Virus record (IMG/VR): IMGVR_UViG_3300042516_005302
Span: 1-40,215 of that record
Length of the DNA stretch: 40,215 nt
Source: a virus
Strand: one strand, 5' to 3'
Each line of letters begins with the position of its first letter. Position 1 is the first letter of the stretch. Positions 1 through 40,215 of the stretch are shown here, one piece after another. The notes under the pieces are model-generated. The model saw only the letters and a program-made list of their open reading frames with translations. It did not search any database and was not told the origin of the DNA. The translations under genes and the position numbers were made by a program.

Positions 1-971
1 ATAACATAGCAAAAGATTGGGTTGAATGGTATATTAGCAATCTTAAGAAAGAAGAAATAGAAGACGTTGTTTTTTGCGGAGACTTTTTCCATACACGGGA
101 TGAAGTCTCCGTTGATTCTTTACACTTCGGTTCTTGGGTATTAGAACAGTTTAAAGATTTTAATGTTACCTTAATTACTGGTAATCATGATTGTTACTTA
201 AAGGATTCTTCAGAGATTAATTCTCTGTCTCCATTTAGAGGATGGAGAAATGTCACGTTAATCGACACCCCCAGAACAGTAAAATCACACGGTCATAATT
301 ATAATTTTATTCCTTGGGGTACTAAGTTAAAAGATTTTCAAAATGCTCATATTACTTTTGGGCACTTTGAAATTAATAACTTCAAAACAAATAATTATTA
401 TATTTGTGATCATGGTGATAATGCTTCTGATGTTCTAGAAAAAAGTGATCTTATTATTACGGGGCATTTTCATTTAAGAGATGAAAAGAAATTTAATAAA
501 GGTACTATCCTTTATGTAGGTAATCCATTTCAGATGGATTTTAATGATGCAGCCACTGTTAAAGGATTCTATATTCTGGATGTATGTGATAAGTCCTATA
601 AATTCATTGAGAATACAGTATCACCATTACATCATAACATTCTTCTATCTGATCTTGTTAGAAAACAAACTATCACAGAAGAAGTTAAAGAACAGTTTGC
701 AAATAATTTAATTAAATTAAAAATAGATAAACGTATCACAGCAGATGATACTGATGTTCTTTTAACAAAACTAAAACAATTGAATCCTCTACAATTTACT
801 GTAGAATATGATTCATCGTATTCACCTTACGATATTTCTGAAGATAAAAAAGATCTATCGGGTATTGATGTTCAACAAGCAATTATAGAATTTATTGAAT
901 TGATGGACATTAATAACAAAAGTGAAATTATTAATTATACGTTAGATTTGTACAAAAAGATCCAAAAATGA
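1..971 (+). CDS. 47: gp47-like recombination nuclease subunit (SbcD/Mre11 family), 5' end outside window
   Basis: The metallophosphoesterase subunit of the gp46/gp47 complex, which resects DNA ends for recombination-dependent replication. The reading frame is open from the window edge (first complete codon at 3), so the N-terminus is missing. Visible Mre11-type motifs are CGDFFH near codon 25, TGNHD near codon 60 and TGHFH near codon 155, which carry metal ligands in this family. The C-terminal part, after about codon 180, is the less conserved capping region. The stop overlaps the gp46 start as ATGA (968-971), so the two subunits are probably translationally coupled, as expected for an obligate complex. 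The family call is firm; the exact 5' end cannot be seen. Confidence 0.93.
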   Translation, partial: NIAKDWVEWYISNLKKEEIEDVVFCGDFFHTRDEVSVDSLHFGSWVLEQFKDFNVTLITGNHDCYLKDSSEINSLSPFRGWRNVTLIDTPRTVKSHGHNYNFIPWGTKLKDFQNAHITFGHFEINNFKTNNYYICDHGDNASDVLEKSDLIITGHFHLRDEKKFNKGTILYVGNPFQMDFNDAATVKGFYILDVCDKSYKFIENTVSPLHHNILLSDLVRKQTITEEVKEQFANNLIKLKIDKRITADDTDVLLTKLKQLNPLQFTVEYDSSYSPYDISEDKKDLSGIDVQQAIIEFIELMDINNKSEIINYTLDLYKKIQK

Positions 972-2782
972 AAAAAGTAAATTTTAAAGAGGTAGAAATT
1001 AAAAATTTTCTCTCTATTGGAAATAGTCCTGTTAAATTAGAATTCAAACCAGGACTCCATATTATAACAGGAATCAATCGCGATAAGATTGATCGCCGGA
1101 ATGGTATTGGTAAGACCTCTGTTATTGAATCCATTTACTTTGCTATTTTTGGAAGTACCATGAGAGAACTTAAAAAAGATCTTATTCCAAATACGTATAC
1201 AAATGGAACCTGTGAAGTCAAATTAACCTTTGATGTTATTCAAAATAATAATGCACATACGTATAAGATTGTTCGAACATTAAATCCATCAAAATTATCT
1301 TTATTCTGCGATGGTAAAGATGTTACTCGAGATTCTATTAAAAATACAGAAGAAGATATTTTTAATACATTAAATGCATCACCATCTATTTTTGAAAATT
1401 GTGTTATCATGACATTGAATAACACTGTGCCATTCATGGCAAAATCAAAAGTAGAAAAAAGAAAATTTATTGAAGGCATTTTTAATCTAGAAGTATTTTC
1501 TCAAATGCTTTCTCTTCTTCGCGAAGAATTTAGTGATCATAAAAGAATCTATGAGATTGAATTAACAAAATTTGAAGAAGCTCAAAAGACGAAAGATAAT
1601 CTAGAGAATCAAAAGCAAACAATTCTTGATACAAGAAAACAAAAAATTTCAACTTACTTAGCTCGTAAAGAAAATAACTCTTCTGAAAAAATCAAATTAA
1701 TTGAACAATTAGAAGAGCATATTGATATTGATGAAAATTCAATTAATGAACAAGTAAAGAAATTAGAGGAAGGATTAATCCAATGTGATCAAAAGATTGA
1801 AAAATTTACAGAAGCTAAATCAAAGATTACTACAACAGTTGCTCAATTACAACAAAAATTAAGTAATATCGGTACAAATAAAAACACATGCCCGGTTTGC
1901 TTAAAGCCAGTTACTGAACACGATAAAGAAGAATTAGAAAAAGAAAAGAGTAACATTCAAGTAGAAATCAATAATTTAGATGAAAAATTATTGACATGTA
2001 CTGATGGATTAGCTTCTCTTAAAAAGAAGAAACCAACCATTCGTATTGCTATTGATAAACTCAATTTAAAACTTAATGAAATTAAGTTATTAGAACAAAA
2101 GAAAATTAATATCAATGATAGAATTAAACAATTAGATGAATGGCTAATTCAATTAGATGATGATATTGAATCATTGAAATCGAATAACACAGATGTAGAC
2201 GATATTATTGTTGATATGATTAACCGAGTAGAAGCTGCAAGAGAAATTGTTAATAAGCACAAGACACATCTTAATTTGCTTGAAACTATTAAGTATATTG
2301 TTTCAGAAGAAGGGGTCAAGTCTTATATCGTTAATAAAATTTTAGCATTATTCAATTCTATTTTAATGTCTTACCTTCGTAAGATGGATGCAAATTGTTC
2401 ATGTTTCTTTAATGAATATTTTGAAGAAGAAATCATTAATGAAAAGAATAAAATTTGTTCTTACTTTAATTTCTCAGGCGCCGAAAGAAAGAATATGGAT
2501 TTTGCTTGTCTCTTTACGTTCATGGACATGCGACGACTTCAGGGTGACGTTGTTTATAATATTTCTATCTATGATGAATTGTTTGATTCTTCTTTAGATG
2601 AAAAGGGTGTAGAATTAGTTACAAATATTTTAAAAGATCGTGTTCATACCCATAATGAATGTGTAATGGTTATTTCGCATCGAAAAGAAAGTATTCAGCA
2701 TGCTACTGGTGACGTAATCTTCTTAGAGAAGAAAAATGGTGTTACATCAAAGATTGATTATAATCCTTTTTTGGATAATTAA
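968..2782 (+). CDS. 46: gp46-like recombination ATPase (SbcC/Rad50 family)
   Basis: SMC-like ATPase partner of gp47, 604 aa (T4 gp46 is about 560). The Walker A loop is expanded and ends in NGIGKTS (residues 45-51). Two long coiled-coil arms rich in K, E and Q flank a CPVC zinc hook (cysteines about 308 and 311). The ABC signature is SGAERKN near residue 503, and Walker B plus D-loop read ISIYDELF...SLDEKG near 530-548. All parts of a functional Rad50-type protein are present. It overlaps the gp47 stop by 4 nt and is followed after 8 nt by a glycosyltransferase gene. The expected role is ATP-gated control of the gp47 nuclease. Confidence 0.94.
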   Translation: MKKVNFKEVEIKNFLSIGNSPVKLEFKPGLHIITGINRDKIDRRNGIGKTSVIESIYFAIFGSTMRELKKDLIPNTYTNGTCEVKLTFDVIQNNNAHTYKIVRTLNPSKLSLFCDGKDVTRDSIKNTEEDIFNTLNASPSIFENCVIMTLNNTVPFMAKSKVEKRKFIEGIFNLEVFSQMLSLLREEFSDHKRIYEIELTKFEEAQKTKDNLENQKQTILDTRKQKISTYLARKENNSSEKIKLIEQLEEHIDIDENSINEQVKKLEEGLIQCDQKIEKFTEAKSKITTTVAQLQQKLSNIGTNKNTCPVCLKPVTEHDKEELEKEKSNIQVEINNLDEKLLTCTDGLASLKKKKPTIRIAIDKLNLKLNEIKLLEQKKININDRIKQLDEWLIQLDDDIESLKSNNTDVDDIIVDMINRVEAAREIVNKHKTHLNLLETIKYIVSEEGVKSYIVNKILALFNSILMSYLRKMDANCSCFFNEYFEEEIINEKNKICSYFNFSGAERKNMDFACLFTFMDMRRLQGDVVYNISIYDELFDSSLDEKGVELVTNILKDRVHTHNECVMVISHRKESIQHATGDVIFLEKKNGVTSKIDYNPFLDN

Positions 2783-2790
2783 TCTTTAGG

Positions 2791-3987
2791 ATGTTCACAC
2801 CGAAAATTAATACAATGCCCATGGGCCTGCAACCAACAGGCCAACCAGCACAGGCGCAAGCCCCAAAATCAGAACACGCCCCAGAAGATCTCATGAGGGT
2901 TGTTCATTATAATGCAGACCATTCTGGTTGTGGTCTCTGGCGTATGTCATGGCCAGCACATCTTATTAACTTCCATAATAAGGCAATGATTACTGAGTCC
3001 ACAGTAATGATTACTGATCCAAGATGGTATCAAAATGTAAAAGCTATTCGTGTACAAAGGCAAGCTACACCTCATCAATTACAATTCGTAAAATTCTTAA
3101 AGAGCATTCAAAATGAAATTGGATTTAAATTAATCTATGAAGTAGATGATGTTATCTTCCGTGAAGACATTCCCGATTACAATAAGTTCAAAACAGCTTT
3201 CGTAGCAGATGAGATTAGACAAAGTGCTATTGAGATTATTAATCTCTGCGACGAAATGACGGTAACTTGTGATTATATGAAAGAACTGTATCGTGAACGT
3301 ACAGGTAAGAATGAAATCACAGTTATTCCAAATTTCGTACCAAGATTCTGGATGGGTAATTATTTCAGCGAAGCAAAGGTATCTCGTAATTATGATAAAC
3401 ATAAGAAGAAGCCTCGTGTATTGTATGCAGGTTCTGGTGCACACTTTGATGTAGAAAATCGTGTAGGTCAAAAGGATGACTTTGAGCATGTATTAAAGGC
3501 AGTGATTGATTCCCGTAAGAAATATCAATGGGTATTCATTGGTGCATTCCCATTAGCCTTGCGTCCTTATATCCAAAATGGTGATATTGAATTCCATCCA
3601 TGGCAGAAACTTTATGACTATCCTAAGAAGATTTCTGATTTAGAAATCCAAATGTCTGTTGCTCCATTACAAAATAATAGCTTTAATAAAGCTAAATCAG
3701 ACTTGAAATATATCGAGGCATGTTGTTATGGAATTCCAGTAGCTTGTCAAGATATGGAAACTTATAAAGATGCCGAAGTCAAATTTAAGTCAGGTGACGA
3801 AATGTTAGATTGTATTGCAAGAGAACTAGGCAGAGCCGGGCATTATAAGAATCAAGCCATTCAAAGATATAAGGTCGCAGAGAATCGTTTCTTAGAACAT
3901 GATCGTAATTTGGATTGTTATATGGAATTATATAAGTATCCTTATCGCGATCAAAACCGCGTCAATTTGAGACGATATAATCCTTGA
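2791..3987 (+). CDS. Glycosyltransferase, GT-B/GT4-like
   Basis: 398 aa. After a low-complexity Pro/Ala/Gln-rich N-terminus (about residues 1-30) comes a GT-B-type protein: VVHYNADHSGCGLWRM near residue 38, YEVDDVIF near 113, ITVIPNFVP near 172, VLYAGSG near 210 and a C-terminal donor-site-like stretch with KYIEACCYGIPVAC near 308. YEVDDV and PNFV segments are typical of phage and bacterial GT4-like glycosyltransferases. The substrate cannot be told; DNA bases, virion proteins or host surface glycans are all possible. Two nearby in-frame ATGs (2815, 2821) are alternative starts. It lies between gp46 and the polymerase, so it is probably expressed with replication genes. Confidence 0.75.
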   Translation: MFTPKINTMPMGLQPTGQPAQAQAPKSEHAPEDLMRVVHYNADHSGCGLWRMSWPAHLINFHNKAMITESTVMITDPRWYQNVKAIRVQRQATPHQLQFVKFLKSIQNEIGFKLIYEVDDVIFREDIPDYNKFKTAFVADEIRQSAIEIINLCDEMTVTCDYMKELYRERTGKNEITVIPNFVPRFWMGNYFSEAKVSRNYDKHKKKPRVLYAGSGAHFDVENRVGQKDDFEHVLKAVIDSRKKYQWVFIGAFPLALRPYIQNGDIEFHPWQKLYDYPKKISDLEIQMSVAPLQNNSFNKAKSDLKYIEACCYGIPVACQDMETYKDAEVKFKSGDEMLDCIARELGRAGHYKNQAIQRYKVAENRFLEHDRNLDCYMELYKYPYRDQNRVNLRRYNP

Positions 3988-4012
3988 TTATAGTTGCGAT
4001 ACCTATTATCAT
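3984..4012 (+). promoter_or_regulatory. Sigma70-like promoter for gp43 N-terminal gene
   Basis: TTGATT (3984-3989), 17-nt spacer, TATCAT (4007-4012), then exactly 6 nt to the ATG at 4019. With normal sigma70 geometry the transcript would start at the ATG itself. No Shine-Dalgarno sequence is visible. Prediction by eye only. Confidence 0.5.
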
Positions 4013-4018
4013 TTTTCT

Positions 4019-5515
4019 ATGATTGGGTATCGCAACGCTTGTTATAATCCTAAAGACCAAACCGTAGAAATTTATACATGGTCAGACGATGGGGATCGTA
4101 TTTCATATACTACGAAATACCATCCCTATTATTATTATGAAGACAAGAGAGGTAATGAAGTATCAATTTATAATACGCCATTAGCTAAAAGATCTTTTAA
4201 TAATGCATATGAACGCCAGAAATATATTACAGAGTCTGGAATAAAGAGAGTGTATGAACATTTCGGTGCAGTACAACAAGCTTTATTAGATATCTTTTGG
4301 CAACACAATGAAGGGGATGATTTTTCTAAATTTCCTTTAAAGACATACTTTATTGATATTGAGGCTGTATGCAAAGATAGATTTCCTGATCCTACGTTAG
4401 CCGACGTACCAATTAACGTATTAACAATCTATGATTCTTTCTCAAAAAAGTTTTATGCTTGGGGATTAAAACCATATAAAGCTAAGCGTAATGATGTTGT
4501 ATATCATTATTGTAAGTCAGAAGAAGATCTCCTAGCAGGTGTTATTGAATTCTTTAAGAATGATCCACCGGATGTATTATCAGGATGGAACAGTGCAGGA
4601 TTCGATATTCCATACATTATTAATCGATTGAAGAATATCTTCGGTGAAGCGGGTATGAATGAAATCTCACCAGTAAAGAGAACCTATGTAAGAACATTTA
4701 TTGGTACATTCGGTAAGACACAAGCTAGTTATCATATTGATGGTATTTCGTGTGTAGATTATTTAGATGTATACAAGCGATTCTCTTTTGCAAATAGAGA
4801 AAGCTATAAATTAGATAGCATTGGTGAATTAGAATTAGGCGAGAAGAAAGTAGCTATTGAAAAGGATCTGTATGATGTCATGGTAGATGATTGGGATACG
4901 TTTATTGATTATAACATTCAGGACGTAAACATTTTGGTTAAGCTTGAAGAGAAACTACAATTTATTTCTCTTATCAGAATGATTTCATATATCGGGTGTA
5001 CAACCTTTGAAGGTGCTCTAGGCACATTAGGAATTATCACAGGCGCTGCATGCATCCGCGCAAGAAAGAAAGGACAGCGTATTTCAACATTCATTAGAAA
5101 GGAAGATGATGGTTCTAGAAATCCCGGTGCATATGTTGCTGAACCATTAAATGGATTTCAAGAAGATATTGTATCATTTGATGCTAATTCACTATATCCC
5201 AACCTAATGATTTCATTGAACATGTCACCAGAAACAAAGGTAGGCAAGATTATTGAAACAACAGATGAAGATGTAACGGTACAGCATGTTAATGGGCAAG
5301 TCTTTAAATTATCAAAACCAAAATTTGCACAATTTGTTAAGAAAGAGGACATCGCTATCACAAAAGCAAAGGTTCTTTTCTCGCAAAAGAATAAAGGAAT
5401 TGTTCCCGAAATGGTAGATTTTTATTATCAAAAGAGAAAGGCTGTACAGGCAGAGCTTAAAAAATACAAAAAACAATTAGCAGATATTAATAAGGAGATT
5501 GAAAAATTAAAATAA
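4019..5515 (+). CDS. 43A: DNA polymerase gp43, N-terminal half (exonuclease domain and palm motif A)
   Basis: First part of a split family B replicative DNA polymerase, 498 aa. Exo I is FIDIEA (D113, E115), Exo II is WNSAGFD (N191, D196) and Exo III is YNIQD (Y298, D302), so proofreading residues are intact. Polymerase motif A is DANSLYP (388-394), with the first catalytic Asp. The protein ends in a Lys/Glu-rich helix (about 465-498) that corresponds to the first helix of the fingers, then stops. Motifs B and C are absent here and are encoded by the next gene. The two mature parts sum to 866 aa, close to the roughly 900 of T4/RB69 gp43. Activity must require assembly with the second polypeptide. 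Confidence 0.95.
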   Translation: MIGYRNACYNPKDQTVEIYTWSDDGDRISYTTKYHPYYYYEDKRGNEVSIYNTPLAKRSFNNAYERQKYITESGIKRVYEHFGAVQQALLDIFWQHNEGDDFSKFPLKTYFIDIEAVCKDRFPDPTLADVPINVLTIYDSFSKKFYAWGLKPYKAKRNDVVYHYCKSEEDLLAGVIEFFKNDPPDVLSGWNSAGFDIPYIINRLKNIFGEAGMNEISPVKRTYVRTFIGTFGKTQASYHIDGISCVDYLDVYKRFSFANRESYKLDSIGELELGEKKVAIEKDLYDVMVDDWDTFIDYNIQDVNILVKLEEKLQFISLIRMISYIGCTTFEGALGTLGIITGAACIRARKKGQRISTFIRKEDDGSRNPGAYVAEPLNGFQEDIVSFDANSLYPNLMISLNMSPETKVGKIIETTDEDVTVQHVNGQVFKLSKPKFAQFVKKEDIAITKAKVLFSQKNKGIVPEMVDFYYQKRKAVQAELKKYKKQLADINKEIEKLK

Positions 5516-5525
5516 ACAACATAAT
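5499..5525 (+). promoter_or_regulatory. Sigma70-like promoter for gp43 C-terminal gene
   Basis: TTGAAA (5499-5504), 15-nt spacer, CATAAT (5520-5525), then 6 nt to ATG 5532. It lies across the end of the first polymerase gene and would give a leaderless transcript for the second half. The short spacer makes this only moderately convincing. Confidence 0.4.
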
Positions 5526-5531
5526 AAACAC

Positions 5532-7389
5532 ATGGACATAGATGCATTAATTAAACGAAAGCAAGAATTAGAAGATACTATTCTTCGATTGAATGCTAAA
5601 CAAATGAGCATTAAAATTCTTATTAACTCTGCATACGGATTAACCAATTAAGTCCCTTTACTAAGTGATTAGTAAAGCAAATCTCTTTAATTGCTGGAAA
5701 CCTAAAGTATATACCATGGCAATCAGCAGCGAAGCTTCAAAAGAAGAACGTTCAACGACTATCACGAAAGTGAGTAGATACTAGTGTATCGAAAAGGGAG
5801 ACACCTCAACTGAGGTGATGATATAGTCTCATCTATATCGAAAGATATAGCAGCTTATATAAGCGCAGATAGACTAACGATCTATTTGGAAGATAAATGA
5901 TTTCGGTAATAAGCACGCACCTATAGGTGATGATGACATTGCTTCATCAATTACATTGACAGGCCAAGCTGTCATCAAGCAAGCTAGAGAAATTGCAAAG
6001 AAATATGTGAGTAATGTCACTGGTATTACTGATGAACGCACATTGGATACGGTCGCGATATATGGAGATACAGATAGTGTAGTCGGTGATACATTAATTC
6101 AAACACATGACCATAAAGTAAAAATTGAAGAATTATATAAAGAATATCAACACTTAGATCAACAACATAGTCAATATGGTCATGAAATCATTGATGTATC
6201 AAATAAATCGTTAATGATTTTAACATTCAATTCAAAAACACAATTACCATATATGGGAAAAGTAAAGAGTTTGATACGACACAAAGTATCAAAAGCAAAA
6301 TATGAAGTTGTTGTTGGGGGTAAATCTGTAACAATGACTGAAGATCACGGGTGCGTGGTATATCGTAATAACGAACTGCTTCGTGTTTCGCCCAGAGAAA
6401 TCGACACAAACGATATAATGGTTTATACTACTAATGGCTATGACAAATCATATTCAAATCCTATTGTACATCACACAGGCCATTTTAATGATGAATATGT
6501 TTATGATATTGAAATGCATTCTGATACAGAACATACATTTTTTGCTAATGATATTTTAATACATAATTCTTGTTATCTTTCTTTGAAGCTATTGCCGATT
6601 GAATTTTCAAAAAATGGTATCGTTACTGCTGATGGTTATAAACACGCGGAAGCATTAGAAAAGACATTAAATGAAGAAATTCAAATTTGGGCTAAGAATG
6701 CTTTAAATTCAAAAGATTGTCGCTTAGCATTCAAGAGAGAAGCAATGGCAGATGTGGGGCTCTTCTTAGAAAAGAAGCGCTATGTATTACATGTATTAGA
6801 TGATGAGGGTCTGCAAGTTAATAAATGGAAATACACTGGTGTTGATGTAGTAAGAACAACAATGCCTAAGAACGTTAAACCATATGTAAAAAAGATCATC
6901 GAAACAATGTTAACTACAAAATCATGCGCCAAGACAAATGAAGTCTTAAAAGAAGCATATGACGTGTTCCAAGCATTGCCTATTGAAGACGTATCAAGAA
7001 CCAGTGGCATTCGTGGTTATGAAAAATATGCCAATATGTGTCATGATTTTAAAGTAAGTAAAGGCATGCCTAATCATGTCAAGGCTGCTTATTTTCATAA
7101 TATTATTTTAGATAAATTAAACTTATCAGGTAAACATGAGAAGATTGCTTCAGGTGATAAGATCAAATACTTCTATGTTCAACAACCAAATAAGTATGGA
7201 ATTAATTGTATTGGATTTAAGTATGTCTTTCCTGAAGAGTTTAAATCAATCTTTTTACCGGATAGAGAATTATTATTTGAAAAGATTGTATATGCTGCTG
7301 TTGAAAGATTTTATCAATGTGTCAATTGGACACCTAGAAAACCAAGTGAGCAAGTCTTGTTCGAATTAGATGATTTATTCGGTGAATAA
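5532..7389 (+). CDS. 43B: DNA polymerase gp43, C-terminal half (palm motifs B/C, thumb); join 5532-5640, 5900-7389, with intein
   Basis: Second part of the split polymerase. The mRNA needs removal of a group I intron (5641-5899): exon 1 encodes 36 codons ending INSAYG plus one base, exon 2 restores INSAYGYFGNKHAPIGDDD, which is motif B. The spliced frame is 1599 nt (533 codons including stop), an exact multiple of three. The precursor contains an intein (6076-6567) inside motif C; its removal gives YGDTDSCYLSL, with both catalytic Asps. The mature chain would be 368 aa. The C-terminus (LFELDDLFGE) is hydrophobic and acidic, as in clamp-binding tails of T4-type polymerases. Unspliced RNA would give only a 39-residue peptide ending at 5650. 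Confidence 0.93.
5641..5899 (+). ncRNA. ORF-less group I intron in the polymerase gene (motif B)
   Basis: 259-nt self-splicing intron. P1 pairs exon GGAU (5637-5640) with GUCC (5652-5655), giving the U.G pair at the 5' splice site. P2 is a 9-bp hairpin (5657-5679). P/Q elements are TTGCTGGAAA (5691-5700) and ATCAGCAGC (5722-5730), pairing as P4. The R element GTTCAACGACTAT (5750-5762) pairs with S ATAGTC (5823-5828) as P7. A later hairpin (CTATATC-GAAA-GATATAG) fits P9. The terminal G is 5899. Splicing at these points restores the frame and the conserved residues of motif B. There is no endonuclease ORF inside. The exact splice points are inferred from protein alignment and the terminal-G rule. 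Confidence 0.9.
6076..6567 (+). other. Mini-intein in polymerase motif C (164 aa, no endonuclease domain)
   Basis: In-frame protein splicing element between YGDTD and SCYLSL. Block A starts with Ser1 (SVVGDTLI). Block B is TMTEDHG (TxxH type, about residues 87-92). Block F is YDIEMHSDTEHTFFAND (about 143-159), and the element ends ILIHN followed by Ser+1. First residue Ser, penultimate His, terminal Asn and the +1 nucleophile are all present, so it looks competent for splicing. At 164 residues it holds only the splicing fold. The site, directly before the Ser after the catalytic Asp pair, is the one used by some archaeal family B polymerase inteins. Confidence 0.92.
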
Positions 7390-7393
7390 AGAG

Positions 7394-7421
7394 TTGACAA
7401 ATATTGCATTATTACTAATAT
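7394..7421 (+). promoter_or_regulatory. Sigma70-like promoter
   Basis: Consensus TTGACA (7394-7399), 16-nt spacer, TAATAT (7416-7421), then 7 nt to ATG 7429. Start point would be at or next to the start codon. Confidence 0.6.
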
Positions 7422-7428
7422 ATTAAAG

Positions 7429-7776
7429 ATGTCACAACTAATTTTTATTGACCAAATCGGAAGGACTATTGTCGGTGAAGAACTTTCACGTGATGGTGGT
7501 CGTCTTCAAGTAAAGAATCCATGCATGATTAATGTTAATCAATTGCAAAATGGGCAATTACAAGTTCAATTGTTTCCGTTATTCTTCCCCGAATTTCTTT
7601 CAGAAGCTACCCGTAGTAGTGGTTCTGTTTTTGAATTTAATCTAGATAATCTCGCCTTGGGTGTTGGTGTAGAAGTAGACGGTCGTCTCTTAGAACAATA
7701 TACCCGTATTTGTAATCCACCGCCTGCCGCTCAAACTTCTGACGAACCCCCTGTCATTAAGTTGTTTGATGAATAA
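7429..7776 (+). CDS. Small conserved-looking protein upstream of uvsX, function unknown
   Basis: 115 aa, not recognised. The first 55 residues (MSQLIFIDQIGRTIVGEE...) alternate hydrophobic and polar residues as in a small beta-barrel. The middle contains FFPEFLSEA. The last 20 residues are Pro-rich and acidic and end PPVIKLFDE, which could be a short partner-binding tail. No membrane segment or catalytic motif is visible. It has a strong-looking promoter directly upstream and a strong terminator 26 nt after its stop, so it is probably a monocistronic, well-expressed early transcript between polymerase and recombinase genes. A nucleic-acid-binding or regulatory role is only a guess. Confidence 0.7.
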   Translation: MSQLIFIDQIGRTIVGEELSRDGGRLQVKNPCMINVNQLQNGQLQVQLFPLFFPEFLSEATRSSGSVFEFNLDNLALGVGVEVDGRLLEQYTRICNPPPAAQTSDEPPVIKLFDE

Positions 7777-7801
7777 TTTTGTTTGCTGAGTGTTGTGTGT
7801 A

Positions 7802-7837
7802 AAATCCCGAGAGATTTAAATCTCTCGGGATTTTTTT
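7802..7837 (+). terminator. Rho-independent terminator
   Basis: Near-perfect inverted repeat AAATCCCGAGAGATTT / AAATCTCTCGGGATTT (7802-7833) with a run of seven T (7831-7837). It is the strongest hairpin terminator in the window and separates the 115-aa gene from uvsX. Confidence 0.92.
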
Positions 7838-7859
7838 ATGGATTGATTTAATATGAGTT

Positions 7860-8954
7860 ATGGACAAAGACCTATTAAAATCATTAGAAATTTTAGATGA
7901 CGGTAATCCTTTTGCGACATTCTTATCGCAATCAACCTTATCAGTTATTGATAAGTGGATTGATACAGGTTCATATGTTTTGAATGCTATTATCTCTGGT
8001 AAGATTCGTGGTGGTGGTATTCCTTCCGGAAGGGTTACTATGTTGTATGGAGAATCACAAACCTTTAAATCTTCTTTAGTAATGAAGATTTTAGCTAATG
8101 CGCAAAAGCAAGGAATGATTCCTGTTATCTTTGATACTGAGAACGCTGTAGATCCAGAAAGTGCTGCGCGATTAGGATTAGATACAACTAAAGTAAAATA
8201 TGTACCAACCTTCAATGTGGAGCAATGTCGTAATGCTATTCATAAATTTTTGACATCAGTTAAAGAAAAAGGCCAAGAAGGCAAATTCATTATTGCTATT
8301 GATTCATTGGGTAATCTTGAAAGTCAAATGGAACAATCTCGTATTGAAAAAGATTCAGTAGCACCAGATATGGGTTCGAGAGCAAGAGCTATTAAAACTC
8401 TATTAAGAACAGTAACACAGCTGTCTGCTATTACTAAGACGCCTGTTATTATTACCAATCACTTATATGATAATCCAGCTGAATTGCATCCTTCTTTAGT
8501 TAAGACTATGCCTGGCGGTAAATCAGTTATCTATATGCCTTCTGTTTCTGTGCAGTTAATGAGAAAGCCAGTTAAAGAAGATGTTGTTAAATCAGATTCA
8601 TCAGGATTGGCTACATTCCAAAGAAATTATGTTGGTATTATTATTCGTGCTTTGACTTCAAAGAATCGTTTTATTAAACCATATCTCGAAGGCGAATTAT
8701 ATGTATCATTTACTAACGGCGCTGACAAATATCATGGACTATTAGATCTTGCAGTAGGATTAGGTATTATTGAACAATCTGGTGCTACATATGCTTTTAA
8801 TGGAGAAAAGCTTGGATATGCAAAGAGCTTTTTAAATAATGTAGATTTTTGGGAAAATGATATCATTCCTTTAGTAGAAAAGAAGATTGCAGTTGAATGG
8901 GCTTATTCTTCATCTGAAGATCCAGAAGCTACTGAAGTGGAAGAAGAAGAATAA
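7860..8954 (+). CDS. uvsX: UvsX-like RecA-family recombinase
   Basis: 364 aa strand-exchange protein. Walker A is GESQTFKSS (64-72), the T4 UvsX variant form of the P-loop, and Walker B is FIIAIDSLG (about 141-149). Other RecA-type segments are PVIFDTENAVDP (about 91-102) and VIITNHLYDNPAE (about 198-210). The C-terminus is strongly acidic, ending in EATEVEEEE, as is common for UvsX. It forms the presynaptic filament on ssDNA coated by gp32 and drives recombination-dependent replication with gp46/47 and gp41. A TAATAT element ends 5 nt before the ATG, but no convincing -35 box is seen. An upstream ATG at 7852 is out of frame. Confidence 0.95.
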   Translation: MDKDLLKSLEILDDGNPFATFLSQSTLSVIDKWIDTGSYVLNAIISGKIRGGGIPSGRVTMLYGESQTFKSSLVMKILANAQKQGMIPVIFDTENAVDPESAARLGLDTTKVKYVPTFNVEQCRNAIHKFLTSVKEKGQEGKFIIAIDSLGNLESQMEQSRIEKDSVAPDMGSRARAIKTLLRTVTQLSAITKTPVIITNHLYDNPAELHPSLVKTMPGGKSVIYMPSVSVQLMRKPVKEDVVKSDSSGLATFQRNYVGIIIRALTSKNRFIKPYLEGELYVSFTNGADKYHGLLDLAVGLGIIEQSGATYAFNGEKLGYAKSFLNNVDFWENDIIPLVEKKIAVEWAYSSSEDPEATEVEEEE

Positions 8955-8957
8955 ATA
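8950..8957 (+). promoter_or_regulatory. T4-type late promoter
   Basis: AATAAATA ending 5 nt before ATG 8963, overlapping the uvsX stop codon. The transcription start would fall on the start codon. Confidence 0.7.
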
Positions 8958-8962
8958 ATATC

Positions 8963-9376
8963 ATGCAAAATGATACAGATTTAATCTTCGAAGCTTATAA
9001 AGAAATCTATTCAGAAGGATGGAAAGATTGGGTTGCAGGTGCGGGTATGGCACTTGCAGCTGCAATGGGAGTAGGTGCTATTAAGCATGCCGCTACAGAA
9101 TTTAAAACTGGATTACCTTCGTTAAATGTACCAAAGCAATTGGATTCAAACAAAGTAGATACATATCTCGGGAAAGTAGCACATATTGCTGGCCTAGATT
9201 TGTCAAAAGCTGACGATTCAGATCGAGAAATGCTGAGTGGTAATTTAAAGAAACATTACGAAGCATTGAAAATGATTAGACAACATGGTACTGAATCTCA
9301 ACAAAAGTCTGCAGCTCATATCATGCAAACGATGAAAAATGTAGCAGGTAATAAATATAATCTAGAGAGATTATAG
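8963..9376 (+). CDS. Late protein, putative internal head protein, function unknown
   Basis: 137 aa, not recognised by family. The N-terminus MQNDTDLIFEAYKEIY resembles T4 capsid-targeting peptides and contains IFE-A (residues 8-11), fitting the (L/I)xE-(A/G/S) prohead protease rule. A hydrophobic Ala/Gly-rich segment (about residues 24-41: VAGAGMALAAAMGVG) follows, then a Lys-rich helical C-terminus with mostly polar residues. It sits just after uvsX but has its own late promoter, so it is expressed with virion genes rather than with replication genes. Packaging in the capsid is an inference from the N-terminus and promoter; a small membrane-active protein is the main alternative because of the hydrophobic segment. 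Confidence 0.7.
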   Translation: MQNDTDLIFEAYKEIYSEGWKDWVAGAGMALAAAMGVGAIKHAATEFKTGLPSLNVPKQLDSNKVDTYLGKVAHIAGLDLSKADDSDREMLSGNLKKHYEALKMIRQHGTESQQKSAAHIMQTMKNVAGNKYNLERL

Positions 9377-9379
9377 TAT

Positions 9380-9407
9380 TTGATAAAAAAATATTTGTTT
9401 TTATAAT
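9380..9407 (+). promoter_or_regulatory. Sigma70-like promoter for the queC-like gene
   Basis: TTGATA (9380-9385), 16-nt spacer, perfect TATAAT (9402-9407), then 6 nt to ATG 9414. The best sigma70-type match in the window; predicts a leaderless early mRNA. Confidence 0.72.
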
Positions 9408-9413
9408 AACCAC

Positions 9414-10157
9414 ATGACTAATACTCATGTGGTTATTCCTTTTTCTGGGGGTATGGATTCCTCCGTACTTGTACATCTGGCTCTATCAGAAGGATACTTT
9501 GTACATGTTTTATCCTTTAATTATGGCCAACGGCATTCACAAGAATTAGATTGTGCTGCTAAACAAATTCAAAAATTAAAGTCATTATATCCTAATTTGA
9601 AGTCATATAAGACTATCGATGTTTCTTATATTAAAGATATTGCACCCACATCATCATTAACCAATAATGATATTGAAACACCGGATGTACGTAAAATTAA
9701 AGGCGAAGCACAACCAAAATCATATGTTCCGAATCGCAATATGATGTTTCTATCTATCGCAGCAGCTTGGGCAGAATCAATAGGTGCATCAGAAGTATGG
9801 CATGGTGCTGCACAAGCAGATTCATTAGCAGGTTATTGGGACGGATCACCGGAATTCTTAGAATCAATTAATAATGTTCTTTCTTTGAATAGAGAAAAGA
9901 GAATTGAAATCAAAGCACCATTAATTGAATTAAGTAAAGCAGAAATTATTAAATTAGGTGTAAAGAATAAAGTAGACTTTGGATTGACCTACACCTGTTA
10001 TTCGGGCGAAGAAAAGCCAGATGCTTATTCAGCATCATCATCTTTAAGATTACAAGGCTTTATAGAAGCAGGTTATAAAGACCCACTTCAATATAAACAA
10101 CAAGATCAATTAGAAGAAGTATATAGTAAAAGAGGATGTAAAGAAATTATCCTCTAA
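9414..10157 (+). CDS. queC: QueC-like PP-loop ATPase (7-cyano-7-deazaguanine synthase family), zinc site lost
   Basis: 247 aa. The PP-loop FSGGMDSSV (10-18) and the QueC signatures SFNYGQRHSQEL (34-45) and YVPNRNMMFLS (104-114) identify the family, whose standard members make preQ0 from carboxydeazaguanine. Two regions differ from standard QueC. The substrate region that usually reads GYPDCRPEF is GYWDGSPEF (140-148). The zinc cluster C-x7-C-x2-C-x2-C keeps only C195; the other positions are D203, S206 and S209. The enzyme therefore may not be a conventional preQ0 synthase. No queD, queE, folE or transglycosylase gene is in the window, but a class II glutamine amidotransferase lies about 1.3 kb downstream. 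Its 3' end overlaps the convergent reverse-strand gene by 11 nt. Confidence 0.88.
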   Translation: MTNTHVVIPFSGGMDSSVLVHLALSEGYFVHVLSFNYGQRHSQELDCAAKQIQKLKSLYPNLKSYKTIDVSYIKDIAPTSSLTNNDIETPDVRKIKGEAQPKSYVPNRNMMFLSIAAAWAESIGASEVWHGAAQADSLAGYWDGSPEFLESINNVLSLNREKRIEIKAPLIELSKAEIIKLGVKNKVDFGLTYTCYSGEEKPDAYSASSSLRLQGFIEAGYKDPLQYKQQDQLEEVYSKRGCKEIIL

Positions 10158-11403
10158 ACAATTCTTCCATACGATAAGCAAACTGTTTGCGTTTAATATA
10201 TTGTTCTTGTAATAAACGATCAGTTTGCTGTCTGGTTAATTTAACAGATTCTTTGTATGAAGTTAATGCATTTACAATTTCTTCATACATCTCTGCAACA
10301 TCTTCATTATTATATGTCAATACTGAAAGATTTTCGATTAACTGATCTACGAAATCTGATGCTGAACCCATTCTTAATGTTTCAACTGCAGAAATAATTC
10401 CTTCTGCTACATCATCATTATCTGCAATAATATTATTGAATTTTTGTAAAATTGCTGTTAGTAATTGCAAGGCTTTTAATTTATCTTCTTTAATAGGAGT
10501 TTCTTCTTCTTGTTTGATTTTGGCAGTTACTCCATTTATCTTACTAAGAACTTTTGACCACTCATTTACTTTAAATCTCACATCAGGTGTTGCTTCATCA
10601 CCACCTCGCTTAGCAACATATTCTTGAGAAGCAAGAGTAGCTTTATGCGCCCAAATACTGGTAGATACATCTTGCATGTAATCAGTTGGTTTACCTTCGA
10701 CAGAAGATTTTAAATTTTCAATTAAGGTATTTGCCGCTGTAGTAATAACTTTGGAACCAAACCCTTTGATTTTTAAATCATATATTTTTTGCAACGAAAT
10801 GCGATGCTCTACAACACCATGACGAATTCGATTGCCCATTGCATCAAACAATCCAGTTGCTTCTTTTTCTAAAATTTTATATTGCTGTACGAAATCGTTA
10901 AAAGCTAAAAATTGATCTTGTGTATTCTTTACAAGAATCATGCCATTAATACCATCATCCGTATTTTCGTTCTTAATAACATTAGCTCCATCGATTTTAA
11001 ATGATATATTTGCATCACCTTTTCTAGCGAAATAAATCATATCGCCAATAGCAAAATCAGATGACTTACCAGTAAATGTCGCATCACCTGTTATATTAAT
11101 CAAACCATCAACATCTGACACACTTAATTCGCCACCGTTTCTTGCTTCACTATCCTCTTGCCCTATTTTTGCTGCGAATTCATCATTTTTATTAGTACAA
11201 TCACGAATAATTGCAAAACGAAGCATTTTAATAATCAACTTATTAGTTCTGTCAATAGAACCCGTTTCAATGCTATTTGAATAATATTTTGCGGCATACA
11301 TTTCAACATACTTATTCAAGTCTCCAAAATATGTTTGTGGTGCTTCATTGATTAGAGTTTCATCAATACGTGCTGCCCAACCCGGTGCTCTTAAAATAGA
11401 CAT
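10147..11403 (-). CDS. Late protein with prohead-protease-like N-terminal site, function unknown
   Basis: 418 aa, not recognised. The N-terminus (first 21 residues) contains LINE-A (17-21), fitting a T4 prohead protease cut after E20. The rest is largely helical and charged, with a Gly/Asp-rich beta-like section (about 90-150) and a long helical C-terminal half. No membrane segment or enzyme motif is visible. It lies on the reverse strand between two forward early genes and has its own late promoter. That arrangement, with the N-terminal site, suggests a structural or internal head protein; its identity remains open. Its 3' end overlaps the queC-like gene by 11 nt with no terminator between. 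Confidence 0.75.
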   Translation of the reverse strand: MSILRAPGWAARIDETLINEAPQTYFGDLNKYVEMYAAKYYSNSIETGSIDRTNKLIIKMLRFAIIRDCTNKNDEFAAKIGQEDSEARNGGELSVSDVDGLINITGDATFTGKSSDFAIGDMIYFARKGDANISFKIDGANVIKNENTDDGINGMILVKNTQDQFLAFNDFVQQYKILEKEATGLFDAMGNRIRHGVVEHRISLQKIYDLKIKGFGSKVITTAANTLIENLKSSVEGKPTDYMQDVSTSIWAHKATLASQEYVAKRGGDEATPDVRFKVNEWSKVLSKINGVTAKIKQEEETPIKEDKLKALQLLTAILQKFNNIIADNDDVAEGIISAVETLRMGSASDFVDQLIENLSVLTYNNEDVAEMYEEIVNALTSYKESVKLTRQQTDRLLQEQYIKRKQFAYRMEELFRG

Positions 11404-11408
11404 AACTA

Positions 11409-11416
11409 TATTTATT
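11409..11416 (-). promoter_or_regulatory. T4-type late promoter
   Basis: AATAAATA read on the reverse strand, ending 5 nt before the ATG at 11403. It lies back-to-back with a forward sigma70-like promoter (11415-11442). Confidence 0.65.
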
Positions 11417-11442
11417 GATTTATTAAAAATTAAATGTAATAT
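11415..11442 (+). promoter_or_regulatory. Sigma70-like promoter for glutamine amidotransferase
   Basis: TTGATT (11415-11420), 16-nt spacer, TAATAT (11437-11442), with ATG at 11454, 11 nt further on. Confidence 0.5.
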
Positions 11443-11453
11443 GATAGCATATT

Positions 11454-12140
11454 ATGTGCTCAATCTATGGTTCCAAAGACAGAAATCTCTTTGATATACT
11501 TCATGATGTTACTATCGATAGAGGTAGTTTTGCTTCGTCGTTTGCTTTTCTTGAACATAAAAAGAGAAATTTATTCATTACAAGATTAAAAGGTCATCCT
11601 AAAAAAATGGAATCAATGAATCCAGAAGAAATTTTTAATACATGTAAGAATAAAAATATAACACATTATCTTGGACATAATCAAGCACCAACTTCTTCAC
11701 AACGTGAACATGATGTTGCTACATCACATCCATTTGTTGCACATAATTGGGTTGTAGCACATAATGGTGTATTAACAAATTATAAGGATATAAACAAAAA
11801 GTATTGTGCATGGAATAAGAATCCAGTAGATTCAAGCAATATTCCACATTTACTACATGCATTAGAAACAAAATCACCAGAGAAGTCAGAAGAAGAAATT
11901 ATTTGCGAAGGGCTTTCTCTTTTAGAAGGTACATTTGCATTATGGATCTTCAATGAAAAGACCGGTAATATTTTCCTTGCCAGACAAGGTAGTACTTTAT
12001 TTGCTAATGAAAAAGGAGACTTTTGTTCTATACAATCAAAGAATTGGTTGGAATTAGAAGAAGGGGTACTTTATAAAGTAACCAGAAAGCTTGAATTAGT
12101 AGGCAATTTTAAAAACACAACACCATTTTTTACATTATGA
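11454..12140 (+). CDS. Class II glutamine amidotransferase (Ntn hydrolase)
   Basis: 228 aa, a stand-alone GATase II domain. After Met removal Cys2 (MCSIYG) would be the N-terminal nucleophile that releases ammonia from glutamine. Family motifs follow in order: DRGSFASS (about 22-29), LGHNQAPTSS (about 74-83), SHPF (about 91-94), VVAHNGVLTNY (about 99-109) and LEGTFALWIF (about 157-166). There is no synthetase domain on the same chain, so the ammonia acceptor must be a partner protein. The gene overlaps the following glycosyltransferase as ATGA (12137-12140), suggesting coupling, and the QueC-like gene is about 1.3 kb upstream. A split Gat-QueC-type amidotransferase is one hypothesis; an amidated sugar is another. 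Confidence 0.88.
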   Translation: MCSIYGSKDRNLFDILHDVTIDRGSFASSFAFLEHKKRNLFITRLKGHPKKMESMNPEEIFNTCKNKNITHYLGHNQAPTSSQREHDVATSHPFVAHNWVVAHNGVLTNYKDINKKYCAWNKNPVDSSNIPHLLHALETKSPEKSEEEIICEGLSLLEGTFALWIFNEKTGNIFLARQGSTLFANEKGDFCSIQSKNWLELEEGVLYKVTRKLELVGNFKNTTPFFTL

Positions 12141-12832
12141 AAAATTTAATCGTAGGCTGTACGCAAAAAAATAAACACAACTTTCAAGAGACAGAATTGC
12201 ATAAGTCTTACTATGATTGCAAATTAAATTCTGATTTTGAATTAGAAGTATTCTATCAAAATAAAGAAGGATTGTCAAAACAATATAATACTATTCTCAA
12301 TAATGAAAAATACAAAGATTATGAATGGATTGTATTTGTTCATGATGATGTTTATATTGATGATGCCAGACTTTTACAAAAACTAAATGAAGCTAAGAAA
12401 TTAGATTATGATATTGTGGGATTAGCAGGTGGATTAAATCCGAGAATTGGTGGTATCAATCTTTGGCATTTAATGACTGATAGAAAAGATCATAGAGGAT
12501 TTGTAGCACATCCTGTAAATGAAAAACAAATTATGGTAACTAATTTCGGCCCTTCTCCATCTAGAGTTGTTATCATTGATGGATTATTTTTCGCTGTATA
12601 CAATCCAAGAGCAAAGGAAGTTGGTTTCAATTTCAATGAGAATTATACATTCCATCATTATGATATTTCAGCTTCATTAGAAGCTAATATGAAAAAATTA
12701 AAGATCGGGGTTTATCCAATTAATGTTATTCATCGTTCACCCGGATTATTGTCAGTAGAAAATCCTGTTTGGAAAAGCAGTAACGAAACGTTTATTAAAG
12801 AATACGGTGTAAATCGTAAAGACACCAAATAA
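12137..12832 (+). CDS. GT-A glycosyltransferase-like protein (GT2-type)
   Basis: 231 aa. The IVFVHDDVYID segment (about 65-75) places a DxD-like acidic motif at the end of a beta strand, as in GT-A glycosyltransferases. DIVGLAGG (about 94-101) and a later FHHYDISAS (about 174-182) match the layout of small GT2-like enzymes that use a His/Asp-rich C-terminal site. The protein is short and has no membrane segment, so it is probably soluble. It is coupled to the amidotransferase gene by a 4-nt overlap and followed 8 nt later by gp41. The acceptor is unknown; a modified DNA base, a virion protein or a small sugar nucleotide are possible. Confidence 0.75.
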   Translation: MKNLIVGCTQKNKHNFQETELHKSYYDCKLNSDFELEVFYQNKEGLSKQYNTILNNEKYKDYEWIVFVHDDVYIDDARLLQKLNEAKKLDYDIVGLAGGLNPRIGGINLWHLMTDRKDHRGFVAHPVNEKQIMVTNFGPSPSRVVIIDGLFFAVYNPRAKEVGFNFNENYTFHHYDISASLEANMKKLKIGVYPINVIHRSPGLLSVENPVWKSSNETFIKEYGVNRKDTK

Positions 12833-12840
12833 TATAAGGC

Positions 12841-14166
12841 ATGGATAAAATTGATTTAGATCATTTTGAGAAGATCTTCTGTCTTAAGATGATTACTGAT
12901 GAGGAATATTTCTCATCAGTTGTTGATAGTACTGATCCCGAATATTTTCGGGATAAGGATATCAAGGCAATGTTCTTACTAGTAAAAGAATATTTTGAAA
13001 AGAGAGATAGCTTACCTAATCTTTCAGAATTAAAGAATTATCTTACTACACAAGAATTAAAAGATTCATTTAAGAATGTATTATTAATGATTCAATCATT
13101 AGATAAAAATTACAATCATGATGAATTAATTAAGAACACAGAACGATATCTAAAAGAAAGAGCAGTATATAAGACTATGCTAGACGTTGCTGATAAGTTG
13201 CAACAAGGCAAAGCTGATACTTCTTGGGTCTTGGATCAATTTGAAAAGACATGCAATATTAACCTGACGACAGATATTGGATTAGATCTTTATCATAATC
13301 CAGAAAAGTTAATCAAAGAATTAAATTCAGATGAACCAGTTATTCCTTCTAAATGGGAATGGTTAGATGAAAAGTTAAATGGTGGGTTCATGCAGAATGG
13401 TAGGGCATTATATATCTTTGCTGGACAAGCAAATGTCGGTAAGAGTATTGTGTTGGGCAATGTTGCTAAGAATATTGCAGAACAAGGAAAGACCGTCTTA
13501 CTAGTAACATTAGAAATGTCTGAGATCATGTATGCAAAGCGTATTGCATCATCAGCTACTAAGATACCTGTAAGAACATTACGAGAAGAATCAGAATCAT
13601 TGCAAAATGCGCTTGAAGAGATTAGAGAGAAGAATCCTCGTGGCCGTATTCTAATTAAAGAATTTCCGCCTTCTACTATTACTCCAAATCAATTATCTTC
13701 ATTTATTAAGACATTAAGAAATAAGGGTATTTTTGTTGACGCTGTGGTATTAGATTACCTGAATCTTTTACATACAACCTATGGCAATAACTCTTATGAA
13801 AAGGTAAAGCATTTATCGGAACAAACGCGTGCTTTATCTTACGTGTATAATTGTCCATTCATTACAGCAACACAATTAAACCGTTCTGGATATGATGTAG
13901 CAGAACCCACAATGCAATCACTTTCAGAAAGTTATGGACTTGCTACAACAGGTGATTTTATTGCTTCAGTATATCAATTAGAAGAAGATGCTGAACAAGG
14001 TGTTATGCGTATTGCGATGATGAAAAATCGTTTTGGACCTAACTTCGGTTCATCAGCATTTAGAATTGATTATTCAACATTAACATTGAAAGAAGATCAG
14101 GAATTAGCTTCGATGGTTGATAGCACCGAATCAGCAAGAGATGTATTAGCTTCACTAGCAGACTAG
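12841..14166 (+). CDS. 41: Replicative DNA helicase gp41 (DnaB-like)
   Basis: 441 aa hexameric helicase that moves on the lagging strand (T4 gp41 is 475 aa). The N-terminal helical domain covers about 1-150. The RecA-like domain has Walker A AGQANVGKS (194-202), TLEMSE (about 222-227), Walker B VVLDYLNLL (about 302-310), TATQLNRSGY (about 341-350) and the C-terminal MKNRFGPNFGS (about 397-407) with the arginine-finger region. All expected motifs are present. A TAATAT box ends 5 nt before the ATG. It works with gp61 (primase, in this window) and probably with the gene in the gp59 position. Confidence 0.94.
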   Translation: MDKIDLDHFEKIFCLKMITDEEYFSSVVDSTDPEYFRDKDIKAMFLLVKEYFEKRDSLPNLSELKNYLTTQELKDSFKNVLLMIQSLDKNYNHDELIKNTERYLKERAVYKTMLDVADKLQQGKADTSWVLDQFEKTCNINLTTDIGLDLYHNPEKLIKELNSDEPVIPSKWEWLDEKLNGGFMQNGRALYIFAGQANVGKSIVLGNVAKNIAEQGKTVLLVTLEMSEIMYAKRIASSATKIPVRTLREESESLQNALEEIREKNPRGRILIKEFPPSTITPNQLSSFIKTLRNKGIFVDAVVLDYLNLLHTTYGNNSYEKVKHLSEQTRALSYVYNCPFITATQLNRSGYDVAEPTMQSLSESYGLATTGDFIASVYQLEEDAEQGVMRIAMMKNRFGPNFGSSAFRIDYSTLTLKEDQELASMVDSTESARDVLASLAD

Positions 14167-14194
14167 TTGCATAACATTCCATTTTGACTATATA
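14167..14194 (+). promoter_or_regulatory. Weak sigma70-like promoter
   Basis: TTGCAT (14167-14172), 16-nt spacer, TATATA (14189-14194) overlapping TATACT (14193-14198), before ATG 14206. Either -10 box could be used; weak prediction. Confidence 0.35.
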
Positions 14195-14205
14195 TACTCA
14201 TATCA

Positions 14206-15096
14206 ATGAGTAAGGAAGTCATATGGACTAATTATGGACTAGATGGTGCTGGATGTTGTCTCCTTCTGAAATGGCTCAGAGGAAATAACATTGAAATACA
14301 ATATACTACTCCCAGAAAATTTCGGGATGATTTTCTTAAATGGCAATTAGAAAATGGTACTACCAAATACTCTCGTATATATATTACTTCTATTGATTTA
14401 TCAAAATGCTTAGATGTTGCTGATAAATCAAATTGCGTAATTATTGATACGCATAAGTCACATGCTGAGCGTAAGCATTTATACACAGACGCTAAAACAG
14501 CAATTGCAGAGACTAGTTCAACCACTAGATTAATTTTTCGTTTATTCAAAAATGAATTATTAAAAATATTAACTCCTAAACAAATTAAGTTAATTAGTCT
14601 AATTGATGACTATATTTCTGGTAAAAATAAATTTAAAGAATCAAATTTTCTTAATGCACTATATTGGGGTGTTAGTGCTGATCGTTTAATTCAATTCATT
14701 AAACAATTCGATAATGGGTATAATGGATTTAATCAACAACAACAAAATGTAATTAATCTCCATTTTAAGCGCATATCAAAGACAGTATCAGAGTTGGATA
14801 TATTTCAAGGCATTCTACCAATTAAAGGAAAGAAATATAAAATAGTATCTACATTTGCAGAAAATTATTTTCCTGAAATTTCTAATCATCTAATAGATGT
14901 TTATAATGTAGATATTGTAATGGTAGTCAATATAGGACTAAAGACTGTTTATATGCAACAGCGGGTTACATCAGATGCACCATTGCATTTGATTGCAGAG
15001 AAGTTAACTGAGGGTGGCGGAACACAACGGTATGCAGGAGGAAACTTAACTTCAAAATTTATAGAATTTACTAAAACTTTACAAAAAATATGGTAG
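14206..15096 (+). CDS. DHH-superfamily phosphoesterase-like protein with altered active site
   Basis: 296 aa with the layout of DHH phosphoesterases of the NrnB/oligoribonuclease type: an N-terminal GLDGAGCC (about 11-18) in the position of HxDxDG, IYITSIDLS (about 58-66), VIIDTHKSH (about 77-85) in the position of DHH, and a C-terminal EGGGTQRYAGG (about 269-279) like the GGGH..AAG of DHHA1 domains. Several metal ligands are changed: the first motif lacks the usual His and first Asp, and DHH reads DTH. It may therefore bind but not cleave short nucleic acid or cyclic nucleotides, or use fewer metals. It lies between the helicase and the gene in the gp33 position. Confidence 0.7.
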   Translation: MSKEVIWTNYGLDGAGCCLLLKWLRGNNIEIQYTTPRKFRDDFLKWQLENGTTKYSRIYITSIDLSKCLDVADKSNCVIIDTHKSHAERKHLYTDAKTAIAETSSTTRLIFRLFKNELLKILTPKQIKLISLIDDYISGKNKFKESNFLNALYWGVSADRLIQFIKQFDNGYNGFNQQQQNVINLHFKRISKTVSELDIFQGILPIKGKKYKIVSTFAENYFPEISNHLIDVYNVDIVMVVNIGLKTVYMQQRVTSDAPLHLIAEKLTEGGGTQRYAGGNLTSKFIEFTKTLQKIW

Positions 15097-15389
15097 CTAA
15101 TCTTGTAATCGAAAAGAGGGAAATTGAGCATAATTTTTTATGCTTTTGTTCATTAATGTGTTTGATATCAGGCAAGAAATTAAATCTGCCAAACATTTTC
15201 TTATTACTCCTTAAGAATCCAACATACAAACAAATTCTTAAGAAGATGGTCTCTATTGATACAGATTATGAATTATTCAAGCTCTTTATTGATTTTGATC
15301 CATCGTTAAGCAAAAGCAAATATATAAGTAAGTTCTTGAATTCTAAAGAAGGTGCTATTATTATAGCTAATAATGTTAAGCGATTTTGA
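15090..15389 (+). CDS. Small protein in the gp33 position, function unknown
   Basis: 99 aa. Overlaps the DHH-like gene by 7 nt and the next gene by 17 nt, so it is part of one tightly coupled unit ending in gp32. In T4 the order is 33-59-32, and the sizes here (99, 209 and about 282 aa) are close to T4 (112, 217, 301). The sequence itself shows hydrophobic helices (NFLCFCSLMCLI, NIFLLLL) and a basic C-terminus (NVKRF). It lacks the SYLEA-like segment and C-terminal hydrophobic clamp-binding tail of T4 gp33, so the late co-activator assignment rests on position only and could be wrong. Confidence 0.65.
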   Translation: MVANLVIEKREIEHNFLCFCSLMCLISGKKLNLPNIFLLLLKNPTYKQILKKMVSIDTDYELFKLFIDFDPSLSKSKYISKFLNSKEGAIIIANNVKRF

Positions 15390-16002
15390 AGAAAGGTTAT
15401 ATAACGAATACTTAAGAACTAGTCGCCAAGCTAAGAATCTACCATATAAACTAAGAAAGAATTTTGATGATATTCCATCTGATGTATTGGTTTATCTTAA
15501 GAGAATATCTAACATACTAAGAAAATTTCCTAGTATCTACATCGCAGACTTTTTCAAAGCACCTTACGCTATCTATGGAAAAGAAGAATATTTTGATTTA
15601 AAATATTTTACTTCACAAAAAGCAATTAAAGCATATACTCTCTATATTCAAAAAGAAGCAGATTTAGATCCTGATTCTGAAGATATGCTTTTGAAAGTAT
15701 TAGAAAGCTTAAAATTTCTAAAAGAATTTTTGACTAATAATAACATTTTATTATCACAATACGTTGATCATAAAACAAATGAAATGAAAAGTTTCATACT
15801 GCATTGGAAAGAAAGAAAAATGCATCCTTATGTGTTGATCGAATTGCCAAATGCACTAAACTATATAAGACGTGAAGATCAAGAGTTATTGAAATTCATG
15901 TTTGGCGAGAATGTCTATGAAAATATACAATTGTATACTAATAGATATTTCTCATCGAAGAAATTAAAAGTATTAATAAAACAAGGATTAAAAAAATTAT
16001 AA
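15373..16002 (+). CDS. Probable gp59-position protein (helicase loader candidate)
   Basis: 209 aa, basic and almost wholly helical, close in length to T4 gp59 (217 aa) and directly upstream of gp32 as in T4. Distinct segments are FKAPYAIYGKEEYFDLKYF (about 60-78), SQKAIKAYTLYIQ (about 80-92) and a Lys-rich C-terminus (KKLKVLIKQGLKKL). High Lys content and helical make-up suit a forked-DNA-binding loader of gp41 onto gp32-covered DNA. I cannot confirm homology by eye; the call rests on synteny, size and charge. No catalytic motif is visible. Confidence 0.6.
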   Translation: MLSDFEERLYNEYLRTSRQAKNLPYKLRKNFDDIPSDVLVYLKRISNILRKFPSIYIADFFKAPYAIYGKEEYFDLKYFTSQKAIKAYTLYIQKEADLDPDSEDMLLKVLESLKFLKEFLTNNNILLSQYVDHKTNEMKSFILHWKERKMHPYVLIELPNALNYIRREDQELLKFMFGENVYENIQLYTNRYFSSKKLKVLIKQGLKKL

Positions 16003-16041
16003 CGAAACCAATTAAAAATATTCAATATGTATACAGCATCA

Positions 16042-16890
16042 ATGTTCCAATCAATCAAGAATGCCTTAGCTAAAGAAGATACCGGTGGATCTTCATATAA
16101 AGACATTCTTAAGTTAGAAGTAGGTAAGACATACACCGTTCGTCTCCTCCCAAATACCAAGACACCAGCAGATACATTCTTTCATTATTACTTGAATGGA
16201 TGGCAATCATTTGCGACGGGTCAATTCGTATCAGCCGTTTCATTGCAATCATTTGGTGAGAGGGATCCAATTCAAGAAGAACGTTATCGTATTCTTCGAC
16301 TCGGTACAGATGTAGAGAAGAAGAAGGCAGAGAAGGTTAATCGTTCAGAGAAGTGGATGGTTAATGCATATATTATTGATGATCCAACTAATCCCGATAA
16401 TAACGGGACAGTAAAGATTCTTCGATATGGTCGCCAATTGGCTAAGATTATTGATGAAGCTATGGATGGTGAAGATGCAGCTGAGTTTGGTCCTCGTATC
16501 TTTGATCTCAGTAAGGGCGGATGTAATCTCAAGGTTAAAGTAGAGAAGCAAGGTGAATATCCTTCTTATGTTTCTTCGCGTTTTACCTCACCAGTAGATC
16601 TTGGGTTATCGGATTCAAAGATTAATGATGTCTATAATTCAATTCATGATCTCAAGAAGATTGCTGGAGTAAAGACAGCAGATGAACTTCGCGAATTGTG
16701 GGAAGAGCATTTCCTTTGCAAAGGATCAGTATCTTCAGCAGCAGCTCCCGTTGAATCTGTACAAGCAACAGTACTTGCAGAACCAACCACAGTAACCAGA
16801 TCTGCAGCACCTGTAGCAGCATCATCTTCTGATGACGATGATATTCTTGATGATGCAACAGTTCAAGAACTCTTGAAAGGATTAGACTAA
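16042..16890 (+). CDS. 32: Single-stranded DNA-binding protein gp32
   Basis: About 282 aa OB-fold SSB. The core starts DILKLEVGKTYTVRLLPN and continues with a basic/aromatic region (FHYYLNGWQSFATGQFV). The C-terminus is a low-complexity Ala/Val/Thr linker followed by an acidic tail (SSSDDDDILDD...LLKGLD), the docking site for replication partners in T4. The zinc-finger cysteines of T4 gp32 are not seen: the corresponding stretch reads SLQSFGERDPI. I prefer ATG 16042 over ATG 16027 because a TATACA box ends 6 nt before it and MFQSIKNAL is a more typical N-terminus; the longer start adds five residues. Confidence 0.9.
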   Translation: MFQSIKNALAKEDTGGSSYKDILKLEVGKTYTVRLLPNTKTPADTFFHYYLNGWQSFATGQFVSAVSLQSFGERDPIQEERYRILRLGTDVEKKKAEKVNRSEKWMVNAYIIDDPTNPDNNGTVKILRYGRQLAKIIDEAMDGEDAAEFGPRIFDLSKGGCNLKVKVEKQGEYPSYVSSRFTSPVDLGLSDSKINDVYNSIHDLKKIAGVKTADELRELWEEHFLCKGSVSSAAAPVESVQATVLAEPTTVTRSAAPVAASSSDDDDILDDATVQELLKGLD

Positions 16891-16891
16891 T

Positions 16892-17257
16892 ATGGATGAA
16901 GATGTAAAAGGCATGCTACAACAATTCATAGGACAAACCTATGGAGAGTTAGCAAAGCTTGATCAAAACATTGTAGGGCGCACACAACATCTGCGCCCGC
17001 AGAGTCAAGATTTTAAGAATGTAGCAACCAGTATTTTGACTAATATTCCCAATACTGGTGCACCAACATCAGCTCCTGTAGTTGCACCCAGTAATATTCA
17101 ACCAAGAATTCAGGTTCAGCCAACAGGTGGCAATACTGGTCAATTAGAATTTGACTTTGATGATTCAGCTACTGCTAAAAATATCTTTGCTTCTTTGAAG
17201 CGCATTGAAGATAAGTTAAGTAATATTAGTAATAGGTTGCAAAAGCTAGAAGCTTAA
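16892..17257 (+). CDS. Small protein with coiled-coil C-terminus, function unknown
   Basis: 121 aa, starts one base after the gp32 stop, so it is probably co-translated with gp32. The N-terminal third is helical (MDEDVKGMLQQFIGQTYGEL). The middle is a Pro/Thr/Gln-rich flexible linker (about 55-85). Then QLEFDFDD (about 88-95) resembles a short clamp- or partner-binding motif, and the last 25 residues form a heptad-like helix (IEDKLSNISNRLQKLEA). Its location between gp32 and the sliding clamp suggests a replication accessory role, but no homologue is recognised. Confidence 0.7.
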   Translation: MDEDVKGMLQQFIGQTYGELAKLDQNIVGRTQHLRPQSQDFKNVATSILTNIPNTGAPTSAPVVAPSNIQPRIQVQPTGGNTGQLEFDFDDSATAKNIFASLKRIEDKLSNISNRLQKLEA

Positions 17258-17263
17258 TACAAT
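17237..17263 (+). promoter_or_regulatory. Sigma70-like promoter for the clamp gene
   Basis: TTGCAA (17237-17242), 15-nt spacer, TACAAT (17258-17263), then 6 nt to ATG 17270. The -10 position relative to the ATG again predicts a leaderless transcript. Confidence 0.4.
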
Positions 17264-17269
17264 TAATAC

Positions 17270-18004
17270 ATGAAATTATCTTTTAAGAATAAGAATAGTT
17301 TTTGTAATAATTTCCTATCACCCATTTCAAGGCTGTCAGATTTAGCTATTCTGACAGCTAAGAATAATGAAATCATTTCATTAAACAAAACGGCAGACAA
17401 TAATAGTATTCTTTATGCTCGTTGTTCAGATGCATCTATTGATAATGATCAACAAGTATTATTGAATATTCCTGATGTAAAGAAATTCATTAAAGCATTT
17501 GATTGCATTGAAGATCAAAATATTGAACTACAAATCAATTCAAACAATATTGAATATAAATCACCAAAAATTAAATTTAAGTATCATTTGCTTGAAGATG
17601 GTATTATTGCTCCTGTTGGTTTATCTTTGAATAAAATTCAATCATTTGATTTTGATGTAGAATTTACGATTGACATTGTTACTTTCCAAAACCTACTTAA
17701 ATGCAGCACATTCAATAATAGTGAAAAGATTTATTTCTATTCAGATAATGGAGAAATCCATTGTGAATTAACTGATAAGAGTAAACATAATGTAGATAGT
17801 TTTACAACCGTTCTCGCTGAAACATATCAAGGTAATGCATTATCGAAACCAATGCCATTCTTATTTGATGTAGTTCGTAGTATCTCTACATTAAGATCTA
17901 GTCAATTGCAATTCAAGATTAATTCCAGTAAAGGTATCTTATGTGTTGAAGTAGAAGAACCAGGATATTACCTAAAATATATTACTACAGCAAAAGTGAT
18001 TTAA
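17270..18004 (+). CDS. 45: Sliding clamp, gp45-like
   Basis: 244 aa (T4 gp45 is 228). It begins MKLSFKNKNSFCNNF, very like the MKLS start of T4 gp45, and shows the all-over pattern of a two-domain clamp: short beta strands with Asp/Asn turns (LLNIPDVKKFIKAFD near residue 64-78, FQNLLKCSTF near 139-148) and a C-terminal ECVE-like strand pair. In T4-type phages the trimeric clamp holds the polymerase on DNA and also activates late transcription with gp33 and gp55, consistent with the many NATAAATA promoters here. Clamp loader genes (44, 62) are not in the window. Divergent sequence, hence moderate confidence. Confidence 0.75.
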   Translation: MKLSFKNKNSFCNNFLSPISRLSDLAILTAKNNEIISLNKTADNNSILYARCSDASIDNDQQVLLNIPDVKKFIKAFDCIEDQNIELQINSNNIEYKSPKIKFKYHLLEDGIIAPVGLSLNKIQSFDFDVEFTIDIVTFQNLLKCSTFNNSEKIYFYSDNGEIHCELTDKSKHNVDSFTTVLAETYQGNALSKPMPFLFDVVRSISTLRSSQLQFKINSSKGILCVEVEEPGYYLKYITTAKVI

Positions 18005-18017
18005 TTTAAAACAATCT

Positions 18018-18023
18018 TATATA
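18018..18023 (+). promoter_or_regulatory. Possible -10 box
   Basis: TATATA ending 6 nt before ATG 18030; no clear -35 box. Listed because the spacing matches other predicted leaderless starts. Confidence 0.3.
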
Positions 18024-18029
18024 TAAAAA

Positions 18030-18377
18030 ATGAATAAGAGACAAAAAAATAAAATATCTACTCCGGGGTATTTTATTAAAAGACTCAGAGATTGCGGATT
18101 TAATGTAGTTCGTATTTTTCAGAAATATGGGGCCCATGATCCTCGAAGATGGACTGTATTGATTGATCCGGGTAGGGCATCCATCTTTGTTACTTGTTTT
18201 ACTAATAAAACATTCATTGATGAAATCTATTTTGAATTGAATGACGGTGGTATTTTGTTTCCTAAAAATTTTGCCATTTCAACCCAATCTATTGAAGTAA
18301 TTGTATCCCATTTAAACGAGAAAAATATTCAAACAATTGACGAAAAAAGCCCATACTATGTTGAAAAGAATAAATAA
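18030..18377 (+). CDS. Small basic protein, function unknown
   Basis: 115 aa, not recognised. Very basic N-terminus (MNKRQKNK), then IKRLRDCGFNVVRIFQKYG and DPRRWTVLIDPG (about 38-49), followed by a beta-rich stretch (SIFVTCFTNKTFIDEIYFELNDGG). The mix of basic helix and small alpha/beta domain suggests nucleic-acid binding, but there is no clear motif. It follows the clamp gene by 25 nt; its stop codon lies inside the late promoter of the next gene. Confidence 0.7.
   Translation: MNKRQKNKISTPGYFIKRLRDCGFNVVRIFQKYGAHDPRRWTVLIDPGRASIFVTCFTNKTFIDEIYFELNDGGILFPKNFAISTQSIEVIVSHLNEKNIQTIDEKSPYYVEKNK
18369..18376 (+). promoter_or_regulatory. T4-type late promoter
   Basis: AATAAATA ending 5 nt before ATG 18382; it overlaps the stop codon of the preceding gene. 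Confidence 0.65.
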
Positions 18378-18381
18378 TTCT

Positions 18382-18699
18382 ATGGGCGAAAATCCCGATG
18401 ATAAGAAGAAAAGAATTCCAAAAAATAATTCTGAAAAAATCGGGAAAGATCAGATCAAACAACTTTTAAAAGAAGCACTACAAGCTGATTTATTAGAACG
18501 TTCTCGTAAATCCATAGATAATAAAGTAGCTATTTCGTCTACTCTAGAGGAATTCATGAAATGTTTTATTGTATTGGGATACGACATGAACGGAAATCCA
18601 ATCAACTTAGTCCATGCAAACAGCCAACAAGACGCAGATTCCCTTTCTACGGCGGTTAATAAATTCTTTGTTCAAAACAATAACCCAGATATGTTTTAA
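18382..18699 (+). CDS. Late-expressed small protein, function unknown; may be extended by frameshifting
   Basis: 105 aa. The ATG at 18382 is chosen because a late promoter ends 5 nt before it; an in-frame TTG at 18337 would give 15 more residues inside the previous gene. The N-terminus is Lys/Asp-rich and probably disordered, then helical (IKQLLKEALQADLLERS), then EEFMKCFIVLGYDMNGN and a C-terminus ending FFVQNNNPDMF. The hydrophobic-acidic end resembles clamp-binding tails, which is only a suggestion. The last codons ATG TTT TAA (18691-18699) offer a TTTT slip site into the next reading frame, which continues for 83 codons. Confidence 0.7.
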   Translation: MGENPDDKKKRIPKNNSEKIGKDQIKQLLKEALQADLLERSRKSIDNKVAISSTLEEFMKCFIVLGYDMNGNPINLVHANSQQDADSLSTAVNKFFVQNNNPDMF

Positions 18700-18949
18700 G
18701 GTTCCAAAAAAAGGAACAATATTTGGGGTTATTGGTGGTGATTATACCGGCAAAATGTTTGTTTTAATTGGCAGTTCTTTAACAGACTGTCATTTTTTAA
18801 CTTTGCCTGATATTAAGAATCAAACTGTTTCAAAATTTGAATTAAAACGGGGTATTAAAGACGGTGTTTTAGAAAAAGTAGAAATATTACCACGAGATAT
18901 GTATCTTTTTTTAAAAGAACAATATTTATATAATAAAAAGCATAAATAG
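18614..18949 (+). CDS. Small protein, function unknown; true start unclear (possible +1 frameshift product)
   Basis: The nominal ATG start (18614) gives 111 aa, but the first 28 codons overlap the preceding gene and look unlike a natural N-terminus. The region that reads as a normal protein starts at about 18698 (KVPKKGTIFGVIGGDYTGKM), with no ATG or GTG near; TTG 18668 is the nearest alternative. The preceding gene ends TTT TAA AGG-like sequence in which a +1 slip on TTTT would join it to this frame and give one 188-aa product. The protein looks like a small beta-rich domain followed by a Lys-rich helix (MYLFLKEQYLYNKKHK). An A7 run inside a short inverted repeat (18702-18718) lies just after the junction. 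Confidence 0.55.
   Translation: MQTANKTQIPFLRRLINSLFKTITQICFKVPKKGTIFGVIGGDYTGKMFVLIGSSLTDCHFLTLPDIKNQTVSKFELKRGIKDGVLEKVEILPRDMYLFLKEQYLYNKKHK
18941..18948 (+). promoter_or_regulatory. T4-type late promoter
   Basis: CATAAATA ending 5 nt before ATG 18954, overlapping the end of the previous gene. Confidence 0.68.
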
Positions 18950-18953
18950 ATTC

Positions 18954-19163
18954 ATGGACTTCGTAAAAGCAGAAAGAATTGCATCACCCATTTCAGGACA
19001 ACCAGTCAATCCTCGCATCATTGAAAAGAGAATGGGTGATAAAATTTTCGTCGAAGCTCATTGGTATGATCCTTCTTCGGGTGCTTTCATCAGAAAAGGT
19101 TTAGTAAAGGTTTTAGATGCAGAAACTGGTAATGATATTTCGGGTTCTTGTAAATTTAATTAA
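18954..19163 (+). CDS. Very small late protein, function unknown
   Basis: 69 aa, MDFVKAERIASPISGQPVNP at the N-terminus, then a compact-looking beta segment (KIFVEAHWYDPSSGAFIRKGLVKVLD) and a short tail (GNDISGSCKFN). No catalytic motif. Its own late promoter suggests a virion or assembly role despite lying directly upstream of the primase gene. Small size and lack of homology recognised leave the function open. Confidence 0.65.
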   Translation: MDFVKAERIASPISGQPVNPRIIEKRMGDKIFVEAHWYDPSSGAFIRKGLVKVLDAETGNDISGSCKFN

Positions 19164-19175
19164 ACCCCTTATCAT
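19148..19175 (+). promoter_or_regulatory. Sigma70-like promoter for primase
   Basis: TTGTAA (19148-19153), 16-nt spacer, TATCAT (19170-19175), 5 nt to ATG 19181. Confidence 0.42.
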
Positions 19176-19180
19176 AAGGC

Positions 19181-20206
19181 ATGATCATCTTGCCTGAAGA
19201 ATATATAGCACAAAAATTCTTCCAACATGCTGGTGCACCTAAGCACAATCGTTTTAATAAAACGTATGTAGGATCATGCCCAATATGCAGAGAAGGTAAG
19301 TCTTGGTTAAAAAAACAACGTTGTTATTACATTCCAAAAAATAACAATATATATTGTCATAACTGTGGTTGGAGTTCTACACCACTTTCATGGATTCAAG
19401 AAGTAACAAGAATGTCTATAATAGACATTAAGAAAGAATTAGAGAATTATTCTACAGTATCATTAGATGATATAACAACAGAGAAGAAAGAAATTATTCC
19501 TTCTTCAACATTACCAGAAGATTGCATCAATCTGTTTGATGAACAACAAGTAGAATATTACAAAGATGAAACCGTTGTTATTCGCGCATTAGAATTTATT
19601 AAAGCAAGAAGGCTAGATACTGCATGTAATAGGCCAAAGGCCCTTTATATTTCATTAACAGATCCTGTTCATAAAAATAGATTAGTCATTCCATTCTTCG
19701 ATAAAAACAATAAGATCATTCACTATCAAACCAGAACAATCTTGTCTGCGGACAATAAGATTAAACCTCGTTATATCTCAAAAATTAATAGCGAGAAGAC
19801 TATGTTTAATATAGATCAGATCAATGATGATAATGAAGTGTTTATCTTTGAAGGTCCGTTGAATTCTTGCTTTGTTAAAAATGGAATAGCAGTTGCCGGT
19901 ATTCAAGATGAATCAGAAAAGTTATTCTCTATGAAACAACAAGATCAAATAAATTCATTATTAATGAAGGATTTTGTTTGGGTACTAGATTCACAGTGGA
20001 TTGATCAAGCAGCAAAGAAGAAAAGTCAAATCTTAGCTAAGAAGGGAGAAACACTTTTTATATGGCCAGAGAGTATAGGTAAAAAGATTAAAGACTTTAA
20101 TGACTTAGCTATTGCATTAAAGCTAAATGAAATACCTAAAGATTTTATTATGAAGAATTCCTTTAAAGGAATATCAGCAGAAATAAGATTGAAAGCAATG
20201 TATTAA
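19181..20206 (+). CDS. 61: DNA primase gp61
   Basis: 341 aa (T4 gp61 is 342). The N-terminal zinc ribbon has CPIC (33-36) and CHNC (59-62). The Toprim part has EVFIFEGPLNSC (about 223-234) with the catalytic Glu, and WVLDSQWID (about 267-275) as the Asp motif. The domain order zinc ribbon, linker, Toprim matches the DnaG/gp61 family. It makes RNA primers with the gp41 helicase encoded 5 kb upstream. The stop codon overlaps that of the convergent reverse-strand gene in the palindrome TTAA (20203-20206). Confidence 0.92.
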   Translation: MIILPEEYIAQKFFQHAGAPKHNRFNKTYVGSCPICREGKSWLKKQRCYYIPKNNNIYCHNCGWSSTPLSWIQEVTRMSIIDIKKELENYSTVSLDDITTEKKEIIPSSTLPEDCINLFDEQQVEYYKDETVVIRALEFIKARRLDTACNRPKALYISLTDPVHKNRLVIPFFDKNNKIIHYQTRTILSADNKIKPRYISKINSEKTMFNIDQINDDNEVFIFEGPLNSCFVKNGIAVAGIQDESEKLFSMKQQDQINSLLMKDFVWVLDSQWIDQAAKKKSQILAKKGETLFIWPESIGKKIKDFNDLAIALKLNEIPKDFIMKNSFKGISAEIRLKAMY

Positions 20207-20628
20207 ACACCTTTGTACTTAGGATCACCTGAAGATGCTACATATCCATTTAGCATTTGTTGGAATCCTGCTAATTCACGAGCTACTAAAGCAATCTTTT
20301 TGGTTTCTGCTGTCTTGATTGAACCAAACAAACTCTTCTCATGAGCTTTGGATAGTTGTGTTTGTACTGAATCAGGTCCTTGTCCGTTCAAAAAATCAGT
20401 AAATTCTGCAATCCTTTCAATCCAGGAATGCAATTTCTCAACCATAGCAACATTAGCTTTGGCGGCGGCGATTGAAGCTTGTTGTGTACCAGCTTCAATA
20501 TCATAATCGGATGGAGTTGTTCCTTTATCTAAAGTAGTAGCCATTGCATCTGCATCAGATAATTCTGGGCCCATATCATCTGCTTCAACTAATACGCGCT
20601 TGAATGCATTTTCAAAAAGATTACTCAT
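20203..20628 (-). CDS. Late protein, putative prohead core or internal head protein
   Basis: 141 aa. The N-terminus MSNLFENAFKRVLVEADD contains LVE-A (13-16), fitting the T4 prohead protease rule. After that come an acidic stretch (MGPELSDADAM), an Ala-rich helix (AGTQQASIAAAKANVAMVEKLHSWIERIAEF) and a second helical part. No enzyme motif. It has a late promoter and lies on the reverse strand between primase and another late gene. Ala-rich, acidic, small and protease-site-bearing proteins are typical of T4 core and internal proteins; the call is therefore an inference from properties. Confidence 0.7.
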   Translation of the reverse strand: MSNLFENAFKRVLVEADDMGPELSDADAMATTLDKGTTPSDYDIEAGTQQASIAAAKANVAMVEKLHSWIERIAEFTDFLNGQGPDSVQTQLSKAHEKSLFGSIKTAETKKIALVARELAGFQQMLNGYVASSGDPKYKGV

Positions 20629-20633
20629 GCTTT

Positions 20634-20641
20634 TATTTATT
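20634..20641 (-). promoter_or_regulatory. T4-type late promoter
   Basis: AATAAATA on the reverse strand, ending 5 nt before the start codon at 20628. Divergent from the forward late promoter at 20649-20656. Confidence 0.68.
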
Positions 20642-20648
20642 CAAATGT

Positions 20649-20656
20649 GATAAATA
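20649..20656 (+). promoter_or_regulatory. T4-type late promoter
   Basis: GATAAATA ending 5 nt before GTG 20662. The fixed spacing supports that GTG as start rather than GTG 20647, which lies upstream of the promoter. Confidence 0.65.
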
Positions 20657-20661
20657 AAATT

Positions 20662-21021
20662 GTGAGAAGACGTTTTTTTACAGAAGATAATACAATTGCA
20701 GATGCAAATCGTAATGTGACTGGAATTGGTCCTGATACATCTGATTCTTCTCTAACAGATTTAAAAAAACAAATTTCAAGTGAAGTTGAAACACCCAAGA
20801 TTTTACCTCACCAATTTCAATCCTCTGTAATTATACCACAAATTGCCAATTATATTGTTGAGCTTAAAGGTTTATCAGACAAAATTAGTGATTATAGCAA
20901 ATCAGATGTTGCGTCTGAATCAAAAAAGATGATTGCAAGTAAACTAATTGATCGCATTAATAAGATCAATGCTATTTTCGCACAAGACATTATTAAGTAT
21001 CTTGATAAATTGTCTTTTTAA
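20662..21021 (+). CDS. Late small protein, function unknown
   Basis: 119 aa from GTG 20662 (chosen from the promoter spacing; GTG 20647 adds five residues). N-terminus MRRRFFTEDNTIADANR, then polar, Ser/Thr/Asp-rich sequence and two helices (QIANYIVELKGLSDKISDY, MIASKLIDRINKINAIF). No recognised family. Paired head-to-head with the preceding reverse-strand late gene; both products are small, helical and soluble, so they may belong to the same virion substructure. This is inference from promoter type and pairing. Confidence 0.68.
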   Translation: MRRRFFTEDNTIADANRNVTGIGPDTSDSSLTDLKKQISSEVETPKILPHQFQSSVIIPQIANYIVELKGLSDKISDYSKSDVASESKKMIASKLIDRINKINAIFAQDIIKYLDKLSF

Positions 21022-21035
21022 TTTAAATTAAAAGG

Positions 21036-21443
21036 ATGTTGCGTGCTATAATTATTCTTTTTATAACATCAGGGACTATATCTTATCTCTTTTCTAATGA
21101 TGTTAAATCATTCTTAGGTTGGATGATTTGTTTATCATTTCTGCAGATTATTTTTTATAATGTTTGGAATACTATTCTAAGTGTTATTAATGAAAAGAAT
21201 CAAATTGATATTTTAAAAGAATATTCCAAACAAGGTTGTAATGTAAAATGCCCTTGTGATAAAGCTATTGATAATTTTATTCCCATTAGATTGAATGAAG
21301 ATAATTCATATCGTTGTTTAGATTGTAATAAAAATGTCCGCGTTGATCTAGAAATCAAAACATTTCTACAAACAGAACCAGTCAAATTAGAAAAATCAGA
21401 AGCTTATAATATCATATATAAAGAAAATGGAGAATCAGTTTAA
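21036..21443 (+). CDS. Small membrane protein with zinc-ribbon-like tail
   Basis: 135 aa. Two hydrophobic segments are visible (about residues 4-20 and 28-50), the first starting near the N-terminus, so the protein is probably anchored in the inner membrane. The rest is polar with cysteine motifs C68, C72-x-C74 and C94-x2-C97, consistent with a zinc-ribbon-like fold facing the cytoplasm. No known family recognised. It overlaps the next gene by 17 nt, forming a three-gene unit with 21427-22111. No canonical ribosome binding site is present; AAAGG lies directly at the start codon. Confidence 0.7.
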   Translation: MLRAIIILFITSGTISYLFSNDVKSFLGWMICLSFLQIIFYNVWNTILSVINEKNQIDILKEYSKQGCNVKCPCDKAIDNFIPIRLNEDNSYRCLDCNKNVRVDLEIKTFLQTEPVKLEKSEAYNIIYKENGESV

Positions 21444-21834
21444 TTCAAAAGAACTTCTTGAAGCTGTAGAAAAAATTTCGTCACCCACAGTTAATAATGA
21501 TGAAAGAGTAAAACATAGTGCTGTAACAAAGATACTTGAAAAATATTGTTTACAACAATCTCATAAATCTTTTCGAGCGTATGAACGTGGTTTTGGTTTA
21601 GCTAAAAAATCTACTAATATACATCTTATGAAAGATGTTTTACTTTCATATAAAAATTATATTTTAGATAATATGGAAGAAGATGAAAAACGAGCATCAT
21701 ATAAAAAACTAGATTTAATTTTTTCATCGTTAGAAAAAACAATGGATCTACTTGAACATGATTTTGGATCCAAAATTAATTATGATTTGATTTGCTTTTT
21801 ATTAGGAAACCTAGTAAAAAATATACATGAATAA
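21427..21834 (+). CDS. Small helical protein, function unknown
   Basis: 135 aa, not recognised. Helical throughout, with charged stretches (EEDEKRASYKKLDLIF) and RAYERGFGLAKKS near residue 50. Overlaps its neighbours by 17 nt upstream and 8 nt downstream, so translation is probably coupled within the three-gene unit that starts with the membrane protein. No signal peptide, membrane segment or catalytic motif is visible. Confidence 0.65.
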   Translation: MENQFNSKELLEAVEKISSPTVNNDERVKHSAVTKILEKYCLQQSHKSFRAYERGFGLAKKSTNIHLMKDVLLSYKNYILDNMEEDEKRASYKKLDLIFSSLEKTMDLLEHDFGSKINYDLICFLLGNLVKNIHE

Positions 21835-22111
21835 AAATATCGAAATCAGTATTGGTGATCACAAGATGTCAGTTGAAACGTATGCGCGCTGGCTTTGTTT
21901 GATTGAAGCTCTGGATATTGTTACAAAGACAGCAGAAGAACATAATATTGATTTGAATAAAAGAACAGATTGGATCAAACCATTGGATTTTCAAAAATAC
22001 ATTGTAGAGCGTGCTCCAGCTATGATTCATGATGTGAAGGTAGAAGAATACATCTATGATATTGAACATGCATATGCTAATCTAGAAGTAAAACCCACGG
22101 AGACCGTTTAA
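21827..22111 (+). CDS. Small acidic protein, function unknown
   Basis: 94 aa, MNKNIEISIGDHKMSVETYA at the N-terminus, followed by helices (LCLIEALDIVTKTAEEHNIDL) and an acidic C-terminus (EEYIYDIEHAYANLEVKPTETV). Not recognised. Overlaps the previous gene by 8 nt. Its stop overlaps the stop of the convergent adhesin gene (22108-22111, TTAA). Small size and composition would suit a regulatory or anti-host protein, but nothing in the sequence shows this. Confidence 0.65.
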   Translation: MNKNIEISIGDHKMSVETYARWLCLIEALDIVTKTAEEHNIDLNKRTDWIKPLDFQKYIVERAPAMIHDVKVEEYIYDIEHAYANLEVKPTETV

Positions 22112-22953
22112 GATATAATTATATCTTGAGAACTGACTGTACCAACACTATTTGAAACAGTAAATTTATAAGTACCGTTTAATGGGGCATCAAATGTAGT
22201 TGAATTTGCGCCTCCAATTAATGTATTATTACGATACCACTTATAATATAAAGGCAATGCACCCAACACATTTGATGTCAATGTCATTGTAGAAGTAGGT
22301 AATGCTAAAATACCCGTTAATGTCTGTGATGTTATAACAGGGGGCAATAATATAGGACTATGTCCATAAAAATGAAAATCTTTTACTCTTAATTTAAACT
22401 CTTGAGAACCATTAATTGGTGTTGCAAAAGACATGCCAATATATAATTGTTGTGACACGTAAAATATATTTGACACATCTATCGATAAGACTTTGTTATA
22501 ATTAAAATTTGTGTCACAATGAAATATATTAAGAGTATTGCCTAAATTGGTTAATTGAAATCTAAGTGTTTGCCAATCATTAGATACAATATTGAAATCA
22601 ACTTGTCTTGAAGTCAAATATTGAAAATCAGTCCCTTTCCTCAAAGTAATTGAATTGAATATTGGTGTAGCACCAGTAGTAAATCCATTTCCATTAGTAG
22701 CAAATACACCCGCATTTTCACATGCTATAGCTAAAAAATTTCCCGAAGCACCCTGATATCCCGTATAAGGACCATATCCTAATCCCGAATCTATGCCGCC
22801 TTCCGTTTGTGATGATAAGAAATTTAAAAAGGTAGTAAACCCACAATTTCCTAATGTGCCCGTATCTGATTCGAATTTATAAGAAAAAGACCAGATAATA
22901 TCTTTAGTTGCATCAAAAGCAGAAATACAGGTAAAGTTCATTCCAGTCGACAT
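22108..22953 (-). CDS. Fibre/adhesin protein with lectin-like and Ig-like domains
   Basis: 281 aa. The N-terminal about 200 residues are rich in Asn, Thr, Gly and aromatic residues in alternating strands (WSFSYKFES, LRFQLTNLGNTLNIFHC, FKLRVKDFHFYG), as in a jelly-roll lectin-like domain. The C-terminal about 75 residues form an Ig-like domain: PPVITSQTL, LYYKWYRNNTLIGG with the central Trp, and GTYKFTVSNSVGTVSS. Such combinations occur in phage surface and tail-fibre proteins that bind host glycans. It is divergent from the following fibre-like gene. An imperfect late promoter (ATTAAATA) ends 6 nt before the start. A role in host binding is inference. Confidence 0.7.
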   Translation of the reverse strand: MSTGMNFTCISAFDATKDIIWSFSYKFESDTGTLGNCGFTTFLNFLSSQTEGGIDSGLGYGPYTGYQGASGNFLAIACENAGVFATNGNGFTTGATPIFNSITLRKGTDFQYLTSRQVDFNIVSNDWQTLRFQLTNLGNTLNIFHCDTNFNYNKVLSIDVSNIFYVSQQLYIGMSFATPINGSQEFKLRVKDFHFYGHSPILLPPVITSQTLTGILALPTSTMTLTSNVLGALPLYYKWYRNNTLIGGANSTTFDAPLNGTYKFTVSNSVGTVSSQDIIIS

Positions 22954-22970
22954 TAAAAGTATTTAATAAC

Positions 22971-22978
22971 TATAAATA
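22971..22978 (+). promoter_or_regulatory. T4-type late promoter
   Basis: Perfect TATAAATA ending 6 nt before ATG 22985. Confidence 0.75.
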
Positions 22979-22984
22979 ATTTCA

Positions 22985-24052
22985 ATGTCCGGAAATGCAC
23001 GTTTTCATGATAAATTACACAGAGCAAACCACCACACGTTATCTACCAGTGGATTGCTGGACAGTGCATATGATCCTATAGCTTCACCAGATTTTCCTTT
23101 TAGAGGTGATTTTATATTAAGTGGCGGATTGTCGGCATTGGGTGGATTAACTGCAAATAATTTAAATATCCGTAGTGAAATTACAATAGATGGTAATAGC
23201 ACGACCCAAAACCAAACTATCGTTGGCAAATTAAAATTGTCTCTTCCAAGTTACGGTGGTACAGTAATATACGCCCAAAATTCTACGCCAAATCCTTTAG
23301 ATTATTCACTTACATTAAACTATGAAAACGGAGTATTTGTGTCACATGGTTTAATTGTAAATGGCACATTATCAGCAAATTTTCCAGAATCCGGCGGCAC
23401 AATACCAACTGCTAATGATATATCAAATGCATATGTAACACTCAAAACAAATAGTGCTACTAATTGGTCTTATCAAGGAGCTGATCTTAAGGCTTTATCA
23501 TCTAACTGGCAAAGTACATATACAACTGTAACTGCTAATAGTGCTACTAATTGGTCTTATCAAGGAGCTGATCTTAAGGCTTTATCATCTAACTGGCAAA
23601 GTACATATACAACTGTAACTGCTAATAGTGGGAATTGGTTATCCAAAACAAGTATTGTATCAGCTGCATCTGCAAGTTTTAATAATTTATCTGCAGGATA
23701 TGTGTTGTTAAAATCTTATGCCCAGACACGTGTAATTGCTAGTAATCCTAGCGGATTGGTTCCTATCGACTTATCTTTAGGGACTGTGTTTACTCTAGAC
23801 CTTACTAATAGTGTATCAACAGGATTTTCGATAGTCAATGTACCTGTCGGCGTCAATTCATTTAATTTATTGTTGACTCAAGATGGTACTGGATCTAAAA
23901 CAGTAAATTTTAATTTCATTTCAAAGACACTCAGATGGAGTGGTGGTGCACCTACTATGACATCAACAGCTAATGCTACTGATATATACTCTTTTATGAC
24001 TGTCGACGGCAATACATGGTATGGGTCAGTAATCGGCCAGAATTTCGTGTAG
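22985..24052 (+). CDS. Fibre-like structural protein with tandem repeats
   Basis: 355 aa. Rich in Ser, Thr, Asn and Gly with few charged residues, typical of trimeric fibre or head-decoration proteins. The centre holds two identical 29-residue repeats (NSATNWSYQG...TTVTA). The C-terminal part (SLGTVFTLDLTNSVSTGFSI, NSFNLLLTQDGTG, TDIYSFMTVDGNTWYG) matches the beta-structured tails seen in many T4-like virion structural proteins. Perfect late promoter. Divergent from the lectin/Ig-like gene, with 31 nt between the two start codons. Exact virion location is unknown. Confidence 0.78.
   Translation: MSGNARFHDKLHRANHHTLSTSGLLDSAYDPIASPDFPFRGDFILSGGLSALGGLTANNLNIRSEITIDGNSTTQNQTIVGKLKLSLPSYGGTVIYAQNSTPNPLDYSLTLNYENGVFVSHGLIVNGTLSANFPESGGTIPTANDISNAYVTLKTNSATNWSYQGADLKALSSNWQSTYTTVTANSATNWSYQGADLKALSSNWQSTYTTVTANSGNWLSKTSIVSAASASFNNLSAGYVLLKSYAQTRVIASNPSGLVPIDLSLGTVFTLDLTNSVSTGFSIVNVPVGVNSFNLLLTQDGTGSKTVNFNFISKTLRWSGGAPTMTSTANATDIYSFMTVDGNTWYGSVIGQNFV
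23450..23623 (+). repeat. Two perfect 87-bp tandem repeats inside the fibre-like gene
   Basis: Units 23450-23536 and 23537-23623 are identical base for base as read; a third unit begins at 23624 (AATAGTG) and then diverges. Each encodes 29 residues, in frame. The lack of silent differences indicates a recent duplication. Confidence 0.95.
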
Positions 24053-24054
24053 AT

Positions 24055-24360
24055 TTAAAAATCACCACCCTGAACAACATCAATATCTCTTTGAATGAAA
24101 TCATTCATAGTGTCATTAACATTATTAATAACAATATTTTTAATTTGATTAAAAGCAACTGATGGTGGTTGGACAATTTGATCACCGTCTCCGCCTTCAC
24201 CTTCTTCAGGACCTACCGAAAATCCGCCATAGACTGAAGTATCATTCACAGACATATCAAAATAGAGTTTGCTTTCTTCGTCTGTACTACCCGGGTAAAC
24301 TTTTCTCGGTGTTGGTGATGATCCTGGTATTGGCATAAAATTAAAAGTCTCCTCCATCAT
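24055..24360 (-). CDS. Small acidic protein after the neck gene, function unknown
   Basis: 101 aa, Pro/Gly/Glu-rich and mostly disordered-looking, with EEGEGGDGD in the middle and a helical end (NQIKNIVINNVNDTMNDFIQRD) finishing QGGDF. Its start overlaps the end of the gp14-like gene by 20 nt; that upstream protein also ends GGDF. It is the last gene of a reverse-strand late operon, so a small virion or assembly protein is likely. An alternative start at 24357 differs by one residue. Confidence 0.65.
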   Translation of the reverse strand: MMEETFNFMPIPGSSPTPRKVYPGSTDEESKLYFDMSVNDTSVYGGFSVGPEEGEGGDGDQIVQPPSVAFNQIKNIVINNVNDTMNDFIQRDIDVVQGGDF

Positions 24361-25147
24361 CAGATGGGTCAGGTGTTGGTTCTAAAGATCCTCCATCTAA
24401 GGCATCGGCAAAGTCTCCAACATAATCCCCCAATTCATCGGGGAAATTATTTTCCACCAGGCTTTCCACAAAAGTTACTGGTATATTATTGGTTAATGGA
24501 TCTTCGGTAATATTAGTAGATAACAATCCAGCAAATGTATCATCATATACTTGATCATTTTTAGATTCACCAGATATACCTGGTTGGAAGGAATACTCTA
24601 AGCGCTTGGCTGCTAATCTCCATGTATAGTGCCCACCTAATGGGTTAATTTCTGAAATATCTTGGTCGCGCCTTTCAGTAATGATAAAATAATTACCAGC
24701 TCTTCCATGTGATCTAGTACTACCATACTCAGTCATACAAAATACATCACCAGCTTTTGGTTCTACTGGCTGGTCTAAACTCATGTAAATCCAATCTTCT
24801 GCAAATATTCTCTTATAACCTTGTATAGAGACGAAAGCTGTGATTTCATCCTCTGCATTAAATCCAAATTTTGATAGGGCCAAAGATGATTCGCTGAGAT
24901 TAATAATCATCTTCATCTGATAAGGACCATGATATACCATGGTAGGCTGTTCACCATAGAGATTATCCGCACTTACTGGTTGATAGGTATTAACATAATA
25001 TTCTACTTTTTGACCTAAAAGATTAATTGATTCATCAACAGAATTCTGAATTAGCTGCATGTCTGGTTGCAGTCTGTTTTTGTCATATAATTCATAACAA
25101 AGACTACCATTTCCTGCTCCCGAATAATAACATGTATAAGTAGACAT
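24341..25147 (-). CDS. 14: Neck protein gp14-like
   Basis: 268 aa (T4 gp14 is 256). Features in common with T4-type gp14 are the N-terminal helix after which DNLYGEQPT appears, KFGFNAEDEITAFVSIQGYKR (quoted start only), PKAGDVFCMTEYG, a GRAGNYFIITERR segment and a C-terminal WRLAAKRLEYS strand. The C-terminal about 40 residues are acidic and low complexity, ending DDGGDF. In T4 gp14 joins gp13 to form the neck that connects head and tail. It follows the 117-aa gene by one base and overlaps the small acidic gene downstream. Homology is judged by eye, so confidence is moderate to good. Confidence 0.75.
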   Translation of the reverse strand: MSTYTCYYSGAGNGSLCYELYDKNRLQPDMQLIQNSVDESINLLGQKVEYYVNTYQPVSADNLYGEQPTMVYHGPYQMKMIINLSESSLALSKFGFNAEDEITAFVSIQGYKRIFAEDWIYMSLDQPVEPKAGDVFCMTEYGSTRSHGRAGNYFIITERRDQDISEINPLGGHYTWRLAAKRLEYSFQPGISGESKNDQVYDDTFAGLLSTNITEDPLTNNIPVTFVESLVENNFPDELGDYVGDFADALDGGSLEPTPDPSDDGGDF

Positions 25148-25148
25148 T

Positions 25149-25502
25149 TTATTTGTTAGTAAGAACGTATTGACCTGTATTATTCATTGAAAGAAAAACT
25201 TGATTAGTAGATTCACCTGACCTGCCTAGTGCTACTTTTTCACCTTCTTGTGTTGGAAATTTATGTTGTGGGTATTTCTGTATTAGATAATTTTGAAAAG
25301 GTTTAGTGACTACCAGAAATGATGCAGCACCCGATCTCAAATTTTTTAAAGCTTCTTCAAATTCATTTTCACTTTTATTGGAATCATATGTCATATTAAA
25401 TCCGTTTGTTTTTCCATCAAATCCTTTAAATGGATTTAGATGGTGCGGATTTCGTTCACCCTTTCTATTCTCCAAATAAAATTCCTTAAAAGTAGGAAAC
25501 AT
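25149..25502 (-). CDS. Late small protein with capsid-targeting-like N-terminus
   Basis: 117 aa. N-terminus MFPTFKEFYLENRKGERNP resembles T4 capsid-targeting peptides (aromatic-Lys-Glu-aromatic pattern followed by Leu-Glu), although the exact protease motif is not perfect. The remainder is soluble, with KSENEFEEALKNLRSGAASFLV and GRSGESTNQVFLSMNN. It is the first gene of the reverse-strand operon that includes gp14. A late promoter ends 5 nt before the start. Could be an internal protein or a completion factor; no family recognised. Confidence 0.65.
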   Translation of the reverse strand: MFPTFKEFYLENRKGERNPHHLNPFKGFDGKTNGFNMTYDSNKSENEFEEALKNLRSGAASFLVVTKPFQNYLIQKYPQHKFPTQEGEKVALGRSGESTNQVFLSMNNTGQYVLTNK

Positions 25503-25507
25503 ATTAA

Positions 25508-25515
25508 TATTTATG
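25508..25515 (-). promoter_or_regulatory. T4-type late promoter for the neck operon
   Basis: CATAAATA on the reverse strand, ending 5 nt before the start codon at 25502. Confidence 0.7.
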
Positions 25516-25522
25516 TTTAAAC

Positions 25523-25555
25523 AAAAAAAGAGACTCTATTTTCATAGAGTCTCTT
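25523..25555 (-). terminator. Rho-independent terminator
   Basis: Read on the reverse strand: stem AAGAGACTCTA / TAGAGTCTCTT (25528-25555) with a six-base loop, followed by seven T (25523-25529 complement). It ends transcripts of the acidic head-protein gene before the neck operon. Confidence 0.88.
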
Positions 25556-25575
25556 AGATTTAATTAAAATTAAAA

Positions 25576-26310
25576 TTAAGAACCGAAGATTGTTCCAGCT
25601 GTACTGAATCCAGCGACCTTATTGTTCTTGTTCTGAAGAGTTTCAGCTTTTGCACCAAGTGGTTTTGGTTCAGCTTGAAGAGGAGCTAAACTACCCGTGT
25701 GTGCTTTTCCGCCAGCTGCTTTGTACTTAGAAGAAACCTTATTGTCTCTCTTTTGAAGAGTCTCTGCTTTGGCGCCAAATGGTTTTGGCTCAGCAACTAC
25801 TTCAATGGATTCACCCATTGCGCCTTCTTCTTCTCCACCTTCTTCTCCGCCTTCACCATCAAGTTCTCCTTCTTCTTCTTCTCCTTCTTCTTCACCTAAT
25901 CCATCACCCATGGCTCCTTGAATAAGGCCAATGAGCTTCTCAGCTGTAGCACGATCAAGAGTAATAGTTACTTCATCACCACCACCGAGATCTTCTCCAC
26001 CTTCTCCACCACCAACTTCGATGCCGAGATCACCAGCGTCATCTCCACCACCAAATTCAGAACCTGACATTACGTCTTCAAATAGTTTGTCGAATAAAAA
26101 TTTACTCATATTGGATGTATTTATACTTTCTTTAGCTACTTTTTCACAAGAGTCACAACTTTCTTCTCTTTTTGAAAGATCTTTTTCTTCTGGTTCCGGT
26201 ACACCCAGAGAAGATACCCCTTTCTTACCAGCTAGGGTCGGTGGTGTCATGTAAGGATGAATTTTCTTATCAGAGGTATTCTGAAATGTTGGTGAGCCTT
26301 TTTTATTCAT
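25576..26310 (-). CDS. Acidic head-type protein with internal repeat; two possible starts
   Basis: 244 aa from 26310, or 177 aa from Met68 at 26109. Both starts have a perfect TATAAATA shortly upstream, so two products are likely. The Met68 start gives MSKFLFDKLFEDVMSGSEF, like a capsid-targeting or core-protein N-terminus. The middle is a Glu/Gly-rich acidic region (about 88-165). The C-terminal part holds two near-identical 20-residue repeats at 173-192 and 213-232 (AEPKP...AETLQ...NKV, 16 of 20 identical). The 67-residue N-terminal extension has CDSC and is Lys/Pro-rich. Composition suggests a prohead core or scaffold-associated protein. It is followed by a strong terminator. Confidence 0.72.
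   Translation of the reverse strand: MNKKGSPTFQNTSDKKIHPYMTPPTLAGKKGVSSLGVPEPEEKDLSKREESCDSCEKVAKESINTSNMSKFLFDKLFEDVMSGSEFGGGDDAGDLGIEVGGGEGGEDLGGGDEVTITLDRATAEKLIGLIQGAMGDGLGEEEGEEEEGELDGEGGEEGGEEEGAMGESIEVVAEPKPFGAKAETLQKRDNKVSSKYKAAGGKAHTGSLAPLQAEPKPLGAKAETLQNKNNKVAGFSTAGTIFGS
26118..26125 (-). promoter_or_regulatory. T4-type late promoter inside the gene
   Basis: Perfect TATAAATA on the reverse strand, 8 nt before the internal ATG at 26109. Confidence 0.6.
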
Positions 26311-26319
26311 ATAGATAAC

Positions 26320-26327
26320 TATTTATA
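26320..26327 (-). promoter_or_regulatory. T4-type late promoter
   Basis: Perfect TATAAATA on the reverse strand, 9 nt before the start codon at 26310. It fills the 18-nt gap to the divergent terminase start. Confidence 0.6.
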
Positions 26328-26328
26328 C

Positions 26329-28011
26329 ATGGGCAGACAAAAAGTCTATTTGAATAATCCTAATCTACCAACAGTCGATGCACAGTTTGATTATGGTATT
26401 GAAGAGATTAAAGAAATTAAAAAATGTCAAGACAATATATTGCATTTTGCTGAAAATTACTTTCACATTATTGCACCAGATGATGGTAAAATTAAAATAC
26501 CGCTTTTTACTTATCAAAAAAAAGCATTGCGTATGATGAGAGATAATCGCTTCTCTTTATTATTATTTGCTAGACAAAGTGGTAAAAGTACCATATCAAC
26601 CATATATTGTTTATGGACAGCATGTTTTAATGAACATCAAAATATTTTGATTGTTGCAAACAAAGAAAGTACAGCAAAAGAAATTTTTAAGAGAATACGT
26701 TTAGCATATGAAGAGTTGCCTAACTGGTTAAAACCCGGTGTTAAAGAATATGGTAAGGAGTCTATGGAGTTGGCTAATGGATCCCGTATAGGTATTACTA
26801 CAACAACGGGTTCTGCAGGTCGCGGTAGTTCAGCTAATTTATTATTTGTGGATGAAACGGACTGGATTGAAAAAAACTTGCTTGAAAGTTTTTGGGCGTC
26901 AGTATATCCTATTATCTCCAACTCGAAAAAGTCAAAAATTATCATGGCTTCTACACCTAGAGATACTGCGGGGTTGTTTTTTAAATTATATGACGGTTCG
27001 GTAAAGAATGAAAATAATTGGGTACACATGAAAGTACCATGGTATGATATTCCAGGGAGAGATGAAAAATGGAAAAAAGAAACAATGGCATCTCTGGCTT
27101 CACCAGAAGACTTTCTTAGAGAGTTTGAATGTATATTTGATGAAGTGGGTGAAGCCTCTATTAATGCCGCAACATTTGATACACTAAGAACCAAAGCTTC
27201 TATGCCTGACCATGTTTATATGAACGGATCATATAAGATATGGGACTTGCCTAAGCAAGGTAGAATTTATGTAGCTGGTGTTGATGTAGCAGAAGGCGTA
27301 GGTAAGGATAATACAGTAATACAAATATTAGATTTAACTGATTTGAGATCAATTAATCAAGCAGCAATATATACATGCAATACTATTACTCCGATTGAAT
27401 TTACTAGCAAATTGCACGAAATACTAGTACAATGGGGATCACCATTACTTCTTATAGAAAGAGACAAATGCGGTGCACAAGTAGTAGATAATCTGAGAAA
27501 AGATTATCAGTATGAAAATATTATTTCACATGGTTATAAAGAATTAAATCGAAGTGTGATACCGTTAGGCGTCGTTTGTCATACCAATACAAAATATGAT
27601 AATGTTATTAATCAAAGATACTGGATTAATACATTGGATGCAGTTAAAATAAATGATCTACAAACTGTTGAGGAACTAAGAGACTTCGTGAGGATGCCTA
27701 ATGGAACATGGAAAGCTAAAAATGATAAACATGACGATAGGGTTATGTCATTAGGATGGGCTTTATTAATACTTCATGAAAAATTAATATCAAAATATTT
27801 TGAAGTAATTACAATGGATGAAAATAATAAGCCAGCTGTTATCAGACCATATGATTGGGGTGTTGGAACATTTAAAAATCCTGGTTCCCTATACAATAAT
27901 GAAATAGATACTGGAAACTATAATGTCATTCCTACATTTGTTGGAAATGGATTTGGTTTTGATACTGATTTAAATGATTTAATGCAATCTGGATGGAAGC
28001 CACTACAATGA
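26329..28011 (+). CDS. 17: Large terminase subunit gp17
   Basis: 560 aa DNA-packaging motor (T4 gp17 is 610). The ATPase domain has Walker A FARQSGKS (80-87), Walker B LLFVDETD (171-178) and the coupling motif MASTPRDT (about 206-213). The nuclease domain has the acidic motifs AGVDVAEG (316-323), LLIERDKCG (about 376-384) and KHDDRVMSLGWA (about 464-475). Its start is 19 nt from the divergent head-protein gene; no clear promoter of its own is seen. The small terminase gene is not identified in the window. The last codons overlap the late promoter of the following gene. Confidence 0.96.
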   Translation: MGRQKVYLNNPNLPTVDAQFDYGIEEIKEIKKCQDNILHFAENYFHIIAPDDGKIKIPLFTYQKKALRMMRDNRFSLLLFARQSGKSTISTIYCLWTACFNEHQNILIVANKESTAKEIFKRIRLAYEELPNWLKPGVKEYGKESMELANGSRIGITTTTGSAGRGSSANLLFVDETDWIEKNLLESFWASVYPIISNSKKSKIIMASTPRDTAGLFFKLYDGSVKNENNWVHMKVPWYDIPGRDEKWKKETMASLASPEDFLREFECIFDEVGEASINAATFDTLRTKASMPDHVYMNGSYKIWDLPKQGRIYVAGVDVAEGVGKDNTVIQILDLTDLRSINQAAIYTCNTITPIEFTSKLHEILVQWGSPLLLIERDKCGAQVVDNLRKDYQYENIISHGYKELNRSVIPLGVVCHTNTKYDNVINQRYWINTLDAVKINDLQTVEELRDFVRMPNGTWKAKNDKHDDRVMSLGWALLILHEKLISKYFEVITMDENNKPAVIRPYDWGVGTFKNPGSLYNNEIDTGNYNVIPTFVGNGFGFDTDLNDLMQSGWKPLQ

Positions 28012-28017
28012 TAAATA
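28010..28017 (+). promoter_or_regulatory. T4-type late promoter
   Basis: GATAAATA ending 5 nt before ATG 28023, overlapping the terminase stop codon. The spacing favours ATG 28023 over ATG 28008. Confidence 0.7.
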
Positions 28018-28022
28018 GAAGC

Positions 28023-29279
28023 ATGAAGAGCTTTAAAGATTATTTTATCTTAATGGAAAATGCAGATGCCACCAATAAGCATCTTACCCATCTAGATGAA
28101 TTAGTATTGAAGAAGGGAAAAGAAGGTGCCGTCAAAACATTGCAATATATTTCTGTTTTACTTGACATGTTAAAAAGCAATACAGACAGAAAAATTAACA
28201 TGACTGTTAAGATTGATGGTGCACCAGCAATTATTTGCGGCAGGGATTCGTATGGAAAATTCTTTATATCAACAAAAAGCGCATTTAACGGAACACCAAT
28301 TCTTTCTTATAGTGTAGCAGATATTAAAAAGAATCACGGTGAAGCACCCGGGTTGATTGAAAAATTAATTTTTGCATTCAATGCTTTAAGGGGTGTAAAT
28401 TTTGATGGGGTGTATCAAGGTGATCTGTTATTTTGGCCCGGGTTAATACAAAAGTATGTAATCTCTGGTAAAAATTATATCGGATTCAGACCCAATACCA
28501 TTCTCTATACATTTCCAGAAGATTCTAAAGAAGCAAAAGATATCGCAAAATATGAAATTGGTGTCGCATTTCATACAAAATATGATCCTTCAATAGATGA
28601 AGAGGGCAAACAGCGCTTTGTAAATAAAAAATTTGGTGTCTCTGCGGAACATCTTAAATCAAAAACAGCTTATATTATAGATGCTTTGTTTGAAAATAAA
28701 GCTGGCACCATCAGTTTAACAGAAGAAGAAACAAATTTTGTTAGACGAACATTACAAAATGCTGAATCACATATCAATTTAATAAATTTCTCCTTTATTG
28801 ATGGTAAGGTAGCTGATCTTTTGAATATTTTTATTAACACAAAGATCAGAGAAGGGGAGTTTTTAACAGACCTTCGTTATTCATTAAATGAATTTGTGTC
28901 GTGGGTGGGTAATAGGTTAGATGCTGAGATTGAAAAGGCCAAAAGAAAAGAACCAAAAATTGCGGCTAAAAACGAAATGATGCAACTCTTAGAGAGAAAT
29001 GCGGATACTATTTTACATCTAATGAATTTCATCAGGGATATTAAACAAATTAAAGATATTTTCATACAAAAATATAATTCTATTATGCAAGATGCAGTTA
29101 TGGGAACATTCTTAGTCATGCCAAATGGTGATATTAAAGTAACTAATCCCGAAGGTTATGTTGCATTTGACCAGGATCAGAATGGTGTAAAATTCATTGA
29201 CCGGTTAGAGTTCAGTAGAGCTAATTTTCTTTTACCAAAAAATTGGGTAAAACCTGAAGAATCCCAACCAATTGAATAG
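28023..29279 (+). CDS. Ligase-like nucleotidyltransferase-fold protein with capsid-targeting-like N-terminus
   Basis: 418 aa from ATG 28023. The N-terminus MKSFKDYFILMENADA is close in pattern to T4 capsid-targeting peptides, with LME (10-12) as a possible protease site. VKIDGAPAII has K63-I-D65-G66, the motif I (KxDG) of DNA/RNA ligases and capping enzymes, and VYQGDLLF (130-137) resembles motif III. Motifs IV and V are not clear to me, so catalytic activity is not established. It lies between terminase and the tail genes, a position where T4-like phages of several groups carry an unassigned protein. It could seal or bind DNA during packaging or be delivered with the genome; both are inference. 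Confidence 0.65.
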   Translation: MKSFKDYFILMENADATNKHLTHLDELVLKKGKEGAVKTLQYISVLLDMLKSNTDRKINMTVKIDGAPAIICGRDSYGKFFISTKSAFNGTPILSYSVADIKKNHGEAPGLIEKLIFAFNALRGVNFDGVYQGDLLFWPGLIQKYVISGKNYIGFRPNTILYTFPEDSKEAKDIAKYEIGVAFHTKYDPSIDEEGKQRFVNKKFGVSAEHLKSKTAYIIDALFENKAGTISLTEEETNFVRRTLQNAESHINLINFSFIDGKVADLLNIFINTKIREGEFLTDLRYSLNEFVSWVGNRLDAEIEKAKRKEPKIAAKNEMMQLLERNADTILHLMNFIRDIKQIKDIFIQKYNSIMQDAVMGTFLVMPNGDIKVTNPEGYVAFDQDQNGVKFIDRLEFSRANFLLPKNWVKPEESQPIE

Positions 29280-29281
29280 AT

Positions 29282-29878
29282 ATGATAGGTAATCACACCA
29301 CTTCTAATGACCAAGCTATCCTAAACAAAGCATTAGGAGATAAGTTTCAGATGTTTTTTGACATTCCTCCCATCTTGAGGAATCTCAATAAGAGGTTTGA
29401 AAGAAAAAATACTTCCATATCACTGGATACTATGGCGTTTTCCATTTATGGTGCTATCGTACCTCCTATATTGGTACCTTCTGTTGACCTAAATTACAGT
29501 GGTTCGCCGTTTAGTATCACATCACATACACATCCAAAGTATGACCCACTGAAGGTAAACTTTACTGTTGACAATATGTTTAACAATTATTGGGTCATAT
29601 ATACATGGCTCAATGCTTTGCGTGAAGCACAAGAAGGAACCTACGGAACTTCTCTGAGATGCAACAATGTAGGTGAAATAAATGGTACTTTAGGTGAGTA
29701 TAGTACAGATATTACCGTGGTAGGAAAAGACGAATTTAATAATGATGTTATCAAGTGGATGTATAAAAATGCATTCCCCACAACATTAGATGGTATAAAT
29801 TATAGCTATAGACAATCTAATGAATTGGAATCTTCATTTACGTTTGCATTCTCAGAACTATATTGTGTGTTAGTATAA
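29282..29878 (+). CDS. Tail tube-like protein
   Basis: 198 aa. Long beta-strand pattern with FDIPPILRNLNKRFERK at the start, HPKYDPLKVNFTVDN, then a C-terminal half with DITVVGKDE, MYKNAFPTTLDGINYSYRQ and FTFAFSELYCVL. The last segments (KNAFPT, then alternating hydrophobic residues) match the end of contractile-tail tube proteins. It directly precedes the sheath gene with a 2-nt gap from the ligase-like gene. It could be a second tube protein, a terminator of the tube or a baseplate-proximal tube protein; the window contains two further tube-like genes (32574, 33186). Confidence 0.65.
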   Translation: MIGNHTTSNDQAILNKALGDKFQMFFDIPPILRNLNKRFERKNTSISLDTMAFSIYGAIVPPILVPSVDLNYSGSPFSITSHTHPKYDPLKVNFTVDNMFNNYWVIYTWLNALREAQEGTYGTSLRCNNVGEINGTLGEYSTDITVVGKDEFNNDVIKWMYKNAFPTTLDGINYSYRQSNELESSFTFAFSELYCVLV

Positions 29879-29881
29879 AAA

Positions 29882-29910
29882 AGGACTCAAAAAAAGTATA
29901 AATAAGTCCT
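29882..29910 (+). repeat. Inverted repeat around the sheath gene promoter
   Basis: AGGACT (29882-29887) and AGTCCT (29905-29910) form a 6-bp stem whose 17-nt loop contains the TATAAATA box. The stem ends 2 nt before the sheath ATG. Confidence 0.6.
29897..29904 (+). promoter_or_regulatory. T4-type late promoter for tail sheath
   Basis: Perfect TATAAATA, 8 nt before ATG 29913, flanked by an inverted repeat. Confidence 0.75.
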
Positions 29911-29912
29911 AT

Positions 29913-32549
29913 ATGAGAACTATTCAGTCACCTGGTGTTGAAATACGCGAAATTGACGCGTCACAAATTGCATTTCAACCTACCGGAACAAATGTATTTT
30001 TAGCAGGATTTGCTCAAAGAGGACCAACAGATGAAGTATTACAAATTACTTCTGTTCAAGAACTCGAACAAATTTATGGTGCACCAGTAACACCAGCAGA
30101 GCGTTATTTTTATCATTCTGCGAAGCAAATTGTAACTGACTCCAATGCCAATTTATATGTAAATAGGTTGCCATACGGCCCTGGTGCGGGTTATGGATAC
30201 GGTTCGTCATATGGTGCACTTGTTTATCCGTTGGTTACCTTAGAAGAAACAGATTCTTTAGTCTGGCGAACCTCAAAATCAATCTCCGCAAGTGCTTTTG
30301 ATTTTTCTAGTAGTGGATTTGATCTTTCACAAATAACAACAGTTGCAGAACCTGAGTTTAGCAGTACTCAAATCGTTACATTAACCAGCTCTGGTATATC
30401 TTTTTATAACAAAGAATTATCGGTTTTAGACGATTTGAGCCTCTTTAAATTAAACACGTTAGTTGGTATGTTCGGAAATCCAGCTACTTTAGTTGAAGCT
30501 CAAAATACCATAACAAATACATTCATTTCAGGAGCTGAAGTCTCAGTAACGAATAATATTAGTGTTTCAGCTGGTACTTATGTACTAGGTGCACCTAAAT
30601 TTTTCGAATTGACATTAGATCAATATAACAGTGTAATTGAAGGTACTGGATTTAATTGGTCTAGTACTTCAGATGCTTTGTCAAATATTAATACAATTGC
30701 TGATTTCGGTAAGGCTGGATTAATTCTTTTGAATAAAGGTCAAACAGTAACTGAAGCACAAGCAGAAGGATTCTATGCTGCTATTACTGATAATACCAAT
30801 GCAGAACCTACTTCTGATCATGATAGCATATTAAATGCATATACAGTAACACAGTCGGCCCCATCAACCGGACTTTTTGGAAATGGATTCACACAAATCC
30901 CATCAGAGAGATTAAATTTCGCCCTTTCGGGTGGTTCTGATACAGGAGTAGTTCGTGACGATTCAAATATCTCATATAATCTTGAGCGCACATTTTATAA
31001 TTTCCCGGATTCAACTACCGAAAAATTTGATGATACTCTTTCAATAAGTGTTTATAAATTAAGAAGATCAATTTACACCCCAGATGCAATTAAGATGGAT
31101 TATGTTTTAGAGCGTAATCATATCGGTTCACTTGATTTTAATCGCAAAATTCAAGATGTTAATGGAGGTGAGGCTGTATCTTACTTTATTTCAGCGCCAC
31201 AAAAAGAAAGTAGAGCTGTTAAAATTATTGTTAATGATAATATCACCAATAGAGGTAGTGATACCTGGCTCAATGAAGTAGGGGTACCACGCAAAAAAGT
31301 GCGTCTTTATACGAGATCCACTATCAACGCATTAGCAGCTGATAATACAACAGGCAAGCGTTTCGGTGGTTACTACCAAGACTACGTTGCGCTATCATCT
31401 GTTCTAGGTTACAGCGATGCATTATATCCTACCGGGCCCTATACTAATCTAAATGCAAAGACAAAAGACATAGGTAACTTACCTTCTAAGATTGAAAATG
31501 CGTTGTATAAGGTTGAAAATGATGAACAATTTGATCTTGATCTAGTTGTAGAGGGCGGATTGGGTACAATTTATACAACATGTTGCGCAAACCAAGTATC
31601 ATATTTTGATGATACTGTTGTGTCTGATAATTTTGCAACGGGATTAAGCTTACTCAAGACAACTGGTGAATATATATCACCAGTTGATGCATCACAAGAT
31701 CTCAGATCATTATATCATACCATCTTCTCAAGATTTGATACATTCTGTTCATCTGCTAGAAAGGATTGTATGTTCATCGCTGACCCATTAAGACAAATAT
31801 TCGTCAAAGGCGATAATAGTAAAGTGTTACCCAATGCAAATAATTCATTCTCTAGAGATATCTATACAGCATTAAAACACTTATTTGAGCTCGCTAATTC
31901 AAATTATTCATGTTCTTATGGTAACTGGGCTAAAATATATGATGCCGTTGCTGGTTTAAATGTGTGGGTACCATTTTCTCCATATGCAGCTACTAGTTTT
32001 GTTAATACAGATTCAAATTATTATCCATGGTATGCTCCAGCTGGATTCACTAGAGGCAGGGTTCGCAACGTCCTTGAATTAGCTATTACGCCAAAGCAAA
32101 AGGAAAGAGATCAATTATATAAAATCTCAGTAAATCCTGTCGCATTCTTTCCCGGAGATGGCATTACTATCTTCGGTCAAAAGACAATGCAACGTCAACC
32201 AAGTGCATTTGATCGTATTAATGTAAGAAGATTATTCTTATATCTAGAAAAGGCTACTAAGAAGACTGTGAAATACTTCGTGTTTGAACCAAACACAACA
32301 TTCACCAGGACCCGTTTAGTTAATACATTGAATCCAATCTTTAATTTTGCTAAATCAACACAAGGTGTAGCAGATTATATGATCGTTTCAGATAAGAGAA
32401 ACAACACACCTGACTCAATTGATAATAATGAATTGGTTGTAGACATATATATCAAGCCAGTTAGAGCATCAGAATTCATTTTAGTGAACTTTATTGCTAC
32501 TAGAACCGGTGCTAGCTTCAGTGAATTGATTAGTGGTCCTCGTCTCTAA
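29913..32549 (+). CDS. 18: Tail sheath protein gp18
   Basis: 878 aa contractile sheath subunit, much longer than T4 gp18 (659). The N-terminus SPGVEIREIDASQ and FLAGFAQRGPTDEVLQI (about 32-48), and the C-terminal part with PWYAPAGFTRG (about 708-718), SVNPVAFFPGDGITIFGQKT (about 742-761) and VNVRRLFLYLEK-type helix, are diagnostic. The extra length lies mainly between about 100 and 400, where strand-rich Ser/Thr/Asn sequence suggests additional surface domains. It makes the outer contractile cylinder around the gp19 tube. Late promoter directly upstream. Confidence 0.95.
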   Translation: MRTIQSPGVEIREIDASQIAFQPTGTNVFLAGFAQRGPTDEVLQITSVQELEQIYGAPVTPAERYFYHSAKQIVTDSNANLYVNRLPYGPGAGYGYGSSYGALVYPLVTLEETDSLVWRTSKSISASAFDFSSSGFDLSQITTVAEPEFSSTQIVTLTSSGISFYNKELSVLDDLSLFKLNTLVGMFGNPATLVEAQNTITNTFISGAEVSVTNNISVSAGTYVLGAPKFFELTLDQYNSVIEGTGFNWSSTSDALSNINTIADFGKAGLILLNKGQTVTEAQAEGFYAAITDNTNAEPTSDHDSILNAYTVTQSAPSTGLFGNGFTQIPSERLNFALSGGSDTGVVRDDSNISYNLERTFYNFPDSTTEKFDDTLSISVYKLRRSIYTPDAIKMDYVLERNHIGSLDFNRKIQDVNGGEAVSYFISAPQKESRAVKIIVNDNITNRGSDTWLNEVGVPRKKVRLYTRSTINALAADNTTGKRFGGYYQDYVALSSVLGYSDALYPTGPYTNLNAKTKDIGNLPSKIENALYKVENDEQFDLDLVVEGGLGTIYTTCCANQVSYFDDTVVSDNFATGLSLLKTTGEYISPVDASQDLRSLYHTIFSRFDTFCSSARKDCMFIADPLRQIFVKGDNSKVLPNANNSFSRDIYTALKHLFELANSNYSCSYGNWAKIYDAVAGLNVWVPFSPYAATSFVNTDSNYYPWYAPAGFTRGRVRNVLELAITPKQKERDQLYKISVNPVAFFPGDGITIFGQKTMQRQPSAFDRINVRRLFLYLEKATKKTVKYFVFEPNTTFTRTRLVNTLNPIFNFAKSTQGVADYMIVSDKRNNTPDSIDNNELVVDIYIKPVRASEFILVNFIATRTGASFSELISGPRL

Positions 32550-32560
32550 TATAATTAAAC

Positions 32561-32568
32561 CATAAATA
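32561..32568 (+). promoter_or_regulatory. T4-type late promoter for tail tube
   Basis: CATAAATA ending 5 nt before ATG 32574. Confidence 0.72.
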
Positions 32569-32573
32569 AATAT

Positions 32574-33176
32574 ATGGCAGACACAATACAAACAATCAGA
32601 GGCTTTTACGATAGGGCAGCAGTTGCAGACTTCGCGCGGGATTACCTATTCCGCGTGATGATGATCCGCACCGGTACTATGTTTTTGGGCGAAGAAGAAT
32701 TAGTATATGTTAAAACAGCTACTTTACCAGGAAGAAACATCGAAAACGAAGCAGTAAAGTATATGGGAATGAATTTTAATATTCCCACTATTGCTACATA
32801 CCCTAATTCTGACTCTTTTACATTAACTTTTTATTGTGATGCTAACTCTTTGTTAAGAGAACGCTTAATGGCTGAATCTAGAGCGGTATTTAATGATGCT
32901 ACTAGTACTGGTACTTATAATACACCTGGTCGTGATAGCTACATTGAATTACTACAATTAGATAAACAACTTGAACCCATCATGCAATATACCCTATTCG
33001 GTGCTTCTATTCGCAATGTGGGTGAAATTGCTTATGAAATTGCTGAAGGTACCGGCAGTGTAAAGACATTTGACGTGACATTTGCTTATCATTTCTTTGA
33101 AGAAAAGAGACCAGGGCAGTTCGCTATTAATAATATTTCAAACGCATTCCCAAATATTAATGCTTTCTTGACATAA
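32574..33176 (+). CDS. 19: Tail tube protein gp19
   Basis: 200 aa, the usual position directly after the sheath gene (T4 gp19 is 163). Tube-type features are YLFRVMMIRTG (about 25-35), VKTATLPGRNIEN (about 47-59), FNIPTIATYPNSDSFTLTFY, an ELLQLDKQLEPIM segment and the end VKTFDVTFAYHFFEEK with the conserved aromatic strand. It forms the inner tube through which DNA passes. It has its own late promoter and is followed after 9 nt by another tube-like gene. Confidence 0.9.
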   Translation: MADTIQTIRGFYDRAAVADFARDYLFRVMMIRTGTMFLGEEELVYVKTATLPGRNIENEAVKYMGMNFNIPTIATYPNSDSFTLTFYCDANSLLRERLMAESRAVFNDATSTGTYNTPGRDSYIELLQLDKQLEPIMQYTLFGASIRNVGEIAYEIAEGTGSVKTFDVTFAYHFFEEKRPGQFAINNISNAFPNINAFLT

Positions 33177-33185
33177 CTAATATAA

Positions 33186-33857
33186 ATGGCGGATAGCATC
33201 AACTCACCCAGAGAACATTTTCTCAGTAATATATCTGTATGGGAACTAGATGTTCCACTGCATACACAATGGGTTGTTAGAATTGCTCCAAAAGCTGGTT
33301 TGTTTGATTTTTTTAATGAAATTTTAAGATATACCTCGGTTGATCATTCTCAGCTGAGGGAATCAGTAAAATATTCACATTACGAAAAATTTTTAGGACC
33401 CAGAACCAATGCATTAGAAGAAGGTCTGGGTCTTTATTTTGCGCAATCTATAGAATTACCAGGGGAATCATTAGATATGGAGACTGTAGGTATGAATGGA
33501 GATAATTGTTTTATACAGTCATCCGTAATCAAAAATAGGTCTTCCGGAAGCAAAAGAGAAGTTTCAATGAAACTACTAGAGACCAATGTTGATATTGTGG
33601 ACGGTCTTATAAGACCATGGATAATTGCATGCGGATATCGTGGGAATGTAATGATTCGTGGTTTAATTAACTTAAAGGCAGATATACAAGTAGTACAATA
33701 CACAAAGGGTGCTAAAAAACCTGTTAGAAAAATACATAATTTTATAGATTGCACCCCTTTTACAGTAGGGGGTACCGATTTACAATATGAATCAGAATCT
33801 ATAGTTGCAAAAAGTGTATCATGGATTTATAATTACTATCATTATAAATTAGTATAA
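33186..33857 (+). CDS. Tail tube-like protein, paralogue or gp54-type initiator candidate
   Basis: 223 aa. YFAQSIELPGESLDMETV (about 83-100), MKLLETNVDIVDGLIRPWI and KIHNFIDCTPFTVGGTDL show the strand-helix-strand layout of contractile-tail tube proteins, with AKSVSWIYNYYHYKL as the last aromatic strand. A second tube protein after gp19 could cap the baseplate end (as gp54/gp48 do in T4) or end the tube at the head side. Which role applies cannot be told. Its stop overlaps the next start by one base (TAATG). Confidence 0.72.
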   Translation: MADSINSPREHFLSNISVWELDVPLHTQWVVRIAPKAGLFDFFNEILRYTSVDHSQLRESVKYSHYEKFLGPRTNALEEGLGLYFAQSIELPGESLDMETVGMNGDNCFIQSSVIKNRSSGSKREVSMKLLETNVDIVDGLIRPWIIACGYRGNVMIRGLINLKADIQVVQYTKGAKKPVRKIHNFIDCTPFTVGGTDLQYESESIVAKSVSWIYNYYHYKLV

Positions 33858-34693
33858 TGATAAAATCTAATTTTTATACAACATTAGATCTACCTAGTCT
33901 CGATAAAAAAATAAAAATTAAAGAGATTAATAATTGTTATTATATTGATATATTGAAATTTATTCAAAATTCAAATTTAGAAGAACTAATTAATTTTTTT
34001 GATTTAATTATATCTGAAAATACAGATGCAGATATTAATGCATTGACAAATCTTGATAAATTTTGCATCTTAATAGAGATGCGATCTGTCTCTATAGGCA
34101 ATATAATTGAATTTTCTATTGATAATAAAAATATTAAATATAATTTGTCTGACATTTGTACAAAAATTCAGAATTTAAAAAATATTAATAAGACCATAAA
34201 AATAGATAATTTAAATTTTGAATTAGGAATTCCGAAAAAATTAATAATTCCTAATTATAATGATATTATTCAATCTTGTATAAAGAAAATCAACGATATT
34301 GATCTAGATACATTCACTAATATTGAAAAGGAATCATTATATAAGATGATACCAGCCCACATATATAATGATATTAAAAATTTTATCATTGAAAATACCG
34401 AATATATTGAAAGCCAGAATATTTTTAACCTATCGATAGTAGAATCATTTAAAGATTTTAAAATAAATCCTTTTAATAATTCATTAATTGAATTATTGAA
34501 GAATATATACAGTGATAATTTAATGAATTTTTATGATTTACAATTCAATTTAATTACAAAATTACATATATCTTATGATCATTTTATGTCGATGACATAT
34601 AATGAAGCCAGAATGTATGTTGCGATGCAAAATAAAGAAATTAAAAAACAAGAAGAAGCTGAAAAGAAATCACAGGGCAAATTATCATTATAA
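33857..34693 (+). CDS. Baseplate hub assembly protein, gp26/gp51-like
   Basis: 278 aa, AT-rich and helical with very high Ile, Asn and Lys. The pattern LPSLDKKIKIKEI near the start, LNNLDKFCILIEMRSVSIG-like region (about 63-82: ALTNLDKFCILIEMRS) and the C-terminal MTYNEARMYVAMQNKEIKKQ are features of T4-like baseplate hub assembly proteins, which act as chaperones for the hub. The next gene has a related start, so the pair may be the two hub assembly factors. Base composition is more AT-rich than its neighbours. Assignment to gp26 or gp51 individually is not possible by eye. Confidence 0.65.
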   Translation: MIKSNFYTTLDLPSLDKKIKIKEINNCYYIDILKFIQNSNLEELINFFDLIISENTDADINALTNLDKFCILIEMRSVSIGNIIEFSIDNKNIKYNLSDICTKIQNLKNINKTIKIDNLNFELGIPKKLIIPNYNDIIQSCIKKINDIDLDTFTNIEKESLYKMIPAHIYNDIKNFIIENTEYIESQNIFNLSIVESFKDFKINPFNNSLIELLKNIYSDNLMNFYDLQFNLITKLHISYDHFMSMTYNEARMYVAMQNKEIKKQEEAEKKSQGKLSL

Positions 34694-34708
34694 CAATACA
34701 TAATTTTT

Positions 34709-35443
34709 ATGGGAATAAATGATATTTTAAGTAAGTTGAATGAAATTAATCACGAAGATGTAATAAAAATTTTTATTCCTTCCTTACAAAGAGAAGTGTC
34801 ATTCAAACCATTATCATTACACCAACAAAAAGATATACTTAAAGCAGGCATTTCATCAGATATATTCAATATTCTAGAATTTAATGCTATTTTTAATAAT
34901 ATAATAGAGCAAAATAGTTTAGAAAGAAATCAATACAAAGTACAGGACAGACTTGTTATTGCAATTGCTTTTAGAAACAAATTTACATCTCAACCACTAG
35001 ATCTAGATGATAAAAAAATTGACATTGAATCATTAAGAGATAAAAAAATTAATTTTGAAACAGATGCATTCAGTGATTTTTTAATAGAAGAAGGAATTTT
35101 AAAAATAAAAGCTGCTGCACCCGCCTTATCTTTAGATCAAACTATTACTAAATTACAATTATCAAAAATTAAAAAGACAGAAAATATTGATATTGGGGCT
35201 TTTATAAGTGAAATGTATGTATTTGAAATTTTAAAATACATAAAATCCATTCATATAGGTGATTTAGATCAAGATTTATCAATTTTATCAATTGAGGATC
35301 GTGTTAAGGTTGTAGAACAACTCCCGGCATCTCTCATAACACAACTTAATAATTATATTTCAAATAAATTCAAGACTCCAGAAGACGAATATTTGACAGT
35401 AGACGGTACTAAACTTACAATAGACGCTAGACTCTTCGTATAG
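34709..35443 (+). CDS. Baseplate hub assembly protein, gp26/gp51-like
   Basis: 244 aa. Starts with a short helix and then IFIPSLQREVSFKPLSLHQQKDILKAG-type sequence (about 22-48), the pattern seen in T4-like gp26-type proteins where a conserved peptide F-x-P-L precedes a long helical domain. No membrane segment or catalytic motif. It follows the previous hub assembly gene by 15 nt and precedes the tape-measure candidate, the usual neighbourhood. Role in hub or tape-measure assembly is inferred from order and motif. Confidence 0.68.
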   Translation: MGINDILSKLNEINHEDVIKIFIPSLQREVSFKPLSLHQQKDILKAGISSDIFNILEFNAIFNNIIEQNSLERNQYKVQDRLVIAIAFRNKFTSQPLDLDDKKIDIESLRDKKINFETDAFSDFLIEEGILKIKAAAPALSLDQTITKLQLSKIKKTENIDIGAFISEMYVFEILKYIKSIHIGDLDQDLSILSIEDRVKVVEQLPASLITQLNNYISNKFKTPEDEYLTVDGTKLTIDARLFV

Positions 35444-35467
35444 ATACTTTCCCGTTAAATAATTATA

Positions 35468-37426
35468 ATGGCGAAAGAAGATCCTACACAGCGTCTTTTG
35501 ACTGAAATACGTACTTTAAATGAAACAAATAAATCATTAAAGAACGTAATTGAAGAGTATGCTCGTACGACTGCTAATGCCATGGCAAATACAGCCTCGG
35601 CTATTCAAGCCATTAATCAAACAACTGCATCACTTGGGGTATGGACTAGTCTCTTTGAATCCATTAAAGCTGTTGTGGATGATATCAAAAATTTATCAGC
35701 ACCGACTACATCAAATAGCAAAACAACAACATTAACTGGCCCCGAAAAACGCAGATATGCTGATATAGCAAAAATTTTCGATTCAGTATTAAAAGTTAGA
35801 TCAATATCAAAACTATTATCACAAAAAACAAAGATAGTAGAACCAACCGAAGTAAAGAATAAAGCTCAATCTCCTAATGAAACTGAAGAAGATGAATATA
35901 CAAATATGGCAAGAATTTTTAATAAAGTTTTAAAAATTACAGCCATTTCATCTAGATTGAATGATATTAAAAAAATATTGATCAGATCAGAACTTTTGCA
36001 AACAAATGCGAATAGAAATCGCGAGAGGAATGAATTGTTTAAGCCTACTGATGAAGGTAAAGATAATAAAAAAGATTCTAATAAAAAGCAAAATAAAGAT
36101 AATACTGAAAAAAGTTGGATTACTGAATTTATAGAGAAAATACCCATTATCGGGGATTTATTTAAAATAGTTCGAGGCATATCAAAGATGTTATTTTTTG
36201 CTAGCCCATTAATAGCAATTTTATCCCATACTTTTACTGATAAGATACAACCATGGCAGGGTGGAGTTGATTTGTTAGCTAAAATTAAGCTGTTGGGCGG
36301 ACGTTCATTTGATGATATATCAAAAATAATTGTCGAAAAAACTAAAACAATAATTGAATGGCCCTTTAAATTTATAAGTGAAAAATTTCCTAATTTATTT
36401 GCAAAAATAAAGGGGTTTTTTGGTATAAAAGAAGCAGAAAAATCAGTAGTTATAGCTTCAGAAGCAGCTGCAGATTTATTAAAAGCCGGTAAAGGAGGTT
36501 TTCTGGGTAAACTTTTAGGATTTGGCAAGAATCTTGGCAAGGGTACATTAAGAGCATTGGCTCGCGCACCATTTATTGGAGCAGTAATAGGAGCTTATTT
36601 TGCCTATGATAGATATAAAAAAGGTGATTATTTGGGAGTGTTAATTGAAATAGGTAGTATGATAGCTTCTGGTACCGGATTGGGAACTCCAATTAGTATA
36701 GCATTGGGTGTATTACAAGCATGGAGAGACTGGAACCGCACAGAAGAAGAAAATAAACAATTAGAAATTAATAAACAAGATGGAATTATTAAATGGATGA
36801 TATATGGAATAGGTGATATGCTAGGTTCGATAATTGATTGGGTTGTTAATGGTGTGAAACGCGTAACTGATTGGGTGGGTAGTTTATTTGGTTTTGTAAA
36901 AAAAGATATTGAATCAATGAAATTGCCAAATACACCACAAGGAGTACAAGAATATTATGATAAACAAATAAAAGAACTTAATATGGCAGCAAAAAGTGCT
37001 CAGGGTAGATCTTCATTAAATGCAAAAAAAGTATATTTAGAAAAGGCTGAGAAGTTAGAACAAGAAAAACAAAAAGCATTGAGAGATTATAAACTACCAG
37101 CAAATGTCAGCCCAATAAAACCAGTAGAAAAAACACCAGCAGTTACACCACCAAAAGCATCTGAATTAAAAACCGAAACCCAAAAAATTACTGTTAATTT
37201 ACCTAATGATGAGGCACATTGGAAAACCCAAAACGCTCTCTTGCTAGACCAATATGAAATTTTAAAGATTATAGCCAATAAAGATGCAAAATTTCAAAAT
37301 CCAAATACAGTACCGATGCAGATGACGAATGAGAGTGTTCCAATAGTCCGGCAGAAATCTAATACTAAAGAATATTATTTTAATTCAGTAAATGCATCAA
37401 CTAGTTTAGTAGGAGGTAGTAGATAA
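35468..37426 (+). CDS. Probable tape measure / baseplate hub protein (gp29 position)
   Basis: 652 aa (T4 gp29 is 590). N-terminal coiled coil (about 1-60), a Lys/Asn-rich linker (about 190-220), then several amphipathic or hydrophobic helices: ISKMLFFASPLIAILS (about 239-254), GFLGKLLGFGKNLGKG, APFIGAVIGAYFAY, VLIEIGSMIASGTGLG and IIDWVVNGVKRV. Such membrane-active helices within a long helical protein are typical of tape measure proteins. It sits between hub assembly genes and gp48, as gp29 does in T4 (29-48-54). The C-terminal region is coiled and polar. Weak late promoter-like GTTAAATA ends 6 nt before the start. Confidence 0.68.
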   Translation: MAKEDPTQRLLTEIRTLNETNKSLKNVIEEYARTTANAMANTASAIQAINQTTASLGVWTSLFESIKAVVDDIKNLSAPTTSNSKTTTLTGPEKRRYADIAKIFDSVLKVRSISKLLSQKTKIVEPTEVKNKAQSPNETEEDEYTNMARIFNKVLKITAISSRLNDIKKILIRSELLQTNANRNRERNELFKPTDEGKDNKKDSNKKQNKDNTEKSWITEFIEKIPIIGDLFKIVRGISKMLFFASPLIAILSHTFTDKIQPWQGGVDLLAKIKLLGGRSFDDISKIIVEKTKTIIEWPFKFISEKFPNLFAKIKGFFGIKEAEKSVVIASEAAADLLKAGKGGFLGKLLGFGKNLGKGTLRALARAPFIGAVIGAYFAYDRYKKGDYLGVLIEIGSMIASGTGLGTPISIALGVLQAWRDWNRTEEENKQLEINKQDGIIKWMIYGIGDMLGSIIDWVVNGVKRVTDWVGSLFGFVKKDIESMKLPNTPQGVQEYYDKQIKELNMAAKSAQGRSSLNAKKVYLEKAEKLEQEKQKALRDYKLPANVSPIKPVEKTPAVTPPKASELKTETQKITVNLPNDEAHWKTQNALLLDQYEILKIIANKDAKFQNPNTVPMQMTNESVPIVRQKSNTKEYYFNSVNASTSLVGGSR

Positions 37427-37427
37427 T

Positions 37428-38756
37428 ATGGCTAATGGAAATTTATTAACCGCAGAGATTAAAAATCCTTTTGAATCTCCAGCAAAATTATCTATAGATT
37501 TAAATAGAAATAGAATCATAGCTAATAGCCTGGCTGGTCGCTTACCGACAGACACACCGCAATCGTATGTATCGAATACAAAAACTGTAACTACCGATGC
37601 CATACAAAAGAAAGAAATCACTGAAAAATATAATATATTACAAGACTATATTTGGACATTATCAGAAAATAAAAATATAGTAGCACAACATATACCCAAA
37701 TTAATTGCTACAGAATATAATATAGAAACTTCGCCTATTATTCAAAATTTAAAAGCTGCATATTCTTTATCAAAAGAATTAATAAAAGCCAATGCGTCTA
37801 TTTTGGGGTTAGGAAATGTAGCAGCCCCGGAATGGGCAAAAACATACTTAGATCGAGCGGCATCTAGTGAGCTTGTTAAAAAAGGTGTTGGGGCAGCGGA
37901 TGAAATTATAAAAAAAATTGGTACTGCTACAAAAGCAAATGCACCCGATGGACATGCGTGGCAATCCTTTAAATTAAAAGAATTATATCAACATCTATAT
38001 TCGGTGTCTAAAACAGGTAATCAATTTATTTTTCCATATATGGATGATGAATTTTTAAATTTATCTAATAATTTTACAGAAGGAAATGAATATCTTCAAT
38101 TTGACGGATTGATATTCAATTTAGATACAAAAGATGCTGTTTCTAATTTAAAAAAGTTTTCTTCTTTACCTGCTTTATTATCACCCGGCGCATTCATCCA
38201 AGCACCTCAATTTTATAATTTTGATACAGATGAACCAACGGTTACGATAAATTTTCCTCTTTATAATATTGTAGATAGTTATGAGACACAAAAAAATATA
38301 AATTTTGTCAAATTATTTGGTCTTAATAATATGGCACATAGAAAAGATCTCCTTGCTGTAGATCCTTCGCGCATATACGATATCTATATACCAGGCAAGG
38401 CAAATTTTCCACTTTGCTTTGTATCAGATTATAAAGTAGACCATCTAGGCACTAAAAAACTTTATGGAAATGATATATATCCCGAAGCTTATAATGTAAG
38501 TATTACATTTAAATCATTAATTAAATATGATGTGAATATGTTTACAGAAGCTATGAACATGGCTGGTAAATACGTACCGCCGCCAGGCAGAAGTCTTGCA
38601 AAATCTGAAACATCTAAAGATGTTAACAAAAATACAAAAGATAATAGACCCAAATTACAAAATTTTGATGCACCGGTGCATTCAGGAGGAGGTATTACTG
38701 ACGACGTAAAAGTAAGTCCGCATTTAAGAAAATTAGACAGCTCAATTGAGGGATAA
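37428..38756 (+). CDS. 48: Baseplate tail tube cap gp48-like
   Basis: 442 aa (T4 gp48 is 364). The central and C-terminal part has EPTVTINFPLYNIVDSYE (about 266-283), FVKLFGLNNMAHRKDL, PLCFVSDYKVDHLGTKKLYG and YPEAYNVSITFKSLI, the last matching the end of the conserved domain of T4-like tail tube caps (I-x-P-E-A-Y-x-V-x-I-x-F). The final 70 residues are low complexity with GKYVPPPGRS and are probably disordered. Starts one base after the tape-measure candidate stop. It caps the baseplate hub where the tube begins. Confidence 0.78.
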   Translation: MANGNLLTAEIKNPFESPAKLSIDLNRNRIIANSLAGRLPTDTPQSYVSNTKTVTTDAIQKKEITEKYNILQDYIWTLSENKNIVAQHIPKLIATEYNIETSPIIQNLKAAYSLSKELIKANASILGLGNVAAPEWAKTYLDRAASSELVKKGVGAADEIIKKIGTATKANAPDGHAWQSFKLKELYQHLYSVSKTGNQFIFPYMDDEFLNLSNNFTEGNEYLQFDGLIFNLDTKDAVSNLKKFSSLPALLSPGAFIQAPQFYNFDTDEPTVTINFPLYNIVDSYETQKNINFVKLFGLNNMAHRKDLLAVDPSRIYDIYIPGKANFPLCFVSDYKVDHLGTKKLYGNDIYPEAYNVSITFKSLIKYDVNMFTEAMNMAGKYVPPPGRSLAKSETSKDVNKNTKDNRPKLQNFDAPVHSGGGITDDVKVSPHLRKLDSSIEG

Positions 38757-38757
38757 T

Positions 38758-39108
38758 ATGGAACAAATAAATTTATCACATCCAGACGAATATTACGAAA
38801 ACATTTTCAATATGTATAAAGATACAAATGAAAATGGTGATATGTATTATTTTTATAATATTGGTAAAAAAATTAATTTGCCAAATAATATAGATGATGG
38901 TGTATTTGATTATTTTAATGTTCCTGATTTATTACCATTAACAACTATAAGCTATCAAGTATATGGTACTATACATTTGTGGTGGTTGATTTTATTATGC
39001 AATGATATTCAAAATTCGTTAAAACTATTGTCTCCTGGATCTGTAATTAAAATTATAAAAAAAGAATATCTCAGTACAGTATTAGCATCATTAAAAAATA
39101 GAGAATAG
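38758..39108 (+). CDS. 53: Baseplate wedge protein gp53-like
   Basis: 116 aa from ATG 38758, one base after the gp48 stop (an in-frame TTG at 38746 would overlap it). LLPLTTISYQVYGTIHLWWLILLCNDI carries the Y-x-V-Y-G-x3-L-W-W-L-I-x3-N signature of gp53 (only part quoted: YQVYGTIHLWWLILLCN). The C-terminal SPGSVIKII resembles the short LysM-like end. Shorter than T4 gp53 (196 aa) but within the range for divergent phages. gp53 joins wedges during baseplate assembly. Confidence 0.82.
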   Translation: MEQINLSHPDEYYENIFNMYKDTNENGDMYYFYNIGKKINLPNNIDDGVFDYFNVPDLLPLTTISYQVYGTIHLWWLILLCNDIQNSLKLLSPGSVIKIIKKEYLSTVLASLKNRE

Positions 39109-39109
39109 T

Positions 39110-40215
39110 ATGGCAATTTCTGATTATATAGGTGATGACCCAAAATTATTTAAGTATCAATATAATGGTAATGATTATTTGGTTTGTGCTACATTTACAT
39201 CATTAGATGATAGCGGAAATACGGTGATGATGAAAGGCAATGCCTTTCGTTATATAGAAATAGTTGACAACATCTATCATCCTTTTCACACAGCGGAAAT
39301 TATTGTTAATAATAATTTAAACTTTTTTGATAAAGAATATAATTACCTAGGTAACGGGAGAGATTTGTTAATATTGACAATTTTACCCGCAGCAGATCAC
39401 AACGCAGTATTACCTCATACAAATGATGATTTCGTATTAAAATTTGAATTTATTATAGCAGCTTGCGAAGATATAAATTATGGAAATGCCATATGCAAAC
39501 GACTAAAATTGGTAGAAGCTAAAGAATACAAATTATCCGAAACATTTTTTGATATAGTAGAGGTACAAAATTCTATAGGAGGATTTTCATACCTCAACAC
39601 AAACCAAGACAATGCAAAGCCAACCGGTTCTTGGATAAAATCAATATTAAAAAGTATTTATACAGAAATGGATGGCAATTTATTCATTAAGGATAAGGAT
39701 GGCGTTGAATTTTTTGAAGATACAAAGTGCATTAATATAAACATTACGCCCCACGGAGCCATCCCCAACATATCTGTTATTAATTATATAATGCAATATC
39801 ATACTCATAATGATAGTCCTTGCATATTAAGATATGATAGAACGCAAAAAAAGTTTTACTTAATTTCTTATAATACATTATTTTCGAATAATGATTTATT
39901 TTGCAAGGATGAATTGCATTTTGGAAGACAAGCTACTGTAGAAGAACAAGAAGCACATAATTCAAATATAAATTATTTGCATTTTTCAAAAAAATGGGGT
40001 GAATATGTGTTGTTGGGGGAAGCCGGTAAAAACTCTCAAATATTGGAATTCTATAGAGAGGCTCCGGATGCATCATTAGTCTTAAATTTCTTTACAAAAG
40101 AGGGTATTTCTGGTTATTCAAGAAGTCATGGTGCTTTCCTTTATAATACAACTGCACTAGCACCAAATTCTATAATAGAACGATACAACAAGTCATTCGT
40201 AGAACCATTTAAAGA
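39110..40215 (+). CDS. Baseplate hub-like protein, 3' end outside window
   Basis: The frame is open from ATG 39110 to the window edge: 368 complete codons plus two bases. It starts MAISDYIGDDPKLFKYQYNG one base after the gp53-like stop. Early on, FRYIEIVDNIYHPFHTAEII (about 44-63) resembles the opening barrel of gp27/gpD-type hub proteins, followed by strand-rich sequence (LLILTILPAAD, FVLKFEFIIAACED). GT-, lysozyme or protease motifs are not seen in the visible part. Identification as gp27-like hub is a position- and pattern-based suggestion. Confidence 0.6.
   Translation, partial: MAISDYIGDDPKLFKYQYNGNDYLVCATFTSLDDSGNTVMMKGNAFRYIEIVDNIYHPFHTAEIIVNNNLNFFDKEYNYLGNGRDLLILTILPAADHNAVLPHTNDDFVLKFEFIIAACEDINYGNAICKRLKLVEAKEYKLSETFFDIVEVQNSIGGFSYLNTNQDNAKPTGSWIKSILKSIYTEMDGNLFIKDKDGVEFFEDTKCININITPHGAIPNISVINYIMQYHTHNDSPCILRYDRTQKKFYLISYNTLFSNNDLFCKDELHFGRQATVEEQEAHNSNINYLHFSKKWGEYVLLGEAGKNSQILEFYREAPDASLVLNFFTKEGISGYSRSHGAFLYNTTALAPNSIIERYNKSFVEPFK

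Follow-up and report, generated by a model that had tools for sequence, protein, structure and literature searches.

The division of gene 43 into the cistrons gp43A and gp43B has been described for the Aeromonas phages 25 and 44RR (Petrov, Ratnayaka and Karam 2010, as related in excerpts of PMC2993671 and PMC2988022). According to the same excerpts, 43B of phage 25 also contains a group I intron that lacks an endonuclease, accompanied by a freestanding endonuclease on which the intron is predicted to rely; no intein is mentioned in these excerpts for either phage. A split polB with an intein is known from MIJ3 (PMC6892783) and the PolB1 intein of Aes123 is located at DTD|S (PMC11923092). An intron and an intein occur together in SPbeta nrdE and in the terminase gene of Campylobacter phage IBB_35, although these are other genes, and a cistron split alongside both elements is not reported in the excerpted parts of the sources (PMC3322345, PMC3653736). 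All three kinds of interruption are annotated in the polymerase gene of Aeromonas phage Aes508 (JN377894), which consists of gp43A, a Seg-like GIY-YIG endonuclease, gp43B with a group I intron and an N-intein, a VSR endonuclease and a C-intein; Aes512 and Aes517 match this locus over its full length. An earlier note on the DNA described here knew of no well-described case of all three in one enzyme, a view that the Aes508 annotation overturns. The arrangement is thus of a kind already known, since the triple combination is on record in Aeromonas viruses and its parts are published. What the present locus adds is an endonuclease-free state, a contiguous mini-intein, a different intron position, and empty and partial sister alleles.

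Architecture of the polymerase locus

The window, by which we mean the whole stretch of 40,215 nucleotides that was analysed, is a 40-kb virus contig with 32% G+C. Inspection of its open reading frames reveals T4-type neighbours of polB, including genes for a Rad50-like SbcC, a UvsX/RecA-like protein, a replicative helicase, terminase and tail sheath. The polymerase gene itself, encoding gp43 of a T4-type phage, occupies two cistrons, and the three interruptions that the earlier note had recognised at three conserved elements (a gene split, an intron at motif B and an intein at motif C) are all present, with approximately 1.05 kb between the split and the end of the intein. The features of the locus are as follows.

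4019..5515, + strand: gp43A, 498 aa, exonuclease domain and N-terminal part of the palm and fingers of a B-family DNA polymerase
5516..5531, + strand: inter-cistron gap of 16 nt, endonuclease ORF gone
5532..5640, + strand: gp43B exon 1, starting MDIDALIKRKQ and containing motif B (INSAYG); it ends in the U that precedes the 5′ splice site
5641..5899, + strand: group I intron, 259 nt, no ORF; assigned from Rfam RF00028, covariation and intron-less relatives
5900..6075, + strand: gp43B exon 2, the N-extein, reaching to YGDTD (motif C)
6076..6567, + strand: mini-intein, 164 aa, S1 to H163-N164, no endonuclease domain
6568..7389, + strand: gp43B C-extein, thumb and end of the palm to the stop codon; Pfam DNA_pol_B

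The material consists of metagenomic contigs, which are incomplete genomes. Assembly error is unlikely since three other contigs (L001, L002 and L009) share all three interruptions. Removal of the intron and the intein in silico yields the uninterrupted sequence of the relatives L003 and L005, and the predicted mature product comprises gp43A (498 aa) and a gp43B of 368 aa.

The window and Aes508 both carry a split, an intron and an intein in one polB, at the same places, namely the fingers hairpin that also contains the gp43A/gp43B break of Aes508, motif B, and motif C at DTD|S. The two loci differ in that the window lacks endonucleases and has a contiguous mini-intein where Aes508 has a split intein. 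Furthermore, in the codon alignment the intron of the window lies 3 nt upstream of that of Aes508, interrupting the first codon after YG rather than the second, with the Aes508 position being deduced from its P1 pairing (GGAGCUU with GGAGCUCC). Where a split-site endonuclease is present in the clade of the window it is antisense, whereas that of Aes508 is in the sense orientation. Relative to phages 25 and 44RR, the endonuclease has been lost in the window. Among more distant systems, polB of Tenacibaculum phage PTm1 resembles the window in having both a fingers split and an intein at DTD|S, and Campylobacter phage F379 has an intein at the same site in a gene with unsplit fingers. In both PTm1 and F379 a VSR-like gene lies between the intein halves, and no intron was detected in either polB.

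Other features of the contig were noted in passing. A QueC-like gene (7-deazaguanine pathway) is found beside the replication genes at 9414-10157, and phage F379 also has a QueC gene, directly ahead of its polymerase. A small gene at 8963-9376 shows 40-62% identity to the uninterrupted L005 while its neighbours show 86-94%, indicating local replacement, and the product of 22985-24052 is predicted to be structural and contains an internal repeat (NWSYQGADLKALSSNWQSTYTTVTANSAT). Gene starts in the window (for example those at 4019, 5532 and 7860) lack a clear Shine-Dalgarno sequence and are preceded by A/T-rich stretches. Such starts resemble those of Bacteroidota, which gives a hint as to the host. 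Since starts in the window lack a Shine-Dalgarno sequence in general, its absence ahead of gp43B says little.

The gene split

gp43A matches the Pfam families DNA_pol_B_exo1 (1.8e-18) and DNA_pol_B (1e-11) and the PHROG 262 DNA polymerase family (7e-116), and its C-terminus is an extended fingers helix (...KKYKKQLADINKEIEKLK). The gp43A stop codon (5513-5515) is followed 16 nt downstream by the gp43B ATG (5532) in a different frame, whereas unsplit relatives have one continuous reading frame across this position. The gene is therefore split in the manner of 44RR and 25, with two cistrons, a break in the fingers region and a separate start for each. When gp43B exon 1 is joined to position 5900, there are zero stops and zero frame conflicts.

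The distance from the PEMVD motif to the LNAKQ motif is 37-49 residues in uninterrupted alleles compared with 53-71 in split alleles, these counts deriving from two sets, the second of which reads four residues higher owing to its anchor. Each broken end contributes some of the additional residues, and these appear helical; they suggest that an extended antiparallel coiled coil keeps the two chains together. On this view gp43A and gp43B would associate, probably via their lengthened antiparallel fingers helices.

The group I intron

The Rfam model Intron_gpI (RF00028) scores 114.4 bits at 5631-5850, against a cut-off of 50 bits. The gp43B reading frame meets a stop at 5651, inside the intron, and resumes downstream. 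Boundaries were determined by comparing ten intron-bearing with six intron-less alleles. All intron-bearing alleles have TACGGR-U upstream of the intron, which ends in ...ATG and is followed by AY. Joining the exons gives GGA-TAT-TTC (or GGG-TAC-ATG), which are the codons of the intron-less gene, and the intron therefore spans 5641-5899 (259 nt). The predicted splice product reads ...INSAYG-YFGNKHAPIG, in agreement with the uninterrupted gene, so that the frame is exactly restored. An alternative splice site at 5649/5650 was rejected, since it would add three residues (YGLTNYFGN) where intron-less relatives read YGYFGN, placing the 5′ site at 5640/5641.

The U at the 5′ splice site pairs with a G in P1 and the intron has a terminal G. 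P1 is formed by exon GGAU with GUCC, with the G.U pair at the splice site, and by GGGU with GCCC in L024, L026 and L043, a compensating change. The conserved core (P3-P8, P7 and P9) is present; P3, P4, P6, P7, P8 and P9 were all recognised, with two hairpins between P7 and P3, as in subgroup IA. In the intron alignment 29 of the 65 pairs have changed on both sides, a number reached in 0 of 500 shuffles, P7 is invariant and paired, and 98.1% of pairing cells are standard. The best DNA matches are introns of Staphylococcus and Enterococcus phages, a likeness that shows no more than membership of the common pool of phage group I introns.

The mini-intein

The intein is inserted after YGDTD and the first residue of the C-extein is serine (S-CYLSLK). 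C-extein identity to relatives is 94-100%, whether or not these bear an intein. The intein shows the features of a class 1 Ser1 intein, with nucleophiles at positions 1 and +1, a TxxH block B, a C-terminal HN and a HINT fold. Its motifs (Ser1, TEDH, YVYDIEM, ILIHN and Ser+1) recur, with minor substitutions, in ten contiguous relatives. An AlphaFold model built on the alignment of ten contiguous inteins has a pLDDT of 93.9, and the solved structure that it resembles most closely is the Aes123 PolB1 intein (PDB 9HTH; TM 0.88). This intein is also the best sequence match (1.7e-13) and shares with the window the DTD|S site, Ser1 and Ser+1. The Aes123 intein is naturally split and cysteine-less, whereas that of the window is contiguous and has one cysteine. 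In two other contigs (L084, 5001-5498; L080, 4944-5540) the intein at this site is broken by a stop close to where the endonuclease usually lies, and an endonuclease gene is missing; both are probably naturally split inteins.

Endonucleases and their decay

In L024, L026 and L040 the space between the cistrons contains an antisense ORF of approximately 300 aa with GIY-YIG-like motifs (KPVYIGRG; FIYRIDY...SYAGSKK). Its matches to homing-endonuclease families are weak (LEM-3-like GIY-YIG, E = 0.0087; PHROG homing endonuclease, 4e-5). Remnants are found in L009 and L043. The intein endonuclease is a full VSR-like gene in L008 and L026, is truncated in L009 and is absent from the window. Hence endonucleases of the Aes508 type, at the split site and in the intein, are carried by L024, L026 and L008 and not by the window, and no homologs of either were found elsewhere in its 40 kb. 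A fourth polB insertion, of about 1 kb, was observed at the exonuclease I motif (TIDIEV|) in L043 (2815-3814) and also in L044; it contains an HNH homing endonuclease ORF and has no Rfam intron match. The intein-bearing relatives L076 (3425-3597), L090 (147-1363) and L080 (3488-3543) show further breaks in the part of polB that encodes the exonuclease.

Empty, partial and full alleles in related viruses

Three scans of IMG/VR gave about 80 loci, whose states were mapped with a profile of the uninterrupted protein. They form a near-complete ladder of alleles. Within the group to which the window belongs, the gene is uninterrupted in L003-L007 and L010, L008 carries the intein alone, and the window, L001, L002 and L009 have all three interruptions. 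In a second clade, L025 and L046 are uninterrupted, L024, L043 and L044 have the split and the intron, and L026 has all three together with both endonucleases. Elsewhere, L040 and L042 have the split only, L057 and L058 the split and the intron, and many others are uninterrupted. Interruption states have changed repeatedly along the tree of loci, and the empty, partial and full alleles bear out the suggestion in the earlier note that conserved codons were repeatedly invaded by mobile elements.

Once the calls for L009 (intron) and L042 (split) had been corrected manually by reading the loci, ten have both the split and the intron, two the split only and 62 neither; the intron never occurs without the split (10/10 with split). 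The association has p = 5e-10 in the automatic table, a value that is indicative only as the loci are related. We draw nothing from the association of the intein with the split or the intron, because the intein itself was what led to many of the loci.

Empty alleles are found in backgrounds about 96% identical to the window at the nucleotide level. Comparison of the window with the clean L003 shows approximately 95-98% identity over most of the flanks (2000-5000 and after 6950) and 63-86% in most bins around the interruptions; L002 and the clean L005 show the same pattern of high identity in the flanks and low identity at the interruptions. In trees of distal segments, the window groups with L003 and L004, and L002 with L005-L007. 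In the tree of the 225 nt adjoining the intron and the intein, by contrast, the window, L001 and L002 group together, apart from the clean alleles, which also group together. This conflict is as expected from homing with co-conversion. The direction of each putative conversion event is our reading of the pattern, and clean alleles could have overwritten interrupted ones. Intron similarity between the window and L002 (91-96%) was set aside as a sign of recent transfer, as structural constraint could cause it, and the claim of conversion thus rests on the coding flanks. Since the intein is as old as the divergence of the window and L002 in the flanks, its spread need not be recent in the window's lineage.

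Origin and expression of the interrupted gene

We consider it very probable that a working replicative polymerase gene was entered by two separate mobile modules, both endonucleases of which have since been lost. The first module would be the split together with the group I intron. In this proposal a GIY-YIG-like endonuclease gene that is, or formerly was, located at the fingers hairpin divides the polymerase gene. The endonuclease would probably cleave motif B DNA that lacks the intron, and gene conversion would then carry split and intron along together. That they form one cassette, and that the endonuclease has this specificity, is suggested by co-occurrence, shared tracts and the Aeromonas precedent. 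The second module would be the intein at YGDTD|S, which a VSR-like endonuclease of its own would have spread. Loss of both endonucleases in the window's lineage would have left a gap of 16 nt between the cistrons, an intron without an ORF and a mini-intein. For expression, gp43A and gp43B would be translated separately, the intron would leave by GTP-dependent self-splicing (unspliced mRNA would give a 39-aa peptide only), the intein would excise autocatalytically via S1, N164 and S+1, and the two chains would then associate. Splicing, chain association, endonuclease targets and the direction of transfer are all predictions from comparison of the alleles.

As a tentative extension, the split and intron may constitute a cassette with its own repair, in the form of lengthened helices that make an intermolecular coiled coil, and this plan may have arisen more than once, in Aeromonas phages and in the window's clade. 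With the coiled coil in place, fission of the gene would be tolerated and the split would outlast the endonuclease. If so, the repeated origins would differ in intron position and endonuclease orientation.

An alternative that we regard as improbable is that the split and the intron entered separately, as two of three unrelated insertions, and became associated by chance or shared ancestry. Intron-bearing loci are confined to a few clades, which implies few independent events, perhaps three. However, no intron has been found without a split, the two share one conversion tract, and the Aeromonas precedent pairs them too.

The earlier note had also raised the possibility of a timing device or sensor, in which three ordered steps delay replication or respond to temperature, redox or GTP. 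A full-length catalytic core does require every step, removal of group I introns is established to need a guanosine cofactor, and the intein is still somewhat constrained (dN/dS about 0.2), although the need for splicing accounts for that constraint. Since near-identical viruses carry the gene uninterrupted, and the elements have been gained and lost independently across the clade, we favour stacked selfish elements; nothing that we found indicates regulation and such a role is very unlikely.

The two cistrons might also be connected by frameshifting or ribosome hopping instead of yielding two chains. Such bypassing exists in gene 60 of phage T4, and the gap is only 16 nt in the window and 4 nt in L057 and L058. 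On the other hand, the gap is 47 nt in L042 and up to 227, 331 and 930 nt in other relatives, where it holds reverse-strand ORFs, and every gp43B has its own ATG, making this explanation highly improbable.

Purifying selection was assessed by comparing the window with its interrupted relatives. Against L001, dN/dS is 0.005 for gp43A, 0 for the C-extein (no amino-acid change at a dS of 0.17) and 0.26 for the intein; against L002, it is approximately 0.02 for the exteins and 0.20 for the intein, whose dS resembles that of the exteins. By this measure, the polymerase is retained, and the intein is kept splice-able yet drifts. The intact second polymerase that, according to the earlier note, would make this locus a relic was sought without success in the window and in longer relatives of 77-225 kb, contigs that are not certified complete; the long relatives, including the 204-kb L026 with all three interruptions, contain a single B-family locus, and an A-family polymerase was not seen. 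That the locus is a non-functional relic whose work is done by another polymerase is therefore barely credible, even with the room that incomplete contigs leave for a second gene, given the strong purifying selection on the exteins, the single polymerase locus, and the intact splice sites and catalytic residues.

Implications

Automatic annotation renders this locus as two or three seemingly broken genes where there is one polymerase, which is a caution for annotators. The pairs window/L003, L002/L005 and L008/L010 allow joint homing of the split and the intron, and the cost to the phage of stacking, to be tested. The locus in the window displays what remains once the endonucleases have decayed, and the natural series of empty, partial and full alleles in near-identical backgrounds presents selfish elements accumulating at the codons that are most strongly conserved in an essential enzyme.

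Follow-up and report, generated by a model that had tools for sequence, protein, structure and literature searches.

Where do the late mRNAs of a T4-type phage begin? The question is raised by a stretch of viral DNA of 40,215 nucleotides (positions 1 to 40,215 of IMG/VR record IMGVR_UViG_3300042516_005302; hereafter the window), in which a first-pass annotation saw nine NATAAATA motifs ending exactly 5 nt before start codons and proposed that these are late promoters placed for leaderless mRNAs. T4 late transcription is a textbook system whose mRNAs are leadered and bear Shine-Dalgarno (SD) sequences.

The window and its phage

PHROG matches identify the window as a fragment of a T4-superfamily myovirus with a GC content of 32%; they include gp46, gp47, gp43, UvsX, gp41, gp32, gp45, gp61, head-closure Hc2, the large terminase gp17, the tail sheath gp18, and tail tube proteins. 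The window terminase has no match at ≥60% identity among annotated phages (the best among the matches listed is ∼38%), and judged by these comparisons the phage is a member of the T4 superfamily without a cultured close relative. Close relatives are present in IMG/VR, and four of them were read at length (G003, 77 kb; G007, 98.6 kb; G009, 84 kb; and G011, 44 kb).

The gp43 DNA polymerase gene (4019-7389) is split by a group I intron (RF00028, 5631-5850, 114 bits) and also by a probable mini-intein at the YGDTDS motif (Pfam Intein_splicing, under the cut-off); its counterpart in G007 is a single uninterrupted ORF of 855 aa. A QueC-like queuosine gene lies at 9414-10157 and a glutamine-amidotransferase-like gene at 11454-12140; queuosine genes have also been reported in a Far-T4 genome (PMC7198788).

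Boxes at a constant distance from start codons

With the gap defined as the number of nucleotides between box end and start codon, all nine boxes are present at gap 5, as are four further boxes that had been placed at gaps 6 (22985), 8 (29913 and 26109, minus strand), and 9 (26310, minus strand). Two window genes beyond that list, 22953 (minus strand) and 35468, also fit at gap 6. The start at 26109 is an in-frame internal start within the gene that begins at 26310. The boxes are given here together with the gp45 gene.

8950..8957, plus strand: box AATAAATA, gap 5 to ATG 8963; overlaps the uvsX stop; gene 8963-9376, unknown
11409..11416, minus strand: box AATAAATA, gap 5 to ATG 11403; gene 10147-11403, unknown
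17270..18004, plus strand: gp45 sliding clamp homologue (phrog_223, E 6e-12); no box in front
18369..18376, plus strand: box AATAAATA, gap 5 to ATG 18382; gene 18382-18699
18941..18948, plus strand: box CATAAATA, gap 5 to ATG 18954
20634..20641, minus strand: box AATAAATA, gap 5 to ATG 20628; half of a divergent back-to-back pair
20649..20656, plus strand: box GATAAATA, gap 5 to GTG 20662; divergent partner of the preceding box
22960..22967, minus strand: box ATTAAATA, beyond the original list, gap 6 to ATG 22953; gene for a Hoc-like head decoration protein
22971..22978, plus strand: box TATAAATA, gap 6 to ATG 22985
25508..25515, minus strand: box CATAAATA, gap 5 to ATG 25502; heads a unit including head-closure Hc2 (24341-25147)
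26118..26125, minus strand: box TATAAATA, gap 8 to ATG 26109, an in-frame start within gene 25576-26310
26315..26321, plus strand: ATAACTA, a weak candidate for a degenerate box, gap 7 to ATG 26329; gene for large terminase gp17
26320..26327, minus strand: box TATAAATA, gap 9 to ATG 26310
28010..28017, plus strand: box GATAAATA, gap 5 to ATG 28023, DUF6267 protein
29897..29904, plus strand: box TATAAATA, gap 8 to ATG 29913, tail sheath gp18
32561..32568, plus strand: box CATAAATA, gap 5 to ATG 32574, tail tube
35454..35461, plus strand: additional box GTTAAATA, gap 6 to ATG 35468, 652-aa protein in the tail/baseplate region

The word ATAAATA occurs 17 times in the window versus 35.8 expected from shuffles, about half. 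Nine of these lie at gap 5 (control expectation, ∼0.2; P = 1.3e-13) and 13 at gaps of 5 to 9 (control expectation, ∼0.7; P = 1.2e-15), where the remaining 20 heptamers composed of five A and two T served as controls, and start codons were counted if they opened an ORF of at least 60 codons. In 5000 rotations of the start-codon set, no single gap collected more than 4 boxes, and the claim that the constant gap exceeds chance is borne out by both controls. The motif itself needs restating: the NATAAATA boxes are in place, but the conserved core is only TAAATA, and the first two letters vary. The boxes had also been used to pick the starts at 20662 (GTG), 18382, and 28023; all three recur at gap 5 in G003 and G007. 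In G011 the GTG of 20662 and its gap of 5 are unchanged, but the word before 28023 is GTAAATA and its gap is 7.

In the divergent pairs at 22960-22985 and 26310-26329, the promoter boxes overlap or abut, so that one short stretch seems to serve both strands.

Start-codon-proximal boxes across the clade

A genome-wide tally of box-to-start distances, suggested as a check of the first reading, did not give the broad distribution that would have spoken against it: distances peak sharply at gap 5 in the window, the long relatives, a 154.6-kb relative, and 63 related loci, the exception being the more distant member G009, in which the boxes are spread over gaps 5 to 7. The excess near start codons is found in all four long relatives; G007 has 34 TAAATA words at gaps of 5 to 9 versus 2.5 expected (P = 1.5e-28), and an unbiased count of 6-mers by distance placed TAAATA on top at gaps 5 and 6 in G007 and at gaps 5, 7, and 6 in G009; applied to T4, this count has TAAATA peaking at gap 28. 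In the 154.6-kb relative (G015), which comes closest to a complete genome, 34 sites at gap 5 compare with 2.1 expected (P = 1e-29). Across the 63 loci (722 kb), chosen in nearly all cases for terminases ∼43% or more identical to that of G009, TAAATA stands at gap 5 in 255 instances versus 9.9 expected. G012, with a terminase match of only 29% and 0 gap-5 sites, was rejected as a relative. In a terminase tree the clade representatives form one fully supported branch, separate from T4, cyanophages, pelagiphages, and alphaproteobacterial phages. The start-codon-proximal box is a trait of a whole uncultured T4-superfamily clade of aquatic phages, far wider than the window.

Gaps are constant for each orthologue (8 for the sheath, 9 for gene 26310, 5/5 for the divergent pair), while the spacer and the first box letter vary. 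The box before 8963 has the same gap in G003 and G007. Retained in G003, G007, and G011 are gap 5 before 18954 despite an altered spacer; the pair 20628/20662, two divergent boxes in a 33-nt gap, with changed intervening sequence and with the GTG and gap of the 20662 box; the 26109 box; gap 9 before 26310, with an altered first letter; and gap 8 before gp18. For the terminase, the same one-mismatch word stands at gap 7 in G007, and gap 7 is found in G011 as well. A few boxes lie at gaps of 0 to 2. With two late boxes (26310 and 26109), gene 25576-26310 possibly yields two protein forms.

Evidence for a T4-type late promoter

Boxes precede 94 of 167 recognizable virion genes in the clade versus 0 of 51 replication genes (P = 1e-15); G015, the 154.6-kb member, by itself has them on 8 of 11 virion genes and on 0 of 11 replication genes. 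In the long relatives boxes are also found before portal, PhoH, glycosyltransferase (gap 1), thymidylate kinase, and head-tail adaptor genes. Sequence information is confined to the box and the positions adjoining the start codon, and no −35 element was seen (≤0.11 bits at every position from −50 to −15). The Bacteroidetes −7 promoter TANNTTTG was considered as another candidate and is not enriched upstream of genes.

A pyrimidine and a purine at positions −1 and +1 are the usual signature of a transcription start. Among 280 unique gap-5 sites, 94% have a pyrimidine at −1 (box+5), compared with 48% of other ATG genes, and the next base of gap-5 sites (box+6) is A or G. Of 30 sites at gaps of 6 to 9 in the window's subclade, 23 have a purine at box+6, as do the leadered boxes of T4 (11 of 13) and Melnitz (9 of 9); the signature is weaker at gaps of 6 to 9 in G009 and in the gap-6 class of the wider clade.

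The geometry on which the first-pass annotation relied agrees with the published one: T4-like phages have TATAAATA at −13 to −6 (PMC1524935), so that +1 is the sixth base after the box. Homologues of gp55 (phrog_234, E 1e-24 to 1e-33) are encoded by G003, G007, G009, G013, G015, G020, and G021, with none in the window fragment; gp33 gave no phrog_254 match in these partial contigs, the protein being short. gp45, which the window encodes, is the activator of T4 late transcription. Taken together, the sequence evidence makes it very likely that the boxes are gp55-type (T4-type) late promoters giving mRNA leaders of 0 to 4 nt.

Translation signals, host, and alternative explanations

As the first reading had it, no SD sequence is visible at the box starts, and the remaining window genes have one in 11% of cases versus 10% in shuffles; throughout the window's subclade the non-box genes give no SD signal (11 to 18%, equal to shuffled). 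SD sequences precede 56 to 81% of genes in T4, Melnitz, Mosig, HTVC008M, and Cr30 (66% in HTVC008M), and the wider clade has a weak signal (35% versus 23% shuffled). Because the wider clade combines this weak signal with the gap-5 spike, loss of the SD was rejected as the sole source of leaderlessness. The missing SD in the window's subclade would be in keeping with a host that itself lacks SD sequences, Bacteroidota for example; Far-T4 phages have been linked to Bacteroidetes/Flavobacteriales (PMC7198788, PMC13037479). Flavobacterium is a likely host type, and its mRNAs, which are mostly leadered (PMC6847099), count against the leaderless reading. A host search through matches in bacterial genome contigs returned two remote matches only (31 to 33%) and was uninformative. 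Phage-coded bS21 (PF01165), a possible translation partner, was found in none of 15 records, and tRNA genes in none of three long relatives.

Could the AT-rich word act in the RNA instead, as an SD-less, Kozak-like or S1-type translation enhancer, with transcription starting further upstream? The absence of an SD signal in the window's subclade would suit this, as would the A-rich upstream contexts of Flavobacterium and other SD-less Bacteroidetes, which use A at −3 and −6 (PMC6847099), the box placing an A at −6. Replication genes, however, need translation as much as virion genes do and have no boxes; position −3 at gap-5 sites is T in 55% and A in 34%, so that a Kozak-like A is not favored; in T4 this word, placed at leader distance, serves as the late promoter; and the SD users HTVC008M and, within the clade, L060 and L071 still have gap-5 boxes. 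We consider this explanation improbable.

A slightly smaller chance still attaches to late promoters at which the host polymerase starts several nucleotides further down- or upstream, which would give some mRNAs a short leader or a start inside the gene. The range of gaps from 5 to 9, the presence of a few boxes at gaps of 0 to 2, and the many gap-6-class sites that fit a start at box+7 speak for such a shift, but at gap-5 sites the pyrimidine at box+5 and the purine at box+6 single out one position, and the leaders would be only a few nucleotides long even if the start were shifted. Chance clustering of A/T words, which a genome of 32% GC might invite, is refuted by the controls: composition-matched words have no spike, P values run from 1e-13 to 1e-29 in separate contigs, and the probability left to it is negligible. 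The T4-type late promoter remains by far the preferred reading.

Proposed mechanism and its implications

In the mechanism that we propose, the late sigma factor gp55, together with the clamp gp45, would direct initiation at the sixth nucleotide beyond the box. At gap 5, +1 would coincide with the initial A or G of the AUG/GUG start codon; at gaps of 6 to 9 it would lie 1 to 4 nt before the start codon. We infer this RNA 5′ end from the geometry and the Y(−1)/R(+1) signature. Most virion-gene mRNAs of the clade would then probably have neither a leader nor a ribosome-binding site, unlike those of T4, and mRNAs that are leaderless or nearly so would need leaderless, terminal-AUG initiation, with no SD pairing; this mode of translation is likewise predicted from sequence. 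Several boxes lie at gene junctions (8963, 18382, 18954, and 28023), and the genes behind them may in addition be transcribed as parts of longer mRNAs that do have leaders. Tentatively, the lineage may have fused its late promoter to the start codon, freeing late translation from the SD and leader context of the host, which may be favored late in infection as host initiation is disturbed.

If the proposal is correct, a widespread aquatic clade has the same promoter as T4 shifted by ∼22 nt, far enough for the mRNA to be expected to begin with the start codon. Late genes and their correct start codons could then be read directly from the boxes in genomes annotated mostly as “hypothetical protein,” and the clade would offer a system for studying the leaderless translation of abundant proteins. 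The boxes would also supply a late-transcription logic for Far-T4 genomes, in which core transcription genes were reported as undetected (PMC4360716), and for pelagimyophages, in which late-promoter prediction was reported as unsuccessful (PMC7029224).

Comparison with known systems

The clade resembles the T4 gp55/gp33/gp45 system, with its TATAAATA promoters at −13 to −6, in having an 8-bp box with a TAAATA core and no −35 element, boxes on virion genes, a purine at box+6, and encoded gp55 and gp45 homologues. It differs in that T4 boxes peak 27 to 28 nt before the start, with the SD in the leader, while the clade has gaps of 5 to 9 and variable first two box letters; the T4 stretch has two gap-5 TAAATA words versus 0.4 expected. 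The NATAAATA late promoters of cyanomyoviruses (S-PM2 and Syn9; PMC2984593) share the relaxed first letter, but the boxes in the Syn9 stretch lie 15 to 39 nt before the start; gap-5 sites are absent from the Syn9, XG4, phiM9, and Cr30 stretches.

The Pelagibacter phage HTVC008M (Kyanoviridae) has 12 gap-5 TAAATA words versus 1.0 expected, several of them exactly at GenBank CDS starts (gp2 at 18916, minus strand; gp48 at 19456; and gp25 at 31132). There, unlike in the window's clade, gap 5 is a minority mode beside leadered, SD-bearing late genes, and SD sequences are found genome-wide. Loci related to pelagiphages and cyanophages, grouped, contain 47 gap-5 sites versus 6 expected, with a pyrimidine at −1 in 47 of 47. 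These counts, with those for Syn9, XG4, phiM9, Cr30, and T4, indicate that the leaderless placement is the main mode in the window's clade and a minority mode in Kyanoviridae. Since HTVC008M is cultured, part of the proposal can be tested now.

Far-T4 phages are possible kin of the window's clade: both belong to the T4 superfamily and are aquatic and uncultured, and queuosine genes are a further point of resemblance. The Rhodothermus phage RM378 was rejected as a cultured clade member because it has no TAAATA spike. Its terminase forms a very long branch, and few of its genes match. Its loci (L211 to L213) have another word, TTATTTAA, fixed 6 nt before nine starts, and TATTTA at gap 7 in 12 cases versus 1.4 expected; TTATTTAA is perhaps another start-proximal promoter or a translation signal.

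Bacterial leaderless (TA-led) genes have a −10-type box ∼10 to 12 bp before the start codon and no SD (PMC3160421). The clade has the same features, a −10-type box at about −12 of the start codon and, in the window, no SD; the bacterial box is the sigma70-type TANNNT of the cell, whereas that of the clade is a phage late box on virion-type and not replication genes. A search of the open-licence literature found no report of leaderless late T4-type mRNAs. The boxes are best read as a variant of T4 late transcription shared by the whole clade, in which a familiar kind of promoter has a new placement.
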